The notes beneath the pieces are model-generated. The model did no database searches and was not told where the DNA came from. It was given only the letters and a program-made list of their open reading frames with translations. DNA of 64,000 nucleotides from Sphingobium baderi (GTDB taxonomy: Bacteria; Pseudomonadota; Alphaproteobacteria; Sphingomonadales; Sphingomonadaceae): positions 9,562 to 73,561 of the forward strand of contig NZ_CP013267.1 of assembly GCF_001456115.1 (NCBI RefSeq). The letters run 5' to 3'. Shown here piece after piece: positions 1 through 64,000 of this stretch; the stretch's first letter is position 1; every line of letters starts with the position of its first letter. The translations under genes were made by a program, and so were the position numbers.

Positions 1-589
1 TGGTTCTGCGCTGCGGCCTCTTGCCGCGTCCAGTGTAGAACGCATGATCGCCGATCACGGCGCTGGGTGTCTGCCCGCCGAAATGTGTCAAGCCGCGTGA
101 GACGGTCCCGGCCTTCTCGCGCTGGGCAACGATGGTCGGGTTCTGAAAATAGAGCGCGCCGCCTGTTTCGTCGGCCAGCTCACCCTTGAGCGCCAGCGAG
201 ACGATTGCATCCACGCGTGCGCGGCGAGCGGGAGGAACGGGGCGAAGGTTCCGCCAGTGCCCCCCCGCCCGCGTCACAGGCTCGAACTGGCGCGGCGCGT
301 TGAGCACGTCTGATACCGTGCTGCCCCACCGTCCATTGCCAAGGCGATTGATGATCGTGAACACAACCGCCGCAATGCCGCGATCCCCCTGATTGCCTGC
401 CTCGGCAAAGGCAACGCGAGCGATAGCCTCCCGGTCTAGATCGTTGTGAACGCGGGTCGATGCCTGCGCGGCCGTCGCCTTCGTGCTGGCGACGATCGCG
501 GCGCAATTCGTGCGGGGTGGCACAGCCGTTATCGCGGCCTCGTCCTTCAAGATCAGAGTGCATATTGCCGCGATCGTGAGCGGGTCCAT
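1..589 (-). CDS. Cell-wall hydrolase, SleB/Hydrolase_2-like, C-terminus outside window
   Basis: Reading the minus strand from the ATG at 589 gives an uninterrupted frame that runs off the window edge (about 196 codons visible). The N-terminus is moderately hydrophobic. From about residue 50 the pattern 'AIARVAFAEAGNQGDRGIAA' followed by 'IINRL' and 'RQFEPV' is that of the SleB-type cell-wall hydrolase domain, and the later 'HFGG...IGDHAFYTG' matches its C-terminal half. AGGAGA sits about six bases before the ATG and overlaps the end of traF, so it is last in the parA-RHH-traF chain. Inference: it opens peptidoglycan for the conjugation machinery. Confidence 0.75.
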   Translation of the reverse strand, partial: MDPLTIAAICTLILKDEAAITAVPPRTNCAAIVASTKATAAQASTRVHNDLDREAIARVAFAEAGNQGDRGIAAVVFTIINRLGNGRWGSTVSDVLNAPRQFEPVTRAGGHWRNLRPVPPARRARVDAIVSLALKGELADETGGALYFQNPTIVAQREKAGTVSRGLTHFGGQTPSAVIGDHAFYTGRGKRPQRRT

Positions 590-598
590 GGGCGTCTC

Positions 599-1129
599 CT
601 AGATGCTCTCTTTTGTTGAAATCGGGCGGAATGTGCCGATGATTTCAGCCCTGCTGACAGGGCCGTAATACCGGCTGTCAAATGAGTTCGGAATGCGCGT
701 AGAGAGCACAAAATACTCATCTTGGCGTAAACGACGACATGCGCGCCAGTGCGGGAGCTGGACGCCGCGAGGGTCACGATCAACGATTCCGGCAACAGCC
801 TTCCCGTTGATCGTCAGCCCTTCGGGGCCGGTAGTGCAGACGGTATCGCCCGCGCTCGCCACGATCGGCTTTATGATGCTGCCACGCATGAGATACGGGA
901 CATGGGCGTTCGCATAATCCCGGCCCAGGGCCGGGACATGGAACGCGATCAGTCGGCCCTTGCCCGGTTCCTCGCCACTGCGGACATAATAGCCGGTCGG
1001 GATGCTGGGGGACGGGTTGTAGAGCACAACGGGATGGGGCAGAGCGGCCACCGCTGCCGCTGCCGCCGCAACGGGCGTTAAACCCCACAGAACGGCCCGT
1101 AACGCCTTTTTGCGCTTCGCGGCCGTCAT
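599..1129 (-). CDS. traF: TraF-like conjugative transfer signal peptidase (S26 family)
   Basis: 176 residues. A cationic start is followed by one hydrophobic segment (about residues 12-32, Ala-rich). Then 'YNPSPSIPTGYYV' contains the Ser expected for the S26 nucleophile, and 'RGSIIKPIVASAGDTVC' carries the Lys region. 'NSFDSRYYGPV' near residue 150 is the conserved C-terminal box. In RP4 TraF processes and cyclises the pilin TrbC; a periplasmic, membrane-anchored enzyme is expected here. It overlaps the upstream RHH gene by four bases (ATGA), which implies translational coupling in the parA operon. Confidence 0.85.
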   Translation of the reverse strand: MTAAKRKKALRAVLWGLTPVAAAAAAVAALPHPVVLYNPSPSIPTGYYVRSGEEPGKGRLIAFHVPALGRDYANAHVPYLMRGSIIKPIVASAGDTVCTTGPEGLTINGKAVAGIVDRDPRGVQLPHWRACRRLRQDEYFVLSTRIPNSFDSRYYGPVSRAEIIGTFRPISTKESI

Positions 1130-1455
1130 CCCTCCCCTTCCCCCTCGGCAGTGTCGAGCAGGCGCTTGAACGCCTCTCCTTTGGAGATCCGATTACGATA
1201 GGCATATTCGTCAAACCGCTCCCGATCTTCCTCACGGATTCGGATCGTGAATTGCGCCGTAAAGGTCGCCTCGCGCTTCTTTCTCGACGCTGGCGCCGAA
1301 GGCGTCGGCTTCTCGGACACGAAACCGATACGGCCGTTGTCAGCCTTCGCTTTCTCGCGGACCTCCTTGGGCGGCGGAGCGATATAATCCTCGTCCGCTG
1401 CAAAGCTGGTGACGCCAGCAAGCGGCGGCGTGGCCTTGATGGGTTTCTTCGTCAT
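1126..1455 (-). CDS. Small RHH-like DNA-binding protein, probable partition partner of ParA
   Basis: 109 residues. The first 65 are polar and probably disordered. The C-terminal part, 'FTAQFTIRIREEDRERFDEYAYRNRISKGEAFKRLL', has the strand-helix-helix layout of ribbon-helix-helix proteins such as ParG or CopG. It overlaps parA upstream and traF downstream by ATGA junctions. In type Ib partition systems the small RHH partner is encoded directly after ParA and binds a centromere upstream of parA; the palindromes at 2161-2252 would fit that role. The family call rests on pattern and context only. Confidence 0.6.
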   Translation of the reverse strand: MTKKPIKATPPLAGVTSFAADEDYIAPPPKEVREKAKADNGRIGFVSEKPTPSAPASRKKREATFTAQFTIRIREEDRERFDEYAYRNRISKGEAFKRLLDTAEGEGEG

Positions 1456-2132
1456 GCGGCCTTGCCCTTCCCTTCCTGTAAGCGGCCCAGCACATCAGCG
1501 GCGAATGCAGCCGCATTCTCGCGGGCCTTGTCGATCGACGACACGCCCTCAAGTGTGGCGAGCGTCCCCCCTGCGGCAAACAGGGCCTTGAACGCGGTCC
1601 GCTCCGCGATCGGCGTCGGCAAGGCGGTGATGCCCGCCGCCTCGATATTCTGCACGATGCTCTGCGCCACACGCGAGCGAACCCATGTGCTTGCCGGTGT
1701 GCGGGTATAGACCGCCGCAAAGGCGATCTCGCGCCGCGCTGCGGTCGAAGCGCGGCGGATGCTCTGAAAGGCTCTCGCCGCCTGATCACTGTCCAGAACG
1801 GAGCCTTGCAGCGGGACCAGGGCGAGGTGCGTCATCAACAATGCGTTGGTGACGCGAGCGGATGCCCTCCCCTCAAGGTCCACAATCACGAATTGCGCGC
1901 GCTTCTGCGCGGCGTCGATCGTGTCAATGATTCCATCCTCGTCTATCTCCTGAATGACCTCGATATTGTCGGGCTTTCCGGGGAGAGACGCCCACTTGGC
2001 GAGTGGGAAATTCGGGTCAGCGTCGATGAGAACGACGCCCGCCCCTGTGGCTGCCAGCTCGGTAGCCAGCAGAAGGGCCGTGGTGGTCTTGCCCACCCCG
2101 CCCTTGGGCGAAAGCATTGTGATGACGGGCAT
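1452..2132 (-). CDS. parA: ParA family partition ATPase
   Basis: 226 residues from the ATG at 2132, chosen because CAGGAG lies about six bases upstream; a longer frame to 2195 lacks a ribosome-binding site. The start 'MPVITMLSPKGGVGKTTTA' is the deviant Walker A of ParA/MinD ATPases. 'VVLIDADPN' is the A' motif and 'FVIVDLEGRAS' the Walker B-like strand. Length matches small ParA proteins of type Ib. It drives plasmid segregation together with a centromere-binding partner, probably the RHH protein that overlaps its end. The ATGCAT palindromes just upstream are candidate operator or centromere sites. Confidence 0.9.
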   Translation of the reverse strand: MPVITMLSPKGGVGKTTTALLLATELAATGAGVVLIDADPNFPLAKWASLPGKPDNIEVIQEIDEDGIIDTIDAAQKRAQFVIVDLEGRASARVTNALLMTHLALVPLQGSVLDSDQAARAFQSIRRASTAARREIAFAAVYTRTPASTWVRSRVAQSIVQNIEAAGITALPTPIAERTAFKALFAAGGTLATLEGVSSIDKARENAAAFAADVLGRLQEGKGKAA

Positions 2133-2160
2133 TGCGGCTCCTGATTTCTGATGATCGCAA

Positions 2161-2252
2161 GACATGCAATGCATGTCCTGCGCGCAATAAGGCATGATTG
2201 GTCAGAAAAGGCAATACATGAAATGCATGTAATGCATGAGGTCGTTTAAACG
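2161..2252. promoter_or_regulatory. ATGCAT-palindrome cluster plus CGTTTAAACG upstream of parA
   Basis: A perfect inverted repeat GACATGCA-A-TGCATGTC occupies 2161-2177, about 30 bases before the parA start. A second cluster with three further ATGCAT-like units spans 2214-2238, followed by the palindrome CGTTTAAACG at 2243-2252. Related palindromes recur at 2441-2458, 3133-3180, 3837-3885, 5838-5896 and 12462-12530. Position suggests an operator and/or centromere; binding is inference. Confidence 0.5.
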
Positions 2253-2532
2253 CTTTGCGGCCGTCTCGGCTTACTGCGACGGCAAGCCCCGAAAGGGAGA
2301 CGTTCTGACGGCCACGCTGGTGACTGGCTGTGAGATTGCCCGCTATATCCAGCGGCGCGGCTCCTATGAGCGAGCCGAACACTCCCGGCGACCCTGAATG
2401 GCGTAGTTCAGGATCGCCGGGAGACCAAGGTAAGACAGGCAATGCGTGCAGTGCATGTTGCCCGTGGCTCATGCCGCCTTTGACTCCACTGCCCCAAAAT
2501 GTTATATTCCAATATAACTTATGGAGGCTCTT

Positions 2533-2790
2533 ATGCACACTACAAATCTTCGTAAGGTCGGGGGGTCGGTCATGCTGGTCGTTCCCCCTGCCCTGCTCGA
2601 CGTTCTGCATCTGTCCGCTGGCGCAAGCGTCGGTTTGGCCGTGGACAACGGCAAGCTGGTGGTCGAGCCGTCCACGCGGCCCCGCTACACCATGGCGGAG
2701 CTGCTGGCCGCGTCCGACTATTCGCAGCCTATGCCCCCCGAAGAACGGGAATGGGTTGATACCCCTGCGGTGGGCCGCGAACTGATATGA
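2533..2790 (+). CDS. mazE: MazE/AbrB-fold antitoxin
   Basis: 85 residues from the ATG at 2533, preceded by GGAGG at 2523-2527; the upstream ATG at 2521 has no such site. 'TTNLRKVGGSVMLVVPPALLDVLHLSAGASVGLAVDNGKLVVEP' is the swapped-hairpin AbrB/MazE DNA-binding fold, and the acidic C-terminus would wrap the toxin. It overlaps mazF by four bases. As the antidote it neutralises MazF and probably represses its own promoter. An ATGCAT-like repeat lies about 80 bases upstream at 2441-2458. Confidence 0.85.
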   Translation: MHTTNLRKVGGSVMLVVPPALLDVLHLSAGASVGLAVDNGKLVVEPSTRPRYTMAELLAASDYSQPMPPEEREWVDTPAVGRELI

Positions 2791-3113
2791 AGCGCGGCGA
2801 CATTTACATGGTCGATCTCGAACCCACGCATGGCCGCGAGCAACGCGGGCACCGTCCGGTTGTCGTCGTCTCCCCTGACGACTTCAACCGGACTACCGGC
2901 TTGCCGGTTATAGTGCCGATTACGAATGGCGGCGACTTCGCGCGCCGCATTGGATTCGCCGTGCCGCTCTCCGGCACAAAGACAACGGGCGTCGTGCGGT
3001 GCGATCAACCCCGCGTCCTCGATCTTGACGCACGCAACGGGCGGAAGATCGAAACCTTGCCGCAAGCCATCATGGATGAAGTCTTGGCGCGAGCGGTGAC
3101 GATCTTCGAATAG
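2787..3113 (+). CDS. mazF: MazF/PemK family endoribonuclease toxin
   Basis: 108 residues. The start 'MKRGDIYMVDLEPTHGREQRGHRPVVVVSPDDFN' is the classical MazF/PemK N-terminus with the RPVVV strand. 'GLPVIVPITNGG', 'GVVRCDQPRVLD' and the Cys-Asp-Gln segment follow as in ChpB/PemK. The family cleaves mRNA at short motifs when antitoxin is lost, giving post-segregational killing. Start ATGA overlaps the end of mazE, so the two are translationally coupled. Confidence 0.9.
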   Translation: MKRGDIYMVDLEPTHGREQRGHRPVVVVSPDDFNRTTGLPVIVPITNGGDFARRIGFAVPLSGTKTTGVVRCDQPRVLDLDARNGRKIETLPQAIMDEVLARAVTIFE

Positions 3114-3132
3114 CGGCCTGCGGCGCGCTCCG

Positions 3133-3180
3133 ATTACATGCAATACATAGGTGACGTGTCACCCATGTATTGCATGTTAA
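3133..3180. repeat. Long inverted repeat between convergent TA genes
   Basis: TTACATGCAATACATAGGTG on the left is mirrored by CACCCATGTATTGCATGTTA on the right around a short GAC-GTGT centre, giving arms of about 20 bases with few mismatches. It lies between mazF (plus) and the HigA-like gene (minus), so it could act as a bidirectional terminator. It is also one of the dispersed ATGCAT-type sites. Confidence 0.6.
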
Positions 3181-3482
3181 GCCGTAGGCCGAACCGGCTC
3201 AAAGGCGATCCGCAATCCCAGCGCGTGCGCGATCTTCGCCACGGTGGCAAAGCTGGGATTCCCGTCCTCGGAAAGCGCCTTGTAGATGCCTTCCCGGCTC
3301 ATGCCGGTGTCGCGCGCCAGCTTGCTAATATTCCGCGCGCGGGCAACCACGCCAAGGGCGCGTGTGACATAGGCCGGATTGTCGCCGTCTGCCTCCATGA
3401 CAGCTTCCAGATAGCCCGCAATATCTTCCTCGGTTTTGAGATAGTCGGCGCTGTCATACCGGCTGAAAGTTACGTCAGTCAT
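3177..3482 (-). CDS. HigA-like antitoxin (HI1420-type addiction module antidote)
   Basis: 101 residues. 'DYLKTEEDIAGYLEAVME' at residues 13-30 and the helix-turn-helix 'NISKLARDTGMSREGIYKALSEDGNPSFATVAKIAHALGL' at about 51-91 are characteristic of the downstream antidote family typified by H. influenzae HI1420. It overlaps the toxin gene by eight bases and lies downstream of it, the usual inverted order for this family. It should bind the toxin and the operator repeats at 3794-3831. Confidence 0.85.
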   Translation of the reverse strand: MTDVTFSRYDSADYLKTEEDIAGYLEAVMEADGDNPAYVTRALGVVARARNISKLARDTGMSREGIYKALSEDGNPSFATVAKIAHALGLRIAFEPVRPTA

Positions 3483-3783
3483 CGTTTCCGTCCTTCCATA
3501 GTGCGGCTAGTTTCTTCGCTTCTTCAATGTCGCGGGCCTGCGAGGACTTGTCGCCGCCACAGAGCAACACGATCAATACCGGTCCCCGGCGCATGAAGTA
3601 GACCCGATAGCCGGGGCCATAGTCGATCCGCATTTCAGAGAGGCCGCCACCCACGGGCTTCACGTCGCCGGGGTTTCCATTAGCGAGCCTATCCAGGCGA
3701 GCCGCAACGCGCCATGCCGCCTTGCGATCCCGTAAACCGGAAAGCCAAGCATCGAACACCGACGTTTTGATAAGCTCGATCAT
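3475..3783 (-). CDS. RelE/HigB-like toxin (HI1419 type)
   Basis: 102 residues from the ATG at 3783; the frame continues upstream but the extra codons cross the promoter. 'FDAWLSGLRDRKAAWRVAARLDRLANGNPGDVKPVGGGLSEMRIDYGPGYRVYF' is the RelE-fold killer-protein pattern, with the conserved 'GPGYRVYF' strand. 'LLCGGDKSSQARDIEEAKKLA' closes the family signature. Members act as ribosome-associated mRNA endonucleases. No clear Shine-Dalgarno site precedes the ATG; the candidate -10 is so close that the message may be nearly leaderless. Confidence 0.85.
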   Translation of the reverse strand: MIELIKTSVFDAWLSGLRDRKAAWRVAARLDRLANGNPGDVKPVGGGLSEMRIDYGPGYRVYFMRRGPVLIVLLCGGDKSSQARDIEEAKKLAALWKDGNDD

Positions 3784-3793
3784 ATGATAACTG

Positions 3794-3831
3794 TAGCTGA
3801 CAGTTTGTGGACTGTCAACCATAGCTGACAG
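3794..3831 (-). promoter_or_regulatory. Promoter/operator of the HigB-HigA-like module
   Basis: Two direct copies of TAGCTGACAG (3794-3803 and 3822-3831) flank a TGTCAA hexamer (3813-3818), which read on the minus strand is a perfect -35 TTGACA. Seventeen bases further is TACAGT, a plausible -10. Repeats overlapping -35 and -10 suggest autorepression by the HigA-like protein. Confidence 0.55.
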
Positions 3832-3851
3832 CTATAATGCATGAATGACAT

Positions 3852-3885
3852 GCAATGCATGGGTGCCGTGTCACCCATGCATTGC
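3852..3885. repeat. Perfect 14-bp inverted repeat with ATGCAT core
   Basis: GCAATGCATGGGTG (3852-3865) and CACCCATGCATTGC (3872-3885) are exact reverse complements around a 6-base loop. The unit lies between the TA promoter and the end of the SprT-like gene and closely resembles the repeat at 3133-3180. Terminator or protein-binding site cannot be told apart from sequence. Confidence 0.6.
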
Positions 3886-3892
3886 GCCACAA

Positions 3893-4546
3893 TTAAACGT
3901 CGCCATCCTCTCCCTCGGCGTCCTCGTCGTCGATCGGATCGTGCTGCATCCGTCCATGCCCTTCGCCGGGGCAAATGGGCGCACCTACGCTTTCCAGCCA
4001 TTTCCGGGTTGTGCGGGCGGTATAGCCGCACGTAGCGCATTCGCATTTTATCATGCGCGCCGTCTGCTTCTTCTTTTGTGCAACCGGCGTCATCGCGTTC
4101 AACCGGCGATGCGGATAGGGGGGCAGGGTGCCTAGCAGGGCCTCGGCCCATGCCATAAACTCCGGCGTCGGTTCGCTGCTGGTGAAAGGGGCCTTGTGCC
4201 CGATCGCGGCGGCGGCGATCTGGAACGGGCGTTTATGGCCCGCCTCGGGCAATGCCGCATGGATCATCTCATGCGCAAGGATCGCGGCGACGGTCGCTTG
4301 ATCGTCTTCAACAGGAGATATAAAAATCTCTGCATGGCGGTCCTCGCTCGCCGCTGCGCTCCAACATTGACCGCGCACACGGGTTTTCTTCCCCAGCTCG
4401 CCGCCCTTGCTCGGGAATCCGCATGTGACGCGATAGGGTGGAAAGTTGACGCCGGCACGCTCGGCAATGATCGGTTCCATCAGCGCTGCGAGCTGGCGCA
4501 ACCAATGCTCGCGCAACGCCTCGGGGGAGGGCAGGGGGGCGCTCAC
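3893..4546 (-). CDS. SprT-like zinc metalloprotease-domain protein
   Basis: 217 residues from a GTG at 4546, chosen because GGAGG precedes it and it overlaps the upstream stop as GTGA. 'ILAHEMIHAALPEAGHKRPF' holds the HExxH zinc motif of SprT-like proteins. The C-terminal 'IKCECATCGYTARTTRKWLESVGAPICPGEGHG' gives Cys pairs for a zinc ribbon, and the tail is strongly acidic. Plasmid-borne SprT-like proteins are frequent, with unproven roles; protein-DNA crosslink processing is known for eukaryotic relatives only. It is coupled to the LPD29-like gene. Confidence 0.8.
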   Translation of the reverse strand: MSAPLPSPEALREHWLRQLAALMEPIIAERAGVNFPPYRVTCGFPSKGGELGKKTRVRGQCWSAAASEDRHAEIFISPVEDDQATVAAILAHEMIHAALPEAGHKRPFQIAAAAIGHKAPFTSSEPTPEFMAWAEALLGTLPPYPHRRLNAMTPVAQKKKQTARMIKCECATCGYTARTTRKWLESVGAPICPGEGHGRMQHDPIDDEDAEGEDGDV

Positions 4547-5376
4547 CGTCCCGCCTCCATCTCGGAGGCCCGGACCCGGATAAGGGTTCCCAAATCCCAT
4601 TGCTCACCGGGGACGGCGACAAAGGACCGGAACGCGGTTTCAGGCGTCGGGCGCTCGATGCCGTCAAGTCCGCCATGACTGGCGAAAAGCGCCTCGATGG
4701 CGCGACCGACGTGCTCGGCCGAATGGTCGCGCGACGTGAAGACATATTTGGAACCGCCGAAAACCGTAGTCCAAGGCGATCCGGCATATTCGTAAATGTC
4801 ATCCATGCCGTTGAAACTGCCGCCCTGATACTTCTTGACGATCTCGTTGACGCTCGATTCCGTGGGTCCGTCAGTCCACGATATGCGGATGCTGCCCCAA
4901 CTCTCCTTGCGAACCGAAAAGCGGATGCCGGGAAAAGCGGCCTTTAGCTCGGCCCGGATATTCTGCGCGGCCAGCTTACCGGAAGACTGGTCATCGCCCT
5001 GTTTCAGGCGCGCGTGCGCCGGAACGATGCGGAGCCGTTCAACCTCGGCCGCGAACCGCTGCGCCGCTTGCTCGGCGGCGTTTGCCTTCTCGGCCTTCAC
5101 GCAAGCGGCATGGGCAAGTGCCTCGGCGATCTGCTCGGCACTGGCGATGCCGGGGAGAACCGACCATTGCACGCCCCTGATGATGCATTCAGGCACCTTT
5201 GCCGACATGCGGCCATTATCAAACACAACATCAAAGCTGGCGCTGCCGCCACTGTGCGCGATCCCGCAAGTCACGCGAACCGATCCGGGCCGCTGCTCGC
5301 CGTGGATCGCATAGACCGTGCCGGGTCCGGCCCAATGCAGAACGCAATTGATCCGGGTTCCAATGCTGATTTCCAT
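4543..5376 (-). CDS. LPD29-like domain protein of unknown function
   Basis: 277 residues from the ATG at 5376 (AAGGA upstream). The N-terminal third has beta-rich segments. A charged Ala/Glu helix follows at about 85-140. Residues ~145-215, 'IRAELKAAFPGIRFSVRKES' then 'IRISWTDGPT' and 'GGSFNGMDDIYEY', resemble the large polyvalent protein associated domain LPD29 of mobile-element proteins. It is preceded by leader copy A and overlaps the SprT-like gene. No catalytic motif was seen. Confidence 0.6.
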   Translation of the reverse strand: MEISIGTRINCVLHWAGPGTVYAIHGEQRPGSVRVTCGIAHSGGSASFDVVFDNGRMSAKVPECIIRGVQWSVLPGIASAEQIAEALAHAACVKAEKANAAEQAAQRFAAEVERLRIVPAHARLKQGDDQSSGKLAAQNIRAELKAAFPGIRFSVRKESWGSIRISWTDGPTESSVNEIVKKYQGGSFNGMDDIYEYAGSPWTTVFGGSKYVFTSRDHSAEHVGRAIEALFASHGGLDGIERPTPETAFRSFVAVPGEQWDLGTLIRVRASEMEAGR

Positions 5377-5581
5377 GTCCTTAAATCCCTTTTTGAAATC
5401 GCCAACGGCGATGGCTCTTTCGCCATCGGCCTTGGCGGACACGGACGCCCAAGAACGCGGTGGGAGAGGGGGGCAGCGGGAATCGACGGGGTGGAGCGGG
5501 CGCAGTGGAGGCGCAGCCGGAATGAGCCACGGCCCGTCTATTCCCGTTGCTGGGGAGAGGGAGCCGAGCGTCCCTTTCCCC
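5377..5581 (-). promoter_or_regulatory. Conserved leader, copy A
   Basis: The ~200 bases ahead of the LPD29-like gene are clearly related to the regions at 13931-14116 and 16250-16440. Shared on the plus strand are GACACGGACGCCCAAGAACG, GAGCCACGG, GTTGCTGGG and a GC-rich stem region. The stem CGATGGC/GCCATCG near the ribosome-binding site is kept although its loop differs from copies B and C. All three copies end directly at a start codon. Confidence 0.65.
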
Positions 5582-6033
5582 GACCAAGCGGACAAATCCG
5601 CCGCCTTGGCGGCGTCATCTGACAGGGAACGGCCGTTGACCTGGTTGCAAGGGATGGGAGAATTTCGATCGACGCGACAGATAAAGTGTCAGGGGTGGTT
5701 CCGAGCATCGGATCTCGCCCCTGACGGGGGGCGTTACGGGGGGATTTCCCCCCGTAGAGGGGGTAGGGCGAGACGCGGAACGCGGCTCGAACTCAGGGGG
5801 AGACTTCCCCCCTTTGCCCCTTCTTCACCTTCAAGAAGCGCATTGCATAAACGATATGCAGGACATGCAGTGCATATATGACATGAAAGACATGTAGAAA
5901 TTTCCGACAACAGGGCCGATGGCCCTCTAGCTGGCAAGGAACTAACCCGCTGGAATGGCCGCTATCGGGCCGCAAAGCTCGCGCCGGCAACCACACAATG
6001 ATAAGCCCTGTTCTTCCAATGAAGGGAACTGTC
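5582..6033. other. Non-coding interval with strong inverted repeats
   Basis: No convincing gene was seen. GTCAGGGG (5688-5695) pairs with CCCCTGAC (5718-5725). CGGGGGGATTTCCCCCCG (5737-5754) is a near-perfect hairpin. Another ATGCAT-type cluster lies at 5838-5896. The combination could be a terminator region or part of a plasmid origin (oriV/oriT); nothing seen decides this. Confidence 0.45.
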
Positions 6034-6324
6034 ATGGAAAAGAGCTGGGATCAGATAAACGCTGAAATCGACCGGATGCACTTTCATCAGGAAATCAGCG
6101 ACAAGGGTATTTTTATACTCATCGGCTTCGCGGTCATCGCCAGCCTCGCGGGTTGGCCTACTGTCTGGTCCATGCTTTGGTTCCTGCCAGCGCTCGGCAT
6201 GGTCGGCGGACTGCACGCAGCGAACAAAGGCGACTTCCAAGGCTATTGGATTTTCGCCCTCGGGTCACAGTTGCTATTGGCCGCAATGGTGGGCGTGGCA
6301 TTCCTGATCCGGTTCGGCCTCTGA
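6034..6324 (+). CDS. Small membrane protein, unknown function
   Basis: 96 residues from the ATG at 6034, which has AGGGA about seven bases upstream, better than the in-frame ATGs at 5998 and 6019. A charged N-terminus of about 24 residues precedes two hydrophobic stretches, 'IFILIGFAVIASLAGWPTVW' region and 'WIFALGSQLLLAAMVGVAFLI', with a Gly-rich turn between, so two to three membrane helices are likely. No family was recognised. It points towards ssb convergently. Confidence 0.6.
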   Translation: MEKSWDQINAEIDRMHFHQEISDKGIFILIGFAVIASLAGWPTVWSMLWFLPALGMVGGLHAANKGDFQGYWIFALGSQLLLAAMVGVAFLIRFGL

Positions 6325-6409
6325 TCCGGCGCGGCACCGCCGATCGCGTTTTGCAGGAGGCCCCGGCGCAGGCCGGGAAGGGCGAGCCAGTGGCTCGCCC
6401 AGGGCGCGG

Positions 6410-6736
6410 TCATTCGTCGTTGCCTGCCTTTGACGCGAGGATGCCAAATTCATCGACAACCCGGTCAGTTGCATAGATCGTCTGCCCGTCCTTCTCATAG
6501 GACGTGTCGCGCATTCTGCCTGCTGCGCGGACAAGATCGCCGACATTGAGCTTGTCGGAGATATACTTGCGCGTGCCTTCGCCAAAGACAGTGACACGAT
6601 TCCAATAAGTATCGTCGGTCCAGTTATCACCTTCCTTGCGGCGATAGTTGGCGGCAAGTTTTAGGTGCGTCACATTGCCATTCGCCTGAATGGAACCAAC
6701 GCGACCGATAATCTCGAACTTTGCCAAATTACGCAT
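6410..6736 (-). CDS. ssb: Single-stranded DNA-binding protein
   Basis: 108 residues from the ATG at 6736 (AAGGAAG just upstream; the ATG at 6751 is poorer). 'FEIIGRVGSIQANGNVTHLKLAANY', 'TYWNRVTVFGEG', 'YISDKLNVGDLVRAAGRMRD' and 'DRVVDEFGIL' follow the OB-fold SSB order. The acidic C-terminal tail is short and ends 'AGNDE' rather than the usual DDDIPF, so interactions with host SSB partners may be reduced. Plasmid SSBs support replication and transfer of single strands. Confidence 0.85.
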   Translation of the reverse strand: MRNLAKFEIIGRVGSIQANGNVTHLKLAANYRRKEGDNWTDDTYWNRVTVFGEGTRKYISDKLNVGDLVRAAGRMRDTSYEKDGQTIYATDRVVDEFGILASKAGNDE

Positions 6737-7021
6737 GGAACTTCCTTTCATTCACCCGTTGCTAACGGTTAGTTCGGAAGCGGAGATTGAGGCGGGGACA
6801 AGTAAAAAAACGGAGGGTCCGCCGAAGGTGGAAACCGCCGCAATGTCCCACATTGCATTTTTTTACTTTTCCCATCTAGCCGTATCGAAGCAACTCTAAA
6901 CCGATAGCATCGGGCAATGATAAGTCACCATAAAAATGGCAATTTCGATAAAATTATCCAATAGGTTACTTCTAGATAGCAATAGATCAACTATCAACAC
7001 CGCCGCATATTATCATGGAAG
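6737..7021. other. AT-richer intergenic region before ssb
   Basis: This interval separates ssb from the serine recombinase end. AAGTAAAAAAAC near 6800 and TTTTTTTACTTTT near 6860 form an inverted repeat that brackets likely promoter sequence for ssb. No gene was seen. Confidence 0.35.
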
Positions 7022-7024
7022 CGT

Positions 7025-7627
7025 TTAAACGACTTCACATTCATTTCCAGAACTGGCTTTCAGCCGGTCACGCTCCATTCGACGATAGATCGCTTGTCGG
7101 CTCACTCCCAGCAGAGTTGCAATGTCGCTCACATTGCGGGGAGGATCGGCAGTCAGCAGCTCGCGGGCGAGATTCCATTGTTCATCGCTAAGGGAAGGGG
7201 GGCGACCAAACTTCTTTCCCCGCGCCTTGGCGGCGGCGATCCCAGCCATGGTTCGCTCAAGCATGGCATCGCGCTCGAACTGCGCGAAAGCGCCGAGCAT
7301 GTGATAAAACAGCCGCCCCGATGCGGAGGTTGTATCAATCATGCTCTCTTTGATGGATCGGAAGCCGAGGCCCTGTGCCTCGAACCGCTTGCCGATCTCG
7401 ATAAGGTCATGGACCGATCGCCCCAAGCGATCGAGCCGCCAAACGACAATCACGTCTTCGCCAGAACGGGCGAAATCCAGTGCAGCTTCGAGCTGGGGCT
7501 TGAACACGGCCGCGCCGCTCACGCCTTCGTCGGCGAACAGCTTATCGCAACCGGCGGCATTAAGAGCGTCGATCTGCAATCCTAGATTCTGATCGCCCGT
7601 CGAGACGCGTGCATATCCGATCAGCAT
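7025..7627 (-). CDS. Serine recombinase (resolvase/invertase family)
   Basis: 200 residues from the ATG at 7627. 'MLIGYARVSTGDQNLGLQIDAL' carries the catalytic Ser, and 'VVWRLDRLGRSVHDLI' is the conserved active-site region. The C-terminal 'ARGKKFGRPPSLSDEQW...SDIATLLGVSRQAIYRRM' is the DNA-binding helix-turn-helix. The stop codon lies inside the palindrome CGTTTAAACG (7022-7031). It starts seven bases after the 78-residue gene upstream, so the two are probably co-transcribed. Role could be plasmid multimer resolution; no linked transposase was seen. Confidence 0.88.
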   Translation of the reverse strand: MLIGYARVSTGDQNLGLQIDALNAAGCDKLFADEGVSGAAVFKPQLEAALDFARSGEDVIVVWRLDRLGRSVHDLIEIGKRFEAQGLGFRSIKESMIDTTSASGRLFYHMLGAFAQFERDAMLERTMAGIAAAKARGKKFGRPPSLSDEQWNLARELLTADPPRNVSDIATLLGVSRQAIYRRMERDRLKASSGNECEVV

Positions 7628-7634
7628 GGCGGCT

Positions 7635-7871
7635 TCATACGACCAGCTCGGAAGGCACGGGATGCCCGCGACCGAGCAGCGCTGCCGACGGTGCTGGCGG
7701 CGCTGGCATCCATGCGCACGGGAAGCCGGGGCCTTCGAGATATTCGCCATCAACGATAGCGCCCTCGGCAAGCAGATATTCATACTGCGGATCGGCCGAT
7801 GCGAAAGCGAGAAGCACATGCTCCCTGTCGGGAACGCTCTCCATAGGATACCAAGTTCCAAAGACCGGCAT
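7635..7871 (-). CDS. Small hypothetical protein
   Basis: 78 residues with a strong GGAGG five bases before the ATG. 'WYPMESVPDREHVLLAFASADPQYEYLLAEGAIVDGEYLEG' resembles the compact proteins in which a Trp-Pro start is followed by a short beta sheet, but no family was recognised. It lies between the TTTCGGACA repeat cluster and the serine recombinase, as the first gene of a two-gene unit. Confidence 0.6.
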   Translation of the reverse strand: MPVFGTWYPMESVPDREHVLLAFASADPQYEYLLAEGAIVDGEYLEGPGFPCAWMPAPPAPSAALLGRGHPVPSELVV

Positions 7872-7893
7872 TGAATCCTCCGTTTGCCAAAGT

Positions 7894-8016
7894 GTCCGAA
7901 AGTCATAATATTTATTTTACTTTCGGACAAACTGTTTCGGACAGGGTTTCGGACAAGGATATTGCAGGGATGAGCGCGCACAAGGGACACTGACCGGAAA
8001 CGGGCGGTTTCGGACA
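7894..8016. repeat. TTTCGGACA repeat cluster
   Basis: GTCCGAAAGT (7894-7903) and ACTTTCGGAC (7919-7928) form a perfect 10-bp inverted repeat around an AT-rich spacer. Further direct copies of TTTCGGACA lie at 7935-7943, 7947-7955 and 8008-8016. Five copies in 125 bases directly upstream of the 7871 gene suggest an operator, iteron-like or recombination site. Confidence 0.6.
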
Positions 8017-8277
8017 GGGCAGGGTGCGCCCAGGGCGCGCCCGTCGCGAGCTGGCCCGCCACGAGTCAGTTCACATAGGGCGCAACGACATGGCGGTGCG
8101 CGATGCGAATATAGGAATCGGCCTGCTCGCGCGTGATCCCAAGGCGTTGCGCGGCCTGCTCAACCGTGAGCCGGTTTCGACGGTGAAGATAATAAGCGCG
8201 CTGGGTAAGGTGCGGAAGATCAAATAGCGCATCCCAATCCTCATCTTCCGGGAGCGACATGACCGGCGATTTCATTA

Positions 8278-9115
8278 AGGCGTGTGGACATTTAAGGGAT
8301 TCCTTTTTCCGCGCGGATCGGATTCAAGACTGGCGAAGGGAGCGCCATCTTGGATCGACACGGATTAAGCGACGAGCAGTGGGAGCGGGTTCGCCCCGTG
8401 CTTCCCGGTAAAGTTGGGGACCGAGGCCGTTCGGCTGCGGACAATCGTAGATTTCTCGAAGCGGTTTTGTGGGTTGCTGGGACCGGAGCGCCATGGAGAG
8501 ATTTGCCGGAGAGCTTCGGCAACTGGAACTCCTGTTTCCGTCGTTTTCGTCGGTGGGCGGTGAAAGGGGTCTTCGACCTTCTGTTTGAGCAATTATCGGG
8601 CGACCGTGATTTTGAATACGCCATGATCGACGGCACGATCGTCCGGGTCCACCAGCAGGGCACCGGCGCAAGGGGGGGACTCACCGTCAGGCGATCGGAC
8701 GGTCGCGCGGCGGTCTAACCACGAAGATCGTGGCGCTGGTAGATGCGCTGGGAAACTTGGCCCGTTTCGTTCTGCTTCCGGGCCAAAGCCACGACCTCGT
8801 CGGGGTGAAACCGCTGATCCAGGACGTCGAATTCGATATGTTCCTCGGCGACAAGGCGTTCGACGCTGATTGGTTGCGTACCGAACTGAACGAAAGGGGC
8901 GCTGTAGTGGTGATCCCTCCCAAATCGAACCGGAAGCAAAAAATCGACTGCGACTTCCATGCCTATCGCTGGAGGCACCTCGTCGAGAACTTCTTCTGTA
9001 GCCTCAAAACATTCCGGCGCATCGCTACCCGATACGAGAAAACTGATCAGAGCTACCGCGCCATGATCAACCTTGCGGCCCTGAAGATCGCTATGCGCTA
9101 AATGTCCACACGCCT
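8278..9115 (+). mobile_element. IS5-family (IS427-group-like) insertion sequence, 838 bp
   Basis: Ends are perfect 17-bp inverted repeats (AGGCGTGTGGACATTTA at the left, its complement at the right). A TA duplication flanks them at 8276-8277 and 9116-9117. Length, two-frame transposase and TA target fit the IS427 group of IS5. It interrupts the sigma-like gene. Confidence 0.9.
8350..9101 (+). CDS. IS5-family transposase made by -1 frameshift
   Basis: Frame one starts at a TTG (8350, 'MDRHGLSDEQWERVRPVLPG') and includes 'YAMIDGTIVRVHQQGTGA', holding the first catalytic Asp. Seven G residues at 8672-8678 then allow a slip into the second frame, which reads 'GGTHRQAIGRSRGGLTTKIV' and continues through 'FLGDKAFDADWLR' (second Asp) to 'RWRHLVENFFCSLKTFRRIATRYEK' (the catalytic Glu region). 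Without slippage the first frame stops at 8718. This is the normal expression mode of IS427-type elements. Confidence 0.88.
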
Positions 9116-9427
9116 TAGATCGTCGATCGCGTGTTGAAGGCGACAGGCCGGAATATCCTTCCCCGTCGCTATCAAGATCGACAGCGCCCGCTCCATCAGC
9201 TCTAGCGCGGCGTCGATCGACGGTTTCTCGTCGGCTCTCTGCAAGGCGGTCATGTGCATTCCCATCGCTGGATACTGACAACAGGCGGGTGAGCTTGCCT
9301 CCTTCGCATCGCGATTGCACGCACAACTAGGGCTAAATTGATCAGCAATTTCATCACTACCCTTGGCAGGGTCAAGCTCGGCGGTTAGCCTGAAATCTAT
9401 TGTGATGAACGAGTTAGAGGATCAGAA

Positions 9428-9778
9428 ATGGAGTTCTTGCGCAGGATATTCGGGGCCGTCGATAGGGCCTATCTGATCAGGGCATATATCATCGGCGGCG
9501 TGATCTTCGCGCTCTACGGCTCGTTCATATCCTATGGCGCAAAATCTGCCCCGGCCCCGATCTGGATAGTCTTCTCCATCTCGACGCTGTTGTTCCCATT
9601 CTCCAAACTCGTTTGGGATCAGGTCATGTCGGTGATGCTCGGCCGCAATATGTTCATCATGAACGCCGTTTTCCTGATGTTCGCCAAGCTGGTCATCAAC
9701 GTCATTCTCTGGGCCTGCGCCATCATCATCGCGCCGATCGGCATCCTGTGGCTGTGGCATCGAACGCGGGCGGGGTGA
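9428..9778 (+). CDS. Small membrane protein, unknown function
   Basis: 116 residues with GAGG upstream of the ATG. Four hydrophobic segments are visible (about residues 17-38, 43-60, 62-85 and 88-108), ending in a basic tail, which suggests an inner-membrane protein. No family was recognised. Its last 50 bases overlap a small gene on the opposite strand. Confidence 0.65.
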   Translation: MEFLRRIFGAVDRAYLIRAYIIGGVIFALYGSFISYGAKSAPAPIWIVFSISTLLFPFSKLVWDQVMSVMLGRNMFIMNAVFLMFAKLVINVILWACAIIIAPIGILWLWHRTRAG

Positions 9779-9917
9779 GGCGCGATGTCTCTTGCTCGAC
9801 AAACCGCCTCATGGAGGCATTAACCGCAGAAAAATCTTCGACGAATGCGGTAAGCTTCTCGGGGTGAGCGGCAAAAAACTCACCAATGGTCTTGGGAACT
9901 CCATTCGGCCTACCCAT
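9726..9917 (-). CDS. Small hypothetical protein
   Basis: 63 residues from the ATG at 9917, which has a strong GGAGG five bases upstream; the earlier ATG at 9944 lacks one. 'NGVPKTIGEFFAAHPEKLTAFVEDFSAVNASMRRFVEQE' is amphipathic-helical. Its end overlaps the plus-strand membrane gene. No family recognised. Confidence 0.45.
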   Translation of the reverse strand: MGRPNGVPKTIGEFFAAHPEKLTAFVEDFSAVNASMRRFVEQETSRLTPPAFDATATGCRSAR

Positions 9918-9954
9918 TGCGTCCTCCGTCACCTTTGACGCCAACGTATCGTCG

Positions 9955-10035
9955 TCAGCCCTGCCCGAATAGATAATAGATGCAGCTCACTATCAGCGCG
10001 ACGCCTGCAAGCTGACTGCGAGTTTTGAAACGCAT
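9955..10035 (-). CDS. 26-residue hydrophobic small protein
   Basis: AGGAG eight bases upstream introduces an ATG at 10035. The peptide begins 'MRFKTRSQ' and continues as a single hydrophobic segment 'LAGVALIVSCIYYLF' before stopping. It sits 14 bases after the primase gene and ahead of the 9917 gene. The start site and topology support a real single-pass membrane peptide; function unknown. Confidence 0.45.
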   Translation of the reverse strand: MRFKTRSQLAGVALIVSCIYYLFGQG

Positions 10036-10049
10036 GGGGGATACTCCTG

Positions 10050-11036
10050 TCAGGCCGGGGAGGGGGGAGTCATCTCGATCCCGCGCAATTCGTCATTCCA
10101 GTCCTCGAATGCCGGGGGCGGAAAGATCGCATCCACGGTGCGCCCCTGTCGCTGATATTCCTCCATCGCCTTCGCAACGGCGGCGCGCCCCGGCGCATTG
10201 TTGTCGCCTGCAAGCGTGACGTGCTCGACCTCGGGCGGCAACTCGACAAAGGGCATCATGCCAGTGCCAAGGGTGATCCAGACTGGCGCTCTCTGCACAC
10301 GCTGCCGCATCGTGAGGCCGTCCTCGGGGCCTTCAATCAGAATGATCCGACGCGCCGGGGGAGCAAGGCGAACCGCGCAACCGCGAACCTGCCCCAAGCT
10401 CAACTTGGGGTTCGCGATCGGTGCTTTCTGTCCATCCTCAGTGAGAAAGACATGCTGCACACCAACAATCTTGCCGGTATGGTCCTGTGCGCCCAGCAAC
10501 AGCGCGGGCAGGCGGCGACCATCTGCGCCGGTCTTCTTGTTGCGCCAAAGCGGCACGCGGCCGAATCTGACAGTGGGCGGCATGTCGCCGAAGATACCCC
10601 GCAATCGTAGGTAATGCTCGGCGGGCGTGCCGATGATGCTACGCGCTTCGTGCCATTCGGCTTGTGCCGCGAGGATCGCGGCGGCTCTGTCCGCCCGATC
10701 TCGCCGCTCGGCTTTGCCACGGTCCTGCGGCGTCGCCTCCGGTAAACCGTCCTCGTCCAGCAGCTCGCACACGGCTTCCACAAAGGACCGGCCTTCAACG
10801 TGCCGGATAAAGTCGATCACGTCGCCAGAAGCCCCGCAACCGAAGCAATGGAACAGGCCCTTCGCGTCGTTCACGCGGAAGCTGGGCGTATTCTCATCAT
10901 GGAAGGGACAAAGCCCGACATATTCATGCCCCGTCTTGCGGAGCTTCACATGGCGACGCACGACATCGCTCATTGCGAACCGATTTTTGGCGCGCTCGAT
11001 GTCGAGTTGGGGGCGTGTTGTTATTTGCTTCGTCAT
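10050..11036 (-). CDS. Plasmid DNA primase (CHC2 zinc finger plus Toprim)
   Basis: 328 residues from the ATG at 11036, which overlaps the preceding stop as ATGA. 'GHEYVGLCPFHDENTPSFRVNDAKGLFHCFGCGASGDVIDFI' (about residues 35-75) is the CHC2 zinc-binding primase domain. The C-terminal part has 'IILIEGPEDGLTM' (the Toprim Glu) and 'HVTLAGDNNAPGRAAV' (the DxN/DxD-like metal site). It lacks the DnaB-interaction domain of chromosomal DnaG. It probably primes replication or the transferred strand and is in an operon with a nuclease and an SSB-bearing backbone. Confidence 0.9.
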   Translation of the reverse strand: MTKQITTRPQLDIERAKNRFAMSDVVRRHVKLRKTGHEYVGLCPFHDENTPSFRVNDAKGLFHCFGCGASGDVIDFIRHVEGRSFVEAVCELLDEDGLPEATPQDRGKAERRDRADRAAAILAAQAEWHEARSIIGTPAEHYLRLRGIFGDMPPTVRFGRVPLWRNKKTGADGRRLPALLLGAQDHTGKIVGVQHVFLTEDGQKAPIANPKLSLGQVRGCAVRLAPPARRIILIEGPEDGLTMRQRVQRAPVWITLGTGMMPFVELPPEVEHVTLAGDNNAPGRAAVAKAMEEYQRQGRTVDAIFPPPAFEDWNDELRGIEMTPPSPA

Positions 11037-11623
11037 ATTGGGTCCACATCGGCCATTGTTTGGCGACCGCGGCAACGCACCAGGCCGCCGGCGAGCTGGA
11101 TCGCGCCCTGTTTTATGGTCCGGTTCGGTCCTAATCTGGCAACCAGGTCGCCGGCGATTGTGCCGCTGAAGGCGGGTAGATCCTCTGCAGGACGATCAGA
11201 ATAGGTCCGAGACGGAATCTTTCTTCCTTCAACCGCACGCGGGCACTCGCGCGCGACATGCCTACCGCGATCCCAGCGGGCAACGTAGGCGGCCTGCCCT
11301 GTCTCGATCTGGCGGCATGACAGGCTGCGGCCATGCACATAAACCATAGCAAGCGTGCGGCCGTAATTATCAGTGCCTAGCCGCTCGATCCTGATTGGCC
11401 CTGTCATGGCGCGCTGCAAGGCTTGCTTGCTCTCGGCCGCTCGGCGGCGATTACAAACCGCTCCGGGCTTGGGGAAGGGGCGGCACCGGCTATTGCCGGG
11501 ATCGTCAGGCGCGTCGATGCCGATCAGGCGCACGCGCTCTTTGCCGCATCTGATCGTATCACCGTCGGTCACTGTGCAGCCGGTGAGAGCAGCAGCGGCT
11601 ATAAGGGTCGCTGACAGCATCAT
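11033..11623 (-). CDS. Thermonuclease-like (SNase) secreted nuclease
   Basis: 196 residues from the ATG at 11623, preferred to 11641 because it forms the ATGA overlap seen at most junctions here. The hydrophobic start ends in 'AAALTGC', which could be a lipobox or a signal peptidase I region. 'VTDGDTIRCGKERVRLIGIDAPD' and 'LGTDNYGRTLAMVYVHGRSL' are the SNase catalytic segments with the Asp/Arg residues. The C-terminus after 'ARWDRGRHVARECP' is longer than usual and unrecognised. Linked to primase downstream. Confidence 0.85.
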   Translation of the reverse strand: MMLSATLIAAAALTGCTVTDGDTIRCGKERVRLIGIDAPDDPGNSRCRPFPKPGAVCNRRRAAESKQALQRAMTGPIRIERLGTDNYGRTLAMVYVHGRSLSCRQIETGQAAYVARWDRGRHVARECPRAVEGRKIPSRTYSDRPAEDLPAFSGTIAGDLVARLGPNRTIKQGAIQLAGGLVRCRGRQTMADVDPI

Positions 11624-11958
11624 GCCCGCCACCGCTCCCATAAATCCGCCATGGCGTCCCTATGGCCCCACGCATCGGCATAGATCGTAGATTCCTGCGC
11701 CAGATAGGCCATGATTGTAACCATATCTTCCGCAATGACAGCATCGACGTTGCAAAGGTGCAGGATCGGGAAATGCCCGCAATCTTGACCGTTCCACCAC
11801 GCCAGAAGGAAGTCTGCGACTTTCCCCGACGCGCCGGTTTCGGCCGCGCGCGTCGGGGGGAGAGCTATGGCAAGCAAACGGCTGATCGCCGCGCCTACCT
11901 CGTCAAACGTGACGGCGCGAATTACAGGGCGGCGCTGGGGCTGCGGTGGGGTGGACAT
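11620..11958 (-). CDS. DUF7673-like plasmid protein
   Basis: 112 residues from the ATG at 11958 (AGAGGA upstream). 'GKVADFLLAWWNGQDCGHFPILHLCNVDAVIAEDMVTIM' and the end 'YADAWGHRDAMADLWERWR' match the pattern I associate with DUF7673, proteins common on conjugative plasmids and ICEs and without known function. It is coupled by ATGA to the nuclease gene. Confidence 0.6.
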   Translation of the reverse strand: MSTPPQPQRRPVIRAVTFDEVGAAISRLLAIALPPTRAAETGASGKVADFLLAWWNGQDCGHFPILHLCNVDAVIAEDMVTIMAYLAQESTIYADAWGHRDAMADLWERWRA

Positions 11959-11985
11959 TGATCGTTCCTCTTGTTGGCTCACGGC

Positions 11986-12252
11986 CTATTCCTTAGCGGT
12001 GTCGAGCTGGCCGGTGATCGGCTCAAAATCGACAAGCTCAATCTCGCTCAATGCTTCGTCCAGCGCCTCAATGGCCTCCTGCATCTTCTGGCCGCGCTCA
12101 CCCTCCTGAAAGCTCTCGGGCAGGGCCTCAAGCGCCTCCTGTTCTTCGTCGCGAACGTCCTGAATGATCTCTGCCGCCGCCTGTAGCGCGGCTTCGGCAT
12201 CGCTGATCCTAGCGCGGGCTTCCTCGATCCGTTTGCGCCTGTCCTTGTTCAT
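11986..12252 (-). CDS. Small acidic coiled-coil-like protein
   Basis: 88 residues, almost entirely helical and Ala/Glu/Gln-rich with heptad-like spacing ('RISDAEAALQAAAEIIQDV', 'MQEAIEALDEALSEIE'). No family recognised. The ATG overlaps the preceding stop (ATGA at 12249-12252), so it is expressed with its neighbour. Confidence 0.6.
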   Translation of the reverse strand: MNKDRRKRIEEARARISDAEAALQAAAEIIQDVRDEEQEALEALPESFQEGERGQKMQEAIEALDEALSEIELVDFEPITGQLDTAKE

Positions 12253-12443
12253 ATCCTCTGCTCCCTCTTGGTCTGGACCCAGCGCACCAGTTTCAATTCG
12301 CAGTCGCCATATCGTTTCTTCACGATGTAGCGGACGCCATGCCCGACCCGGAAACCCCGTTCCAGAACCTCCCGTTTTTCCGCTTCGGTCAGCTCTGCAT
12401 AGGTTAACGGGGCGGACTGGTTCGATATGTGATCTGTCATCAC
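12249..12443 (-). CDS. Small hypothetical protein
   Basis: 64 residues. 'TYAELTEAEKREVLERGFRVGHGVRYIVKKRYGDCELKLVRWVQ' looks like one helix and a small beta region. It is the first gene of the operon that continues through the coiled-coil protein, DUF7673-like protein, nuclease and primase. An ATGCAT-type cluster lies directly upstream and may regulate the operon. Not recognised. Confidence 0.5.
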   Translation of the reverse strand: MMTDHISNQSAPLTYAELTEAEKREVLERGFRVGHGVRYIVKKRYGDCELKLVRWVQTKREQRI

Positions 12444-12461
12444 TGCTTTGCCTCACAAGCC

Positions 12462-12542
12462 ATTCATGCATTGCATGTCTTACACAATGCTTGAAAATAT
12501 GCAATACACGCATTGCATGTAATGCATAAAAGCGTTTAAACG
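12462..12542. promoter_or_regulatory. ATGCAT cluster plus CGTTTAAACG, second composite site
   Basis: ATGCATTGCATG at 12466-12477 and GCATTGCATGTAATGCAT at about 12510-12527 are followed by CGTTTAAACG at 12533-12542. The order GCATGTAATGCAT, short spacer, CGTTTAAACGC repeats that at 2225-2253. It lies ahead of the 12443 operon and over the stop codon of the 13030 gene. Confidence 0.5.
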
Positions 12543-13030
12543 CCTACATCGGATCTCGGCCAATCCTCGAAAAGGTCGAGCTGCGCGGCGCGCGCAGCCT
12601 GCTCGCGCGCCTCGGCGATACGGGCCGCAAGCCATGCCTTCTGTTGGCCGATCCCAAGCCCCTCCATAGGGACGCGCGCGCGATCGGCCGCATAGTCGAG
12701 CAAAGGCGTGCGATAGTGCCTGCCCGCCAGAAAGATTAGCTCGCCCGCGAAGCGGCGGCCCAGCGCCTTATCGATCTGTGTAGCGACGCGCTCGCCCCAT
12801 GCTCGCCGCCCACGCGCGCCCAAGACGGAAAGCGTGGTGTCATAGGGATCAATGCGGCTGCTCGGCCGCAACAGACCATGCTCGGCCGAAAGGATGAACC
12901 AGCGGCATCCTGTGCTTTCGACATAGGCGCGAGCCTTTTTGAACCAATCGGATTGATAGAGGTCCGCCGCACGCCTGCGTCGATCAGCCTTTTGGGCAAC
13001 GCAGCTCACAAGATAGACCGCGTTGCTCAC
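12536..13030 (-). CDS. DUF6884-like protein
   Basis: 164 residues. 'VYLVSCVAQKADRRRRAADLYQSDWFKKARAYVESTGCRWFILSAEHGLL' is the hallmark of DUF6884-type proteins: an early Ser-Cys strand, a 'DLYxSxWFxKAR' helix and 'ILSAxHGLL'. Other members occur in defence and mobile-element contexts, and the biochemical role is unknown. It overlaps the upstream gene by ATGA and is last of a four-gene chain starting after leader copy B. Confidence 0.7.
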   Translation of the reverse strand: MSNAVYLVSCVAQKADRRRRAADLYQSDWFKKARAYVESTGCRWFILSAEHGLLRPSSRIDPYDTTLSVLGARGRRAWGERVATQIDKALGRRFAGELIFLAGRHYRTPLLDYAADRARVPMEGLGIGQQKAWLAARIAEAREQAARAAQLDLFEDWPRSDVGV

Positions 13031-13557
13031 TGCCCTTCCTTTTCCGGCACAAGCGCGGGGTCGAGGCCAGCAACAAGGCGCTGCGCGACCTGTTCAACTT
13101 CGCTTTTGGAAGCGGAGAGGGTGCAATCCGAGGCGAGGAACATCGAACCATAAGGGGAAGGGTTGAGGACCAGGACACGCCACGCCTCGCGCCTAATCTC
13201 CGATTGCATGGTTTCATTCTCATCGGTGAGCGCGGACCAGAAACGCAAATCAGGCACGGTGCTGATGTCGATCCAGTCGCCTTTATGGGCGCTGATCGTG
13301 AAACCGCCTACCGTCAGGTTCATCATCGGCGGATAGGAGGGCCGTTTTGCAACGACGTTCCGTCGCGCCCTCGCATCCGCCTGCTTCCGGTCGAGTTCGG
13401 CAATGCCAGCGGCAAGCGCAGCGATGACGGAATCTGTCTGTGACGGGGCCATGTAACCCAGCGCCTTCGCGCCGGACATGGCTAAATCATGGAGCGCCCG
13501 CGCCTCGCGAAGGGTTAGCGTCGCGCGCAACGCGCTGGACATCGCCTGTGTCTTCAT
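13027..13557 (-). CDS. Hypothetical plasmid protein
   Basis: 176 residues from the ATG at 13557, which overlaps the stop of the 62-residue gene (ATGA). A helical N-terminal half ('LREARALHDLAMSGAKALGYM', 'ELDRKQADARARRN') is followed by a beta-rich half ('NLTVGGFTISAHKGDWIDIS', 'AWRVLVLNPS'). No family recognised. The four overlapping genes 13930, 13742, 13557 and 13030 are evidently co-translated. Confidence 0.6.
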   Translation of the reverse strand: MKTQAMSSALRATLTLREARALHDLAMSGAKALGYMAPSQTDSVIAALAAGIAELDRKQADARARRNVVAKRPSYPPMMNLTVGGFTISAHKGDWIDISTVPDLRFWSALTDENETMQSEIRREAWRVLVLNPSPYGSMFLASDCTLSASKSEVEQVAQRLVAGLDPALVPEKEGQ

Positions 13558-13742
13558 TGCTGGGTCGCGTCCCTCGCGCCAATGAAGCTGCCACGCCCGT
13601 TTCGGAACTGCCCGACGACATTTCCACCATCCCAAGCACCGGATAGAATGCCCTTGCGGTTGATCCCGGCAACGGGACGGGTCCGGGCTGCGAGAAGCCG
13701 CGCGCGGCGGGTGTCACGATCAAGGCTGCGAAGGGGTGTCAC
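13554..13742 (-). CDS. Small basic hypothetical protein, GTG start
   Basis: 62 residues from a GTG at 13742, where GTGA overlaps the upstream stop, and ending in an ATGA overlap with the next gene. These two junctions are the main support. The N-terminus is Arg-rich ('LRSLDRDTRRARLLAARTRP'), followed by 'INRKGILSGAWDGGNVVGQF'. Function unknown. Confidence 0.55.
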   Translation of the reverse strand: MTPLRSLDRDTRRARLLAARTRPVAGINRKGILSGAWDGGNVVGQFRNGRGSFIGARDATQQ

Positions 13743-13930
13743 TGGTCGTTCTCCAAATCTGCGATGTGGTCGGAAAGGTGATAGGCGAGAAGCTGACGCC
13801 CCCATGTCTGCGGGATCGACTTGCGGGGAACTTCGTGGGTGACGCTTGGCCCGCCGAACAGGTCGGCTTGCGTCCCGATAATCTTGAGCGCCGGAATATA
13901 GCGCGGCTCGCGGATGCAATGACGTGCCAT
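13739..13930 (-). CDS. Small hypothetical protein behind leader copy B
   Basis: 63 residues ('MARHCIREPRYIPALKIIGT', 'TWGRQLLAYHLSDHIADLE'). AAGAAAGGGA precedes the ATG. It begins a four-gene unit in which every junction is a four-base overlap. No family was recognised. The leader in front is almost identical to the one in front of the 16249 gene. Confidence 0.55.
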   Translation of the reverse strand: MARHCIREPRYIPALKIIGTQADLFGGPSVTHEVPRKSIPQTWGRQLLAYHLSDHIADLENDQ

Positions 13931-14116
13931 GTCTTATGTCCCTTTCTTAAAATCGCCCTGCGGCGATGGCATCGGCCATCGGCGACACGGACGCCCAAGA
14001 ACGCCGGGGGATTGGGGGCAGCGAGAATCTGCCAGAGTGGTGCGGGCGCAGCAAAGCGAGCCACGGTCGGGCTGATTGTCGTTGCTGGGAAAGGGGGCGG
14101 AGCGCCCCTTTCCCGC
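13931..14116 (-). promoter_or_regulatory. Conserved leader, copy B
   Basis: Ends at the ATG of the 13930 gene. On the minus strand it runs from a GC-rich hairpin (14087-14114, GGGAAAGGGG arm) through CAGCAACGACAATCAG and CCGTGGCTC to the stem around CGATGGC/GCCATCG and the site AAGAAAGGGA. It is close to copy C over about 185 bases and more diverged from copy A. Confidence 0.65.
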
Positions 14117-14172
14117 TGAATAAATGACACGCCGGCCTTGACCGGCTCCGCTTCATGTTGTGTTTTCGCCCC

Positions 14173-14412
14173 ATGGCGAACCGAGAAATAAAGCTTGATG
14201 CTATCGCAGAAGCATCCGCGCTGTTCGGAAGAAATTTTCGCGAGGCGCGCCAAGCCGCTGGCCTGTCGCAACAGGCCGTTCATGCCGAAACCGGCTTGGC
14301 TCAATCGTTTATTTCGGATGTCGAGAGGGGGAAAAGCACGATCTCGCTCGACAATGCTGCTTACTTGGCGAATTGCGTCCGCGTCCCCCTTTGGAAACTG
14401 CTCGAAGACTAA
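14173..14412 (+). CDS. XRE-family transcriptional regulator
   Basis: 79 residues from the ATG at 14173 (an in-frame ATG at 14155 is possible; neither has a good ribosome-binding site). 'FGRNFREARQAAGLSQQAVHAETGLAQSFISDVERGKSTISLDNAAYLANCVRVPLWKLL' is a complete Cro/CI-type helix-turn-helix. It stands alone on the plus strand, divergent from the leader-B operon, and may repress it or act plasmid-wide. Confidence 0.85.
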   Translation: MANREIKLDAIAEASALFGRNFREARQAAGLSQQAVHAETGLAQSFISDVERGKSTISLDNAAYLANCVRVPLWKLLED

Positions 14413-14461
14413 AGCACCTCTCGATCCACACGCCGCCAAGATCGCCCAGGGCGATACCTCG

Positions 14462-15259
14462 CTATGCATGAGGGGGCCTTTCATCGGCGAGGCCAATCCA
14501 CAGGATGCGCCGCGTCAAATAGGTGTCCCACGGCACGCGCGAGGGTTCATCGCTATCGTGGCGGTGATAGCTGATCTGGAACCGGAACGTGGTTCCCTCG
14601 ATCTCGAAAAAGCCCGCGCGCTGCTCACCGCTGGGATCGCTGTTATGGCCAAAGTCGCAAAAAGCGGCGAGGGCATCATGCAGCAACCCATGAAGGCCAA
14701 GATTCGTTGTGAGATACAGGCGCGGCTCCGGCTGATCCGGCAACGGCGCAAAGAATGGCGATAGCCACAGGAGCACACCGGGAGAGTGGATGCGCTCGCA
14801 GCGCGCATAGGGGTTGTTATGCTCGCGCGCGAGCCGGTTGAAATAGACAGTGCGCGCGTGCCGGTCCTCGGCACTGATATGCGGATAGTCTTCGGGCGCG
14901 GCCGTGGCCTGTGCGCCTTCGACCTTCATAAGGTGCAACAGGCAAGAACTGGTGGCAGGGCCGGTCCAGCGCCGCCAGCGATCGGCGATGCTTTCGCGGA
15001 CATGGCGGGGAAGGCCGTAATAGTCTGCCCGCATCTCTCGCCACTGGCGGGCGATGAAGGCGCGCCGATCGCGCGCCGCGTTCATCGCGGAAACCTCCCG
15101 CCGTTCCATCTCGTCCGCCGCGCTGATCTGCGCGGCGGCTGTCGCGTCGGCAAAGAGAGGAAGCGCCTCGATCTGGCGGCGCTTCTTCCTTTCAAAAGCC
15201 GCGATCTTGCGCGGCGTTACAGCATAGCCTTCTGGCCGTGGGGTGCGCTGAAACCGCAT
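14462..15259 (-). CDS. Hypothetical plasmid protein, 265 aa
   Basis: An N-terminal charged helical part ('ITPRKIAAFERKKRRQIE'-like, residues 14-75) is followed by 'RADYYGLPRHVRESIADRWRRW' and a globular C-terminal half with many aromatic residues ('LLWLSPFFAPLP', 'FRFQISYHRHDS'). No catalytic motif or family was recognised. It follows the 263-residue gene with a two-base gap, so it is the third gene of the leader-C unit. Confidence 0.6.
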   Translation of the reverse strand: MRFQRTPRPEGYAVTPRKIAAFERKKRRQIEALPLFADATAAAQISAADEMERREVSAMNAARDRRAFIARQWREMRADYYGLPRHVRESIADRWRRWTGPATSSCLLHLMKVEGAQATAAPEDYPHISAEDRHARTVYFNRLAREHNNPYARCERIHSPGVLLWLSPFFAPLPDQPEPRLYLTTNLGLHGLLHDALAAFCDFGHNSDPSGEQRAGFFEIEGTTFRFQISYHRHDSDEPSRVPWDTYLTRRILWIGLADERPPHA

Positions 15260-15261
15260 GG

Positions 15262-16053
15262 TCAGAACGCGAATGCGGCTTGGCCGCTCGCCTCGGTGTA
15301 GATCGCACTATCGCCCGCTGCATAGCGTTCGCGCCCCAGCTCGGACCATTGCAGATGGCCAGAACGATCATGACGGAACCATCCGTCCTCGATGCCGTGA
15401 ATCATGCCCCACGCCACGTCTTCCGCACACAAACGACCATGATTGATCGGCCAATGCTCGCTGCCGGTGTCCTGACGGCAAGGGCTGGGGGCGCTGAAAG
15501 CGAGAATGGCCGCGCTGCGTTCGTCGGGTTCGGTCGCCCCTACCTCGCGCATGATCTCGCGCGCCTCGGCCGTGGTGATGTAGCCTGCGGCCTTCTTGTC
15601 CTCATGATGCGAATAGCGGCAACCATAGGCGACGGCCCGCATGATGCAGCGCGGTTCGGTAAAATCCTGCGTATCCAGCAATTCGCGCCATTTCCCGGCG
15701 CTAATGAGGTCCACGGCGTGCCACCAGCGGGCGGTTGGCGCTGTCGTGTAGCCGTAGCGGTTCGGCGCCCCGTTCCGGTCGATCTCGACGCCTAGAACCG
15801 CCTCGACGTGCAACACATAGGGATGGTCGGCCAGCAAGGGGTGACGAAGGCCAATCTTGCGAGGCTGACCTCCATCGGGGCGGCAAACCTCGATCGGAAA
15901 CCCAAACATGCGTGAAGGGAGATTCCACGGCGCGGGCAGAGGAAAATCGCGCGGAACCGACAAGGCATGGTTGATGTCGAGAAGGTATAGATTGGGCGCG
16001 AAGCCCTTTTCCACCAGCGTTTCGCCAAGCGTATCGGAAGTCTGATTATCCAT
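15262..16053 (-). CDS. Hypothetical plasmid protein, 263 aa
   Basis: Starts at the ATG at 16053, with AAGG and GAGG just upstream. Visible segments include 'YLLDINHALSVPRDFPLPAP', 'APTARWWHAVDLISAGKWRELLDT' and 'CAEDVAWGMIHGIEDGWFRHD'. It appears soluble and has no recognised domain. It sits between a 63-residue gene and the 265-residue gene, all three on one transcript behind leader copy C. Confidence 0.6.
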   Translation of the reverse strand: MDNQTSDTLGETLVEKGFAPNLYLLDINHALSVPRDFPLPAPWNLPSRMFGFPIEVCRPDGGQPRKIGLRHPLLADHPYVLHVEAVLGVEIDRNGAPNRYGYTTAPTARWWHAVDLISAGKWRELLDTQDFTEPRCIMRAVAYGCRYSHHEDKKAAGYITTAEAREIMREVGATEPDERSAAILAFSAPSPCRQDTGSEHWPINHGRLCAEDVAWGMIHGIEDGWFRHDRSGHLQWSELGRERYAAGDSAIYTEASGQAAFAF

Positions 16054-16057
16054 GGCC

Positions 16058-16249
16058 TTAGTCCTCGATCTCGATTTCGCTGATCGCGGCCCATGGAAGG
16101 CAATAGTTATGGCCTTGGCATTCAATAGCGATGCCGATGTCATCCACGTCATAGACGCCAGACCGGGGATATGACTGATAGTGTGAAGTGATCGTGACCG
16201 TAACGCTGTCGGTGCGCTCGGCCAGTAGCTTGCGGAGATATTCCAGCAT
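16058..16249 (-). CDS. Small hypothetical protein behind leader copy C
   Basis: 63 residues from the ATG at 16249, preceded by AAAGGAAGGGA. 'LAERTDSVTVTITSHYQSYPRSGVYDVDDIGIAIECQGHNYCLPWAAISEIEIED' looks like a small beta-rich domain. A longer frame exists upstream but crosses the leader and the IS21 end, so it is rejected. Function unknown. Confidence 0.55.
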   Translation of the reverse strand: MLEYLRKLLAERTDSVTVTITSHYQSYPRSGVYDVDDIGIAIECQGHNYCLPWAAISEIEIED

Positions 16250-16440
16250 TTCCCTTCCTTTCTTAAAATCGCCCTGCGGCGATGGCATCGGCCATCGGCG
16301 ACACGGACGCCCAAGAACGCCGGGGGAATGGGGGGCAGCGGGAATCTGCGGGAGTGGTGCGGGCGCAGGGAGCGGAGCGAGTGAGCCACGGTCCTGCTGA
16401 TTGTCGTTGCTGGGGAAAGGGGGCGGCGCGCCCCTTTCCA
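16250..16440 (-). promoter_or_regulatory. Conserved leader, copy C
   Basis: Nearly identical to copy B: CTTTCTTAAAATCGCCCTGC next to the start, GACACGGACGCCCAAGAACG, GTGCGGGCGCAG and GAGCCACGGTC, then GATTGTCGTTGCTGG. It ends in a stem of GGAAAGGGG against CCCCTTTCC (16413-16440). Differences between B and C in this stem preserve pairing. Confidence 0.65.
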
Positions 16441-16495
16441 CGCCTGACAAACTGACATGCAGGCGCTTGCGCCGGCACCGATCACGAAGGCCATT

Positions 16496-16564
16496 ATGAT
16501 CCGAGAAAATTGGATTGCCGGGATCACCTGGGTAAGACCTCGCCTTGCGGATGAACGCTACGAC
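16496..16564 (+). pseudogene. Possible small ORF interrupted by the composite transposon (5' part)
   Basis: An ATG at 16496 with AAGG five to six bases upstream starts 'MIRENWIAGITWVRPRLADE'. It is in frame to the IS21 edge at 16564. Removing 16565-25213 and one 8-bp duplication continues the frame through 25222-25347 for a total of about 64 residues. Coding status is unproven. Confidence 0.3.
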
Positions 16565-16669
16565 TGAGAACGGCGGAGCAATATTCGACCACGGTAGCGG
16601 CGGGATAGTCCTGCTGCGGGCGGCGTAAAAGTCGTCCACCTTGAAGCCTTTCTGCCGAGTCAGGGAGGT

Positions 16670-18178
16670 GTGGGGATCTACAGCGTGGAACTTTATCTTC
16701 AGGTCCGTCTGGCTTGCGCGGATGGCATGAGCCAACGGGCGGCGGCGAAGCGTTTCAATGTGTCGCGCGAAACGGTACGCAAGATGCTGTCGTTTTCATC
16801 GCCGCCGGGTTACCGGCGCCAGTCCGTACCGCAGCGCCCGAAGCTGGACGGGTTTGTGGCGATCATTGATGGATGGCTTGAGGGTGACCGCAGTGTCCCG
16901 CGCAAGCAACGCCATACGGCGAAGCGGGTATTCGACCGTTTGCGCACCGAGCATGGTTTCACCGGCGGCTATACGATCATCAAGGATTACATCCGGGAGC
17001 GCGAACAGCGCAGCCGGGAGATGTTCGTGCCGCTGGCGCACCCTGCGGGAGATGCGCAGGCCGATTTCGGGGAAGCGCTGGTGGAGATCGGCGGGGTGGA
17101 GCAGAAGGCCTACTTCTTCGCGCTCGATCTGCCGCACAGTGATGCCTGCTATGTGCGGGCCTATCCGGCGGCGGTGGCGGAGGCCTGGGTGGACGGACAC
17201 GTGCATGCCTTCGCGTTTTTCGGCGCGGTACCGCGCTCGATCGTCTATGACAACGATCGCTGCCTTGTGACGAAGATCCTGCCCGACGGCACGCGGCAGC
17301 GTGCCACGCTGTTCAGCGCTTTCCTGTCACATTACGTGATCCGCGACCGCTATGCTCGCCCGGGCAAGGGGAACGAGAAAGGCAATGTGGAGGGGCTGGT
17401 AGGCTATTGCCGGCGCAACTTCATGGTGCCGATCCCGAAGTTCCCGACCTGGGAGGCGTTCAACCTGTGGCTGGAGGAGCAATGCCGCAAGCGCCAGCAG
17501 GACAAGGTGCGCGGGCAGAGCGAGACGATCGGTGAGCGGCTGCAGCGCGATCTCGCGGCCATGCAGCCTCTGCCCGCTACACCCTTCGAGGCCTGCGATC
17601 AGAAAGGCGGGCGGGTCTCCTCGCAATCCCTGGTGCGCTACAGGACCAACGATTATTCGGTTCCGGTGGCCTGGGGCCATCAGGAGGTCTGGATCAGGGC
17701 CTATGTCGATGAGGTGGTGATCGGCTGCCGCAGCGAAGTCATCGCCCGTCATCCTCGTTGCTATGCCCGCGAGGAGGTTGTCTTCGACCCGCTCCATTAT
17801 CTCCCGCTGATCGAGCAGAAGATCAACGCATTCGACCAGGCTGCGCCTTTGCAGGGCTGGGACCTGCCCGAAGCGTTCACGACACTGCAGCGGTTGATGG
17901 AAGGGCGCATGCACAAACATGGCAGGCGCGAATATGTGCAGGTACTGCGCCTGCTGGAAACGTTCACCCTCGCCGATCTCCAGGCGGCGGTCGAACAGGC
18001 CATCGATCTTGGCGCCATCGGCTTCGATGCCGTCAAGCACCTCGTCCTGTGCCGGATCGAACGCGTACCGCCCAGGCTGGACCTGGACGTCTATCCCTTC
18101 CTGCCACGCACCACGGTCGAGAAGACCTTTGCCAGAGCCTATCTGAGCCTGCTCTCCGACCGGCAGGAGGCCGCATGA
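16670..18178 (+). CDS. istA: IS21-family transposase IstA
   Basis: 502 residues from a GTG at 16670 (GGGAGG close upstream). The N-terminal helix-turn-helix 'GMSQRAAAKRFNVSRETVRKML' is followed by the DDE core: 'DAQADFGEA' (first Asp), 'SIVYDNDRCLV' (second Asp) and 'KGNEKGNVEGLVGYCRRNF' (the Glu region). The C-terminal beta-barrel region contains 'YRTNDYSVPVAW'. It works with IstB and overlaps it by ATGA. Confidence 0.93.
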   Translation: MGIYSVELYLQVRLACADGMSQRAAAKRFNVSRETVRKMLSFSSPPGYRRQSVPQRPKLDGFVAIIDGWLEGDRSVPRKQRHTAKRVFDRLRTEHGFTGGYTIIKDYIREREQRSREMFVPLAHPAGDAQADFGEALVEIGGVEQKAYFFALDLPHSDACYVRAYPAAVAEAWVDGHVHAFAFFGAVPRSIVYDNDRCLVTKILPDGTRQRATLFSAFLSHYVIRDRYARPGKGNEKGNVEGLVGYCRRNFMVPIPKFPTWEAFNLWLEEQCRKRQQDKVRGQSETIGERLQRDLAAMQPLPATPFEACDQKGGRVSSQSLVRYRTNDYSVPVAWGHQEVWIRAYVDEVVIGCRSEVIARHPRCYAREEVVFDPLHYLPLIEQKINAFDQAAPLQGWDLPEAFTTLQRLMEGRMHKHGRREYVQVLRLLETFTLADLQAAVEQAIDLGAIGFDAVKHLVLCRIERVPPRLDLDVYPFLPRTTVEKTFARAYLSLLSDRQEAA

Positions 18179-18942
18179 GCGATCAGGCCCCGGAGATCCT
18201 TCTCGCTCACCATCTCAAGGCGCTCAAGCTGCCTACGTGCCTGCGTGAGCATCACAAGCTCGCGCGGCAATGTGCCGCTGAAGGCGTCGATCATATCCGC
18301 TTCCTCGCCCGCCTCGTCGAGATGGAAATGATCGACAGGGAGCGTCGCATGGTCGAGCGGCGCATCAAGGCCGCGCGCTTCCCCGCCGTCAAAAGCCTCG
18401 ACAGCTTCGACTTCGCCGCCATCCCCAGGCTCAACAAGATGCAGGTGCTCGAGATGGCGCGCTGCGAGTGGATCGAGCGGCGTGAGAACGCCATCGCTCT
18501 GGGGCCATCAGGCACCGGAAAGACGCACGTAGCGTTGGGGCTCGGACTGGCAGCATGCCAGAAAGGACTGTCGGTGGGCTTCACCACCGCGGCAGCGCTG
18601 GTCAGCGAAATGATGGAGGCCCGCGACGAGCGCCGTCTTCTGCGCTTCCAGAAGCAGATGGCCGGATACAAGCTGCTCATCATCGACGAACTGGGCTTTG
18701 TGCCGCTCTCCAAGACCGGCGCCGAACTGTTGTTCGAGCTGATCTCCCAGCGTTACGAACGCGGCTCCACCTTCATCACCAGCAACCTGCCCTTCGACGA
18801 ATGGACCGAAACCTTCGGATCTGAGCGTCTCACAGGCGCGCTCCTCGATCGCCTGACCCATCACGTCAGCATCCTCGAGATGAACGGCGAAAGCTATCGC
18901 CTCGCGCACAGCCGGGCCCGCAAGGCCAAAACCAGACCCTGA
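18175..18942 (+). CDS. istB: IS21-family helper ATPase IstB
   Basis: 255 residues. 'ALGPSGTGKTHVALGLGLAA' is the Walker A motif and 'YKLLIIDELGFVPLS' the Walker B. 'STFITSNLPFDEWTETFGSERLTGALLDRLTHH' is the IstB C-terminal signature with sensor and arginine-finger residues. It is an AAA+ target-selecting partner of IstA. Start overlaps the istA stop. Confidence 0.93.
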   Translation: MSDQAPEILLAHHLKALKLPTCLREHHKLARQCAAEGVDHIRFLARLVEMEMIDRERRMVERRIKAARFPAVKSLDSFDFAAIPRLNKMQVLEMARCEWIERRENAIALGPSGTGKTHVALGLGLAACQKGLSVGFTTAAALVSEMMEARDERRLLRFQKQMAGYKLLIIDELGFVPLSKTGAELLFELISQRYERGSTFITSNLPFDEWTETFGSERLTGALLDRLTHHVSILEMNGESYRLAHSRARKAKTRP

Positions 18943-19065
18943 AAATTACACCAATGCCGGGGGGAGTGGCCCTCGGGCTACGCCCTCACGCCACTCCCCC
19001 CGGCATGTAACACGATGGCCTGGTTTTACGCCGCCGAATGGCCGACTTTTGCTCCGCCGTTGACA

Positions 19066-19213
19066 ACAGGAAGAGAATCGCAGATGAGTGGATCGCAGCT
19101 CGACAGGCGAGCATTGCTGGGTGGGCTAACCCTGTCGCTGGCCGACAGGACAGCGCTGATCCGCCGCTGGGTGGCGGCAGGCGCGCCCAATAATTGAATA
19201 GGAGAGAGAACCG
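19066..19213 (+). pseudogene. Remnant of a Tat-signal protein gene
   Basis: An ATG at 19084 reads 'MSGSQLDRRALLGGLTLSLA', which looks like a Tat signal start (RRALLGG). It passes directly into 'DRTALIRRWVAAGAPNN' and stops at 19197; such an end is typical of the C-terminus of a much larger protein. The 37-residue frame therefore looks like the two ends of one gene fused by an internal deletion, next to the IS21 end. Confidence 0.35.
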
Positions 19214-19588
19214 ATGCTCAAGGCCATGGTCCTGTTGAAACGCCGTCCGGACCTGACCGTCGCGCAGTTCCGCGAGATCTACGAAACCGGCCACGCCAAG
19301 CTGGGCGAGCGCCTGCTGACCGGGCGCGCGGTGCGCTATATGCGGCGCTATCTCAACGGCATTCCCAATCCCGTGACGGGCGTACCGGAGGAAACCGAAT
19401 ACGACGTCGCGACGGAAATGTGGTTCGCGGACCGGGAAAGTTTCGAAAGCGCAATGGCCATGCTGGGCACGCCCGAGATCATGGCAGAAGTCGCCGCGGA
19501 CGAGGAAACCCTGTTTGACCGCTCGCGCAATCGCTTCTTCACGCTGGAGGAGCGCGAATCTGCCTGTGTGGCGGAAGCGGCGGAATAA
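19214..19588 (+). CDS. EthD-domain-like protein
   Basis: 124 residues with AGGAGA upstream. 'MLKAMVLLKRRPDLTVAQFREIYETGHAKLGERLL' and 'EMWFADRESFESAMAMLGTPEIMAEVAADEETLFDRSRNRFFTLEE' follow the dimeric alpha-beta barrel EthD pattern. Such proteins accompany catabolic oxygenase or dehydrogenase genes in sphingomonads, but no clear pathway partner remains between the IS21 copies. Confidence 0.75.
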   Translation: MLKAMVLLKRRPDLTVAQFREIYETGHAKLGERLLTGRAVRYMRRYLNGIPNPVTGVPEETEYDVATEMWFADRESFESAMAMLGTPEIMAEVAADEETLFDRSRNRFFTLEERESACVAEAAE

Positions 19589-19929
19589 TCCGGATCCGCC
19601 TCCTGTGGGGGAGGGATTCCAGTGCTAGGCGTCTGCCAGCATCGTGCTGTTGCTTGCAGCCACCCCGTTCGTCGTCAGCCTGCTTGGCCGGTGACGCCTG
19701 GCCCCGGCAGGACTGTCTTCCCGATGATGGCCGCTTTCTCCCCAAGCCGTATGATTGTTCAAAAATGCGAAATGAAGTGAAGCGTTTGCTGAATTAATAT
19801 TATCGATTGCCAGCATTCAAGCCAGCTTCAAAAAATGCTTGCTTCAAACATGACCAGGTCCAGGCAGCCTTAATTTGAAGGATGATTGGTGCTTTCAAAA
19901 GCTCTGAACACAATAAGCTTCTTTTAATC
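19589..19929. other. Intergenic stretch, no gene seen
   Basis: About 340 bases between two convergent genes. It is more AT-rich towards 19750-19930, with several short CTTCAAA-type repeats around 19818-19850. No convincing ribosome-binding site with an open frame was found. Confidence 0.4.
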
Positions 19930-21480
19930 TTACTTTGCCCAGCTGGCAGCCGCCGGTTCGAGCGTTTCCAGAAATTCGGCCGCACTGTTACGATACGCAT
20001 CGCGGACCTCGGGTTTCATCCGATCCCAGTTAGCATACATGTTGACCATGCGACGGTTACGGCGAAACCGCTGTTCGTGTCGTGCTAGAAAATCCCAATA
20101 GAGCGCATTGAACGGACAGGCTCCATAGCCGGTCTTCTTCTTCACGTCATAGCGGCATGAACCGCAATGATCAGACATACGGTCGATATAAGCGCCGCCG
20201 CCGGCATAGGGCTTGGTCGCCAAACGCCCACCGTCTGCGTGCTGGCTCATGCCCAAAACATTGGGCAATTCCACCCATTCAAAGGCATCGGCATAGACGA
20301 CAAGGAACCAATCGGCCACCTCCTGCGGGCGTACGCCGGCCAGCATGGCAAAGTTGCCAAGAACCATCAGCCTCTGGATATGGTGGGCATAGGCATGATC
20401 GTGCGTGTTGCGGATCGCTTCGGCAAGACACAGCATATCGGTCTTGCCGGTCCAATAGAATTCCGGAAGCGGGCGAGTCGCCTGTAACGCATTGGCGTCC
20501 GCGACATCGGGCATTTCGAGCCAGTAATAGCCCCGCACATATTCGCGCCAGCCGATGATCTGGCGAATGAAGCCCTCCGCCGCGTTCAAGGGCACATCGC
20601 CGCGCGCATAAGCATCGGCGGCCGCTTGCGCGATCTCCAACGGTAACAACAGGCCCAGGTTCAGTGCAGGACTGAGCCAGCTGTGATAGAGCCAGTCCTG
20701 ACCGGTCACCATCGCATCCTGATAAGTGCCGAAGTCAGGCAGCGCGGTCCGGATGAAATGCCCCAGCGCCCGCCGGGCCTGAGCGGCGGTAACTGGCAGG
20801 GCGAATTTATCGAGGATGCCAAAGTGCGCGCCGAAGCGATCCTCCACGAGCGCGATCACATCCAAAGTGATCTCATCAGGCGTAAAATGCATCGGCTCGG
20901 GATAGTTCAGCCCACGCTTCGGGGGTGCCCGGTTTTCCTTGTCGAGGTTCCACTGGCCACCCTCGGGTTTGCCGTCATCCGTCATGAGAAGGCCGGTCTT
21001 GCGCCGCATCTCGCGGTAGAAGAATTCCATGACGAGGTCGTTGCGGGCCTGTGCCCAGGTCTGGAATTCCAGAATGTCGCAGAGAAACCTGTCGTCAGTG
21101 AGGACCTTGACCGGGATGCCGAATGTAGCTGCCCATCCGTCGATCATGACCTTGACGCGCCATTCGCCAGACTCGACCATACGAATGGCGGAGGCCCGGT
21201 GACGCGCGACGGCACGGCGGACTTCACCCGTAAAGCTGCCGCTGTTTTCCGCGTCGTCGATTGCAATGTAGTCGACCGACCAGCCTGCTTCCCGCAGTTC
21301 TTCGGCGAAATGGCGCATGGCGGAAAAGATCAGGGCGATCTTGCGCTTGTGATGGCGCACATATGTCGCCTCCTCCATCACTTCCATCATCAGGATAACC
21401 GCATCCGCTGGGTTCACGCCGCGCAGCGAAGCAAGTTCGTGGCTCAGTTGATCGCCAAGTATGGGAATGATGACCGTCAT
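19930..21480 (-). CDS. Iron-sulfur photolyase/cryptochrome (PhrB-type, DPRP family)
   Basis: 516 residues. 'MTVIIPILGDQLSHELASL' and 'KRKIALIFSAMRHFAEELREAGWSVDYI' are the N-terminal domain of deoxyribodipyrimidine photolyase-related proteins. The C-terminal 'HCGSCRYDVKKKTGYGACPFN', together with the Cys in 'DMLCLAEAIRNTHDHAYAHH', gives the four Cys expected for the [4Fe-4S] cluster of bacterial (6-4) photolyases. It repairs UV lesions using FAD. Divergent from the PRC-barrel gene. Confidence 0.9.
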   Translation of the reverse strand: MTVIIPILGDQLSHELASLRGVNPADAVILMMEVMEEATYVRHHKRKIALIFSAMRHFAEELREAGWSVDYIAIDDAENSGSFTGEVRRAVARHRASAIRMVESGEWRVKVMIDGWAATFGIPVKVLTDDRFLCDILEFQTWAQARNDLVMEFFYREMRRKTGLLMTDDGKPEGGQWNLDKENRAPPKRGLNYPEPMHFTPDEITLDVIALVEDRFGAHFGILDKFALPVTAAQARRALGHFIRTALPDFGTYQDAMVTGQDWLYHSWLSPALNLGLLLPLEIAQAAADAYARGDVPLNAAEGFIRQIIGWREYVRGYYWLEMPDVADANALQATRPLPEFYWTGKTDMLCLAEAIRNTHDHAYAHHIQRLMVLGNFAMLAGVRPQEVADWFLVVYADAFEWVELPNVLGMSQHADGGRLATKPYAGGGAYIDRMSDHCGSCRYDVKKKTGYGACPFNALYWDFLARHEQRFRRNRRMVNMYANWDRMKPEVRDAYRNSAAEFLETLEPAAASWAK

Positions 21481-21703
21481 GGCGGCGTGTTATCTCCGAT
21501 TGCCTGACCCGATCAATTCCGAGCTGACGAATGCCTGAAAACCGATGTTGTTGCATCTCACTATGTGATCTGGAATGCATTTCAGCATGCCGACGATCAC
21601 GCCTTGGACCGAGCACATGTCCAGGGCGGCAACGCTGAAGGAACTGCGGAGTTGCTCGGTGGTTCTGCTTGGCGGAACATCCATGGGCCAACGGAGAACA
21701 ACA

Positions 21704-22072
21704 GTGAGCGAACCGAAAGATCCGAACACGCTTCTGGTCAATGCCAAAGCCGATGGCCTTAATGTCCGGTCGCGCGATGGCGATCGTCTCGGGCACATAT
21801 ATGCCTATATGGTCGACAAGCGTAGCGGGCAAACCAGCTATGCGGTGCTGAGCCTTGGAGGCTTCCTCGGCATGGGCAAAAGCTTCTACCCCCTGCCATT
21901 CGGCCTGCTAGCGTATGATGCTGTCGACGACGTCTATGTGGTCACCGTCGATCGCCGTGTTCTTGAAGGCGGGCCCAGCTGGGCAAACAACGCGCCAGAA
22001 TTCAACCAGGCATATGCTGACAGGGTGTCCAGCTACTACGGCGTGGATCCTGTTAACGTCTCCCGTAGTTGA
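21704..22072 (+). CDS. PRC-barrel domain protein
   Basis: 122 residues from a GTG at 21704 with GGAG seven bases upstream; a longer frame to 21575 has no start support. 'NVRSRDGDRLGHIYAYMVDKRSGQTSYAVLSLGGFLGMGKSFYPLPFGLL' is the PRC-barrel pattern, used in RNA metabolism and photosynthetic reaction centre proteins and common as stand-alone stress proteins. The stop overlaps the kinase start (TGATG). Confidence 0.8.
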   Translation: MSEPKDPNTLLVNAKADGLNVRSRDGDRLGHIYAYMVDKRSGQTSYAVLSLGGFLGMGKSFYPLPFGLLAYDAVDDVYVVTVDRRVLEGGPSWANNAPEFNQAYADRVSSYYGVDPVNVSRS

Positions 22073-22776
22073 TGCCTTCCGATCCCGGACAAATTAGACC
22101 AGCGCCGACCGAAGGGGTGCTCGTTGTCAACGTCCATTCCCGTAAGGGGGAGAAGCTGTTTGACGAGGTATGCAGCCAGCTCAGGATTGCAGGGGTTCGC
22201 CTGTCAGAAGCACACGCAGTTCATGATCCCGATGATTTTGTCCCGACGGTAAAGCGGGCAGTCGAAAACGGTGCGCCAATGATCATCGTGGGTGGCGGCG
22301 ACGGGTCACTTTCATCCGCGATCGACGAATTCGTCGGCCATGACAGCGTGTTTGCGTTGCTCCCGCTGGGTACAGCTAACAGCTTTGCCCGGACACTGGG
22401 CATCCCGCTCGATCTAGAAGGCGCAATCCGCACGATCACCACCGGGCGTAGGCGACGAGTGGACCTGGGCGTCATCAACGGCGATTATTTCGTCAACGCT
22501 GCTGCTCTGGGTCTGTCGCCATTGATAGGCGATACTGTGCCACATAAGCTCAAGCGCTACCTTGGTCGGCTGGGTTATCTCATCTGGGCGGTATGGTGCC
22601 TGATGCGTTTCCGTCCCTTCAGGCTGAAAGTGGACAATAACGGACAAAATACGACCATCTGGGCAACCGAAGTTCGGATTCTTAATGGCCGGTTTCACGG
22701 CGGGGTCGAAATTGAGAACGGCGGAGCAATATTCGACCACGGTAGCGGCGGGATAGTCCTGCTGCGGGCGGCGTAA
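22072..22776 (+). pseudogene. Diacylglycerol/lipid kinase (YegS/DgkB-like), truncated by IS21
   Basis: 'VLVVNVHSRKGEKLFDEV' begins the kinase fold. 'PMIIVGGGDGSLSSAIDEF' is the GGDG nucleotide motif and 'FALLPLGTANSFARTLGIP' the conserved GTxNDxAR-type segment. Native sequence ends at 22712, where IS21 copy 2 starts; the last 21 codons to 22776 are IS sequence. The family is usually near 300 residues, so roughly the last third (substrate domain) is missing or altered. Activity is doubtful. Confidence 0.82.
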
Positions 22777-22817
22777 AAGTCGTCCACCTTGAAGCCTTTC
22801 TGCCGAGTCAGGGAGGT

Positions 22818-24326
22818 GTGGGGATCTACAGCGTGGAACTTTATCTTCAGGTCCGTCTGGCTTGCGCGGATGGCATGAGCCAACGGGCGGCGGCGAAGCG
22901 TTTCAATGTGTCGCGCGAAACGGTACGCAAGATGCTGTCGTTTTCATCGCCGCCGGGTTACCGGCGCCAGTCCGTACCGCAGCGCCCGAAGCTGGACGGG
23001 TTTGTGGCGATCATTGATGGATGGCTTGAGGGTGACCGCAGTGTCCCGCGCAAGCAACGCCATACGGCGAAGCGGGTATTCGACCGTTTGCGCACCGAGC
23101 ATGGTTTCACCGGCGGCTATACGATCATCAAGGATTACATCCGGGAGCGCGAACAGCGCAGCCGGGAGATGTTCGTGCCGCTGGCGCACCCTGCGGGAGA
23201 TGCGCAGGCCGATTTCGGGGAAGCGCTGGTGGAGATCGGCGGGGTGGAGCAGAAGGCCTACTTCTTCGCGCTCGATCTGCCGCACAGTGATGCCTGCTAT
23301 GTGCGGGCCTATCCGGCGGCGGTGGCGGAGGCCTGGGTGGACGGACACGTGCATGCCTTCGCGTTTTTCGGCGCGGTACCGCGCTCGATCGTCTATGACA
23401 ACGATCGCTGCCTTGTGACGAAGATCCTGCCCGACGGCACGCGGCAGCGTGCCACGCTGTTCAGCGCTTTCCTGTCACATTACGTGATCCGCGACCGCTA
23501 TGCTCGCCCGGGCAAGGGGAACGAGAAAGGCAATGTGGAGGGGCTGGTAGGCTATTGCCGGCGCAACTTCATGGTGCCGATCCCGAAGTTCCCGACCTGG
23601 GAGGCGTTCAACCTGTGGCTGGAGGAGCAATGCCGCAAGCGCCAGCAGGACAAGGTGCGCGGGCAGAGCGAGACGATCGGTGAGCGGCTGCAGCGCGATC
23701 TCGCGGCCATGCAGCCTCTGCCCGCTACACCCTTCGAGGCCTGCGATCAGAAAGGCGGGCGGGTCTCCTCGCAATCCCTGGTGCGCTACAGGACCAACGA
23801 TTATTCGGTTCCGGTGGCCTGGGGCCATCAGGAGGTCTGGATCAGGGCCTATGTCGATGAGGTGGTGATCGGCTGCCGCAGCGAAGTCATCGCCCGTCAT
23901 CCTCGTTGCTATGCCCGCGAGGAGGTTGTCTTCGACCCGCTCCATTATCTCCCGCTGATCGAGCAGAAGATCAACGCATTCGACCAGGCTGCGCCTTTGC
24001 AGGGCTGGGACCTGCCCGAAGCGTTCACGACACTGCAGCGGTTGATGGAAGGGCGCATGCACAAACATGGCAGGCGCGAATATGTGCAGGTACTGCGCCT
24101 GCTGGAAACGTTCACCCTCGCCGATCTCCAGGCGGCGGTCGAACAGGCCATCGATCTTGGCGCCATCGGCTTCGATGCCGTCAAGCACCTCGTCCTGTGC
24201 CGGATCGAACGCGTACCGCCCAGGCTGGACCTGGACGTCTATCCCTTCCTGCCACGCACCACGGTCGAGAAGACCTTTGCCAGAGCCTATCTGAGCCTGC
24301 TCTCCGACCGGCAGGAGGCCGCATGA
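22818..24326 (+). CDS. istA: IS21-family transposase IstA, copy 2
   Basis: 502 residues, identical in sequence to the protein at 16670. Helix-turn-helix, DDE core ('DAQADFGEA', 'VYDNDRC', 'NEKGNVEG') and C-terminal domain are all present, so it should be functional. Identity of both copies indicates recent duplication or gene conversion. Confidence 0.93.
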   Translation: MGIYSVELYLQVRLACADGMSQRAAAKRFNVSRETVRKMLSFSSPPGYRRQSVPQRPKLDGFVAIIDGWLEGDRSVPRKQRHTAKRVFDRLRTEHGFTGGYTIIKDYIREREQRSREMFVPLAHPAGDAQADFGEALVEIGGVEQKAYFFALDLPHSDACYVRAYPAAVAEAWVDGHVHAFAFFGAVPRSIVYDNDRCLVTKILPDGTRQRATLFSAFLSHYVIRDRYARPGKGNEKGNVEGLVGYCRRNFMVPIPKFPTWEAFNLWLEEQCRKRQQDKVRGQSETIGERLQRDLAAMQPLPATPFEACDQKGGRVSSQSLVRYRTNDYSVPVAWGHQEVWIRAYVDEVVIGCRSEVIARHPRCYAREEVVFDPLHYLPLIEQKINAFDQAAPLQGWDLPEAFTTLQRLMEGRMHKHGRREYVQVLRLLETFTLADLQAAVEQAIDLGAIGFDAVKHLVLCRIERVPPRLDLDVYPFLPRTTVEKTFARAYLSLLSDRQEAA

Positions 24327-25090
24327 GCGATCAGGCCCCGGAGATCCTTCTCGCTCACCATCTCAAGGCGCTCAAGCTGCCTACGTGCCTGCGTGAGCAT
24401 CACAAGCTCGCGCGGCAATGTGCCGCTGAAGGCGTCGATCATATCCGCTTCCTCGCCCGCCTCGTCGAGATGGAAATGATCGACAGGGAGCGTCGCATGG
24501 TCGAGCGGCGCATCAAGGCCGCGCGCTTCCCCGCCGTCAAAAGCCTCGACAGCTTCGACTTCGCCGCCATCCCCAGGCTCAACAAGATGCAGGTGCTCGA
24601 GATGGCGCGCTGCGAGTGGATCGAGCGGCGTGAGAACGCCATCGCTCTGGGGCCATCAGGCACCGGAAAGACGCACGTAGCGTTGGGGCTCGGACTGGCA
24701 GCATGCCAGAAAGGACTGTCGGTGGGCTTCACCACCGCGGCAGCGCTGGTCAGCGAAATGATGGAGGCCCGCGACGAGCGCCGTCTTCTGCGCTTCCAGA
24801 AGCAGATGGCCGGATACAAGCTGCTCATCATCGACGAACTGGGCTTTGTGCCGCTCTCCAAGACCGGCGCCGAACTGTTGTTCGAGCTGATCTCCCAGCG
24901 TTACGAACGCGGCTCCACCTTCATCACCAGCAACCTGCCCTTCGACGAATGGACCGAAACCTTCGGATCTGAGCGTCTCACAGGCGCGCTCCTCGATCGC
25001 CTGACCCATCACGTCAGCATCCTCGAGATGAACGGCGAAAGCTATCGCCTCGCGCACAGCCGGGCCCGCAAGGCCAAAACCAGACCCTGA
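24323..25090 (+). CDS. istB: IS21-family helper ATPase IstB, copy 2
   Basis: 255 residues identical to the copy at 18175, with intact Walker A ('GPSGTGKTH') and Walker B ('LLIIDELGF'). Overlaps istA by four bases. The hairpin after the gene (25102-25117 with 25139-25154) is also conserved. Confidence 0.93.
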   Translation: MSDQAPEILLAHHLKALKLPTCLREHHKLARQCAAEGVDHIRFLARLVEMEMIDRERRMVERRIKAARFPAVKSLDSFDFAAIPRLNKMQVLEMARCEWIERRENAIALGPSGTGKTHVALGLGLAACQKGLSVGFTTAAALVSEMMEARDERRLLRFQKQMAGYKLLIIDELGFVPLSKTGAELLFELISQRYERGSTFITSNLPFDEWTETFGSERLTGALLDRLTHHVSILEMNGESYRLAHSRARKAKTRP

Positions 25091-25398
25091 AAATTACACC
25101 AATGCCGGGGGGAGTGGCCCTCGGGCTACGCCCTCACGCCACTCCCCCCGGCATGTAACACGATGGCCTGGTTTTACGCCGCCGAATGGCCGACTTTTGC
25201 TCCGCCGTTGACAGCTACGACCGCCTTCGTCGCAAAAAATCGCTTTCAGCACGCACGAACGCAGCCGTTTGGGCGCTGCCCAAGCCGCTTGCTCCCGCTG
25301 GGGAGCATTCGTCCCGGCAAAGCCGGGGCGTCCAGCGGCGCCGCTAGCGCTGGTGTTTGGGGGTGGGTGTGACATTGCAGTTATCGCGCCGTCAGGCG

Positions 25399-26226
25399 TC
25401 AGCGCGTTGGCCGACTTAGGCCAACTCCTTTTGTCCTAATATATATAGAATCTAGGAGCGGTTGCGGATCATTTTGAGACTCACGCTCCTGCCTGTCGAG
25501 CGATGCGCCCAGCTTCGCCAGCGCCTTGGCGAGCGGGCCTTGCAGCAGTTCGTTGGCGAGGTCTTCACGGGACAGACGCGACAACATGGCATCCGTATCG
25601 GCCGCTCGATCGGCAAGCCGCTGCAATTCGTCATCGGGAAGCGGCGAGGGCCTTAGCCAGCGAGGAATGAATTTCATGACCCGTTCGGGCAGGAGAACCC
25701 GATAGGCGTTCGAGGTCTGCTCGTAGCGCGGCCCCGGCTCGTCGCTCGCCACGCGGACGAAACGGCGCTGCCGGACAAGGAAGCCGATGGCTTCAAGAAC
25801 GGACAGGGCACGCGCGACGGTCGCACGCCCCAAGCCGGTCTTCTCGGCCAGGTCATTGTAGCTGGGAAATATCCGGCCATGACAGACGCGGGCGAGCGTC
25901 AACAAGCGCTCGTAAACGTCGATCGCGCTGCGCGTGAGCGACGCTAGCAGGCGCTCGCTGGCGGATAGGCTGCGCCCTTCTGCCAGCGCCGCGCGACGCA
26001 GGTTCTTCCCTGCAATCAAGGTCTGCTTGGCGATCCGCAAGAGCCTGTCGGTTTCTCCCGGCGCTGGGGCCGCAAAAAAAGCTTCCTCGAACGTCCCGGC
26101 CTCGATGCTGTCGCGCAGCACATGCTGGCCGGTGCGATGTGGCGCGCCCGATTGCGCGGGCTTGCGCCGAATACGCACGCCGCGAAGCGCCGCCAAAGTG
26201 GCGTCGCCAATGGTAATAGCTTCCAT
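25399..26226 (-). CDS. Winged-helix protein, candidate plasmid replication/copy-control protein
   Basis: 275 residues with GGAGG seven bases before the ATG. The middle part, 'LTRSAIDVYERLLTLARVCHGRIFPSYNDLAEKTGLGRATVARALSVLEAIGFLVRQRRFV', is a winged helix of the kind found in plasmid replication-associated and GntR-like HTH_36 proteins. The C-terminal half is polar and helical. No Rep family signature was recognised. The inverted repeats and TGTAGCG units immediately upstream (26308-26373) fit an autoregulated or iteron-binding protein. Function is inference. Confidence 0.55.
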   Translation of the reverse strand: MEAITIGDATLAALRGVRIRRKPAQSGAPHRTGQHVLRDSIEAGTFEEAFFAAPAPGETDRLLRIAKQTLIAGKNLRRAALAEGRSLSASERLLASLTRSAIDVYERLLTLARVCHGRIFPSYNDLAEKTGLGRATVARALSVLEAIGFLVRQRRFVRVASDEPGPRYEQTSNAYRVLLPERVMKFIPRWLRPSPLPDDELQRLADRAADTDAMLSRLSREDLANELLQGPLAKALAKLGASLDRQERESQNDPQPLLDSIYIRTKGVGLSRPTR

Positions 26227-26307
26227 ATTCCATCCTCCGTTAGGAGGCTGGGACCGGGCAAAATGATAGCGTGGCGCGAAACGCGCATCCCTTGATCTGG
26301 GGATCAG

Positions 26308-26402
26308 AAACCGCTACATAGGGTGAGTATTTGATATTTGTCCCTGTAGCGTCGCCAAACGCTGTAGCGGTTTTTTGGGGATGCCCGGCCTTAGCGCCGG
26401 GC
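26308..26402 (+). promoter_or_regulatory. TGTAGCG repeats and tandem terminator-like hairpins
   Basis: AAACCGCTACA (26308-26318) is the exact complement of TGTAGCGGTTT (26363-26373), which runs into TTTTTT. A third TGTAGCG lies at 26345-26351. Immediately after, GCCCGGC/GCCGGGC (26383-26402) forms a second stem followed by TTTCCTTT. Both look like plus-strand terminators although no plus-strand gene is present, which leaves room for an antisense RNA against the leader of the 26226 gene. Confidence 0.5.
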
Positions 26403-26416
26403 TTTCCTTTATCTGG

Positions 26417-26695
26417 TCACAGCCCAAGCTCCTGTTTGTGGTCGAACGCAGCGCGCAAGACAGTCTCAAGCGCCGCTGATCGGTTCTTCAATCCTCTCTC
26501 CGCCTGAATGGCGTCGAGGACCGCGAGATAGTCTTTGCGAACCATGAAAGAGGCGGTAGCGACGCCCTGGGCGGCGGCACGATCGCGCGCGCGCTTGGTC
26601 GCCTCACGAGTAATTCTCCGTTTTTCACGCGCCTGCGCCTCCCGATCTGCGGGCGACACAGGTTCAAGTTGAAAGTCCGGTTGATTCGACTCCAT
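26417..26695 (-). CDS. Small basic helical protein, possible RHH
   Basis: 92 residues. A long charged helix ('REAQAREKRRITREATKRARDRAAAQ') precedes 'VATASFMVRKDYLAVLDAIQAERGLKNRSAALETVLRAAF', which has the strand-helix-helix arrangement of ribbon-helix-helix proteins. TATATTGAAT just upstream could be a -10 region. It may be a plasmid regulator or partition accessory protein. Confidence 0.5.
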   Translation of the reverse strand: MESNQPDFQLEPVSPADREAQAREKRRITREATKRARDRAAAQGVATASFMVRKDYLAVLDAIQAERGLKNRSAALETVLRAAFDHKQELGL

Positions 26696-26769
26696 GACGA
26701 TTCAATATAGCATGGCTGCGGATAGAGCAATCACATGTGAGACATTGCGAGCAGTTATAAGAAAGGGGG

Positions 26770-27012
26770 CTATTGCCCCCCTTTCCGCTGTTCGCTTTTC
26801 CACCGTTTGAAACTCCGATCGCCGGCAATGAAGCTGCGGAGCATGTGCGGAATCAGTGTCTCGATCTCGACGACTTCGCCATAGGCGTCCTTGTAAGCGG
26901 CCCCGTAGCGGTCCATCTCAGCCGCCAACTCGGCATCAAGCGTGACGCTGATTTTGCGCTGCGCGCCGGGTGTGCCGATCTTGGGCAAGTTCAAGGCCGT
27001 ATTCTTCGACAT
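26770..27012 (-). CDS. DUF2274-like protein
   Basis: 80 residues. 'RKISVTLDAELAAEMDRYGAAYKDAYGEVVEIETLIPHMLRSFIAGDRSFKRW' follows the DUF2274 pattern (initial beta strand, helix, and 'LIxxMLxxFxxxDRxF'). Members usually lie just downstream of trbI in trb mating-pair clusters, which fits the trbI remnant 400 bases upstream. Confidence 0.7.
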   Translation of the reverse strand: MSKNTALNLPKIGTPGAQRKISVTLDAELAAEMDRYGAAYKDAYGEVVEIETLIPHMLRSFIAGDRSFKRWKSEQRKGGQ

Positions 27013-27015
27013 TTA

Positions 27016-27342
27016 TTAGTCCTTCTTCAGATAATGCCGGACCGCCGTGCTGATAAACGACGACTGTGTTGTCAGGTGGCGGAAGCGAATAACCATCTCG
27101 GCGGCATCCTCTTCCAATCTGACGGAAAGGGGATCAACGCCGCCTCGGCGCGGATGAGCAGCAAAAACAATATCTTCTCCTGCATCTATCCGCCGCGTGA
27201 GCGCCTTGACCGCCTCGCTGTAAAACTCGCTGACGGTTATCGTGCGCCCTTCGCGCGCGCTCCGTTGTAGAACCGCCTGCCTAACTTGATCGTGTAGACC
27301 CGTTGGTAATGTGATACCCATTTGCACTTGAGATTTAGCCAT
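27016..27342 (-). CDS. Small RHH-like plasmid protein
   Basis: 108 residues. 'QMGITLPTGLHDQVRQAVLQRSAREGRTITVSEFYSEAVKAL' resembles a ribbon-helix-helix DNA-binding domain, and the C-terminal half ('LSVRLEEDAAEMVIRFRHLTTQSSFISTAVRHYL') looks like a second one. It lies between trbI' and the DUF2274-like gene with short spacers. A regulator of the neighbouring genes is plausible. Confidence 0.5.
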   Translation of the reverse strand: MAKSQVQMGITLPTGLHDQVRQAVLQRSAREGRTITVSEFYSEAVKALTRRIDAGEDIVFAAHPRRGGVDPLSVRLEEDAAEMVIRFRHLTTQSSFISTAVRHYLKKD

Positions 27343-27401
27343 TCCTTGAACTCCTTGCGGCCGCGCCCCTTATGGCGCGATCGCAAGGATTGCGCGACTC
27401 T

Positions 27402-28544
27402 CTAGTCTCGGCGGTAGGGACGCAAAACCATGTCTTTGTTAACAAGGACACGGAGGCGGGCACCTGAGCGGATAGTAATGGTGGGCTGTCGATTAAGCTC
27501 CCGCGTGACGAATTGTTGCCCTGTGCGAGAAGCCTCCTGACTAAGAGCACCCCCGCCAGCAGTAACAAGCTGGTTATCACGCACGCCCGCGCTGTCCGCG
27601 TAAGCCCCGCCGATAGCGATTGCAGTGGAAAGAGTGACGCCGGTAAGCAGGCTCCCATAGTGATTATTGACGCGATCTTTGAGGCCAGCGGCCCCGGTTG
27701 CGTCCGTCCCTGACATACCGCCGATGTTGATGGAATCACCGTTGGGATAGATTACCCGATTCCACACGACCAACGCCCTGTTCTGCTTGTAGCTGACCTT
27801 GCTGTCATAGCGGCCGAACAGGCGCGCGCCCTGCGGGATGAGCAGGAATTTGCCCGTAACGTGGTCATAGACGTTCTCGGTGACGGTCGCGATCACGTCG
27901 CCGGGGAGGTCGGAATTGAGGGCAGTCACCAGCGCAGCGGGAATGACGGTCCCAGCCTTGACTTCATATGTCGAAATCGCCGCTTTGATCGGCGAGGCCA
28001 GATAATCGTCACCGATCCGCGCCGACTGAATGAATTGCTCCTTTTCGTGCTGCATATTCTGCCTGCCGGGGTCTTCGGGATCGGGGCCAGCGGGTGGCTC
28101 TCGCTCGCCCGCATCCCCAGCCCCAGCGCCGCCCTGGGCGTCGCCTCCCTGCATTCGTCCATCTGGGAACAGGACGCCGCCAGCGCGCGCCGCCATCTCC
28201 TGACGTATCGCCAGTTCGCGGGCCTGTTCCGCGCGCTGCTGGGCGGGCGTAAGCTGCCGTTGCTGCGGACGTTGCTGGGCATTGGGATCGCCCTGCGCTC
28301 CCTCCGCGCCTTCCTCGCCCACGGCGGGCAGAGTGGCATTGCCGGGGCCGCTTAGGTCGGGGCGCGTGTCGCCATAGTTTTCCGGCAAGTCGTCGAGGAC
28401 GGGTTTCGCCATCTGCATCGCGGTTTCCTGTTCCTCCTTCTCTCCGCTGCCGGTGCTCTTGGGCAGGACGAACGCATAAACGATCCCGACGACGAACAGC
28501 ATCGCGAGGGCAGAAACGCACCCTATGATGATGCTGCGCTTATA
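27402..28544 (-). pseudogene. trbI/virB10 homologue, N-terminus lost at a Tn3-type end
   Basis: From the junction the frame reads 'YKRSIIIGCVSALAMLFVVGIVYAFV' (membrane anchor), then a Pro/Gln-rich periplasmic linker and the TrbI core 'SPIKAAISTYEVKAGTVIPAALVTALNSDLPGDVIATVTENVYD' through 'LIPQGARLFGRYDSK' to the C-terminus. The cytoplasmic tail is missing because the candidate transposon end at 28545 cuts the gene; an internal ATG at 28502 remains. This trbI is distinct from the intact one at 35110, so two mating-pair systems contributed. Confidence 0.8.
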
Positions 28545-31505
28545 GGCCCAGTCGGCCCCAAGCTGCGATTTTGGCCAAGTCGGAGAACGTTTTGGGAACG
28601 TGGCATTCGGTATTGACGATGGAAATCATAGAAGAGGACAGTTCGCTCCATCATAGGGAGTGGGTTGATGGATCGGAGTATTCCGGGCGGGGATTTGATC
28701 GGACGATGGAGCCTGAGCTTTGCCGATATTGATTTTGTAAATTCGAAGCCGGCCCTGACGCGCCTTGGCCTCGCCGCGCAGCTGAAATTCTTCGCTTCCC
28801 TGGGGTTTTTCGCGATCGATCCCGGCTCAATCCCTACCGATGGCCTCTCGTATCTGGCCGAGCAACTCGGTGTCGAGGCTGGCGAGATAGCCGGTTATGA
28901 CTTTTCCAGTCGGACAGCACGACGGCATTGTGCGGAGATCCTGATCCATCTTGGATATCACCGCATGAAGCGGGTGGATCGCGCGCAATTGACGGAATGG
29001 ATTGCTGGCGAGCTGTGCCCGGGCGGCCAGTCGATCAATGCCATGCTTGAGCATGTTTTCCTGTGGTGCCGGGACCGGCGTATTTATGGGCCGTCGCGCA
29101 AGGAGCTTGAACGTGTCGTTCGCTCACAACGGCAAGATTATCTGGACACCTGGCTGATCGGAGCCAGTGATCGGCTTTCGTCAGATGCGGTGGCGTTATT
29201 GGAAGCCTCGCTTGCCGATCCGGACAGCTCGACCGGATTCAACAGGATGAAGGGTGACGCCGGACAGGCAACGCTCGACAACATTCTCGACGTGACCGAG
29301 AAACTCGCCTTTATCCAGAGACTTGATCTTCCCCATGATCTCCTGACGGCTACGGGCAAGCCATGGGTCGATCAGATTGTTCGCCGCGTTGCCGGTGAAA
29401 AGGCCTCGGAGATGCGCCGGCATGCGCCGGCGCGACAGCTCGGCCTTTATGCGATTTATCTAATGTCGCGGGAGGCGCAACTCACTGACGCGATGATCGA
29501 CCTGCTGATCGAAACCGTTCACAAGATCGGAACGCGCTCGAAACGCAAGGTGGTGGGCGATATCGCGAAAGACATCGAGCGGGTCTATGGAAAGGAGCGC
29601 CTGCTGGTCGAGATCGCCAGCGCCTCGATCAATGAACCATCGGGGCGCATCTGCGATGTCATTTTCCCGATCGCCGGTAAGGCCAAGCTGGCGGCGATCG
29701 TCAAGGAGAGCCATGCGAAGGGCGCTCTGGACCGGCGCATCTACAAGGTGATGCGTGGTTCCTGGGCCAATCATTACCGGCGCATGCTGCCAAGCCTGCT
29801 TTCCGTACTTGAGTTCCGGTCGAACAACGCGGTGTGGCGGCCGGTCCTGGCGGCCCTCGACTGGATCAGGAGCAAGGTGGATGGCGGATGCCGCTTCGTG
29901 CCATTGCAGGATGTTCCGATCGATGAGGTGATTCCAGCGCGATGGCGCAGTTCCGTCATTGATGACGATGGGCGGGTAAACCGGATCAGCTATGAGCTTT
30001 GCGTCCTGACGCAACTGCGCGACCGCATCCGCTCCAAAGAAATCTGGGTGGTCGGGGCGGATCGCTATCGCAATCCCGATGACGATCTTCCCAAGGACTT
30101 CGAGATCAGGCGAGATGCGTACTATTCCGGCCTCAGCCTGACGCCAGATGCGCAGGCGTTTTGCGCCTCGATCCGGGAGGAGCTTGAACGGGAACTGTTG
30201 CTCCTCAATGCCAATATTCCACAAAACGACAAGGTCCGGCTCCTGTGGCGCGGCGACAACCGGATATCGATTACACCGTTCAAGCCCTTGCCCGAACCGA
30301 AGGGTCTCGCTTCGATCAAAAGCGAGATCGGTCAGCGCTGGCCGATGACCGGACTGCTGGACGTGTTGAAAGAGGCTGCTCTGGACACGGGATTGATGGA
30401 TGCTTTCGAAACGTCGGCCTCGCGGGTTACCCTGTCGAAAGCAGCCTTGGCTCAGCGTCTTTTGCTGTGTCTCTATGGCTTGGGCACGAACGCCGGGCTC
30501 AAGCGGGTCGCTGGCGCAACACCCGATGTCAGTTACGAGGAATTGCTGCATGTCCATCGCCGTTTCATCCACGCGCCAGCGCTGAGGGAGGCGTGCGCGC
30601 GGGTAGCAAACGCGACACTGGCAATCCGCAATGCCGCAGTATGGGGAGATGCGGGCACGGCATGCGCGTCCGATTCAACGAAGTTCGGCGCGTGGGACCG
30701 CAACCTGATGACGGAATGGCACGCCCGCTATGGCGGCCGTGGCGTCATGATCTACTGGCATGTGGAGAAGCGCGCGACCTGCGTTTATTCCCAGCTCAAG
30801 CGGTGCTCTTCCTCGGAGGTCGCCTCCATGATCGAAGGCGTGCTACGCCATTGCACCGACATGGAAATCCAGCGCCAGTACGTCGATAGCCACGGCCAGA
30901 GCGCAGTCGGCTTTGCGTTCTGCCGACTCCTTGGATTTGAGCTTGCCCCGCGGCTGAAAGCAGTGGCACGCCAGAAACTGGCCCTTCCCCAAGCCGGCAT
31001 GCGCACGCGGCTTTCCAATTTACTGCCGATCCTCTCCAGCCCGATCGACTGGGACGAGATCGAGCAACAATATGACGAAATGGTCAAATATGCCGCTGCC
31101 ATGCAATCGCGCACCGCCGATCCGGAAGCGATCCTGCTCCGGTTTGCCAGAGCCGAAGTGATGCACCCGACCTACAAGGCGCTGAGTGAACTCGGCCGCG
31201 CGGTCAAAACAATCTTCCTATGCCGGTATTTGCGTCAGGAGGCATTCCGCCGCGAGATCCACGAAGGGCTGAATGTGGTTGAGAACTGGAACGGCGCTAA
31301 TGGTTTCGTGTTCTTCGGCAAGGGCGGCGAGATCGCCACCAACCGCATCCATGAGCAGGAAATCTCCGTTCTGGCGCTACACCTCCTGCAAGCGTCGCTG
31401 GTGTATGTGAACACCCGCATGCTTCAGACCGTACTGGTTGAGCCGAAGTGGGCGGGGCGGATGACGCCGGAAGATTATCGTGGTCTCACGCCGTTGATCT
31501 ACAGT
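28545..31505 (+). mobile_element. Left part of a Tn3-family transposon (TIR plus most of tnpA)
   Basis: GGCCCAGTCGGCCC then AAGCTGCGATTTTGGCCA (28545-28577) reappears with one substitution at 50707-50739 beside the resolvase. The two copies would be inverted, as terminal repeats should be, once the IS6100-bounded inversion is undone. The restored element would be about 4.1 kb: TIR-tnpA-tnpR-TIR. Confidence 0.65.
28668..31505 (+). pseudogene. tnpA: Tn3-family transposase TnpA, interrupted by IS6100 near its end
   Basis: 946 codons from the ATG at 28668 (GGGAG upstream) to the IS6100 edge. The N-terminal DUF4158-type region ('[19 protein letters not shown]') and the DDE domain are present: '[16 protein letters not shown]' (first Asp), '[29 protein letters not shown]' (second Asp) and '[23 protein letters not shown]' with the Glu shortly before. 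The last 23 codons, HVNPYGRFDLDLNDRIDF and on, are found at 51778-51849 on the other strand. The current frame instead ends in IS sequence at 31541. Confidence 0.9.
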
Positions 31506-32385
31506 GGCTCTGTTGCAAAGATTGGCGGCAGTCAGAGGTAGGCTGTCGCTCTGCGCCGATCAGGCGGCTGCTGCGAAATGGTGGTTGAGCATGCCCATGG
31601 CCTCCGTCAGCGCCGAGGGCCCAATGCCAAAAGCTCTCTCCACAAGGCGCACCTCGCCCCTGATGCCGGGCTGCAGGCACCAGGGGCGAGCCTGTCCTTT
31701 GCGCAGGGCTCGCATGACTTCGAATCCCTTGATCGTGGCATAGGCCGTGGGGATCGATTTGAAACCGCGCACCGGCTTGATCAGTATCTTGAGCTTTCCG
31801 TGATCGGCCTCGATCACGTTATTGAGATACTTCACCTGCCGGTGGGCCGTCTCCCGGTCCAGCTTTCCTTCGCGCTTCAATTCGGTGATCGCTGCACCAT
31901 AGCTCGGCGCTTTGTCGGTATTGAGCGTGGCAGGCTTTTCCCAGTGCTTCAGGCCTCGCAGGGCCTTGCCCAGGAACCGCTTCGCTGCCTTGGCGCTGCG
32001 GGTCGGCGACAGGTAGAAATCGATCGTGTCGCCCCGCTTGTCGACTGCCCGGTACAGGTAGGTCCACTTGCCCCGCACCTTGACGTAGGTTTCATCCAGG
32101 CGCCAGCTCGGATCAAAGCCACGCCGCCAGAACCAGCGCAGCCGCTTCTCCATCTCCGGGGCGTAGCACTGGACCCAGCGATAGATCGTCGTATGGTCGA
32201 CCGAAATGCCGCGTTCCGCCAGCATTTCCTCAAGGTCGCGATAGCTGATCGGATAGCGACAATACCAGCGCACCGCCCACAGGATCACATCACCCTGGAA
32301 ATGGCGCCACTTGAAATCCGTCATCGTTCCGTCCGTCCAATCTCCGCCAAGCATGCTCAAGCTTCACGATTTTTGCAACAGAGCC
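31506..32385 (-). mobile_element. IS6100, copy 1 (880 bp)
   Basis: Bounded by GGCTCTGTTGCAAA and its complement. The left flank TCTACAGT (31498-31505) is duplicated in inverted form beside copy 2 (51850-51857). The right flank (CTCGGAAC) does not match the outer flank of copy 2. Confidence 0.95.
31560..32354 (-). CDS. tnp: IS6100 transposase
   Basis: 264 residues, IS6 family. 'RHFQGDVILWAVRWYCRYPISYRDLEEMLAERG' starts the helix-turn-helix region. 'WRLDETYVKVRGKW' holds the first catalytic Asp, 'TLNTDKAPSYG' the second, and 'VIEADHGKLK' the Glu region. Identical to the copy at 51889. IS6 elements move by replicative cointegration and readily cause adjacent inversions and deletions, as seen here. 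Confidence 0.95.
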   Translation of the reverse strand: MLGGDWTDGTMTDFKWRHFQGDVILWAVRWYCRYPISYRDLEEMLAERGISVDHTTIYRWVQCYAPEMEKRLRWFWRRGFDPSWRLDETYVKVRGKWTYLYRAVDKRGDTIDFYLSPTRSAKAAKRFLGKALRGLKHWEKPATLNTDKAPSYGAAITELKREGKLDRETAHRQVKYLNNVIEADHGKLKILIKPVRGFKSIPTAYATIKGFEVMRALRKGQARPWCLQPGIRGEVRLVERAFGIGPSALTEAMGMLNHHFAAAA

Positions 32386-32386
32386 C

Positions 32387-32614
32387 TCGGAACAGGGGCG
32401 GCGGCTCTTTGAGCTGGCGCTAGGCCCCGTGGCCCTGTCCTTCGTCGGCGCGACCGACAAGGAATCCATCGCCACCATTAAGGCCCTTGAAGCGGCCTAT
32501 GGCCCGGCATGGGTCAACGAGTGGCTGGCCATCCGTGGCGTCGAATCCACCATCAATATCGGCCGCGCGGCGGCGGCCCCCTATACCTCGGAGAAGCTGC
32601 ATGAGTCTGTTTGA
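32387..32614 (+). pseudogene. trbE: trbE C-terminal fragment (VirB4 family ATPase)
   Basis: 75 codons starting at the IS6100 border. 'GRRLFELALGPVALSFVGATDKESIATIKALEAAYGPAWVNEWLAIRG' is the C-terminal end of TrbE/VirB4, the mating-pair ATPase. The Walker motifs and about 90 percent of the protein are missing. The end overlaps trbF by 14 bases. Without TrbE and TrbB this transfer operon cannot work alone. Confidence 0.85.
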
Positions 32615-33320
32615 CAAGCTGCGGGGGCGGCGAGCTGCGGAAAGCGCCCCGGTTGATCCCAACCCCTACCTGAACGCGCGGCGGCAATGGAATGAGCATG
32701 TGGGCGGCATCGCTGCCTCGCGGCGCTTGTGGCAGACTATGGCAATCCTTTCGATGCTGATCGTCCTCGCCGCTGTCGGCGGCATCATAGCGATTGGCAG
32801 TCAGTCGAAATTCATCCCTTACGTGGTCCGCGTGGACTCGCTGGGGGACGCGATAGCGACCCAGCGGGCCGATGTGGCTTCGCCGGTCGATGCGCGCGTG
32901 GTGCAAGCGCAAGTCGGCTCCTTCATCCAGTCGGCCCGCATGGTGACGGCTGACGTTGAACTCCAAAAGCAAGCCATTTTCCGGGTCTATGGGATGCTCG
33001 CGCCGAACGATCCGGCGTTGGCAAAGATGACCGACTATCTCAACGGCAATCCCGACAATACGCCTTTCGCCCGCGCGGCGCGGGAAACCGTGTCGGTCGA
33101 AATCGCCTCGGTAATTCAGCAAACCAAGACCTCTTGGCAGGTCGATTGGACCGAGACGGAGCGCGATCGGCAAGGCCAGCCTATCCAGCCTCCGGCGAAA
33201 ATGCGCGCGCTCGTCACGATCCGCGTTGCGCCGCCCAGCTCGGCCACCACGGAGGAACAAATTAAGCAAAACCCCTTGGGCGTGTTCGTCCAAGATTTCT
33301 CTTGGTCGCGCACACTCTGA
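32601..33320 (+). CDS. trbF: TrbF (VirB8-like) conjugal transfer protein
   Basis: 239 residues. 'NPYLNARRQWNEHVGGIAASRRLWQTMAILSMLIVLAAVGGIIAIG' is the TrbF N-terminus with its single membrane anchor, followed by 'SQSKFIPYVVRVDSLGDAIA'. The rest is the periplasmic VirB8 fold, which nucleates the channel in the inner membrane. It overlaps the trbE remnant and precedes trbG by 17 bases. Confidence 0.92.
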   Translation: MSLFDKLRGRRAAESAPVDPNPYLNARRQWNEHVGGIAASRRLWQTMAILSMLIVLAAVGGIIAIGSQSKFIPYVVRVDSLGDAIATQRADVASPVDARVVQAQVGSFIQSARMVTADVELQKQAIFRVYGMLAPNDPALAKMTDYLNGNPDNTPFARAARETVSVEIASVIQQTKTSWQVDWTETERDRQGQPIQPPAKMRALVTIRVAPPSSATTEEQIKQNPLGVFVQDFSWSRTL

Positions 33321-33337
33321 TGGGAGGGACAATCAAC

Positions 33338-34321
33338 ATGAAGAAGATCGCCTATTTCGCCGCCGCCCTCGCGGCGCTGCCTTCGATCGCGTCCGCGCAG
33401 GACGGCCCGCCGCTTCCCGACGACATGCCGCCCGCGAACGCGCCCATGCCTGCCGGTGGAGGGGCGCAAGTAGATCCCAATGCCTATATCAGCCCGCGCA
33501 ATCCGAACCTGACGCGCACCCAGCGCGAGGGTCTGTCGATCGCGCGGCGCTGGCAGGCGGAAAGCGCCGAAGGCATCAAGCCGGTGCCGGGCACCGAAGG
33601 CGCGGTATTGTTCGCCTTCGGCACCTCCGAACCCTCCGTGGTCTGTGCTGTGCTGCAAATCTGCGATGTGCAGTTGCAGCCGGGCGAGAACATCAATTCG
33701 GTCAACGTGGGCGATAGCGCCCGCTGGCTGATCGAACCGGCCGTTTCCAATTCCGGGCCGAACGAAACCCAGCATCTTATCATCAAGCCGCTCGATGCGA
33801 ACTTGAATACAACGCTGATCGTGACGACCGATCGCCGCACCTACCATATCCGGTTGGTGTCGCACCGGACGCAATTCATGTCGCGGGTGGCGTTCACCTA
33901 TCCCGATGAAGCGCAAGCCAAATGGGCCGCTTTCCGCGCTCGATCGGACACGGCGCGCGCCGAAAACACGATGGCGGTGCCCGATGGCGCGCGCGGGACG
34001 GGCAGGGGAGGGAGCGAATATCTCTCCAATCTCGATTTCCACTATAGCGTTGACGGCCGCGCACGCTGGAAGCCCGTCCGGGTTTACAATGATGGCGTCA
34101 AAACCATCATCGAAATGCCGCACGCGATGGAGCAGACGGAAGCGCCATCGCTGCTGATCGTCCGGGCCGGGGGCAGCGTCTCCAAGGCGGCTGATACCTC
34201 CATCGTCAATTACCGGCTCCAAGATGGCCGCTACATTGTCGATCAGATTTTTGACCAAGCGGTCCTCATCTCCGGTGTCGGCAAGCGCCAAGAGCGCGTC
34301 ACCATCACAAGGGGGGGCTGA
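33338..34321 (+). CDS. trbG: TrbG (VirB9-like) outer-membrane core protein
   Basis: 327 residues from the ATG at 33338 (GGGAGGG upstream). Signal peptide 'MKKIAYFAAALAALPSIASA' is followed by a Pro-rich linker. 'CDVQLQPGENINSVNVGDSARWLIEPA' and 'SNLDFHYSVDGRARWKPVRVYNDGVKTIIEMP' are the two VirB9/TrbG signature blocks. It forms the outer layer of the type IV secretion core with TrbH and TrbI. Confidence 0.93.
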   Translation: MKKIAYFAAALAALPSIASAQDGPPLPDDMPPANAPMPAGGGAQVDPNAYISPRNPNLTRTQREGLSIARRWQAESAEGIKPVPGTEGAVLFAFGTSEPSVVCAVLQICDVQLQPGENINSVNVGDSARWLIEPAVSNSGPNETQHLIIKPLDANLNTTLIVTTDRRTYHIRLVSHRTQFMSRVAFTYPDEAQAKWAAFRARSDTARAENTMAVPDGARGTGRGGSEYLSNLDFHYSVDGRARWKPVRVYNDGVKTIIEMPHAMEQTEAPSLLIVRAGGSVSKAADTSIVNYRLQDGRYIVDQIFDQAVLISGVGKRQERVTITRGG

Positions 34322-34323
34322 TC

Positions 34324-35097
34324 GTGCGCGGTGCGATTTTTGTATCAGTGGCTTTCCTGCTTACGAGCTGCGCGGGCGTTTCGCACCGGGACAGCTTCGC
34401 CGTTCCGGCTCCTCCCGATCAGGCCCAAGCCCTCGTTGACGATTCCGTGGCGGAGCTGGTGAAACTCTACCCGCCTGCGATTAGCCGGGTGCTGATCCCG
34501 ACTACCGGGGGCGGGGCCTATGGTGACGGCTTGCGCTCCTCGATGCGCCAAGCAGGCTATGCGGTGATTGAGGCGGGCAAGGGCGTGAAGCCCGATCCTG
34601 CGGCCACGCCGTTGCGCTATTACGTCGATCAGCCAATTGCCGATTCCTACCGCGTGACGCTGCGGGTCGGCGCGCAAACTTTCTCCCGCATCTATGGCGT
34701 GGATGAAAAGGGTATCTACCCGTCTGCCGGGTGGGCGCTCGATCTGACCGGCGCAACGCCGGAGCTGATCGAACGGGCGAACCGGCCCGTAGCGCCTGCC
34801 GCACCTCCTCCCGTTCCGTCGCCCGTCGCCAGCACGCAACCCGGCTTCGGCAGCAATGGAACAGAGGCCGGAACGTGGTCTGTCAGCCTGACGGGCTTCT
34901 CCTCCGAAAGCGCAGCACGCGCCTATTGGCGCGCGACGGCGCGCCTTCGCCCTTCGTGGGCGAGCGTGACGCCGCGCTTTGTCCAAAACGGACGCTCTCA
35001 CGGCATCCAATTCGGACAGTTTCAATCCAGCGCGACGGCGCGCGCCAAGTGCAAGGGCATCCGTGCCGCGCGCTGTGGCGTCGTCAAGGCCGGGTAA
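34324..35097 (+). CDS. trbH: TrbH-position conjugal lipoprotein with SPOR-like C-terminus
   Basis: 257 residues from a GTG at 34324. The start 'MRGAIFVSVAFLLTSCAG' is a lipoprotein signal with the lipobox Cys at about residue 16. The middle resembles TrbH-type lipoproteins ('RVTLRVGAQTFSRIYGV'). The C-terminal ~70 residues ('TWSVSLTGFSSESAARAYWR' and 'IQFGQFQSSATARAKC') look like a SPOR peptidoglycan-binding domain, which is not a usual TrbH feature. The name rests mainly on its place between trbG and trbI. Confidence 0.7.
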   Translation: MRGAIFVSVAFLLTSCAGVSHRDSFAVPAPPDQAQALVDDSVAELVKLYPPAISRVLIPTTGGGAYGDGLRSSMRQAGYAVIEAGKGVKPDPAATPLRYYVDQPIADSYRVTLRVGAQTFSRIYGVDEKGIYPSAGWALDLTGATPELIERANRPVAPAAPPPVPSPVASTQPGFGSNGTEAGTWSVSLTGFSSESAARAYWRATARLRPSWASVTPRFVQNGRSHGIQFGQFQSSATARAKCKGIRAARCGVVKAG

Positions 35098-35109
35098 GGG
35101 GGTAGGTTT

Positions 35110-36477
35110 ATGTCTGATGCTGATAGCATGTCGCCGGAAGCCTCGCCGGGCGGTGCAGCGGACGGGAACAGCGGGCGCTTGGTGACGGGAGTTCGCAGGG
35201 TCAATAATGCGCCGCTGCTGATCGTCCTCGGCATTGTGGCGCTGTTCATCGCCATCGTGGTGTCGATTATGATTGATCGCTCCTCGGACAATGCGGCGAC
35301 CAAGGTTCAACCGGCTGTCGGTCAAAGCTCGGCCGATGTTGCGAACAAGGTTGCGGGGACCGCTCCAAGCGGTGCTGCGGAAGTGATGGCGAACGCGCCC
35401 CCGCTGCCGCCTGCCGATGGCATCCCGGTCGCGCCGGTCGATCCCAATGCGCCGCCAACCGTCACCGCCTCGCCAGCGCAACCCAACGGCCCCACGGCGG
35501 CCGATCTGCGCCGGGCACGCATGGAAGCGATACGCGAAGCACGCCTTGCCCAATTTGGCAGCGCCGTGCGCTCTCCTACCGCCCTGAAATGGCAGGACGG
35601 CCGCAATGGGGCATCCTCTGGCGCTGGCGGCATGAGTGGCGGCGCTGATCCGGCAACCCAGCTCGTCGCCCTGCAACAGCAAATGGCCGCTGCAATGGCG
35701 CAGGGCCGCCAGCCCTCGGCCTCCGACATTGCCACCCTTACGGCCCTGTCAAACCAAGTGGCCGGGGGAGGAGCCGGAGCCGGGCAGGGTGCCGCCAATG
35801 CCCGCCCGCCTGCCAACTATGGCCAGTTCGCCAACAATGCGGGTGGCAATCGCTGGGCCTCGAACAGCCAAGTAGAAGCGCCCTCCCGCTACCAGCTCCG
35901 CGCGGGCTTCGTAATTCCCGGCACGCTGATCTCCGGCATCAACTCGCAAATACCGGGGCAGATTGTCGCGCAAGTTTCCCAAAACGTGTTCGATACCGCG
36001 ACGGGCCGCTATCTCCTGATCCCGCAAGGCTCCCGCCTTGTCGGCGCGTATGATTCCAACCCGGTCTTTGGGCAGACGCGCGCGCTCATCGCGTGGCAAC
36101 GGATCATCTTTCCTGACGGCAAGGCGATCGACCTTGGCGCTATGCCGGGGTCAGACAGCGCGGGCTATGCCGGGTTCCATGACCAAGTGAACGCGCATTG
36201 GTTCCGTATCTTCGGCTCCGCTCTGCTTATGTCTGGTGTGACCGCTGGCGTAACCCTTAGTCAGCCGCAAACCGGCCTCAACGCCAATGGCACCATGTCC
36301 GCCAGCCAAGCCCTTAGCCAAGCTCTCGGCCAGCAGCTCGGACAGACCACGGCGATGATGATTGAGCGCAATCTGAACATATCGCCCACGCTGATTATCC
36401 GGCCCGGCTTCCGCTTCAATGTGGTCGTCGTGAAAGACCTCACATTTTCAAAGCCTTACCGCTCATTCGATTATTGA
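35110..36477 (+). CDS. trbI: TrbI (VirB10-like) conjugal transfer protein
   Basis: 455 residues. A short cytoplasmic tail leads to the membrane helix 'APLLIVLGIVALFIAIVVSIM'. A long Pro/Ala-rich periplasmic linker follows, then the core 'SRYQLRAGFVIPGTLISGINSQIPGQIVAQVSQNVFDTATGRYLLIPQGSRLVGAYD' and the antenna/C-terminal region. It spans both membranes and senses ATPase activity. Intact, unlike the second trbI at 27402. Confidence 0.93.
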   Translation: MSDADSMSPEASPGGAADGNSGRLVTGVRRVNNAPLLIVLGIVALFIAIVVSIMIDRSSDNAATKVQPAVGQSSADVANKVAGTAPSGAAEVMANAPPLPPADGIPVAPVDPNAPPTVTASPAQPNGPTAADLRRARMEAIREARLAQFGSAVRSPTALKWQDGRNGASSGAGGMSGGADPATQLVALQQQMAAAMAQGRQPSASDIATLTALSNQVAGGGAGAGQGAANARPPANYGQFANNAGGNRWASNSQVEAPSRYQLRAGFVIPGTLISGINSQIPGQIVAQVSQNVFDTATGRYLLIPQGSRLVGAYDSNPVFGQTRALIAWQRIIFPDGKAIDLGAMPGSDSAGYAGFHDQVNAHWFRIFGSALLMSGVTAGVTLSQPQTGLNANGTMSASQALSQALGQQLGQTTAMMIERNLNISPTLIIRPGFRFNVVVVKDLTFSKPYRSFDY

Positions 36478-36502
36478 CGCCAGATGAAAGGGAGCAAGCA
36501 AA

Positions 36503-37258
36503 ATGAAGTCTCGAATTTTAGCCGCTAAAATTTCTTTGGCGATCACTCTCGCGCTGGCGGCCCCGTCCGCCAATGCGCAAATCTCGGTTATCGACGTTGC
36601 GAACGTCCGCCAGACAACCGTTTCCGCGCTGCAAAACGTCGCCACGGTGGCGAAGCAAATCCAGCAGTATCAGACGCAGCTACAGCAATACCAAAATATG
36701 ATTCAGAACACGGTCGGCGCGCCGGTCCAGCTCTGGCAGCAGGCTACGCAAACGATCGACAGCCTCCAAGGGCAGGTCAATCAAATCAGCTCGTTCGCTC
36801 GTCAAGCTGGCGACGTGAACACCTACATGAATCAATTCAAAAATCCGTCTTACTATCAGACCAATGCTTGCACGTTCGGGAACTGCACGGCGGCGCAGCG
36901 CGCGGCGGCTCTGTCCGCTACTCGCGCCCGCACGACAAGCCAGATGGCCGCAAATGCCGACGCTATGAACGGCATCAACAGCGCCATGACAACGCTTGCG
37001 TCTGACGGCCAGCGCCTCGACCAGTTGCAGGCCAATGCCACGGGTGCGAGCGGGCAAATGCAAGCCCTGTCCTACGCCAATCAATTTGCGGCCCAACAAG
37101 CCAGTGAGTTGCAGAAAATTCGCGGCGTCCTGCTCGCGCAAAGCGCCGCGCTGACGGCTCAATCGCAATATCAGCTCGATCGCGATGCTGCGGCAACAGA
37201 GGCATCGGCCGCAATGCGGAAAACCAAACCGACGCCGATCGGAACCTATCAGAATTAA
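36503..37258 (+). CDS. trbJ: TrbJ (VirB5-like) conjugal transfer protein
   Basis: 251 residues with AAAGGGAG upstream. Signal peptide 'AAKISLAITLALAAPSANA' is followed by 'QISVIDVANVRQTTVSALQNVATVAKQIQQYQTQLQQYQNMI', the helical TrbJ pattern. A Cys pair occurs in 'NACTFGNC'. VirB5-like proteins are minor pilus components. The last ten residues (KPTPIGTYQN) are repeated at the end of trbK. Confidence 0.88.
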   Translation: MKSRILAAKISLAITLALAAPSANAQISVIDVANVRQTTVSALQNVATVAKQIQQYQTQLQQYQNMIQNTVGAPVQLWQQATQTIDSLQGQVNQISSFARQAGDVNTYMNQFKNPSYYQTNACTFGNCTAAQRAAALSATRARTTSQMAANADAMNGINSAMTTLASDGQRLDQLQANATGASGQMQALSYANQFAAQQASELQKIRGVLLAQSAALTAQSQYQLDRDAAATEASAAMRKTKPTPIGTYQN

Positions 37259-37513
37259 GGAAAGCCCATGCCGAAATTGCGTCAACTTATCGCCGCGTCC
37301 TGCTGCACCGCTACACTTCTTCTCGCGGCCTGCGGCAAGTCCGAGTCCGAACCGAAAACGATGCTCTATTACTCTCAACACCTAGACGAAGCCCGCGAGA
37401 AGGTCGCCCGATGCAAATCCGGCGTCGAAACCGACGCGGAGTGCCAAGAAGCGGGCAGCGCACTAGCGCACGAAACCAAGCCGACGCCGATCGGAACCTA
37501 TCAGAATTGAGGA
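37220..37513 (+). repeat. Direct repeat joining the ends of trbJ and trbK
   Basis: About 40 bases ending trbJ (37220-37260) recur at the end of trbK (37473-37513) with two or three differences. Both encode the tail KPTPIGTYQN and include the stop and following GGA. The second copy must have been appended by duplication, since the tail is out of keeping with the rest of TrbK. Confidence 0.75.
37268..37510 (+). CDS. trbK: TrbK/EexN-like entry-exclusion lipoprotein
   Basis: 80 residues. 'RQLIAASCCTATLLLAACGKSESEP' has a lipobox (LLAAC). 'TMLYYSQHLDEAREKVARCKSGVETDAECQEAGSAL' with two spaced Cys is the EexN pattern of surface-exclusion lipoproteins. Its place between trbJ and trbL is that of trbK in RP4. 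The last ten residues duplicate the TrbJ C-terminus. Confidence 0.8.
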   Translation: MPKLRQLIAASCCTATLLLAACGKSESEPKTMLYYSQHLDEAREKVARCKSGVETDAECQEAGSALAHETKPTPIGTYQN

Positions 37514-37520
37514 TAGCACT

Positions 37521-39236
37521 ATGAAGGCTCTGGCTCGCCTACACCTGTCCGCCTTGGGGGTGGCGCTCACGCTCGCCGCGACTCCCGCCTATGCGCAATC
37601 GCAAGGTATGCTCGATAATGTTCTGAACAAATATAAGAGCATGGCGGCGGCGTGGGCGAGCGTCTTCACAACGCACGCGACAATTCTATTCGGCACACTA
37701 GCGGCGGTCAGCCTCATTTGGACGTTCGGGGTAATGGCGTTGCGCCGCGCCGATCTTGGCGAATTTGCTTCGGAAGCAATTCGCTTCGCCATCTTCTGCG
37801 GCTTCTTCTGGTGGCTGCTCATCAACGGCCCGGCGATCGGCTTGGCGATCATTGAAGGGCTGCGCTCGTTGGGTGCGCAGGCATCCGGCCTGCCTAACAA
37901 TCTCGCGCCATCGGGTATTGTGGACATTGGTTTCGACATTTTCCGCCAAGCTGTCGAAGCGTCCAGCGTCCTAACTCCGGTCGATTCCGCTCTTTCTATC
38001 TTGGTTTCACTGGGCATCCTGATTGTTTTGGCTCTCGTCGGCGTGAATATGCTGCTGCTGTTGGCCTCCGGCTATGTCCTCGCCTATGCCGGGGTTATCT
38101 TTTTGGGCTTCGGCGGCGCGCGGTGGACCAGCGATATTGCGCTGAACTATTTCAAAACGGTGGTCGCGGTGGGCGCGTCCCTGATGACGATGGTTCTTAT
38201 CGTCGGCGTCGGCAAAACCTTCCTTGACCAATATTATGCCGCAACGGGCGAGGGTTCGTCTCTCCAAGATTTAGGGACCATGCTTGTCTTCGCGGTCGTC
38301 CTTCTGGCGCTCGTAAACAAGGTTCCCGCGATGGTCGGGGGCGTTATAAGCGGCGGCTCGATCCACGCGGCGGGCGGTATCGGAGCCTTTGGGGCAGGGG
38401 CCGCGCTGGGTGCTGCCGGGATGGCCGCTGGGGCGGCGGCCACGGGTGGAGCTATGATCGCTGCTGGCGCGATGAACGCTGCGGGTGGAGCCAGCGCGAT
38501 CAAGGCCGCCTTCGCTGCCGCTGGTGGGAGCGGTGGTGAAGGCGGCCAAACCGGCATGGGAGGCGGGCAACCGCTTTCGTCGGCGGGCGACATGCCGGGA
38601 GGCGGCGATAACGGCGGCGGCGGTGGCGGTGGGGGCGGCGGCACGCCCCTTAGCGTCGCTATGGGCGGCGATGGCGGTTCCCCCCCGGCCAATGACAACA
38701 GCGGCCTTCAAGGCGGCTCGGAAGCCGCCAGCGCGGGCGGTGGCACGGCTGCAAGCGCCGCTGCGGGTAGCGAGGCGGCCGATCGTGAAGACGGCAACGG
38801 CGGCGGCGCTGCCGGTGGCTCGCCTGCGGGGGAGGGGGAGGCCAGCTCCGCCAGCTCGCAAGGTGAAGGCGCGCCCGAAAGTGGCGACACTGGCGGCACG
38901 CAACGCACCGGCCTTAGCCGTGCGGCGAAAACCGCAAGCATCCTCGGCGGCGCTGCCGCTGGTATGGCGGTGGGCGCTTTGAAAGAGCGGGTGGGAAATA
39001 CGGTGGGCGGCCGACTGGCGGCCAATATCCGCGCGTCGGCCGCCTCGGCATCGTCGGGAAGTGAAACGCTCGCTCCCGCGACCGGCGCGGGCAGTCCCGC
39101 CAGCTCGTCCGATTCATCGCCACCCCCCACGGCGCAATTCGCGGGCGATACCATTTCGGCCGCCCGTGATGCGGGCGACATGGAGACGCCAGAGGATGAA
39201 GTTGCGGCCTTCGTCCAGAGAAGGGGGGACAGCTAA
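37521..39236 (+). CDS. trbL: TrbL (VirB6-like) polytopic conjugal transfer protein
   Basis: 571 residues. Signal peptide to 'AATPAYA'. 'MLDNVLNKYKSMAAAWASVFTTHATILFGTLAAVSLIWTFGVMAL' and several membrane helices up to about residue 275 define TrbL. The following ~230 residues are Gly/Ala/Ser-rich and low-complexity ('GGGDNGGGGGGGGGGTPL'), typical of TrbL tails. It forms the inner-membrane channel platform. Confidence 0.93.
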   Translation: MKALARLHLSALGVALTLAATPAYAQSQGMLDNVLNKYKSMAAAWASVFTTHATILFGTLAAVSLIWTFGVMALRRADLGEFASEAIRFAIFCGFFWWLLINGPAIGLAIIEGLRSLGAQASGLPNNLAPSGIVDIGFDIFRQAVEASSVLTPVDSALSILVSLGILIVLALVGVNMLLLLASGYVLAYAGVIFLGFGGARWTSDIALNYFKTVVAVGASLMTMVLIVGVGKTFLDQYYAATGEGSSLQDLGTMLVFAVVLLALVNKVPAMVGGVISGGSIHAAGGIGAFGAGAALGAAGMAAGAAATGGAMIAAGAMNAAGGASAIKAAFAAAGGSGGEGGQTGMGGGQPLSSAGDMPGGGDNGGGGGGGGGGTPLSVAMGGDGGSPPANDNSGLQGGSEAASAGGGTAASAAAGSEAADREDGNGGGAAGGSPAGEGEASSASSQGEGAPESGDTGGTQRTGLSRAAKTASILGGAAAGMAVGALKERVGNTVGGRLAANIRASAASASSGSETLAPATGAGSPASSSDSSPPPTAQFAGDTISAARDAGDMETPEDEVAAFVQRRGDS

Positions 39237-39238
39237 TC

Positions 39239-40351
39239 ATGGCCGCTGATCTGCCTCCGGTTGTCATAGAAGAACGGGTGCAATGCTCGATCGCGGCGGC
39301 GCTGCGCTATAACATTCCGGCGAACGTCATGCTGGCGGTCGCGGAACAAGAGAACGGTCGGCCCGGCGCGCGCGTCCAGAACACCAATAACACCGCCGAT
39401 CTTGGCTCGATGCAGCTCAATTCCAGCTATATTCAATCGCTGGCACGCTACGGCATCCGGCCCGAATATGTGCTTGCGGCGGGGTGCTATCCCTACAACC
39501 TCGCTGCATGGCGTATCAGAAACCATATCCGGGATGACAAGGGCGACCTGTGGACGCGGGTTGCCAATTATCATTCCCGAACGCCGGTCCATAATGCCCG
39601 CTATCGGGCGCTGATTATGGCGAAAGGCGCACGCTGGGAGGCGTGGCTTTCCTCGCGCTATAATACCTACAGCGTGAACGGCGTGCCGGTAAGCGGCGGC
39701 GCTCCTGCTGCGCGATCGACCTCGATCCCACTCACGATCACGGCGGCCGACGCGACGGGCGGGGGCCAGCTCGCGGCGCAACCCGCGATCGTCCAGCCCG
39801 AAGGCAGCGCCGACGCCTCGGCGGGCTATGTCGCCTCGATCTTGGCCGCTGCGTTCAATGCTCGCATAACCGATACGTGGCGGGCGCTGGAAGCCAATTA
39901 CGGGGCCGCCAACAGCTTTCACAAATATGGGCAGGCGGTGGATTTCGTGCCGCGTGCCGGGCTGCACACGATCACGCGCGAGCAAATCCGCGCCGTGATG
40001 GCGCAACATGGTATTCGCGTGGCGGAGCTGCTGGGGCCGGGGGACCGGGGCCATGCCGATCATTGGCATCTGGCTTTCTATACCGGCGATCAGACTCGGC
40101 CGCTCGATCGCGCTCAAATTGTCGTCGCCAGAGCGGAACGCGGGGTAGGGGGCCTAACCTCGGCGGCCGTGCAGCCGATGGCCAGCTATGAGGCTGCGCC
40201 AGCTCCACAAGCCCGCGTCATGGCGGCTCGGCCGAACGCCGCGCCTATTTCCGTTGCGGTGAATTTCCGGCGCGACATGCTGCATCCTTCGCCTACCGAT
40301 CCCACGGCGGACCCGCGATTTATTCCGCGCACAATCACCGCCAGCAATTGA
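39239..40351 (+). CDS. trbN: TrbN-position lytic transglycosylase fused to an M15-like peptidase domain
   Basis: 370 residues. Residues ~10-140 are an SLT-type transglycosylase ('IPANVMLAVAEQENGRPG' with the catalytic Glu, 'DLGSMQLNS', 'LAAWRIRNHI'). Residues ~195-290 contain 'SFHKYGQAVDFVPRAG' and 'RGHADHWHLAF', the His-x6-Asp and His ligand pattern of D,D-peptidase M15-type zinc enzymes. RP4 TrbN carries only the first activity. No signal peptide is obvious. It probably opens peptidoglycan for the channel. Confidence 0.85.
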   Translation: MAADLPPVVIEERVQCSIAAALRYNIPANVMLAVAEQENGRPGARVQNTNNTADLGSMQLNSSYIQSLARYGIRPEYVLAAGCYPYNLAAWRIRNHIRDDKGDLWTRVANYHSRTPVHNARYRALIMAKGARWEAWLSSRYNTYSVNGVPVSGGAPAARSTSIPLTITAADATGGGQLAAQPAIVQPEGSADASAGYVASILAAAFNARITDTWRALEANYGAANSFHKYGQAVDFVPRAGLHTITREQIRAVMAQHGIRVAELLGPGDRGHADHWHLAFYTGDQTRPLDRAQIVVARAERGVGGLTSAAVQPMASYEAAPAPQARVMAARPNAAPISVAVNFRRDMLHPSPTDPTADPRFIPRTITASN

Positions 40352-40371
40352 AGCGACGGCGCGCTAGGCGC

Positions 40372-40671
40372 TCAATTCGGCAAGCCGGTGTGGGCGCTGA
40401 TCCCCATCCCGGCCAGCTCCTCAATGAGCCAGTCTCGAAAGTCCGAAATGGATTTCGCGCCTTCGGCCCTCAAGGCGGCAACGTCTTCCTCTTTGAAACT
40501 CCAATCGTCCTTGCCGATGTGGCGCAAGGCGCGCCAAACGCAATGCTTCTGATAGCTGTAGATCGCGCAACGGAGATACCCGCGAACGATCTTTTCCATA
40601 GCCGCATCGTCATTGCGGTGGCGATCTAGCAATGCGTCAAGGTCGGCTACGGACGGATTGGGATCAAGCAT
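40372..40671 (-). CDS. Hypothetical protein, 99 aa
   Basis: Start at the ATG at 40671. 'VADLDALLDRHRNDDAAMEKIVRGYLRCAIYSYQKHCVWRALRHIG' is helical with a Cys pair; the rest reads 'SISDFRDWLIEELAGMGI'. No family recognised. It overlaps the 80-residue gene by eight bases and lies downstream of a TA pair on the minus strand. Confidence 0.5.
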   Translation of the reverse strand: MLDPNPSVADLDALLDRHRNDDAAMEKIVRGYLRCAIYSYQKHCVWRALRHIGKDDWSFKEEDVAALRAEGAKSISDFRDWLIEELAGMGISAHTGLPN

Positions 40672-40906
40672 GGTCGGCCTCGATCTGTAGGGCGAGCTGG
40701 GCGAGGCGATCGGGAGCAAGCAAGTCGTCGGCCGCAAGGTCGATAGCGAAGGGTTCGCCGGGTTCGGGCGGCCGTCGATCGGCGGCGAAAGCGGCAAGAT
40801 AGGGTTGCGCCGCGTCGGTTTCGATCCAGCGCCAGAAGGCAGGCCCTTGGCCGAATAGCCCGGCCTCGAACATATCGAGCCGGGCTTGCGCGAAATCATC
40901 GCACAT
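40664..40906 (-). CDS. Hypothetical protein, 80 aa
   Basis: 'MCDDFAQARLDMFEAGLFGQGPAFWRWIETDAAQPYLAAFAADRR' followed by an acidic, Leu-rich end. Its ATG overlaps the stop of the antitoxin gene (TAATG), so four genes from 41603 to 40372 appear to form one unit. Not recognised. Confidence 0.5.
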   Translation of the reverse strand: MCDDFAQARLDMFEAGLFGQGPAFWRWIETDAAQPYLAAFAADRRPPEPGEPFAIDLAADDLLAPDRLAQLALQIEADHA

Positions 40907-41232
40907 TAGGCGAAGTGGATCACGGCCGATTCAGTGGTCCGCCCCTGCGGGCGCACGACAATATCGACCTTGCAGCCAAGCCGGGTGAGCATGGCTAGAA
41001 GCCGCTCAACCGAGACGCTGCGGAACTGGCCTCGCAGGATGCGCGACAATTCCGGTTGGGTAGATCCCGTAACCTTGGCGGCGGCGATCTGCGTCAACTT
41101 CCGCTCCTGCATGGCCTCGGCCACACGGGTAACGAGCTGGGCTTTCAAAAGGTGGGTGTCGGGGTCGGCAAAGCCTAGATCGGCAAAGACATTGCCGCTG
41201 CCTTCCTCAATGATTTCGTCCTGTGCGCTCAT
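40906..41232 (-). CDS. XRE-type antitoxin (HigA2-like)
   Basis: 108 residues. 'LVTRVAEAMQERKLTQIAAAKVTGSTQPELSRILRGQFRSVSVERLLAMLTRLGCKVDIVV' is the helix-turn-helix antitoxin that accompanies Gp49-like toxins. It overlaps the toxin gene by four bases and is downstream of it. It should repress the promoter at about 41605-41660, where ATTATGC repeats are seen. Confidence 0.85.
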   Translation of the reverse strand: MSAQDEIIEEGSGNVFADLGFADPDTHLLKAQLVTRVAEAMQERKLTQIAAAKVTGSTQPELSRILRGQFRSVSVERLLAMLTRLGCKVDIVVRPQGRTTESAVIHFA

Positions 41233-41603
41233 GCTGTGCCTCGCGGGGTCTGGTGTTGCCGGTGATGCTCCTCGGCGGATTTCAGCCGCGTTCGGATCAA
41301 ATCCATATCGGCCTGCGGCGTGGCCTTGCCCTGCTTGGATTTCTTCTGGAAGGCGTGCAGGACATAGACCGCCTCCGCGAATTTGACCGTATAGACCGTG
41401 CGGAACGTATCGCCTTGGTGGTCGTCTATGATCTCGACCACGCCAGCGCCGCCAAAGCCCTTCAACGGCTTAGTGCTGGCGTGCTGCCCGCCTTGCTGCG
41501 CAAGGTGCAGGGCATAGCCCATTACGTCCTGCACATCGTCCGGGAACTCCCGAAAATCGCGCTTTGACGATGCCACCCATCGAACCGGCCGTTCCGTATC
41601 CAT
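41229..41603 (-). CDS. RelE-superfamily toxin (phage Gp49/HigB2-like)
   Basis: 124 residues from the ATG at 41603 (a longer frame starts at 41621). 'VRWVASSKRDFREFPDDVQDVMGYALHLAQQGGQHASTKPLKGFGGAGVVEIIDDHQGDTFRTVYTVKFAEAVYVLHAFQKKSKQG' is the Gp49 pattern with the conserved 'LHAFQKKSK'. These toxins are ribosome-dependent mRNA interferases. It is paired with the downstream XRE antitoxin. Confidence 0.87.
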   Translation of the reverse strand: MDTERPVRWVASSKRDFREFPDDVQDVMGYALHLAQQGGQHASTKPLKGFGGAGVVEIIDDHQGDTFRTVYTVKFAEAVYVLHAFQKKSKQGKATPQADMDLIRTRLKSAEEHHRQHQTPRGTA

Positions 41604-42024
41604 CGCGGCTATTATGCACAAATATACATAGCCCGCAAGCGGAAATTATGCGCGTATGTGCATATTGCCAGCTCGCTATGCCGATTGAGGCGACCGCGAT
41701 CGGGGCGGCTCAATCGAGCGCCCTGCGCGACGAATGTATCAACGCCGGGGATGCAGGGCCGTAATTTTATGCTAGAGGCCCGGCGCGGCCCACGCCCCCC
41801 AATTTGTGCGGCCGTCCACTTCCGACGATGGCCCGCAAGGACTAGCCATCGTCGGAAGACCAACAAACAATCTAGCCGATGCCACGCGCCGCCCCTGTCC
41901 GGGCAGGCGAGGGCTGCTTGCCGTTGTAATAAAATTACTGCTCAATCTGGCCCTAGTTGCGCGTGCAATTTCCCTATTGTTGAGTCATCGTCCTCCCTAC
42001 AGCGACCGAAAGGAGGACTAGGCT
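41604..42024. other. Intergenic region with promoter repeats and a perfect hairpin
   Basis: ATTATGCAC at about 41614 and ATTATGCGC at about 41644 probably mark the TA promoter. CTTCCGACGATGG (41819-41831) and CCATCGTCGGAAG (41846-41858) form a perfect 13-bp hairpin with a 14-base loop and no U-run. No convincing gene; a 38-codon frame from 41648 has no recognisable content. Confidence 0.5.
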
Positions 42025-42279
42025 ATGGTTGATTCTTCCAATATCTATCGAGAGCAACAGAAAGCGGTTGCCCTAGAGTTCATGGAAAAAGCTCTTGCGA
42101 TACTCGTTGAGGTCGATGATTCAGCCGCAGATTGTTATCTGCAACAATCAATAGATACGTGCATGGCGTCACCGCGCATGACATTTCCCGAAGATGAATT
42201 TTGGGATTGTGTTGATGAATTGCCACATTTGACCGATCGCGTCTTGTTCCTGCATCGGCAGAACGGGGTCGGTACATAG
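42025..42279 (+). pseudogene. Second sigma-region-4-like small gene, cut by a Tn3-type end
   Basis: Begins with AAGGAGG eight bases upstream. 'VALEFMEKALAILVEVDDSAADCYLQQSIDTCMASPRMTFPEDEFWDCVDELPHLTDRVLFLHRQN' aligns along its length with the restored gene at 8066-9253. Native sequence ends at about 42264; the last codons come from the GGGGTC terminus of a Tn3-family element. The helix-turn-helix is therefore missing. Confidence 0.7.
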
Positions 42280-42302
42280 AACGGACCCAGATATACGCTC
42301 TC
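42265..42302 (+). repeat. Candidate 38-bp Tn3-family terminal repeat
   Basis: Starts GGGGTCGGTACATAG at the point where the sigma-like gene is broken and ends where the IS110-type element begins. GGGG is the common start of Tn3-family terminal repeats. It would be the tnpA-proximal end of the transposon whose tnpA lies at 43802-46780, now separated from it by the IS110-type element. Confidence 0.45.
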
Positions 42303-42311
42303 ATGACTGCC

Positions 42312-42609
42312 GTCCGAGACGCTGGCCGAGTTTACTCCTTCGCTGGCCGCTAGACCAGCGGTCGCATTGACCTTGGCGGGTGTGCCGCGGGCGCCTGATC
42401 GACGACGATTGATCACGCTCTCATCCGCGGGTTGGTTACCGCACTACCCGTATCCGTCGCTGGGCCTATCCTCCGTCTAAGTTCGGGCGTCGGACGAACC
42501 TGCCCCACCGTACACCGTGGATTGCCCATCACAGTCGGGTGCCCGCGGCACGCCGGCCAAGGCTATGCAGGTGGTGTGCTGGCGCCTCCTCTCACTGCTG
42601 TTTGGAAGA
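42312..42609. ncRNA. Structured non-coding part of the IS110-type element, possible bridge/seek RNA
   Basis: Downstream of the transposase stop. An imperfect inverted repeat of about 25 bases (42371-42395 against 42537-42562) and a smaller stem CGCTGG/CCAGCG (42341-42360) are visible. No protein-coding frame is convincing. Position matches where IS1111 elements encode their guide RNA. Confidence 0.35.
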
Positions 42610-43725
42610 TCAAGCGGCGACCGCCGGTGGTACGCGTCGGGCGATGTCCCAAGCATAGCCGACCAGTTCACGCGCAATCGCGGTGGTCACCTTGGGCTGG
42701 GGCTTGCCTGCGGCCGCGAGGCGACGGTAGCGCTGGCAGAGACGAACCTGCGCCTTCCATCCAATCGCCTGGATCTCTTCGGGTAAGTCGATGACGCGCT
42801 CACGATAGCGGCGTTCCTCGCGAGCGGGCAGTCGATACGACCAGCCAGCCTCGATCAGCATGGTGCGTGCCTGCGCGTTACCCGCGCGCGTGATCCGACC
42901 ACGCTTGGTCCGGGCACCGCTGGAATGCTCGGACGGCACCAAGCCGACATAGGCCATCAACTGCTTGGGATTGTCGAAGCGGGTCAGATCACCGACCTCG
43001 GCGACCAGCGTCGCGGCGCTGACCAGCCTGATGCCGCGCAGGACCTGAAGATTGCGGACCAGCGGCGCGAAACGCCATGCATCCACCGCTTCGCCCAGCG
43101 CCGCCTCGAGCCGTCCAACCCGCGCCTGCGCCTCCAGGACCCGCTTCTGCATCTCCTCGAACGCCAGCTGCTGATGGGGGAAGTCGAACCGCTGTTCGGA
43201 CAACCACCGCCAATACATCTTCGTCCAGGCCGCCTTGCCGCCGAAACGACGATCGTGCCGCAGCAGGAAGCTACGCACGGTCTGTTTGGCCCCGGTGGCA
43301 TCTTCCTGTGCGCTGCGTCGGGCGCGGATCAGATCACGCACCGCCTCGTGCGCCTCGTCCGGAACCCAGATCGCGGTAAGCTCGCCGGCACGCAACAGTC
43401 GGGCCAGGGTCATTGCGTCACGCCGGTCGGTCTTCACATGATCACCTGGCCGTCGTGGCATCATCGAGGGAGCGATGACGATACAAGCCTGCCCCAGTTT
43501 CGTCAGCAGCCGGTGCAGGCCATAGCCGCAAGGACCAGCCTCGTAGCAGACGCTCAACCTCACGCCCGGCGCCGTCAGCCGCTTGACCAGCTTTCTGACC
43601 GCATCGTCCTCGTTGGCAACCGTACCGACGAAACGCACCTCGCCTCCGCGCTCTTCATCGGCAACTGCGACCGCGATGGTTTCCTTGTGCACGTCCAGAC
43701 CGACGTATTTTACTGTCTCCGTCAT
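42610..43725 (-). CDS. IS110-family transposase
   Basis: 371 residues. 'KYVGLDVHKETIAVAVAD' and 'HVKTDRRDAMTLARLLRAGELTAIWVPD' are the DEDD RuvC-like catalytic blocks. The C-terminal 'LQVLRGIRLVSAATLVAEVGDLTRFDNPKQLMAYVGLVPSEHSSGARTKRGRITRAGNAQARTML' is the Transposase_20 domain with its Ser nucleophile. Such enzymes are RNA-guided recombinases. GGAGG lies upstream of the ATG. Confidence 0.92.
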   Translation of the reverse strand: MTETVKYVGLDVHKETIAVAVADEERGGEVRFVGTVANEDDAVRKLVKRLTAPGVRLSVCYEAGPCGYGLHRLLTKLGQACIVIAPSMMPRRPGDHVKTDRRDAMTLARLLRAGELTAIWVPDEAHEAVRDLIRARRSAQEDATGAKQTVRSFLLRHDRRFGGKAAWTKMYWRWLSEQRFDFPHQQLAFEEMQKRVLEAQARVGRLEAALGEAVDAWRFAPLVRNLQVLRGIRLVSAATLVAEVGDLTRFDNPKQLMAYVGLVPSEHSSGARTKRGRITRAGNAQARTMLIEAGWSYRLPAREERRYRERVIDLPEEIQAIGWKAQVRLCQRYRRLAAAGKPQPKVTTAIARELVGYAWDIARRVPPAVAA

Positions 43726-43801
43726 GACTCGCCTCCAGTGCTGACAAATCCATCGTCAGCATCTCAGATTTGAGCCCTCGAGGCTCCGGCAGTCATGGGG
43801 T

Positions 43802-46780
43802 CTAAGGTTTCGCCGGACCTTCGACGGCGTGCATCTGGCGAAGCGGCCTGAGGGCGGACGATGGCGCATCGGGGTCGGTCCAAAGATAATCGCCGGTGAG
43901 GTTGATGTGCTGCCATCCGAGCGGCGAAAGGTGTTGCAACAGGTCCGGCGGGACCGACCGGCCGAGACTGGCAAGATGCATGCGGGCGGCTTGCAGGTAG
44001 GTCGTGTTCCACAGGACGATAGCACCGGCGACGAGGTTTAGCGCGCTCGCCCGATGGGTCTGGGCTTGCAGGGCGTGATCACGGATGCGGCCGATCCGGT
44101 GGAAGAAGATGGCGCGTTTCAGAGCATTTTCGGCCTCACCCTTGTTGAGTTCGCGGGTTGCGCGGCGCCGCTGTTCGGGCTGCTCGATCCAGTCGAGTGT
44201 AAACAGGGTGCGCTCGACGCGGCCGATCTCGCGCAGTGCCAAGGCCAGGCCATTGGCCCGTGGATAGGAGCCGAGCCGTTCCAGCATGATCGATGCACTC
44301 ACGACGCCGGTGCGGATCGAGGTGCCCAAGCGCAGCACGTCGTCCCAGTGTGCGGCGATCAGGGCCTCGTCGATCCTGCCCGCGACCAGCGGCGCGATAT
44401 CTGGGCCAGGTTCGATTCCGTTGAACAGGTGAAGCCGGCGCGCGGCGATGTTAGGGATGCGCGGCGCGAACCGGAATCCAAGTAGATGGCATAGCGCAAA
44501 CACATGGTCGGAAACGCCCCCACCATCGACGTGATGCTCCTCAATGTGCAGATCGGCACCATGATGGAGCAGCCCGTCCAGCACCTGCGCCGCCTCGCTT
44601 GCGGATGCGGAGATGACGGTGGAATGAAACGGCGCGTAGCGATCCGAGACATGGCTGTAGAAGGAGACAGCAGGCTCCGCCCCCTTGTGCGGATTGACTG
44701 CGCCGGTCGCCTGAGCACGGCGATCAAGCAGGAAGTTCTGACCGTCCGAACTGGACGAGGTCCCGGACCCAAACAGGGCGGCGAGCGGCGCGGTGTGCTG
44801 GGCATTGACCAACCGGGCGAGAGCCCTACCGTAGGTTTCCTCGCGTAAATGCCATGAGGCGAGCCAACTGAGTTGGCGTTGGGTCACGAGATCGCAGGCT
44901 TCTGCCATGCGCTTATGGCCAAGATTGGTCGCATCGGCGAGCACCGCCGTCAGGATAGCGCGGGGTTCATCGGCAACCCGACCGCTTTGCAGATGCGTGA
45001 AGCACTGGCTGAAACCGGTCCATCGATCGACTTCAGCAAGGAGATCGGTGATGCGGATCGCGGGCAGATGGGCGTAGAGCGGCGCAAGGGCGCTATCCGC
45101 TTCATCCGGCGTGACCGCCTTCAACGGCGAAATCCGCAGCTTGCCAAGGCTGAGTTGTACGTCTTCCAGCGCGTCCGTCTCCGCCTTCCGCTCGACCTCT
45201 GCCAATCTCCGGGCGAGACGGGTACGCCGTTCGTCCAGCCAGGCACTGGCCGTATCGGGTGCCGGGATCGGCAAAGGGCCGGCTGCGCGCATGGTGGCAA
45301 ATACCGGACTTGGAATAAGCTGTTGCTCGACGGCACGATAGCGTCTGCTTCCCTCGACCCACATGTCGCCGGCACGAAGCCTGTCACGAAGCTCGACTAG
45401 GACGCAAAATTCATAAACTCTGCGATCGGGAATGCCGGGGCCGATCGCGCGACGCCAGGCCTGCCGAATGAAGGCAACTGGTGTATCCGGCGGCAGTTTT
45501 TTCAGGCGACCTAGATGAAGGTCGCGCATGATAGCGACTGCTCGCGCGAGCGTATGGCAGGCCGGGACCGCTCCGAACGTGAACGAGGCGATGAACAAGG
45601 GACCGACCTGTCGGAGAACGGGGTAGTTGGTTGCGGCGACGGTAACGGGATCGACGGCATCGGGGCGGATCAGCTTGCGGGCTTCATCGACTTCACGGCC
45701 AAGATCATCCCATCCAACTACGGCCTCGACCGCGGCGCCGATGTCGCCGCCCGACACCTTGGCAGTGAGCAGGGCATCGCCGAGCCGGGCAAGTAGCCGG
45801 ATCTTACCGTTGATGTTGCGCCGGTCGCGCTTGAGCGCTGTGTCTGCGCTGTTCTGCTCGCGCCGAAACATCTGACCCAGCAGGCGGTCGAACATCAGCA
45901 CCGCATCGTCGGTGAGCGTGACGATGGTTTCGAGTACGGTTGCCGCCAGCGTCGCACGGCGCCGCGTTGCTTGCAGCGTTCGGACATGTTGCGCCGTCAG
46001 CCGAGCCCCTTCCTGACAGAGGCGTCGCAGGCGTTCAGGATGTATGCCTGCCGCGATATCGGGATCGATCCCAATATCGCGCAGCAGAGCTAGCCGCCGG
46101 ATGATGACGGCGAACGTCTTGCGACCGGGCTTGCCGGGCGGCTGCCGCACCCATCCGAGGCCGCTGAGGTTCGTGCCGGCGTGAGGCAGAAGAAGGGCAT
46201 CAAGCAGACGGCGTTGCCCAGTCTCCAGCCCTCGGGTCAGATGCTCGGCGACATGGCGCTCGGCGTCGAGCAGCGCCTGCGCAACCATCCGTTCGACCGA
46301 ACTGATGCCAGGTACGATGATGCGCCGTCGTCGGCACTCGCCTAGTAGCGACCGTGCCAGCCCAGCCCCGCTGGTCGTCGTCAGCGCAATCGGCAGCAGC
46401 CATTCCTGCAACGCCGCTCGCAATGGCCGGCTGAACTGTGTGAACCCAAAGCCCTCGCGCAGCGCATCGAGCTGTTCGTACCGGGTCGGGCCGCGCGTCG
46501 CATAATCGGCCAGCACCTCGGGCGCGATCTGCAATTGCTCGGCGACGAACGCGAGCGGCGTATCGGGGATCAATTCGCCCGGGCGCAGCAAACGGCCGGG
46601 ATAGCGCAGCGCGCATAGCTGGATCGCGAAACCCAGACGATTATGCGGTCGCCTGCGGCGCACGATGATAGCCAGGTCATCCTCACTCAACGTCCAGTGC
46701 TGAACGAGCGTGGTTTCATCATCGGGAAGTGCGAGCAACGCCATGCGTTGCTCGTCCGACAGCACGGCGCGACGAGGCAT
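43802..46780 (-). CDS. tnpA: Tn3-family transposase TnpA (second, different element)
   Basis: 992 residues from the ATG at 46780 ('MPRRAVLSDEQRMALLALPDDET'). 'NRLGFAIQLCALRYPGRLLRPGE' is the N-terminal DUF4158 region. The DDE domain shows 'GTSSSSDGQNFLLD' (first Asp), 'HIEEHHVDGGGVSDHVFALCHLLGFRFAPR' (second Asp) and 'ALNLVAGAIVLWNTTYLQAA' (the C-terminal WN signature). It ends 'HINLTGDYLWTDPD' as usual for the family. It appears intact, but both ends of its transposon are damaged. Confidence 0.93.
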   Translation of the reverse strand: MPRRAVLSDEQRMALLALPDDETTLVQHWTLSEDDLAIIVRRRRPHNRLGFAIQLCALRYPGRLLRPGELIPDTPLAFVAEQLQIAPEVLADYATRGPTRYEQLDALREGFGFTQFSRPLRAALQEWLLPIALTTTSGAGLARSLLGECRRRRIIVPGISSVERMVAQALLDAERHVAEHLTRGLETGQRRLLDALLLPHAGTNLSGLGWVRQPPGKPGRKTFAVIIRRLALLRDIGIDPDIAAGIHPERLRRLCQEGARLTAQHVRTLQATRRRATLAATVLETIVTLTDDAVLMFDRLLGQMFRREQNSADTALKRDRRNINGKIRLLARLGDALLTAKVSGGDIGAAVEAVVGWDDLGREVDEARKLIRPDAVDPVTVAATNYPVLRQVGPLFIASFTFGAVPACHTLARAVAIMRDLHLGRLKKLPPDTPVAFIRQAWRRAIGPGIPDRRVYEFCVLVELRDRLRAGDMWVEGSRRYRAVEQQLIPSPVFATMRAAGPLPIPAPDTASAWLDERRTRLARRLAEVERKAETDALEDVQLSLGKLRISPLKAVTPDEADSALAPLYAHLPAIRITDLLAEVDRWTGFSQCFTHLQSGRVADEPRAILTAVLADATNLGHKRMAEACDLVTQRQLSWLASWHLREETYGRALARLVNAQHTAPLAALFGSGTSSSSDGQNFLLDRRAQATGAVNPHKGAEPAVSFYSHVSDRYAPFHSTVISASASEAAQVLDGLLHHGADLHIEEHHVDGGGVSDHVFALCHLLGFRFAPRIPNIAARRLHLFNGIEPGPDIAPLVAGRIDEALIAAHWDDVLRLGTSIRTGVVSASIMLERLGSYPRANGLALALREIGRVERTLFTLDWIEQPEQRRRATRELNKGEAENALKRAIFFHRIGRIRDHALQAQTHRASALNLVAGAIVLWNTTYLQAARMHLASLGRSVPPDLLQHLSPLGWQHINLTGDYLWTDPDAPSSALRPLRQMHAVEGPAKP

Positions 46781-46784
46781 TGGG

Positions 46785-46903
46785 TTAGGCTTTGGCGGGC
46801 GGCGCCCAACCGATCCGGGCAAGAGTGCCAATCAAGGTCGAACGCGGCACCTTGAAGGTGCGACAGACGGATGCCTTGCTTGCTCCGCCATCAAGCGCGG
46901 CAG
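46785..46903 (-). pseudogene. TnpR resolvase C-terminal remnant
   Basis: A minus-strand frame of about 40 codons, 'AALDGGASKASVCRTFKVPR' and on to 'TLARIGWAPPAKA', matches the C-terminal helix-turn-helix of a Tn3 resolvase. It ends five bases before tnpA, the usual tnpR-tnpA order, and is cut at 46904 by an IS6100 end. The catalytic domain is gone. Confidence 0.7.
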
Positions 46904-46958
46904 GGCTCTGTTGCAAAAATCGTGAAGCTTGAGCATGCTTGGCGGAGATTGGACGGAC
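46904..46958 (+). mobile_element. 55-bp IS6100 terminal remnant
   Basis: The sequence from GGCTCTGTTGCAAAAATCG to GGACGGAC is identical to the first 55 bases of the complete IS6100 at 51858, then diverges. It abuts the truncated tnpR. It records a third IS6100 insertion later lost by deletion. Confidence 0.9.
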
Positions 46959-47322
46959 ACAGAGATCGCAGGCAAAGTCGTCAAAATCGGCGAATCCAGC
47001 TCACGCCTTTATTCCCCGTCACGAATTATCTGACCATATGACTAATAGCCCACCGAGCAAAAACGGCACGGGAATGCCGGAAGGCAGGCGCCAACCGCAT
47101 CGGTCATGTTCGCCATAACTGCGATATTTATCTATGTATTACAGTACATAAGTCGATGATCACGCCCAACTTCAAAGCCTTTGGCAACCTGTAGATCAGC
47201 AGCAGGCCACAAGTTCGAATAATGGCTTGACGCGCCAAATGCGCTCATTAGAATTCCAATTGGTTAGGTTAAGCAAATGCAACCGGCGAGCGCAAAGCGC
47301 CGCACCATGGGGAGGATAATCG
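46959..47322. other. Non-coding stretch upstream of the TonB receptor
   Basis: About 360 bases with lower GC content than its surroundings between 47020 and 47170. It probably holds the receptor promoter (AT-rich ATATTTATCTATGTATTACA near 47126). GGGGAGG precedes the receptor ATG. No gene was seen. Confidence 0.4.
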
Positions 47323-49851
47323 ATGAAAATGCATGCACGCGCTGTGCTTTTTGCAGGCGGATCGCTGCTGTCACTGGGCCTTTCGGCGACATATGCGAAC
47401 GCGCAGACCGCAGAAACAGCGCCCCAAACCACATCGCCGCCCTCGTCCGCCAGCACGAACGAGATCGTCGTCACCGCCAACAAGCGCGAACAGAACCTCA
47501 GCGAAGTCGGCTCGTCCGTCAGCGCGGTCAGCGGCGAGGCGCTGAAGGTCCAGAACATCTCCAACATCGCGGACCTGGCGAAAGTGACGCCGGGCCTCAC
47601 TTTCGCGCCGACGCCGAACGCCACGCCGGTCTACACCATCCGCGGCGTCGGCTTCTACGACAGTTCGCTGGCGTCCTACCCCGACGTCGCCGTCTACATG
47701 GACCAGTTCCCGCTGGCGCTGCCGGTGATGTCCGCACAGACCGGTTTCGACCTCCAGCGCGTCGAAGTGCTGAAGGGTCCGCAGGGCACCCTGTTCGGGA
47801 ACAACGCCACCGGCGGCGCGATCAACTTCGTCGCCAACACGCCCACACCGACGCTGGAGGGCGGCGCCACCTTCAGCTACGGCCGCTTCAACACGATCGA
47901 AGCCAACGGCTTCATCAGCGGCCCGATCACCGATACCCTGGGCGGACGCATCGCGGTGAAGGCGGTCAACGGCGATCCCTGGCAGAAGAGCTATACCCGC
48001 GACGATCGCAACGGCCGCGCCGATACGATCGCCGGGCGCATGATCCTCGAATTCGAGCCGAGCAGCGACTTCAAGGCCTCGCTCAACCTCAACGGCTGGC
48101 GCGACCAGAGTGAGCCGCAGGCCCCGCAGCGCATCGCCTTCGTGCCGCAGAACGACGTGTCCGGCGCCCCCGCCATCGCGCCGTTCACGTATGCCGACGG
48201 CCCCGTGCCCTTTCCGCAGGCGACCTACCCCAACGCACCGCACAATGCCCGCGCCGCCGACTGGTCCACCGACTATCGCCCGCGGCAGGACAACCGCATG
48301 CTGCAGGGCCTGTTCCGCATGGACTACGACTTCAGCGGCATCACCGTCACCTCGCTGACCGGCTATACCGACCTCAAGTTCGACAACACCACCGAAGGCG
48401 GCGGCACCGCGCTGCGCGACTTCGACTTGCGCAGCGACAGCGGCCACATCAAGAGCTTCACGCAGGAAGTGCGCATCGCCAACGATTCCCACAACGCGCT
48501 GCGCTGGGTGGTAGGCGCGAACTACGAGCGCACCAAGGTCAACGAAGTGGCCGGGCTGGCCTACGCCGACACCAGCAACACTTACGTCTTCGGCTCCGTC
48601 AGCCACGCGGCTGAAACCCGCCAGAAGATGACGAACTACGCCGCCTTCGGAAACCTGGAGTTCGACGTCAACGACCAGATCACGCTCAAGGCCGGCATCC
48701 GCCAGACCCGTGCCAAGCGCGATGCCTATGCCATCAGCGGCGATCTGCCGCAGTTCCCGATCCTGCCGACCGACACCACTTTCGGCGGCACCCCGGGGGT
48801 CACGGAGACCGACTTGTTAAACGCGGTATACGGCTCGCTCGGCCCGCTCTACGGCGGCCCGGGCTACCAGATCCCGACGATCGCACCGGGCGGCTCGATC
48901 ATCCTCGACACGCGCGGGCTGGTGCTGGGCGATCCTTCGGCGAACGATCCGGTCGATCCCGATACTTTCCTCACCGCCACCACCGTCAATACCCGAATCC
49001 GCGAGAACAGCACCTCGTGGATGGTCGGTGCGGACTTCAAGCCGGTGGACGGCCTGCTGCTCTACGCCAACGTGTCGAAGGGCTACAAGGCGGGCAGCTT
49101 CCCGCACTTGTTGGGCTCGCTCTTCGATTCCTATGCGCCGGTGAAGCAGGAATCGATCATGGCCTACGAGGCGGGCTTCAAGGCCCAGCTGATGGACCGC
49201 CTGCTCACCATCAACGGCGCCGCGTTCTACTACGACTACAAGAACAAGCAGACCCGCGCGAAATTCGTCGATCCGATCTTCGGCGCGCTCGACAAGCTGC
49301 TGAACGTGCCCAAGTCCACCATCAAGGGCGCCGAACTGGAAGTCACCGCGCGCCCGATGCAGGGCCTGTCGCTCAGCGCCTCGGTGACGTACCTCGACGC
49401 CAAGGTGGACAAGTACCTCGGCGCCGTGGGCCAGACGGCGGTGAGCGGCGTGCTGGTGCCGGTGAACGCCTCGTTCAAGGGCGTCGACCTGCCGTTCTCG
49501 CCCAAGTGGCAATACTCGCTGCGCGCGGACTACACGTTCCCGGTCAGTTCGGCGCTGGACGGCTTCGTGGGCGCGGGCCTCAACGGGCAGAGCAGTTCGG
49601 TGTCGGCGCTGGTCGTGCCGGGTTCGGCCACCTTCGGGGCGACCTCGGACCTCTACGACATCAAGGCCTATACGCTGGTCAACGCCAACCTCGGCATCCG
49701 TTCCTCGGACGGCAAGTGGACGGCGTCGGTCTGGGGCAAGAACATCTTCAACACCTATTACTGGAGCAACGCCACGCAGGTTTACGACACCTTCGTGCGC
49801 TACACTGGCCGGCCGGCGGAATACGGCATCACGGTCGGCATGAACTTCTGA
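47323..49851 (+). CDS. TonB-dependent outer-membrane receptor
   Basis: 842 residues. Signal peptide to 'SATYANA'. 'NEIVVTANKREQNLSEVGSSVSAVSGEALK' is the TonB box and plug start. 'QRVEVLKGPQGTLFGNNATGGAINFVANTP' is the plug signature, and the C-terminus ends in the 'GRPAEYGITVGMNF' last beta strand. This subgroup is greatly expanded in sphingomonads and often linked to uptake of aromatic or xenobiotic substrates; the substrate is not shown here. GC and codon bias are visibly stronger than in the trb genes. Confidence 0.93.
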   Translation: MKMHARAVLFAGGSLLSLGLSATYANAQTAETAPQTTSPPSSASTNEIVVTANKREQNLSEVGSSVSAVSGEALKVQNISNIADLAKVTPGLTFAPTPNATPVYTIRGVGFYDSSLASYPDVAVYMDQFPLALPVMSAQTGFDLQRVEVLKGPQGTLFGNNATGGAINFVANTPTPTLEGGATFSYGRFNTIEANGFISGPITDTLGGRIAVKAVNGDPWQKSYTRDDRNGRADTIAGRMILEFEPSSDFKASLNLNGWRDQSEPQAPQRIAFVPQNDVSGAPAIAPFTYADGPVPFPQATYPNAPHNARAADWSTDYRPRQDNRMLQGLFRMDYDFSGITVTSLTGYTDLKFDNTTEGGGTALRDFDLRSDSGHIKSFTQEVRIANDSHNALRWVVGANYERTKVNEVAGLAYADTSNTYVFGSVSHAAETRQKMTNYAAFGNLEFDVNDQITLKAGIRQTRAKRDAYAISGDLPQFPILPTDTTFGGTPGVTETDLLNAVYGSLGPLYGGPGYQIPTIAPGGSIILDTRGLVLGDPSANDPVDPDTFLTATTVNTRIRENSTSWMVGADFKPVDGLLLYANVSKGYKAGSFPHLLGSLFDSYAPVKQESIMAYEAGFKAQLMDRLLTINGAAFYYDYKNKQTRAKFVDPIFGALDKLLNVPKSTIKGAELEVTARPMQGLSLSASVTYLDAKVDKYLGAVGQTAVSGVLVPVNASFKGVDLPFSPKWQYSLRADYTFPVSSALDGFVGAGLNGQSSSVSALVVPGSATFGATSDLYDIKAYTLVNANLGIRSSDGKWTASVWGKNIFNTYYWSNATQVYDTFVRYTGRPAEYGITVGMNF

Positions 49852-49875
49852 CGAAGCAACCTACCCTCCTGAAAA

Positions 49876-49912
49876 GGCCCGGAAACCGCGAGGTTTCCGG
49901 GCCACTTTTTTC
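49876..49912 (+). terminator. Rho-independent terminator after the TonB receptor
   Basis: GGCCCGGAAACC, loop GCGA, GGTTTCCGGGCC, then ACTTTTTT. A 12-bp perfect stem with a U-run. It lies between two convergent genes and may serve both. Confidence 0.9.
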
Positions 49913-49931
49913 CCGTTATGACGGATGAAGA

Positions 49932-50687
49932 TCAGATGCTGGTATGCCCGCCATCGATCGCGAACGAGGCGCCGGTGGCGAACGAGGCTTCGTCCGACAG
50001 CAGCCAGCGCACCGCGCCCGCGATCTCGGAAGGCTGGCCGAAGCGGTTCATCGGATGGACGGCGGCCAGCGCCTGTTCCAGCCCGGCATCCACTTCCATC
50101 GCGCCCTTCAGCATCGGCGTGAGCGTACCGCCCGGCAGCACGGCATTGATGCGGATGCCCTTCGTCGCATAGTCGATCGCGCCGCCGCGCGTCAGGCCCA
50201 TCGCCCCGGCCTTGCTGGCGCAATACTCGCTGCCGTTCGGGAAACCGACCATGGCGGACGTGGAGACGATGTTGACGATCGCCCCGCCCTTGTCGAGCAT
50301 CGTGCGGATCTCGTGCTTGTTGCAGAGGAACAGCCCGCGCAGGTTCACCGCGTGGCAGCGATCCCATTCGCCGAGTTCAATCTCGTGCAGCAGCTTGCCA
50401 CGCTGGGGGACACCGGCGGCGTTGCAGGCGCCGTCGAGGCGGCCGTAAGTGCTCACCGCTGCCCCGATCATCGCGATGACCGAGCTTTCATCCGCCACGT
50501 CCGCCGCGATGCCCTGCGCGGTGCCGCCCGCCTGCCCGATCGCGGCGGCGACGGCCTGCGCCTTGCCGCCATCGAGGTCCGCCACGGTGACCCGGCAGCC
50601 CGCCTCGCCCAGCGCGAGCGCCACCGCTTCGCCGATCCCGCTGCCACCGCCGGTGACGACGATCGACTTGTCCTGAAGACCTTTCAT
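49932..50687 (-). CDS. Short-chain dehydrogenase/reductase
   Basis: 251 residues from the ATG at 50687. 'DKSIVVTGGGSGIGEAVALALGEAG' is the TGxxxGIG cofactor motif, followed by 'VADLDGG' (Asp at the end of beta-2 suggests NAD). 'ACNAAGVPQ' is the NNAG-like motif. 'NIVSTSAMVGFPNGSEYCASKAG' holds the catalytic Ser and the YxxxK pair. It converges on the TonB receptor gene; substrate unknown. Confidence 0.92.
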   Translation of the reverse strand: MKGLQDKSIVVTGGGSGIGEAVALALGEAGCRVTVADLDGGKAQAVAAAIGQAGGTAQGIAADVADESSVIAMIGAAVSTYGRLDGACNAAGVPQRGKLLHEIELGEWDRCHAVNLRGLFLCNKHEIRTMLDKGGAIVNIVSTSAMVGFPNGSEYCASKAGAMGLTRGGAIDYATKGIRINAVLPGGTLTPMLKGAMEVDAGLEQALAAVHPMNRFGQPSEIAGAVRWLLSDEASFATGASFAIDGGHTSI

Positions 50688-50769
50688 TCCTTCGTTCTCC
50701 CATCTTGGCCCAGTCGGCCCGAAGCTGCGATTTTGGCCATGTTGAAGAACAAAGATTGAACATGGCGAT

Positions 50770-51636
50770 CTACCAGGCTCGCTCTTGTCCTCCAATCTCG
50801 TAAACATCGGTCTCGATCGAGCACCTGTAGCTCTCTGCGATGTTGAACATCTCTGTCTGGAGAGATGCGATCTCATCATCGAGGCTGACGCCATCGGCAC
50901 CCTGATCATAGGCGACGGTCAGCGTGTAATCGCAGTTCCCGGTCTTTTGCATCTGGTAATCCCGCTCCAGCATCGCCTCAATGCGCTCGCGAGCGGGCTT
51001 TCTGCCACGACCATGCTTGTTGAAGTTCTCGATGGTCAGATGCAGGGCGATGGTGACAGAAGGCGGCTTTTCCGGCAGCCCGATCCTTGAAGGAATGACG
51101 TCAAGCGCCCGATAGACGGTCATTCTTGAGATCTTGAGGTCGCGCGCGACGCTGGCCTTGCTCGCGCCGGCGGTGATCCGGCGTCGGATTTCATCGTCAT
51201 CGATGTTTTTCTTCCGGCCTTTGTAGACGCCTTCGGCGCGCGCCGCCTCGATCCCGGCGCGCTGCCGGTCCTTGATGAACGTCAGTTCCATGTCCGCGAC
51301 CATGCCCAGAATGGTGATCACCATCCGCCCCATGCTTCCGGCCGTCGTCACCTCCGGCTCAAGCACCCGCAATGAGGCTCCCTTCTGGTCGAGTTCATGA
51401 ACCAGATTGAGAACATCGCGTGTGGAGCGACCGAGCCGATCGAGACGCAGGACGACGAGTTCGTCATCGGCGCGCAGGAACTGCATGATCGTCTCAAGCT
51501 CCGTGCGTCCAGTGCGCGATGCGCCCGAGCCTGTTTCGGAGCGGAGGATTTCACAGCCCGCTGCCTTCAACCGGGCAACCTGGATGTCGAGATCCTGGTC
51601 GATGGTGCTGACGCGGGCGTAGCCGACGCGGGTCAT
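50770..51636 (-). CDS. tnpR: Long Tn3-family serine resolvase
   Basis: 288 residues from the ATG at 51636. 'MTRVGYARVSTIDQDLDIQVARL' has the catalytic Ser and 'ELVVLRLDRLGRSTRDVLNLV' the active-site Arg region. 'ARAEGVYKGRKKNIDDDEIRRRITAGASKASVARDLKISRMTVYRAL' is the DNA-binding helix-turn-helix. About 95 extra C-terminal residues ('IALHLTIENFNKHGRGRKPARERIEAMLERDY' and on) make it longer than typical ~190-residue resolvases. The probable res region, with ACATGTCGTATATGTCA, lies at 51640-51770. Confidence 0.88.
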   Translation of the reverse strand: MTRVGYARVSTIDQDLDIQVARLKAAGCEILRSETGSGASRTGRTELETIMQFLRADDELVVLRLDRLGRSTRDVLNLVHELDQKGASLRVLEPEVTTAGSMGRMVITILGMVADMELTFIKDRQRAGIEAARAEGVYKGRKKNIDDDEIRRRITAGASKASVARDLKISRMTVYRALDVIPSRIGLPEKPPSVTIALHLTIENFNKHGRGRKPARERIEAMLERDYQMQKTGNCDYTLTVAYDQGADGVSLDDEIASLQTEMFNIAESYRCSIETDVYEIGGQERAW

Positions 51637-51777
51637 GGGCAAATCCGTCACATTAGGGTGGCTTTGCCCTCGTACAGTAACATTGGTGACGGAACCACCC
51701 TTTTGTGACATGTCGTATATGTCACTTCCGATCGTCACGTTCGGGTGTACCCAAATGTTATAGGCCGATCAGCCGCC

Positions 51778-51857
51778 TCACGCTGCAAGCCGTCCAAAAT
51801 CAATCCGGTCGTTCAGGTCGAGGTCGAAGCGGCCATAAGGGTTCACATGACTGTAGA
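51778..51857 (-). pseudogene. tnpA: C-terminal fragment of the split tnpA
   Basis: On the minus strand from the IS6100 border: TCTACAGT (the duplicated target), then codons for 'HVNPYGRFDLDLNDRIDF' and 'GRLAA' and a stop at 51778. This exactly supplies the end missing from the frame at 28668-31505 ('...PLIYS'). Confidence 0.88.
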
Positions 51858-52737
51858 GGCTCTGTTGCAAAAATCGTGAAGCTTGAGCATGCTTGGCGGA
51901 GATTGGACGGACGGAACGATGACGGATTTCAAGTGGCGCCATTTCCAGGGTGATGTGATCCTGTGGGCGGTGCGCTGGTATTGTCGCTATCCGATCAGCT
52001 ATCGCGACCTTGAGGAAATGCTGGCGGAACGCGGCATTTCGGTCGACCATACGACGATCTATCGCTGGGTCCAGTGCTACGCCCCGGAGATGGAGAAGCG
52101 GCTGCGCTGGTTCTGGCGGCGTGGCTTTGATCCGAGCTGGCGCCTGGATGAAACCTACGTCAAGGTGCGGGGCAAGTGGACCTACCTGTACCGGGCAGTC
52201 GACAAGCGGGGCGACACGATCGATTTCTACCTGTCGCCGACCCGCAGCGCCAAGGCAGCGAAGCGGTTCCTGGGCAAGGCCCTGCGAGGCCTGAAGCACT
52301 GGGAAAAGCCTGCCACGCTCAATACCGACAAAGCGCCGAGCTATGGTGCAGCGATCACCGAATTGAAGCGCGAAGGAAAGCTGGACCGGGAGACGGCCCA
52401 CCGGCAGGTGAAGTATCTCAATAACGTGATCGAGGCCGATCACGGAAAGCTCAAGATACTGATCAAGCCGGTGCGCGGTTTCAAATCGATCCCCACGGCC
52501 TATGCCACGATCAAGGGATTCGAAGTCATGCGAGCCCTGCGCAAAGGACAGGCTCGCCCCTGGTGCCTGCAGCCCGGCATCAGGGGCGAGGTGCGCCTTG
52601 TGGAGAGAGCTTTTGGCATTGGGCCCTCGGCGCTGACGGAGGCCATGGGCATGCTCAACCACCATTTCGCAGCAGCCGCCTGATCGGCGCAGAGCGACAG
52701 CCTACCTCTGACTGCCGCCAATCTTTGCAACAGAGCC
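51858..52737 (+). mobile_element. IS6100, copy 2 (880 bp)
   Basis: Complete, with both terminal repeats, inverted relative to copy 1. Left flank ACTGTAGA (51850-51857) is the complement of the left flank of copy 1. The right flank is ATCACGGC. Confidence 0.95.
51889..52683 (+). CDS. tnp: IS6100 transposase, copy 2
   Basis: 264 residues identical to the copy at 31560-32354, with all three catalytic acidic residues in place ('LDETYVK', 'NTDKAPS', 'NVIEADH'). The gene is intact and should be active. Confidence 0.95.
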   Translation: MLGGDWTDGTMTDFKWRHFQGDVILWAVRWYCRYPISYRDLEEMLAERGISVDHTTIYRWVQCYAPEMEKRLRWFWRRGFDPSWRLDETYVKVRGKWTYLYRAVDKRGDTIDFYLSPTRSAKAAKRFLGKALRGLKHWEKPATLNTDKAPSYGAAITELKREGKLDRETAHRQVKYLNNVIEADHGKLKILIKPVRGFKSIPTAYATIKGFEVMRALRKGQARPWCLQPGIRGEVRLVERAFGIGPSALTEAMGMLNHHFAAAA

Positions 52738-52749
52738 ATCACGGCCAAG

Positions 52750-54099
52750 CTATTGCGACTGCCCTTCCGAAAGGCCCTCGCCGAACACCCATTCGGCGAA
52801 CAGCGGACGCAAGTCCCGGCCGCTCGCTTCCTCCATCGCCCGCTTTAGGTCTATGCTGGTGACCGTGCCGCCCGCATGGTCACGGGTGTAGCGGCGCAGG
52901 CCAGACCAGAACGCGGCATCGCCGAGCGTGACCCGGAGCTGCGCCATGAACAGCGCGCCCTTGCTGTATTGGATCGCGCGTCGGACGCCCAATGTCGGGT
53001 AGGTGCCGTTCCAAGCCAGCGGCTTGTCAAAACCCATCGCTCGCGCCTTTTCAAACCGGCTTCTGGCTTCATTGAGTTCGGCTTCATACGCGGCGCGACC
53101 GTAGCGATGCTGCTTCCATGCGGCCGTCATGAATGTCGTGATGCCCTCGTTCAGCCAGAAGTCCTTGAGGGTTTCGCATGTGATCAGGTTGCCCCACCAT
53201 TGATGGGTAAGTTCGTGTACGATGGCCCAATCCTGCGACGGATCATCTGGCTGCCTCGGCAGCGCATCGCTGCCGAGGACGGAGTATGTCGCCGCCTCCT
53301 GCGCCTCATCGCCTTCGACCAGAAGCTGGCTGTAGTCGGCAACCGGAAGCGGCATGCCCGCCTTGGCGGAGAGAAAGGCGACCATATCCTTTGTCCCTGC
53401 CAAGCGTCGTTTCAGCTCGCCCGCGTCGGCAGTGTTGCTCAGATAGGTGAGCCTTTTTGATCCGACCCGTTCGCTGACCCGCGTGAGTCGACCCACCGCA
53501 AAGCCGTAAAGATAGGCCGAGTAGGGCCGAGGCGCTTTCCAGGTATGGATCTCGCTGCCGTCCGCTCCCGGTCGCCGCACGATCATGTTGCCGACTGACA
53601 GGCTGGTCATCCCGGCCGGAACACGCAGATCGAGCGAGAAGGCCGCTTTCTCGCCGAACTTGTTCTGGGAACACACCATCCAGTCGCAGGCAAAATAGCT
53701 GGTGTAGAGCGTCGTCGCCGAGCCGGCGAACCCACGTGCAGGGCGGCCATGATAGGACAACTCCAGCTTGACCGTGCGTCCACGCCGGAGCGGCCGGGGC
53801 AGATCGAAGCCGAGCACATCGCCTTCCACAGTATGAGCGAGCGCCACGCCATCGAGGGTTGCACTGTCGATGCCGAGAGTGTTGGCGGAGAAATTCAGCC
53901 GCCGGACGCCATCCACCGTCGCGCGTAGCGTGATCTTCTCACGTCCCGCGACGGTCCTGTTCTCGATGTCCGGGGTAAGCGCGAGCCTGTAGCTCGCTAC
54001 CTCGAATCCATCCCCAGGCCTGTTGGCGGCGAACGCAGGGCTGCACAGCAACCCCAGAGCCGTCCCGGCTAACGGTGACGCCAACATTCTGCGGATCAC
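52750..54099 (-). CDS. M1-family metallo-aminopeptidase
   Basis: 449 residues from a GTG at 54099 with AGGGG upstream (an ATG at 54087 is possible). Signal peptide 'LASPLAGTALGLLCSPAFA' suggests export. 'DWAIVHELTHQWWGNLITCETLKDFWLNEGITTF' is the HExxHx18E zinc site of M1 peptidases; the GxMEN exopeptidase motif is not obvious ('EAATYSVLGSD' stands there), so specificity may differ. The stop lies 12 bases from IS6100, but the C-terminus looks natural. Confidence 0.88.
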   Translation of the reverse strand: MIRRMLASPLAGTALGLLCSPAFAANRPGDGFEVASYRLALTPDIENRTVAGREKITLRATVDGVRRLNFSANTLGIDSATLDGVALAHTVEGDVLGFDLPRPLRRGRTVKLELSYHGRPARGFAGSATTLYTSYFACDWMVCSQNKFGEKAAFSLDLRVPAGMTSLSVGNMIVRRPGADGSEIHTWKAPRPYSAYLYGFAVGRLTRVSERVGSKRLTYLSNTADAGELKRRLAGTKDMVAFLSAKAGMPLPVADYSQLLVEGDEAQEAATYSVLGSDALPRQPDDPSQDWAIVHELTHQWWGNLITCETLKDFWLNEGITTFMTAAWKQHRYGRAAYEAELNEARSRFEKARAMGFDKPLAWNGTYPTLGVRRAIQYSKGALFMAQLRVTLGDAAFWSGLRRYTRDHAGGTVTSIDLKRAMEEASGRDLRPLFAEWVFGEGLSEGQSQ

Positions 54100-54164
54100 T
54101 GATGCCCCTTTATACTCATAGCTTCTATCGATGGGGCCAACACCTAGGCGCGGTCGTGGTAGGA

Positions 54165-54761
54165 TCACGCCGGCTTTGCCGCAGGCGCGGAAGATTGGCG
54201 TCCAAGCGTCCGATACACGGTTGGCCGCGATATCGAGAACACCTCGGCGAGATCGCTGATCGAATAGTCGTCGGTGTCGTACATGCGGCGCAACTCCTTC
54301 TGCTGGCGATCCGACAGCTTGGGCTTCTTGCCGCGCAGCTTCCCTTTCGAACGTGCGACCACCATGCCTTCGCGGGTCCGCATCCGGATCAGGTCGGCCT
54401 CGAACTCGGCGAAGGTGGCGAGGATGTTGAAGAACAGCTTGCCCATCGGGTCGGACGGATCGTGGACACTGGCCCCGAGCTGTAGCTTTACGCCCCGCAT
54501 GGCGAGGTCGTCGCCGATCGCGCGCGCGTCGGGCACCGACCGCGCAAGACGGTCGAGCTTGGGCACCACCAGCGTGTCGCCGCTTCGGACCGCCGCGAGC
54601 GCCTGATCCAGACCGGGGCGGGTCCGGTTCGTCCCGGTAAAGCCCTTGTCGGTGTAGATGCGATTGGCCGCGACGCCGAGTTTGACCAGCGCGTCCTGTT
54701 GGGCGGCAAGGTCCTGTTTGTCGGTGGAGCATCGGGCGTAGCCGATCAGCGTGTGTGTCAT
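54165..54761 (-). CDS. Serine resolvase of the TniR/TnpR type
   Basis: 198 residues. 'LIGYARCSTDKQDLAAQQDAL' with the catalytic Ser, 'LVVPKLDRLARSVPDARAIGDDLAMRGVKLQLG' and the C-terminal helix-turn-helix 'DDYSISDLAEVFSISRPTVYRTLG'. It is divergent from the TniA-like gene, with the palindrome ATATAG/CTATAT (54802-54819) between them as a possible res subsite. Confidence 0.88.
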   Translation of the reverse strand: MTHTLIGYARCSTDKQDLAAQQDALVKLGVAANRIYTDKGFTGTNRTRPGLDQALAAVRSGDTLVVPKLDRLARSVPDARAIGDDLAMRGVKLQLGASVHDPSDPMGKLFFNILATFAEFEADLIRMRTREGMVVARSKGKLRGKKPKLSDRQQKELRRMYDTDDYSISDLAEVFSISRPTVYRTLGRQSSAPAAKPA

Positions 54762-54909
54762 GGTGAAATCTGTAACGTAAAGGGGTCCCTCAACGCAAAA
54801 GATATAGTACCATCTATATGAGACTCGGCTTTTGGCGGTTTCCCGTGCCTCGACAGGTCAGCTGGCGACCGTCCGCTGAACGATCCTCTTTCGGACGGGG
54901 CAGATCACC

Positions 54910-56391
54910 ATGACCGATGATCGTAAGTCGGAATCGGGAAGTGCCGAAGTCGCGCCACGGATGGCTGTGCTCCGTCGGCACCTCCATGATGCGGTGCCGC
55001 TGGACCAAGCCGCGACCGACGCCGGCATCTCGCTCCGCACCGCTCGCCGCTGGCTCGCCCGCTACCGCGCCGATGGTCCGGCGGGGCTGGCGCGTCCTAC
55101 CCGACCCGAAGCCGGCAAGCGTACCTTCCCGAAAGAACTAGTCGAACTGATCGAGGGCATGGCGCTGCTCAAACCGCCGCCATCGATCGTGACCATCCAT
55201 CGCCGTCTCGCCGCCATCGTCGGCGAACGGCAATGGCGAATGCCGTCCTATGGCAGCGTGCGCGATATCGTGCGGCGGATCGATCCGGCGATGCTGACCT
55301 TGGCACATGAAGGTGCTGCCGCCTTCCGCGACAAGTTCGAGTTGGTGCATCGGCACCGCGCCGAACACCCCAATGCGATCTGGCAAGCCGATCACACCCA
55401 GCTCGATATCCTGATCCTCGATGCCGGCGGTCGCCCGGTGCGGCCGTGGCTGACGACGGTGCTGGACGATCACTCGCGCGTGATAGCAGGCTACATGGTT
55501 TTCCTCGGCGCGCCCTCCGCGCTCAACACGTCGCTCGCGCTGCGACAGGCGATTTGGCGCAAGGCCGATCCGACCTGGCCGGTATGCGGCATTCCCGACG
55601 TCCTGTACGTCGATCACGGATCGGACTTCACCAGCCTTCATCTCGAACAGGCTGCGGCCGATCTGCGTATCCGCCTGATCTACTCTGCCGTCGCGCGTCC
55701 ACAGGGGCGCGGCAAGATCGAGCGGCTGTTCCGCACCATCAACACCGAACTGTTGGCGGAACTGCCGGGCAATCTTCGTAACGGCAAACCGGTATCGCCC
55801 CCGCGCCTGACGCTTCCCGAACTGGACGCTGCGATCGGCACATACATCGTGGCGACCTATAACGTCCGCCCGCACAGGGCGATCGGCGTACCGCCCGTCG
55901 ATGCGTGGCGCGGCGATGGCTGGCTGTCCCGGATGCCGGAAACGCTGGAGGAACTGGACGCGCTGCTGGTCATGGTCGCCAAGCCGCGCATCGTCCACCG
56001 CGACGGCATCCGTTTCGAGGGGCTGCGATACTTCAACCCTACGCTCGCCGCCTATGTCGGCGAGCCGGTGACGATCCGCTACGATCCTCGCGACGTAGGC
56101 GAGGTTCGGATATTCCATCGCAACGTCTTTCTGTGCCGGGCCGTCAGCCCCGACCATGCCGGCCTGAGTATCACTCTCAAGGACGTGCAAGCCGCCCGCA
56201 TCGCCTATCGTCGTCGCCTGCGGAGCGAGATCGGAGAGCGGAAGGCCCGCGTTGCGGACTATCTGCCCGCGATCTTGCGCCCGCTGGGTTCCGGCTCGGT
56301 GCGCGCCTCAACGCCAAAACCCACGCCTGCCACGTCCCCCGAGGTGACACGGAGCAAGCCGCGTCTCCGCACCTATTACGAGGGCGAGTGA
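54910..56391 (+). CDS. TniA/TnsB-like DDE transposase (Mu-type core)
   Basis: 493 residues. The N-terminal helix-turn-helix 'MAVLRRHLHDAVPLDQAATDAGISLRTARRWLARYRADG' is followed by the integrase core: 'NAIWQADHTQLDILI' (first Asp), 'DVLYVDHGSDFTSLHLEQAA' (second Asp) and 'RPQGRGKIERLFRTINTELL' (Glu). A Mu transposase C-terminal beta barrel follows ('EGLRYFNPTLAAYVGEPVTIRYDPRDVGEVRIF'). It overlaps the AAA ATPase gene (TGATG), as in Tn5053/Tn402-like tniAB. No tniQ was found. Confidence 0.9.
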   Translation: MTDDRKSESGSAEVAPRMAVLRRHLHDAVPLDQAATDAGISLRTARRWLARYRADGPAGLARPTRPEAGKRTFPKELVELIEGMALLKPPPSIVTIHRRLAAIVGERQWRMPSYGSVRDIVRRIDPAMLTLAHEGAAAFRDKFELVHRHRAEHPNAIWQADHTQLDILILDAGGRPVRPWLTTVLDDHSRVIAGYMVFLGAPSALNTSLALRQAIWRKADPTWPVCGIPDVLYVDHGSDFTSLHLEQAAADLRIRLIYSAVARPQGRGKIERLFRTINTELLAELPGNLRNGKPVSPPRLTLPELDAAIGTYIVATYNVRPHRAIGVPPVDAWRGDGWLSRMPETLEELDALLVMVAKPRIVHRDGIRFEGLRYFNPTLAAYVGEPVTIRYDPRDVGEVRIFHRNVFLCRAVSPDHAGLSITLKDVQAARIAYRRRLRSEIGERKARVADYLPAILRPLGSGSVRASTPKPTPATSPEVTRSKPRLRTYYEGE

Positions 56392-57212
56392 TGGCAGACG
56401 GCAGCGCTCGCGCCACCAGCTTCATCTCGACGCAGGAACATCGCCGCTTCACCGAGTTTGCCAACGCCGTCCGCAAGCACCGCTACATTGGCTTGTGTCA
56501 CGGCACGGCCGGCGTCGGCAAAACCCTTTCCGCGCGACGCTACGCGCGCTGGGACGGCGCAGTCGATCTGCTCATGACCTGGGGTGCGCGGCAGGCGTCC
56601 GATCTCAAGATATATGCCGACCTCGCCCGTGCGCGTGCCGTGTTCTATACGCCGACAGTCGGCAGCACGCTGCGCGAGCTTCGTCAGGACCTGCCCCGCC
56701 TCATCGATCGGGTCGATATCTGTATCGATCAGCATGTCCGGCCCAAGGATCAGATCGTCGTTTCGCCCCGGAAGCATTTCGTCGAACTGCTGATCGTCGA
56801 TGAAGCCGACCGCCTGTCCAACACGGGGCTGGAATATCTGCGTGACCTGTTCGACCGGCAGGGCATCGGCCTTATCCTGATCGGGATGCCGGGCATCGAA
56901 AAGCGCATGGAGCGATACGCACAGCTTTTCAGCCGTGTCGGCTTCGCCCACCAGTACCGGCCCTTGCAGGATCAGGAGCTGACCTTTGTCCTCACGCGGC
57001 GCTGGCGCGACCTCGGACTCGCGATGGACGAAGCGGACTTCACCGACGCGCAGGCGGTCGCCACCATCGTGCGGATCACGGGCGGCAACTTCCGTCTGCT
57101 CCACCGGCTGTTCGTTCAGATCGAGCGCATCCTGAGGATCAACGGCCTGAACGCGATCACTGACGACGTGGTGGAAGCTGCACGCAGCACCCTCGTGATC
57201 GGTGTCACTTAG
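56391..57212 (+). CDS. TniB/TnsC-like AAA+ ATPase
   Basis: 273 residues from the ATG at 56391, overlapping the preceding stop by one base. 'YIGLCHGTAGVGKTLSARRYARW' is Walker A, 'VELLIVDEADRLSNTGLEYLRDLFDRQGIGLILIGMPGIEKRM' covers Walker B and sensor 1, and 'ITGGNFRLLHRLFVQIERIL' is the sensor 2 region. It should choose target DNA for the TniA-like transposase. Confidence 0.9.
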   Translation: MADGSARATSFISTQEHRRFTEFANAVRKHRYIGLCHGTAGVGKTLSARRYARWDGAVDLLMTWGARQASDLKIYADLARARAVFYTPTVGSTLRELRQDLPRLIDRVDICIDQHVRPKDQIVVSPRKHFVELLIVDEADRLSNTGLEYLRDLFDRQGIGLILIGMPGIEKRMERYAQLFSRVGFAHQYRPLQDQELTFVLTRRWRDLGLAMDEADFTDAQAVATIVRITGGNFRLLHRLFVQIERILRINGLNAITDDVVEAARSTLVIGVT

Positions 57213-57322
57213 CGCTGACAGAACGGTGCCAATCAGCGCTGATATCTACAACGCTCTTGGGCCAACGAGCATGTCGCAAAATTCGTTTGCAAAACAGATT
57301 CCTTTATAGGCACATTTGCAAC
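57213..57322. other. Short spacer with TTTGCAA repeats, possible res site
   Basis: TTTGCAAAA near 57290 and ATTTGCAAC near 57314 lie directly ahead of the second resolvase. Such repeats suit a recombination site or its operator. No ribosome-binding site is apparent for the downstream gene. Confidence 0.35.
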
Positions 57323-57988
57323 ATGCTCATTGGCTATGCGCGTGTCTCAACTGACGATCAGGATTTGCGGGTGCAGCGCGCCGCACTGAAGGAGGCCGGC
57401 TGTCGCCGCACTTTTGAGGAGAAGGTTTCGGGCGCAAGGCGCAACCGGCCCGAGCTGGAACGCATGCTCGAACATCTCCGTGACGATGACGTAGTAGTAG
57501 TCACGCGGCTTGATCGGCTCGCACGATCAACCAGAGACCTGCTCGACATCGCTGAGCGCTTAAAGGAAGCTGGCGCGGGGTTGCGTTCGATGGCCGAGCC
57601 TTGGGCCGATACAACCTCCCCAGCGGGTCGCATGGTTTTGACCGTCTTTGCCGGCATTGCCGAGTTCGAGCGCGAGCTAATCTATCAGCGTACAAGCAGT
57701 GGGCGGGTTGCCGCCAGAGCGCGAGGCGTGCGCTTCGGCCGGCCGCCTAAACTTACTTCAGACCAAGTCGCTCTAGGCGAACGTCTGGTGGAGGAGGGCA
57801 CATCCGTCCGAGAAGCAGCTAAGCTGCTCAAGTGCCACCACGCCACTCTCTACCGAGCGCTATCCACGCGCACGAGCCTTCCGATCAGCGATAGGTCCCG
57901 GATTTATGACACACATGGCGGTAAAACCGTGACCCGAAGCGAGACATCGCTAGGGGCGGCGCACCAACTTAACGAGGTGCAAGGGTGA
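57323..57988 (+). CDS. Serine resolvase translationally coupled to methyltransferase genes
   Basis: 221 residues from the ATG at 57323. 'MLIGYARVSTDDQDLRVQRAAL' and 'VVVVTRLDRLARSTRDLLDIAERL' are the catalytic segments; 'RTSSGRVAARARGVRFGRPPKLTSDQVALGERLVEEGTSVREAAKLLKCHHATLYRAL' is the DNA-binding part. The ~30 residues after it are unusual. Its stop overlaps the GTG start of the methyltransferase gene, an uncommon arrangement. Confidence 0.88.
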   Translation: MLIGYARVSTDDQDLRVQRAALKEAGCRRTFEEKVSGARRNRPELERMLEHLRDDDVVVVTRLDRLARSTRDLLDIAERLKEAGAGLRSMAEPWADTTSPAGRMVLTVFAGIAEFERELIYQRTSSGRVAARARGVRFGRPPKLTSDQVALGERLVEEGTSVREAAKLLKCHHATLYRALSTRTSLPISDRSRIYDTHGGKTVTRSETSLGAAHQLNEVQG

Positions 57989-59064
57989 CGTTCCGGTACA
58001 TTGGCTCAAAAGCGCGCCTAACTAGCCCCTTGAGTCGGGTTATCTCCTCGTATGACAACTGCGATCGCTTCGTGGATGCGTTTTGCGGGACCGGGGCGGT
58101 ATCAGAGGTAGCTGGCCTGCTCGGACGCGATGTCTGGGCAAACGACACCATGGTCAGCGCTACCATCATGACGGCAGCTCGGCTTCTTTCACATGACCAA
58201 GTCAGCTTCAGCCGTCTTGACGGTTATGACGGTGCCATCAATCGATTGAACCAAACGCCGGCTCGGACTGGCTACTTTCACCGGACGTACAGCCCTGCCT
58301 CCGCGCTGCACGCTGGAACCGCGCGCAGGTATTTCACAGAGGAGAATGCTGCCCGAATTGATGCCATGCGGTCATTGATCTCTGACTGGCGTGAGGGTGG
58401 CGATATAAGCCCTGATGAGGAAAAGCTGCTACTCGCAGACCTAATTGCGGGCGTAAACAGATGCGCTAATATTGCCGGGACATACGGCTGCTTCCTATCC
58501 AAGTGGCAGAGCGCAGCACTGCGTCCCATAGTTCTGCAACCTCGATTGCTAAAGGACTTTGCGACGGAGCTTGATACTACCACGCACGATGTCGCTGATT
58601 TAGTAACGGCCGAAAACGATCTAGTGTATCTCGATCCACCTTACACTAAGCGCCAATACGCCTCATACTACCACATCATTGAAACCTTGGTGCTTGGCGA
58701 TGAACCCCGCGTTGAAGGTGTGAGCGGCCTAAGGCCTTGGCAGCACAAAGCCTCGGCCTTCTGCTACAAGCGTCGTGCGCTTGATGCGCTTGTTTCACTT
58801 GTCGAAAACATCGGCTCACGTCACGTCATTCTGTCATACAGCGCAGAAGGCCACGTCGACTTACTAGAGCTGGAGGAGATGCTTTCCCGCAGTGGTAAAA
58901 TAGTCACTACTCCGATTGAGGAGGTGGGCCGCTACCGGCCAAACCGTTCGGCGAGCGCCAATGGTGACACCGTCACAGAGTACATTCTTACATATGCACG
59001 ACGCGGGGCGCGAAAGAGCTCCCCAATGCCTCGGAACGTGATTTTAGAAGGCGCGACCGCATGA
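57985..59064 (+). CDS. D12-class adenine-N6 DNA methyltransferase
   Basis: 359 residues from a GTG overlapping the resolvase stop. 'FRYIGSKARLTSPLSRVI' and 'RFVDAFCGTGAVSEVAGLLGRDVWAND' form the SAM-binding motif I region. 'DLVYLDPPYTKRQYASYYHIIETL' carries the catalytic DPPY. 'RHVILSYSAEGHVDLLELEEML' matches the later D12 blocks. It overlaps the second methyltransferase gene by ATGA, so the two probably act in one modification system. Confidence 0.92.
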   Translation: MTFRYIGSKARLTSPLSRVISSYDNCDRFVDAFCGTGAVSEVAGLLGRDVWANDTMVSATIMTAARLLSHDQVSFSRLDGYDGAINRLNQTPARTGYFHRTYSPASALHAGTARRYFTEENAARIDAMRSLISDWREGGDISPDEEKLLLADLIAGVNRCANIAGTYGCFLSKWQSAALRPIVLQPRLLKDFATELDTTTHDVADLVTAENDLVYLDPPYTKRQYASYYHIIETLVLGDEPRVEGVSGLRPWQHKASAFCYKRRALDALVSLVENIGSRHVILSYSAEGHVDLLELEEMLSRSGKIVTTPIEEVGRYRPNRSASANGDTVTEYILTYARRGARKSSPMPRNVILEGATA

Positions 59065-61271
59065 CCGGTCCTATCCCGCTCGAACATTCATTGTTAGGGC
59101 CAGCCGAACGCATTCTCGACGCCGCATGCATCAGGTCTAAGAAGCCAGATGCCGAGCGCAGGATGCAAGTTCTTGAAGCAGCGTCTGCGCGACTGGGAGG
59201 ATATGATCTAAGGTCCTTCCATCGCACCTTTGGTATCGACACGCACGATTACAGTACTTTGGATGAGGTTGCGTCAAAACTTCTCAGTGCCATCCGCGAC
59301 ACAAACATTCATCCGTCTCTCGCCTTGTCGTCTCTAGCTAGAGAACGATTGAGCGTCCATGCTCAGCGCACTACTGGCGCGCACTATACCGACTTTCGTC
59401 TCGCAGGATTGATCGGCCGAAATATCGCTGTCGCTGGCTCGCCAAAACTTCCGTTAGTTGATCCAGCAAGCGGCACCGGCATCCTCCTAGTCGCGTCTGT
59501 CCTCGCACTTTGCAACCAGGACCGGCGAGCCGCGGCCAAGCGCCTTGCGGAAGGTGTAATCGCTGCCGACCAATCCTCCACTGCACTGCGAGGCGCCCGA
59601 CTTTCGCTGGCGTCGCTCACCGGCGATCTCACTGTGATTAAATCGATGACAGCGCGCTGGCACGCCGGGGACAGCCTGATGCGCTCCGCACGGCAATGGA
59701 GAGAGAACATCGGGGCTGCGTCCGCGATGGTGGTCGGCAATCCTCCTTGGGAAAAGCTGAAGGTGCACAGGCACGAGGAAGAGCGTGCTACGGGATCGTC
59801 GCGTCACTACGGCGCGGTGCACGAAGGTGCGATCTCGATCGCGACGGAGCAGCGAAAGAAGGAAGTTAGGAACTACGCCCAAGCCGTCTCGGAGCGCTTC
59901 GGACTGGCGAGTGGTGAACAGGATCTGTTCGCAGCCTTCACACAACTTTTCCTAGAAATTTCTGGCCCCGGAGGCGCGATATCCGCCCTGCTTCCCGCCG
60001 GCCTTATCCGCTCTAAATCTACCACGGCTCTACGCAAACTCCTGTTGGATAGATTCGAGCGGATAGACATCGCTGTCTTCGATAACAGCGCCCGGTTTTT
60101 TGGTATCGACAGTCGCTTCAAGTTTCTCGCCGTGACCGGGGCAGGCACCGCAAAGCTAGCCGGGTCCCGAACAGCCCAACTCACTTTATCGCGCGGGCTC
60201 GGCTCGCGGGGCGCTGCAGAAAGTGGTGAGCCCGTTTCCATTCCGCTGTCGAGCCTTCGCCGCCTCCGCCCCGATCTGTCGATACCAGAAGTTAGCTCAA
60301 GCGCAGAATGGCGCTTGTTCGCTAGGATGAGCAAAGCCGGCCAGCGCTGGGCAGAAGCTGATGACACATGGGCGCCCGAGTTTTCGCGCGAAGTCGACAT
60401 GACTAGGGAGCGACGTCTTTTCAAGACGAAGCCCACGCCCGGCGCTATACCGCTGGTAGAGGGACGAATGGTCCATCAGCACCGATTTGGTGCAAAGGTG
60501 TATCTTAGCGGCACTGGCAGACGTGCGATCTGGAGCAGCGCTCCGATCGGCAAAGCAACAATTAAGCCGCAGTTCTGGATCAAGGCTTCTGATGTTCCAG
60601 CCACGGCACGTCCGCGCCTGTCTCAAGTGCGGGCAGGCTTCTGCGACATCGCCGGCCAAACTAACGAGCGTTCGATGCTGGCCGCTGTTATTCCAGCTGG
60701 CGTCGCGTGCGGCAACAAAGTCCCTACGATCCTATTTCCAAATGCCCTTGGAGAGGACGCGCTGCACTTGTGGTGCGGCATGGTCAACAGCATAGCCTTT
60801 GACTGGCTCCTTCGGCGGGTGCTCACCACCACTGTCAACTACTTCCTACTCCAGAGTGTACCGCTCCCTCCAATCCTGCCAGACTCCCTGCCGGCGCGGC
60901 GTATCGTTGCGGCCGCCCGCCGTATTGCGCAGGCCGATGTAAGTAGGGGAGGAGATGCGGCCGCAACCATTGCGGCCGCCCGGCGTGACATCGACCTTAT
61001 CTGCTTGCGCGCATATGGCATTAGGAGTGATGCCGATGTCATTCGTATCTTAGATGATTTTCCGAGCCTCGACCGCAGCCAGCCTGCCTTGCCGGGAGAG
61101 AAGCGTTCAACCATTACGCGCGACTTCATTCTTTCCGAGATTAGCGGATCGCAGCAGGACATCGCTCGGCAGCGTGTGCTCGCAGCCTCGACGCTTGGCG
61201 CTCGGGCCTATGTCCCGTCACAGGTCGATGCCGACGAGCCTACGACTTCTCAAGTCGCCCACGGTCTCTAA
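59061..61271 (+). CDS. Large adenine-N6 DNA methyltransferase (Eco57I/Alw26I-like)
   Basis: 736 residues. 'HAQRTTGAHYTDFRLAGLIGRNI' then 'LPLVDPASGTGILLVASVLAL' is the N6-methylase motif I. 'AMVVGNPPWEKLKVHRHEEE' is the catalytic NPPW motif. 'SGPGGAISALLPAGLIRSKSTTALRKLL' follows the class I N6 pattern, and the C-terminal ~350 residues are probably target recognition. No nuclease motif (such as PD-ExK) was visible. It follows the D12 enzyme with a four-base overlap. Confidence 0.85.
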   Translation: MTGPIPLEHSLLGPAERILDAACIRSKKPDAERRMQVLEAASARLGGYDLRSFHRTFGIDTHDYSTLDEVASKLLSAIRDTNIHPSLALSSLARERLSVHAQRTTGAHYTDFRLAGLIGRNIAVAGSPKLPLVDPASGTGILLVASVLALCNQDRRAAAKRLAEGVIAADQSSTALRGARLSLASLTGDLTVIKSMTARWHAGDSLMRSARQWRENIGAASAMVVGNPPWEKLKVHRHEEERATGSSRHYGAVHEGAISIATEQRKKEVRNYAQAVSERFGLASGEQDLFAAFTQLFLEISGPGGAISALLPAGLIRSKSTTALRKLLLDRFERIDIAVFDNSARFFGIDSRFKFLAVTGAGTAKLAGSRTAQLTLSRGLGSRGAAESGEPVSIPLSSLRRLRPDLSIPEVSSSAEWRLFARMSKAGQRWAEADDTWAPEFSREVDMTRERRLFKTKPTPGAIPLVEGRMVHQHRFGAKVYLSGTGRRAIWSSAPIGKATIKPQFWIKASDVPATARPRLSQVRAGFCDIAGQTNERSMLAAVIPAGVACGNKVPTILFPNALGEDALHLWCGMVNSIAFDWLLRRVLTTTVNYFLLQSVPLPPILPDSLPARRIVAAARRIAQADVSRGGDAAATIAAARRDIDLICLRAYGIRSDADVIRILDDFPSLDRSQPALPGEKRSTITRDFILSEISGSQQDIARQRVLAASTLGARAYVPSQVDADEPTTSQVAHGL

Positions 61272-61296
61272 TAAGATAGTTGAGGGGGGACAGCGT

Positions 61297-61383
61297 GTGA
61301 CGGGAACGGGTCAGGTACAGCGCTTCGTTTATAAGGAGCTGAAGGGTACCCATCCGGTGAGGCCCGCCTTGTCCGGCGAGTGA
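61297..61383 (+). pseudogene. Start of a third gene in the methyltransferase operon, cut by IS66
   Basis: GAGGGGGG at 61282-61289 is followed seven bases later by a GTG that opens 'MTGTGQVQRFVYKELKGTHP', then the frame enters sequence leading into the IS66 element and stops at 61383. The strong site and coupling distance suggest a real gene lost to insertion. By position it is the expected place for the restriction enzyme, which is inference. Confidence 0.45.
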
Positions 61384-61430
61384 ACGACCGGTCTTAAGAA
61401 CGCTCGTATGAGCGAGCTTAGGAGCGGAGC

Positions 61431-61796
61431 ATGGGTCAGATCACGGTGATGACGGGGCCGGAGCGTCGTCGGCGTTGGAGCGAGGAGGAGCGGATTGAGA
61501 TCCTCGCCGAGGCCTTTGCGCCGGGCGCCTGCGTTGCCGATGTATCGCGGCGGCGCGACGTTTCGACCAGCCTGATCTACACATGGCGTCGCAAGTTGCG
61601 CGAACAGTCGGCGGCTGCGTCCTTGCCGGTACCGGAGATAAATTTCGCCCAGGCCGTGCTCGCCGATGATGAGCAGCCTGCCGATCACGATCCGTGTGCC
61701 GCGGTCACGGTCGATCTTGGCAATGGTCGGTGCGTGCGCATTTCGTCGAATGCGCCTGCCGCACTGGTTTCGGCGACCTTGAAGGCGCTGCGATGA
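61431..61796 (+). CDS. tnpA: IS66-family accessory protein TnpA
   Basis: 121 residues. 'RRRWSEEERIEILAEAFAPGACVADVSRRRDVSTSLIYTWRRKLREQ' is the helix-turn-helix of IS66 TnpA/orfA. The stop overlaps the tnpB start (ATGA). Required with TnpB for IS66 transposition. Confidence 0.88.
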   Translation: MGQITVMTGPERRRRWSEEERIEILAEAFAPGACVADVSRRRDVSTSLIYTWRRKLREQSAAASLPVPEINFAQAVLADDEQPADHDPCAAVTVDLGNGRCVRISSNAPAALVSATLKALR

Positions 61797-62134
61797 TCCC
61801 ATCGGGCGCGAGGGTCTGGATCGCGATGGGCCACACGGACATGCGCAAGGGCATGCAGGGGTTGGCCTTGCAGGTTCAGCAGGGCCTGAAGCGCGATCCA
61901 CATGGCGGCGACCTGTTCGTGTTCCGAGGGCGGACGGGATCGCTGGTCAAGATCATCTGGCACGACGGCATCGGCATGTCGCTTTATGCCAAACGGCTCG
62001 AGAAGGGTCGCTTCGTCTGGCCCTCGGCGAGAGAGGGCATCGTCTCGCTGACCAATGCCCAATTGTCCTGCCTGCTGGAGGGGATCGACTGGCGTAACCC
62101 GCAATATTCATGGCGTCCGCAGAGCGCCGGATAG
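61793..62134 (+). CDS. tnpB: IS66-family protein TnpB
   Basis: 113 residues from the ATG at 61793. 'MIPSGARVWIAMGHTDMRKGMQGLALQVQQGLKRDPHGGDLFVFRGRTGSLVKIIWHDGIGMSLYAKRLEKGRFVWP' is the IS66 Orf2 signature. This protein is unrelated to IS605 TnpB despite the name. Confidence 0.93.
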   Translation: MIPSGARVWIAMGHTDMRKGMQGLALQVQQGLKRDPHGGDLFVFRGRTGSLVKIIWHDGIGMSLYAKRLEKGRFVWPSAREGIVSLTNAQLSCLLEGIDWRNPQYSWRPQSAG

Positions 62135-62198
62135 GGGCTGCATTTTCTTCGTTGGCTGGCGCATTTTGGGCTTTGACCGAAGGCCGATCTGTGATTCC

Positions 62199-63851
62199 AT
62201 GCCCCTTATGGACACGGCCGCATCGCCCCTGCCGGACGACGTCGAAGCGCTCAAGGCGCTGCTGGCCGCCGCGCTCTCACGCGCCGATGATGCCGAGGCA
62301 CGCCTTGCCAAGGCCAGGGCCCGCGAGAGCGCGATCGAGGCGCTGATCGCGCACCTCAAGCTGCAGATCGCCAGGCTGCGTCGCGAGCAATATGGCGCCA
62401 GCGCCGAACGCAGCCGACGTCTGCTCGACCAGTTGGAATTGCAGCTCGAAGATCTCGAGGCCGATGCCTGCGAGAATGATTGCGCTGCCGAAGCCGCTCC
62501 GGCGAAGACGAGCGAGGTTGCCGCGTTCGACCGCAAGCGCCCGAGCCGCAAGCCGTTCCCCGAACATCTGCCCCGCGAACGCGTCGTCATCCCCGCGCCC
62601 TGTTCGTGCCCGTCCTGCGGCAGCGCGCGTCTGTCAAAGCTGGGAGAGGATATCACCGAGACGCTGGAAGTGATCCCGCGCCAGTGGAAGGTGATCCGGA
62701 CGGTGCGTGAGAAGTTCTCCTGCCGGGATTGCGAGACGATTACGCAGCCCCCGGCGCCGTTCCATGTCGTGCCGCGCGGATGGGCCGGGCCCAGCTTCCT
62801 CGCCATGCTACTTTTTGAGAAGTACGGTCAGCACCAGCCCCTCAACCGGCAGGCCGAGCGCTTCGCCCGCGAAGGCGTAGCGCTCAGCACCTCGACCCTG
62901 GCCGATCAGGTCGGTGCCGCCGCCTTCGCACTCATGCCGCTCTACCGGCGGATCGAAGCCCATGTGCTGGATGCAGCCCGGATCCATGGCGACGATACGA
63001 CCGTGCCGGTCATGGCGAAGGGCAAGACCGATACGGCGCGCCTGTGGGTTTATGTGCGCGATGACCGGCCCTTCGCCGGCTCCGATCCGCCAGCAGCCTT
63101 GTTCCACTATTCCCGCGATCGGCGCGGTGAGCATCCACGGGAGCATCTGGCGTCCTGGGCAGGGATCCTGCAGGCCGATGCCTATGGCGGCTACAACGAG
63201 CTTTACGCTCCCGGTCGTCAGCCAGCACCCGTGATCGAGGCGGGCTGCTTCGCGCATGCACGGCGCAAATTCTTCGAGCTGGCCGATGTCGAGGGAGCCG
63301 CGCGCAGGAGAAGCCGCGGCGGACGCAACGGCATGATCTACCCGATCGCGCTAGAAGCCGTGCAGCGCCTCGATGCCCTGTTCGAGATCGAGCGCGGCAT
63401 CAACGGCAAAACGCCAGGCGAGCGTGTTGCACTCCGGCAGGAACGCAGCGCGCCGCTGATGGCGGGCCTGCACGCCTGGCTCACCGCGCAGCTCGCGAAG
63501 CTGTCGCGCAGCCATGATATGGCCAAGGCCATCAACTATATGCTCCGGCGCTGGGGTGCCTTCACCCGGTTCCTCGATGATGGCCGGATCTGCATCACGA
63601 ACAACGCTGCCGAGCGGGCGCTGCGCTGTGTGCCGCTTGGCCGCAAGGCATGGCTGTTCTGCGGTTCCGACCGCGGCGGACAGCGCGCGGCCGTGCTCTA
63701 CACGCTGATCCAGACGGCCCGGCTCAACGATGTCGATCCGCAGGCGTGGCTGGCCGATGTCCTCGCGCGCATCGCCGGACATCCTGCCCACCGGATCGAC
63801 GAACTACTGCCCTGGAACTGGGAATCTGGGCGAGCCAGAATCGCAGCTTGA
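62199..63851 (+). CDS. tnpC: IS66-family transposase TnpC
   Basis: 550 residues from the ATG at 62199. An N-terminal coiled-coil-like helix ('EALKALLAAALSRADDAEARLAKARARESAIEAL') is followed by the zinc finger 'PAPCSCPSCGSARLSKLGEDITETLEVIPRQWKVIRTVREKFSCRDC'. The DDE core has 'HGDDTTVPVM' (Asp), 'ILQADAYGGYNELY' (Asp) and 'ITNNAAERALRCVPLGRKAWLFCGSDRGG' (Glu). The C-terminal IS66_C region is present. Confidence 0.93.
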   Translation: MPLMDTAASPLPDDVEALKALLAAALSRADDAEARLAKARARESAIEALIAHLKLQIARLRREQYGASAERSRRLLDQLELQLEDLEADACENDCAAEAAPAKTSEVAAFDRKRPSRKPFPEHLPRERVVIPAPCSCPSCGSARLSKLGEDITETLEVIPRQWKVIRTVREKFSCRDCETITQPPAPFHVVPRGWAGPSFLAMLLFEKYGQHQPLNRQAERFAREGVALSTSTLADQVGAAAFALMPLYRRIEAHVLDAARIHGDDTTVPVMAKGKTDTARLWVYVRDDRPFAGSDPPAALFHYSRDRRGEHPREHLASWAGILQADAYGGYNELYAPGRQPAPVIEAGCFAHARRKFFELADVEGAARRRSRGGRNGMIYPIALEAVQRLDALFEIERGINGKTPGERVALRQERSAPLMAGLHAWLTAQLAKLSRSHDMAKAINYMLRRWGAFTRFLDDGRICITNNAAERALRCVPLGRKAWLFCGSDRGGQRAAVLYTLIQTARLNDVDPQAWLADVLARIAGHPAHRIDELLPWNWESGRARIAA

Positions 63852-64000
63852 TGGCGCACGTTAACAAGGTCCATTCGGTCAGCACGATCGCACTCGTAGC
63901 GCGTCATCTAAGCGTCGAAGAAGATCTGATTGCTGAACTCGCGTCGGGCATGGACCCGGAAGACGGGCTGATCTGGGTGTACAGCCTTGATCGTCCGGAC
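63851..64000 (+). CDS. Small IS66-associated protein, C-terminus outside window
   Basis: The ATG overlaps the tnpC stop (TGATG). 'MAHVNKVHSVSTIALVARHL' and 'DLIAELASGMDPEDGLIWVYSLD' resemble the short ORF often seen after tnpC in sphingomonad IS66 elements. Function unknown. The frame is open to the window end. Confidence 0.65.
   Translation, partial: MAHVNKVHSVSTIALVARHLSVEEDLIAELASGMDPEDGLIWVYSLDRPD

Follow-up and report, generated by a model that had tools for sequence, protein, structure and literature searches.

In the 64-kb window analysed here (bases 9562–73561 of contig C4, 73,561 bp, in a genome of 4.58 Mb and nine contigs), the comparisons strongly support an inversion of positions 32386–51857, bounded by two IS6100 copies, which would have split the transposase gene tnpA of a Tn3-family transposon. 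In addition, the split transposon is itself a hybrid, in which the tnpA of one transposon type (type I) is joined to the resolvase gene tnpR of another (type II). The features of this region, in window coordinates, are the following:

28545–28588, forward: terminal inverted repeat of the transposon, tnpA side, with left flank TTATA inside a backbone trbI gene
28668–31505, forward: 5′ part of the Tn3-family tnpA, type I, cut by IS6100 (Pfam DDE_Tnp_Tn3 and DUF4158)
31498–31505, forward: octamer TCTACAGT, target duplication copy 1, its sole occurrence in the window
31506–32385, forward: IS6100 copy 1, 880 bp with 14-bp ends, annotated as IS6100 in relatives
32386–40351, forward: truncated trb operon, made up of the final 229 bp of trbE, the genes trbF to trbL and one for a transglycosylase
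42300–43801, reverse: IS110-type insertion (IS110 transposase Pfam), with the trb-region genes on one side and the tnpA of a second Tn3-family element on the other
43802–46831, reverse: tnpA of this second, different Tn3-family element
46904–46958: 55-bp remnant of an IS6100 end
47323–49851, forward: TonB-dependent receptor gene, a passenger neighbour, in the same order in S. baderi SC-1 plasmids
49932–50687, reverse: SDR oxidoreductase gene by the right end of the transposon, its frame end inferred from S. baderi annotation
50707–50750, forward: terminal inverted repeat, tnpR side, with outer flank AAGAT read outward
50770–51738, reverse: tnpR serine resolvase, type II, within an open frame of 322 codons (Pfam Resolvase and HTH_7), the length being that of the open frame
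51734–51760, reverse: candidate res site I, with dyad symmetry, holding the type I-to-II switch
51778–51857, reverse: 3′ end of tnpA, including octamer copy 2
51850–51857, reverse: octamer TCTACAGT, target duplication copy 2, inverted, reading ACTGTAGA on the forward strand
51858–52737, reverse: IS6100 copy 2, inverted, identical to copy 1
52738–54732, reverse: M1 peptidase gene, original outer flank of the donor IS6100

Contig C2 of the same genome carries the transposon uninterrupted, as a 4104-bp copy (G000:C2:77550-81653; L009 3551-7654), and the two pieces can be read against it. The left half (28545–31505) is identical to the C2 copy at 2961 of 2961 positions and the right half at 1151 of 1151, and on the C2 copy both halves overlap by exactly one TCTACAGT, at the break point. 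This agrees with the initial annotation, made from the sequence alone, in which the tnpA frame was native up to IS6100 (it holds to 31505) and the missing C-terminus lay on the opposite strand by the inverted IS6100. The matching terminal repeat and the resolvase named there are also present, as a repeat copy at 50707–50750 and a frame with Resolvase and HTH_7 domains, and both stand in the intact C2 twin. The tnpA of the C2 copy has 970 codons from a TTG, and 969 from the start given in the initial annotation; the single 969-codon gene expected there from an in-silico flip is thus provided by a natural intact copy, which makes the rebuilding of the element unnecessary.

Membership in the Tn3 family is indicated by the DDE_Tnp_Tn3 match in the window fragment (E=1.2e-127), by the 970-codon transposase of the C2 copy and by long terminal repeats with 5-bp duplications, the ends being 44 bp long and the flanks equal at 16 of 41 copies. 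In the window, the two 44-bp repeats are 91% alike and have the same orientation as the window stands, and the copy itself is without a 5-bp duplication (TTATA / AAGAT).

Both IS6100 copies consist of the same 880 nucleotides, one running opposite to the other, and have the ends GGCTCTGTTGCAAA and TTTGCAACAGAGCC. The octamer TCTACAGT and its complement ACTGTAGA occur once each in the window, and each touches one IS6100, as had been proposed for a single target duplication that flanks both elements and is inverted at the second. These features (880 bp, 14-bp terminal repeats, one octamer per copy, inverted) are those of IS6100 of the IS6 family, whose length, 14-bp repeats and 8-bp target duplication are given in the available part of PMC7986276. 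According to the same part of that source, intramolecular replicative transposition of IS6 elements in trans inverts the DNA from the IS to the target and leaves the IS copies inverted; the target is duplicated in inverted form, and each IS keeps one original and one target flank. The window presents the same picture, with a segment inverted between IS copies, inverted octamers, and one original and one target flank per IS. The support for the inversion is strong because an intact twin exists in the same genome, the octamer is used once and the IS copies are so oriented. The product corresponds to a textbook intramolecular replicative transposition in trans, which we infer as the route; as such, the inversion is an ordinary, well-documented reaction.

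An identical final sequence would be reached if IS6100 had inserted in tnpA with direct octamers and the segment had later been flipped by homologous recombination between this IS6100 and another, inverted copy on the plasmid. The genome holds at least 12 IS6100 copies, many of them near-identical, which is in favour of this route; on the other hand, it needs two events, and the collections searched had no record, inverted or not, in which IS6100 occupies this octamer, so that we regard it as doubtful. In these searches, in which the records of this genome itself are possibly not included, IS6100 at this octamer was found in 0 stretches of the genome_contigs collection, the left junction query matched 36 plasmid records with a best cover of 81 of 95 bases, and the right junction query matched 45, the best cover being 88 of 103 bases among the top 30 of the 45. 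As for the uninverted arrangement, for which the initial annotation had proposed a database search, none of the 5000 plasmid records covered had one place covering 80% of the whole 24.7-kb stretch. The transposition in trans is preferred in what follows.

The original flanks of the donor IS6100 are CTCGGAAC, inside trbE, and ATCACGGC, beside the M1 peptidase gene, and the outer flanks of the pair differ, as noticed earlier. Homology to sphingomonad trb plasmids starts at 32386, 229 bp short of the trbE end, and the upstream trbB–D region of L016 had no megablast match in the window. The inverted segment does contain trb genes, but not the whole trb operon first attributed to it, which is truncated and starts in the last 229 bp of trbE. 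The trb locus left of the transposon is a different one, cut in trbI. Also in the inverted segment, the IS110-type insertion is absent from L013 and L023, in both of which the homology at 42299 joins 43802.

The same IS6100–trbE junction is found in pMEA01, at 99.97% over 10.4 kb. In pDC04, IS6100 adjoins the first bases of the trbE-side flank, which are followed by 6.2 kb of other DNA and then by the rest, and trbE is uninterrupted at the junction point in four other loci (L012, L013, L016 and L017). The M1-side sequence is uninterrupted in pBSY17_4 and pMEA05, and a search of the own genome for the native left side of the M1 junction gave two matches only, of 63% and 70%. Because pMEA01 has the trbE junction as well, while pBSY17_4 and pMEA05 have the M1 side intact, the donor IS6100 was most likely already on an earlier fusion joint, the outer flanks being older joins, and this would account for their mismatch. 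The further deletion or other event that the mismatch had been thought to require is then superfluous, since the evidence of pMEA01, pBSY17_4 and pMEA05 calls for no event after the inversion.

The hybrid nature of the transposon appears when it is compared with its two parent types, for which pCMS1 and pBSY17_4 were the type I references and the own chromosome and pBAR1 the type II references (S. baderi being nearly so). The parents are 80.0% identical (3287 of 4110 columns). The C2 copy carries the type I base at 595 of the 823 diagnostic sites, up to position 3063, and then the type II base at the other 228, from 3069, with no exception. In the right half of the window copy, with gapped columns skipped, 25 type I sites are followed by 223 of 223 type II sites with the same switch point, between 51748 and 51742, which are transposon positions 3063 and 3069. 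The tnpA stop is at transposon position 3033, so that the switch lies within the tnpA–tnpR spacer. Both this hybrid structure and the origin of the 5-bp flanks from two target sites were missed in the initial annotation.

The best 28-mer dyad in positions 3020–3200 is centred at 3063/3064 in both parents (18/28), the next-best of the spacer reaching 14 in type I and 16 in type II, and it marks the candidate res site I. The central 2 bp of this candidate differ between the types (AC vs GC). A difference in the central 2 bp of res should hinder exchange by the resolvase. As described in the available part of PMC12217951, the cut made by resolvases falls on the two central base pairs of site I, res lies upstream of the gene for the resolvase, and res sites carried by two plasmids recombine with each other rarely, although such cases have been observed.

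The core pattern was present in 67 stretches of the genome_contigs collection and in 27 places in 15 of 397 family genomes. Typing of 72 rows, which were all loci fetched by then and include some copies twice with different extents, gave 34 I/I, 31 II/II, 6 I/II and 1 II/I. As the C2 copy appears as L002 and L181, and that of Sphingobium scionense as L071 and L153, the seven mixed rows reduce to five hybrid copies from four genomes: those on C2 and C4 of the own genome, and those of Sphingomonas sp. Y57 (with 6 diagnostic sites left of the switch), S. scionense and Sphingomonas sp. SRS2, the last being reciprocal (II then I). The switch interval is 3063–3069 in three of these copies and 3053–3063 in two, hence the diagnostic base of the central dinucleotide goes either way; in all five, the interval includes or adjoins the dyad centre 3063/3064 of the candidate res site. 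A further copy (L177) is otherwise type II, with type I at the diagnostic base of the central dinucleotide only. L098, whose contig is cut at position 930, has one switch, at 988–1047, next to the longest tract of identity (58 bp at 989). Short stretches of type II occur within type I sequence, outside the core, in L051/L125 and L068/L170, and several type II copies show scattered single type I bases. The patterns of L098, L051/L125 and L068/L170 indicate that ordinary recombination or conversion also happens.

The parents of the hybrid, being 80.0% identical, share 22 identical tracts of at least 20 bp, and ordinary homologous recombination between them, instead of the resolvase, may be considered; the single switch of L098, which lies at the longest tract and outside the core, and the short internal mosaics of other copies speak for it. 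However, the switch of the hybrids lies in tracts of just 9 and 5 bp, while 83 tracts exceed 9 bp, and five of the six copies with a single clean switch (including that of Y57, with its 6 sites on the left side) have it at the same dyad centre. Homologous recombination is therefore rather unlikely here, and a resolvase-mediated exchange between copies is, from these alignments, the most likely origin of the hybrid. Two S. baderi SC-1 plasmids carry the SDR|TIR junction of the window together with a type II tnpA. A type I copy at the TTATA site of trbI was not found, nor was a reciprocal product, and for the continuation of trbI the own genome offered no more than the 33-bp left edge already known and diverged matches of 65–89%.

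The 5-bp flanks of the copies are informative in this respect. They were equal in 16 and unequal in 25 of 41 copies, a set made of the fetched copies with both ends and flanks, with many further listed places outside it; copies at contig ends, truncated copies, L031 (which has an insert) and pMEA05 (in which the flank extends past the start of the record) were left out, and the torn copy of the window was counted among the 25. The flanks TTATA and AAGAT of the window belong to two different target sites, each uninterrupted in other plasmids: the TTATA site, in trbI, in pMEA03, pDC03 and pDS4, and the AAGAT site in pSA1. The C2 hybrid also has unequal flanks, of which the right one is uninterrupted in four genomes (G004, G008, G082 and G011), and no confident uninterrupted match was found for the left one. 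This flank pattern fits an exchange at res in which one partner was of type I and the other of type II.

Exactly swapped flanks were seen in G079, where one copy has ACGTA/TATCC and another, on a different contig, TATCC/ACGTA. G045 has a pair of oppositely oriented copies on a single contig, with the flanks AATCT/AATCA and AATCA/AATCT. Among ordered pairs of copies without duplication, crosswise flank matches numbered 5 of 38 within genomes and 8 of 562 between genomes. The continuity of reading frames across these reciprocal pairs was also considered: in G079 the open frames had 314 and 182 codons when the flanks were paired crosswise, and 160 and 181 codons with the neighbours as they stand, while in G045 the figures were 179 and 94 crosswise and 183 and 107 as they stand. 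As there was no gain in G045, this kind of support was set aside.

The difference between TTATA and AAGAT, expected for two insertions, could suggest that no single element was torn, and that the halves come from two transposon copies, both with IS6100 at the same octamer and joined separately. This would need the same IS6100 insertion twice, and the hybrid structure explains the flank mismatch, the intact C2 hybrid having unequal flanks without any IS; we judge such a double origin very unlikely. The use of the mismatch as a disproof of the inversion was likewise dropped, given the hybrid structure and the C2 copy.

Then, we propose an account in three steps, which we hold to be quite probable as a whole. 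In the first, a type I copy in the trbI of a MOBQ-type backbone would have recombined at res with a type II copy beside the SDR/TonB module; backbone and module would be joined in this way, leaving a hybrid with type I tnpA, type II tnpR and the flanks TTATA / AAGAT. In the second, an IS6100 would already have been located between the truncated trbE and the M1 peptidase gene, at an earlier fusion joint. In the third, whose product is seen in the window, this resident IS6100 would have attacked TCTACAGT in the hybrid tnpA, by intramolecular replicative transposition in trans, inverting the DNA from IS to target, doubling IS6100 in inverted orientation and giving one octamer to each copy. The hybrid was probably formed before the split; alternatively, the inversion could have come first, with a later res exchange substituting the outer part of the right half. 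An assembly artefact, with contigs wrongly joined through identical IS6100 copies, is very improbable: the IS is 880 bp long with many near-identical copies in the genome, the arrangement is known here from assembled sequence, and across the ends of C4 only a 162-codon open frame was found, but the 4.58 Mb fall in only nine contigs, an IS6100 spans the ends of C3 (786 + 94 bp; contig of 85,174 bp) and a transposon with equal 5-bp flanks those of C6, so that these two contigs look circular and complete, and a misjoin would not split the copies of one octamer over both IS unless the insertion were real anyway.

The closest relatives of the window in the plasmid collection come from environmental sphingomonads, mostly of soil and sludge, and include pDS4, pMEA01/03/05, pDC03/04, pCMS1, S. 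baderi and others. A Pfam scan of the 28 longer frames of the window revealed mobile-element, conjugation, restriction/modification and ordinary metabolic genes, with no drug-resistance genes among them, and an Rfam search at gathering thresholds gave no match.

As regards known systems, the inversion resembles the IS6/IS26-family trans inversions treated in the available part of PMC7986276, which likewise have inverted IS copies, inverted octamers, and one original and one target flank per IS. Only the place differs, which here is the tnpA of a hybrid Tn3-family transposon on a sphingomonad plasmid. In the carbazole degrader strain XLDN2-5, identical 880-bp IS6100 copies without direct repeats frame catabolic genes, according to part of PMC2848856; there IS6100 frames gene clusters, while here it frames an inverted segment for which both target halves are known. 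The available part of PMC3516476 mentions an opd transposon of Sphingobium that is bordered by Tn3 elements, and one of these elements has a truncated tnpA. A search of the literature by plasmid names gave nothing related among the matches listed.

Resolvase shuffling is an existing idea, and IS6 inversions are established. A 2001 article by Kholodii (Gene 269:121-130) reportedly deals, by its title, with resolvase-mediated shuffling of transposons, which would likewise be exchange at res between elements or plasmids. What differs here is that natural hybrids of two elements with 80% identity place the exchange point within 5–10 bp, and that both outcomes for the central base are seen, tied to unequal 5-bp flanks. 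The available part of PMC12217951 cites Kholodii 2001 for cointegrates formed at res. In the literature on hybrids and res exchange, as represented by titles and abstract openings with few subscription journals, no description of type I/II elements was found.

Nature provides in the inversion a clean example of an IS6-family reaction, for which the intact twin in the same cell serves as reference. What deserves to be followed up is the hybrid with its exact switch point, which is more useful than the inversion, since natural hybrids of diverged transposons locate the exchange within a few bases and the 5-bp flanks are a ledger of neighbour swaps. On a broader view, for which we see the arguments as evenly balanced, the sphingomonad resolvase of this pair might be a routine inter-copy recombinase, by which any two copies, even across types, would swap halves at res, fusing replicons and swapping flanks. 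It would then be a main engine of plasmid mosaicism beside IS6100, the unequal flanks (25/41) and the reciprocal swaps in two genomes would be its scars, and the hybrids would record the exact cut. With a switch read at base level and a ledger of flanks, the share of resolvase and IS in the building of degradative plasmids becomes directly testable, and the hybrid shows, almost to the base, how plasmids are reshuffled by such elements.

Three mobile-element features of the window lie at the following positions:

16565-19065, IS21-type element, copy 1, 2501 bp (ISSsp5 in relatives)
22713-25213, IS21-type element, copy 2, 2501 bp (ISSsp5 in relatives)
46904-46958, IS6100 end, 55 bp, without the remainder of the element, adjoining the TonB gene

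The two IS21-type copies are identical in sequence. Homology comparison with the related sphingomonad plasmid pMEA03 revealed that the counterpart of position 16564 is joined there directly to that of 25214, and thus the whole block, these copies included, is an insertion relative to pMEA03. Genes for a photolyase-related, a PRC-barrel and a diacylglycerol-kinase-type protein are located between the copies.

Full IS6100 copies number at least 12 in contigs C1, C2, C3, C4 and C6 of the S. baderi genome that holds the window, and six of them fall within 145219-245600 of the large contig C1. The S. baderi SC-1 plasmids carry a complete IS6100, in opposite orientation, close to the site of the 55-bp remnant.

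Among the copies of the Tn3-family transposon compared, the type II copy L177 (genome G110) presents a single type I base, at the one diagnostic position of the two bases at the centre of the candidate res site; this base could be either a point mutation or the trace of an aborted exchange. The hybrid (type I, then type II) of Sphingobium scionense (L071, genome G035) is shortened, with bases 1-355 fused to 2860-4104; it retains both transposon ends and looks like a non-autonomous (TIME-like) derivative.
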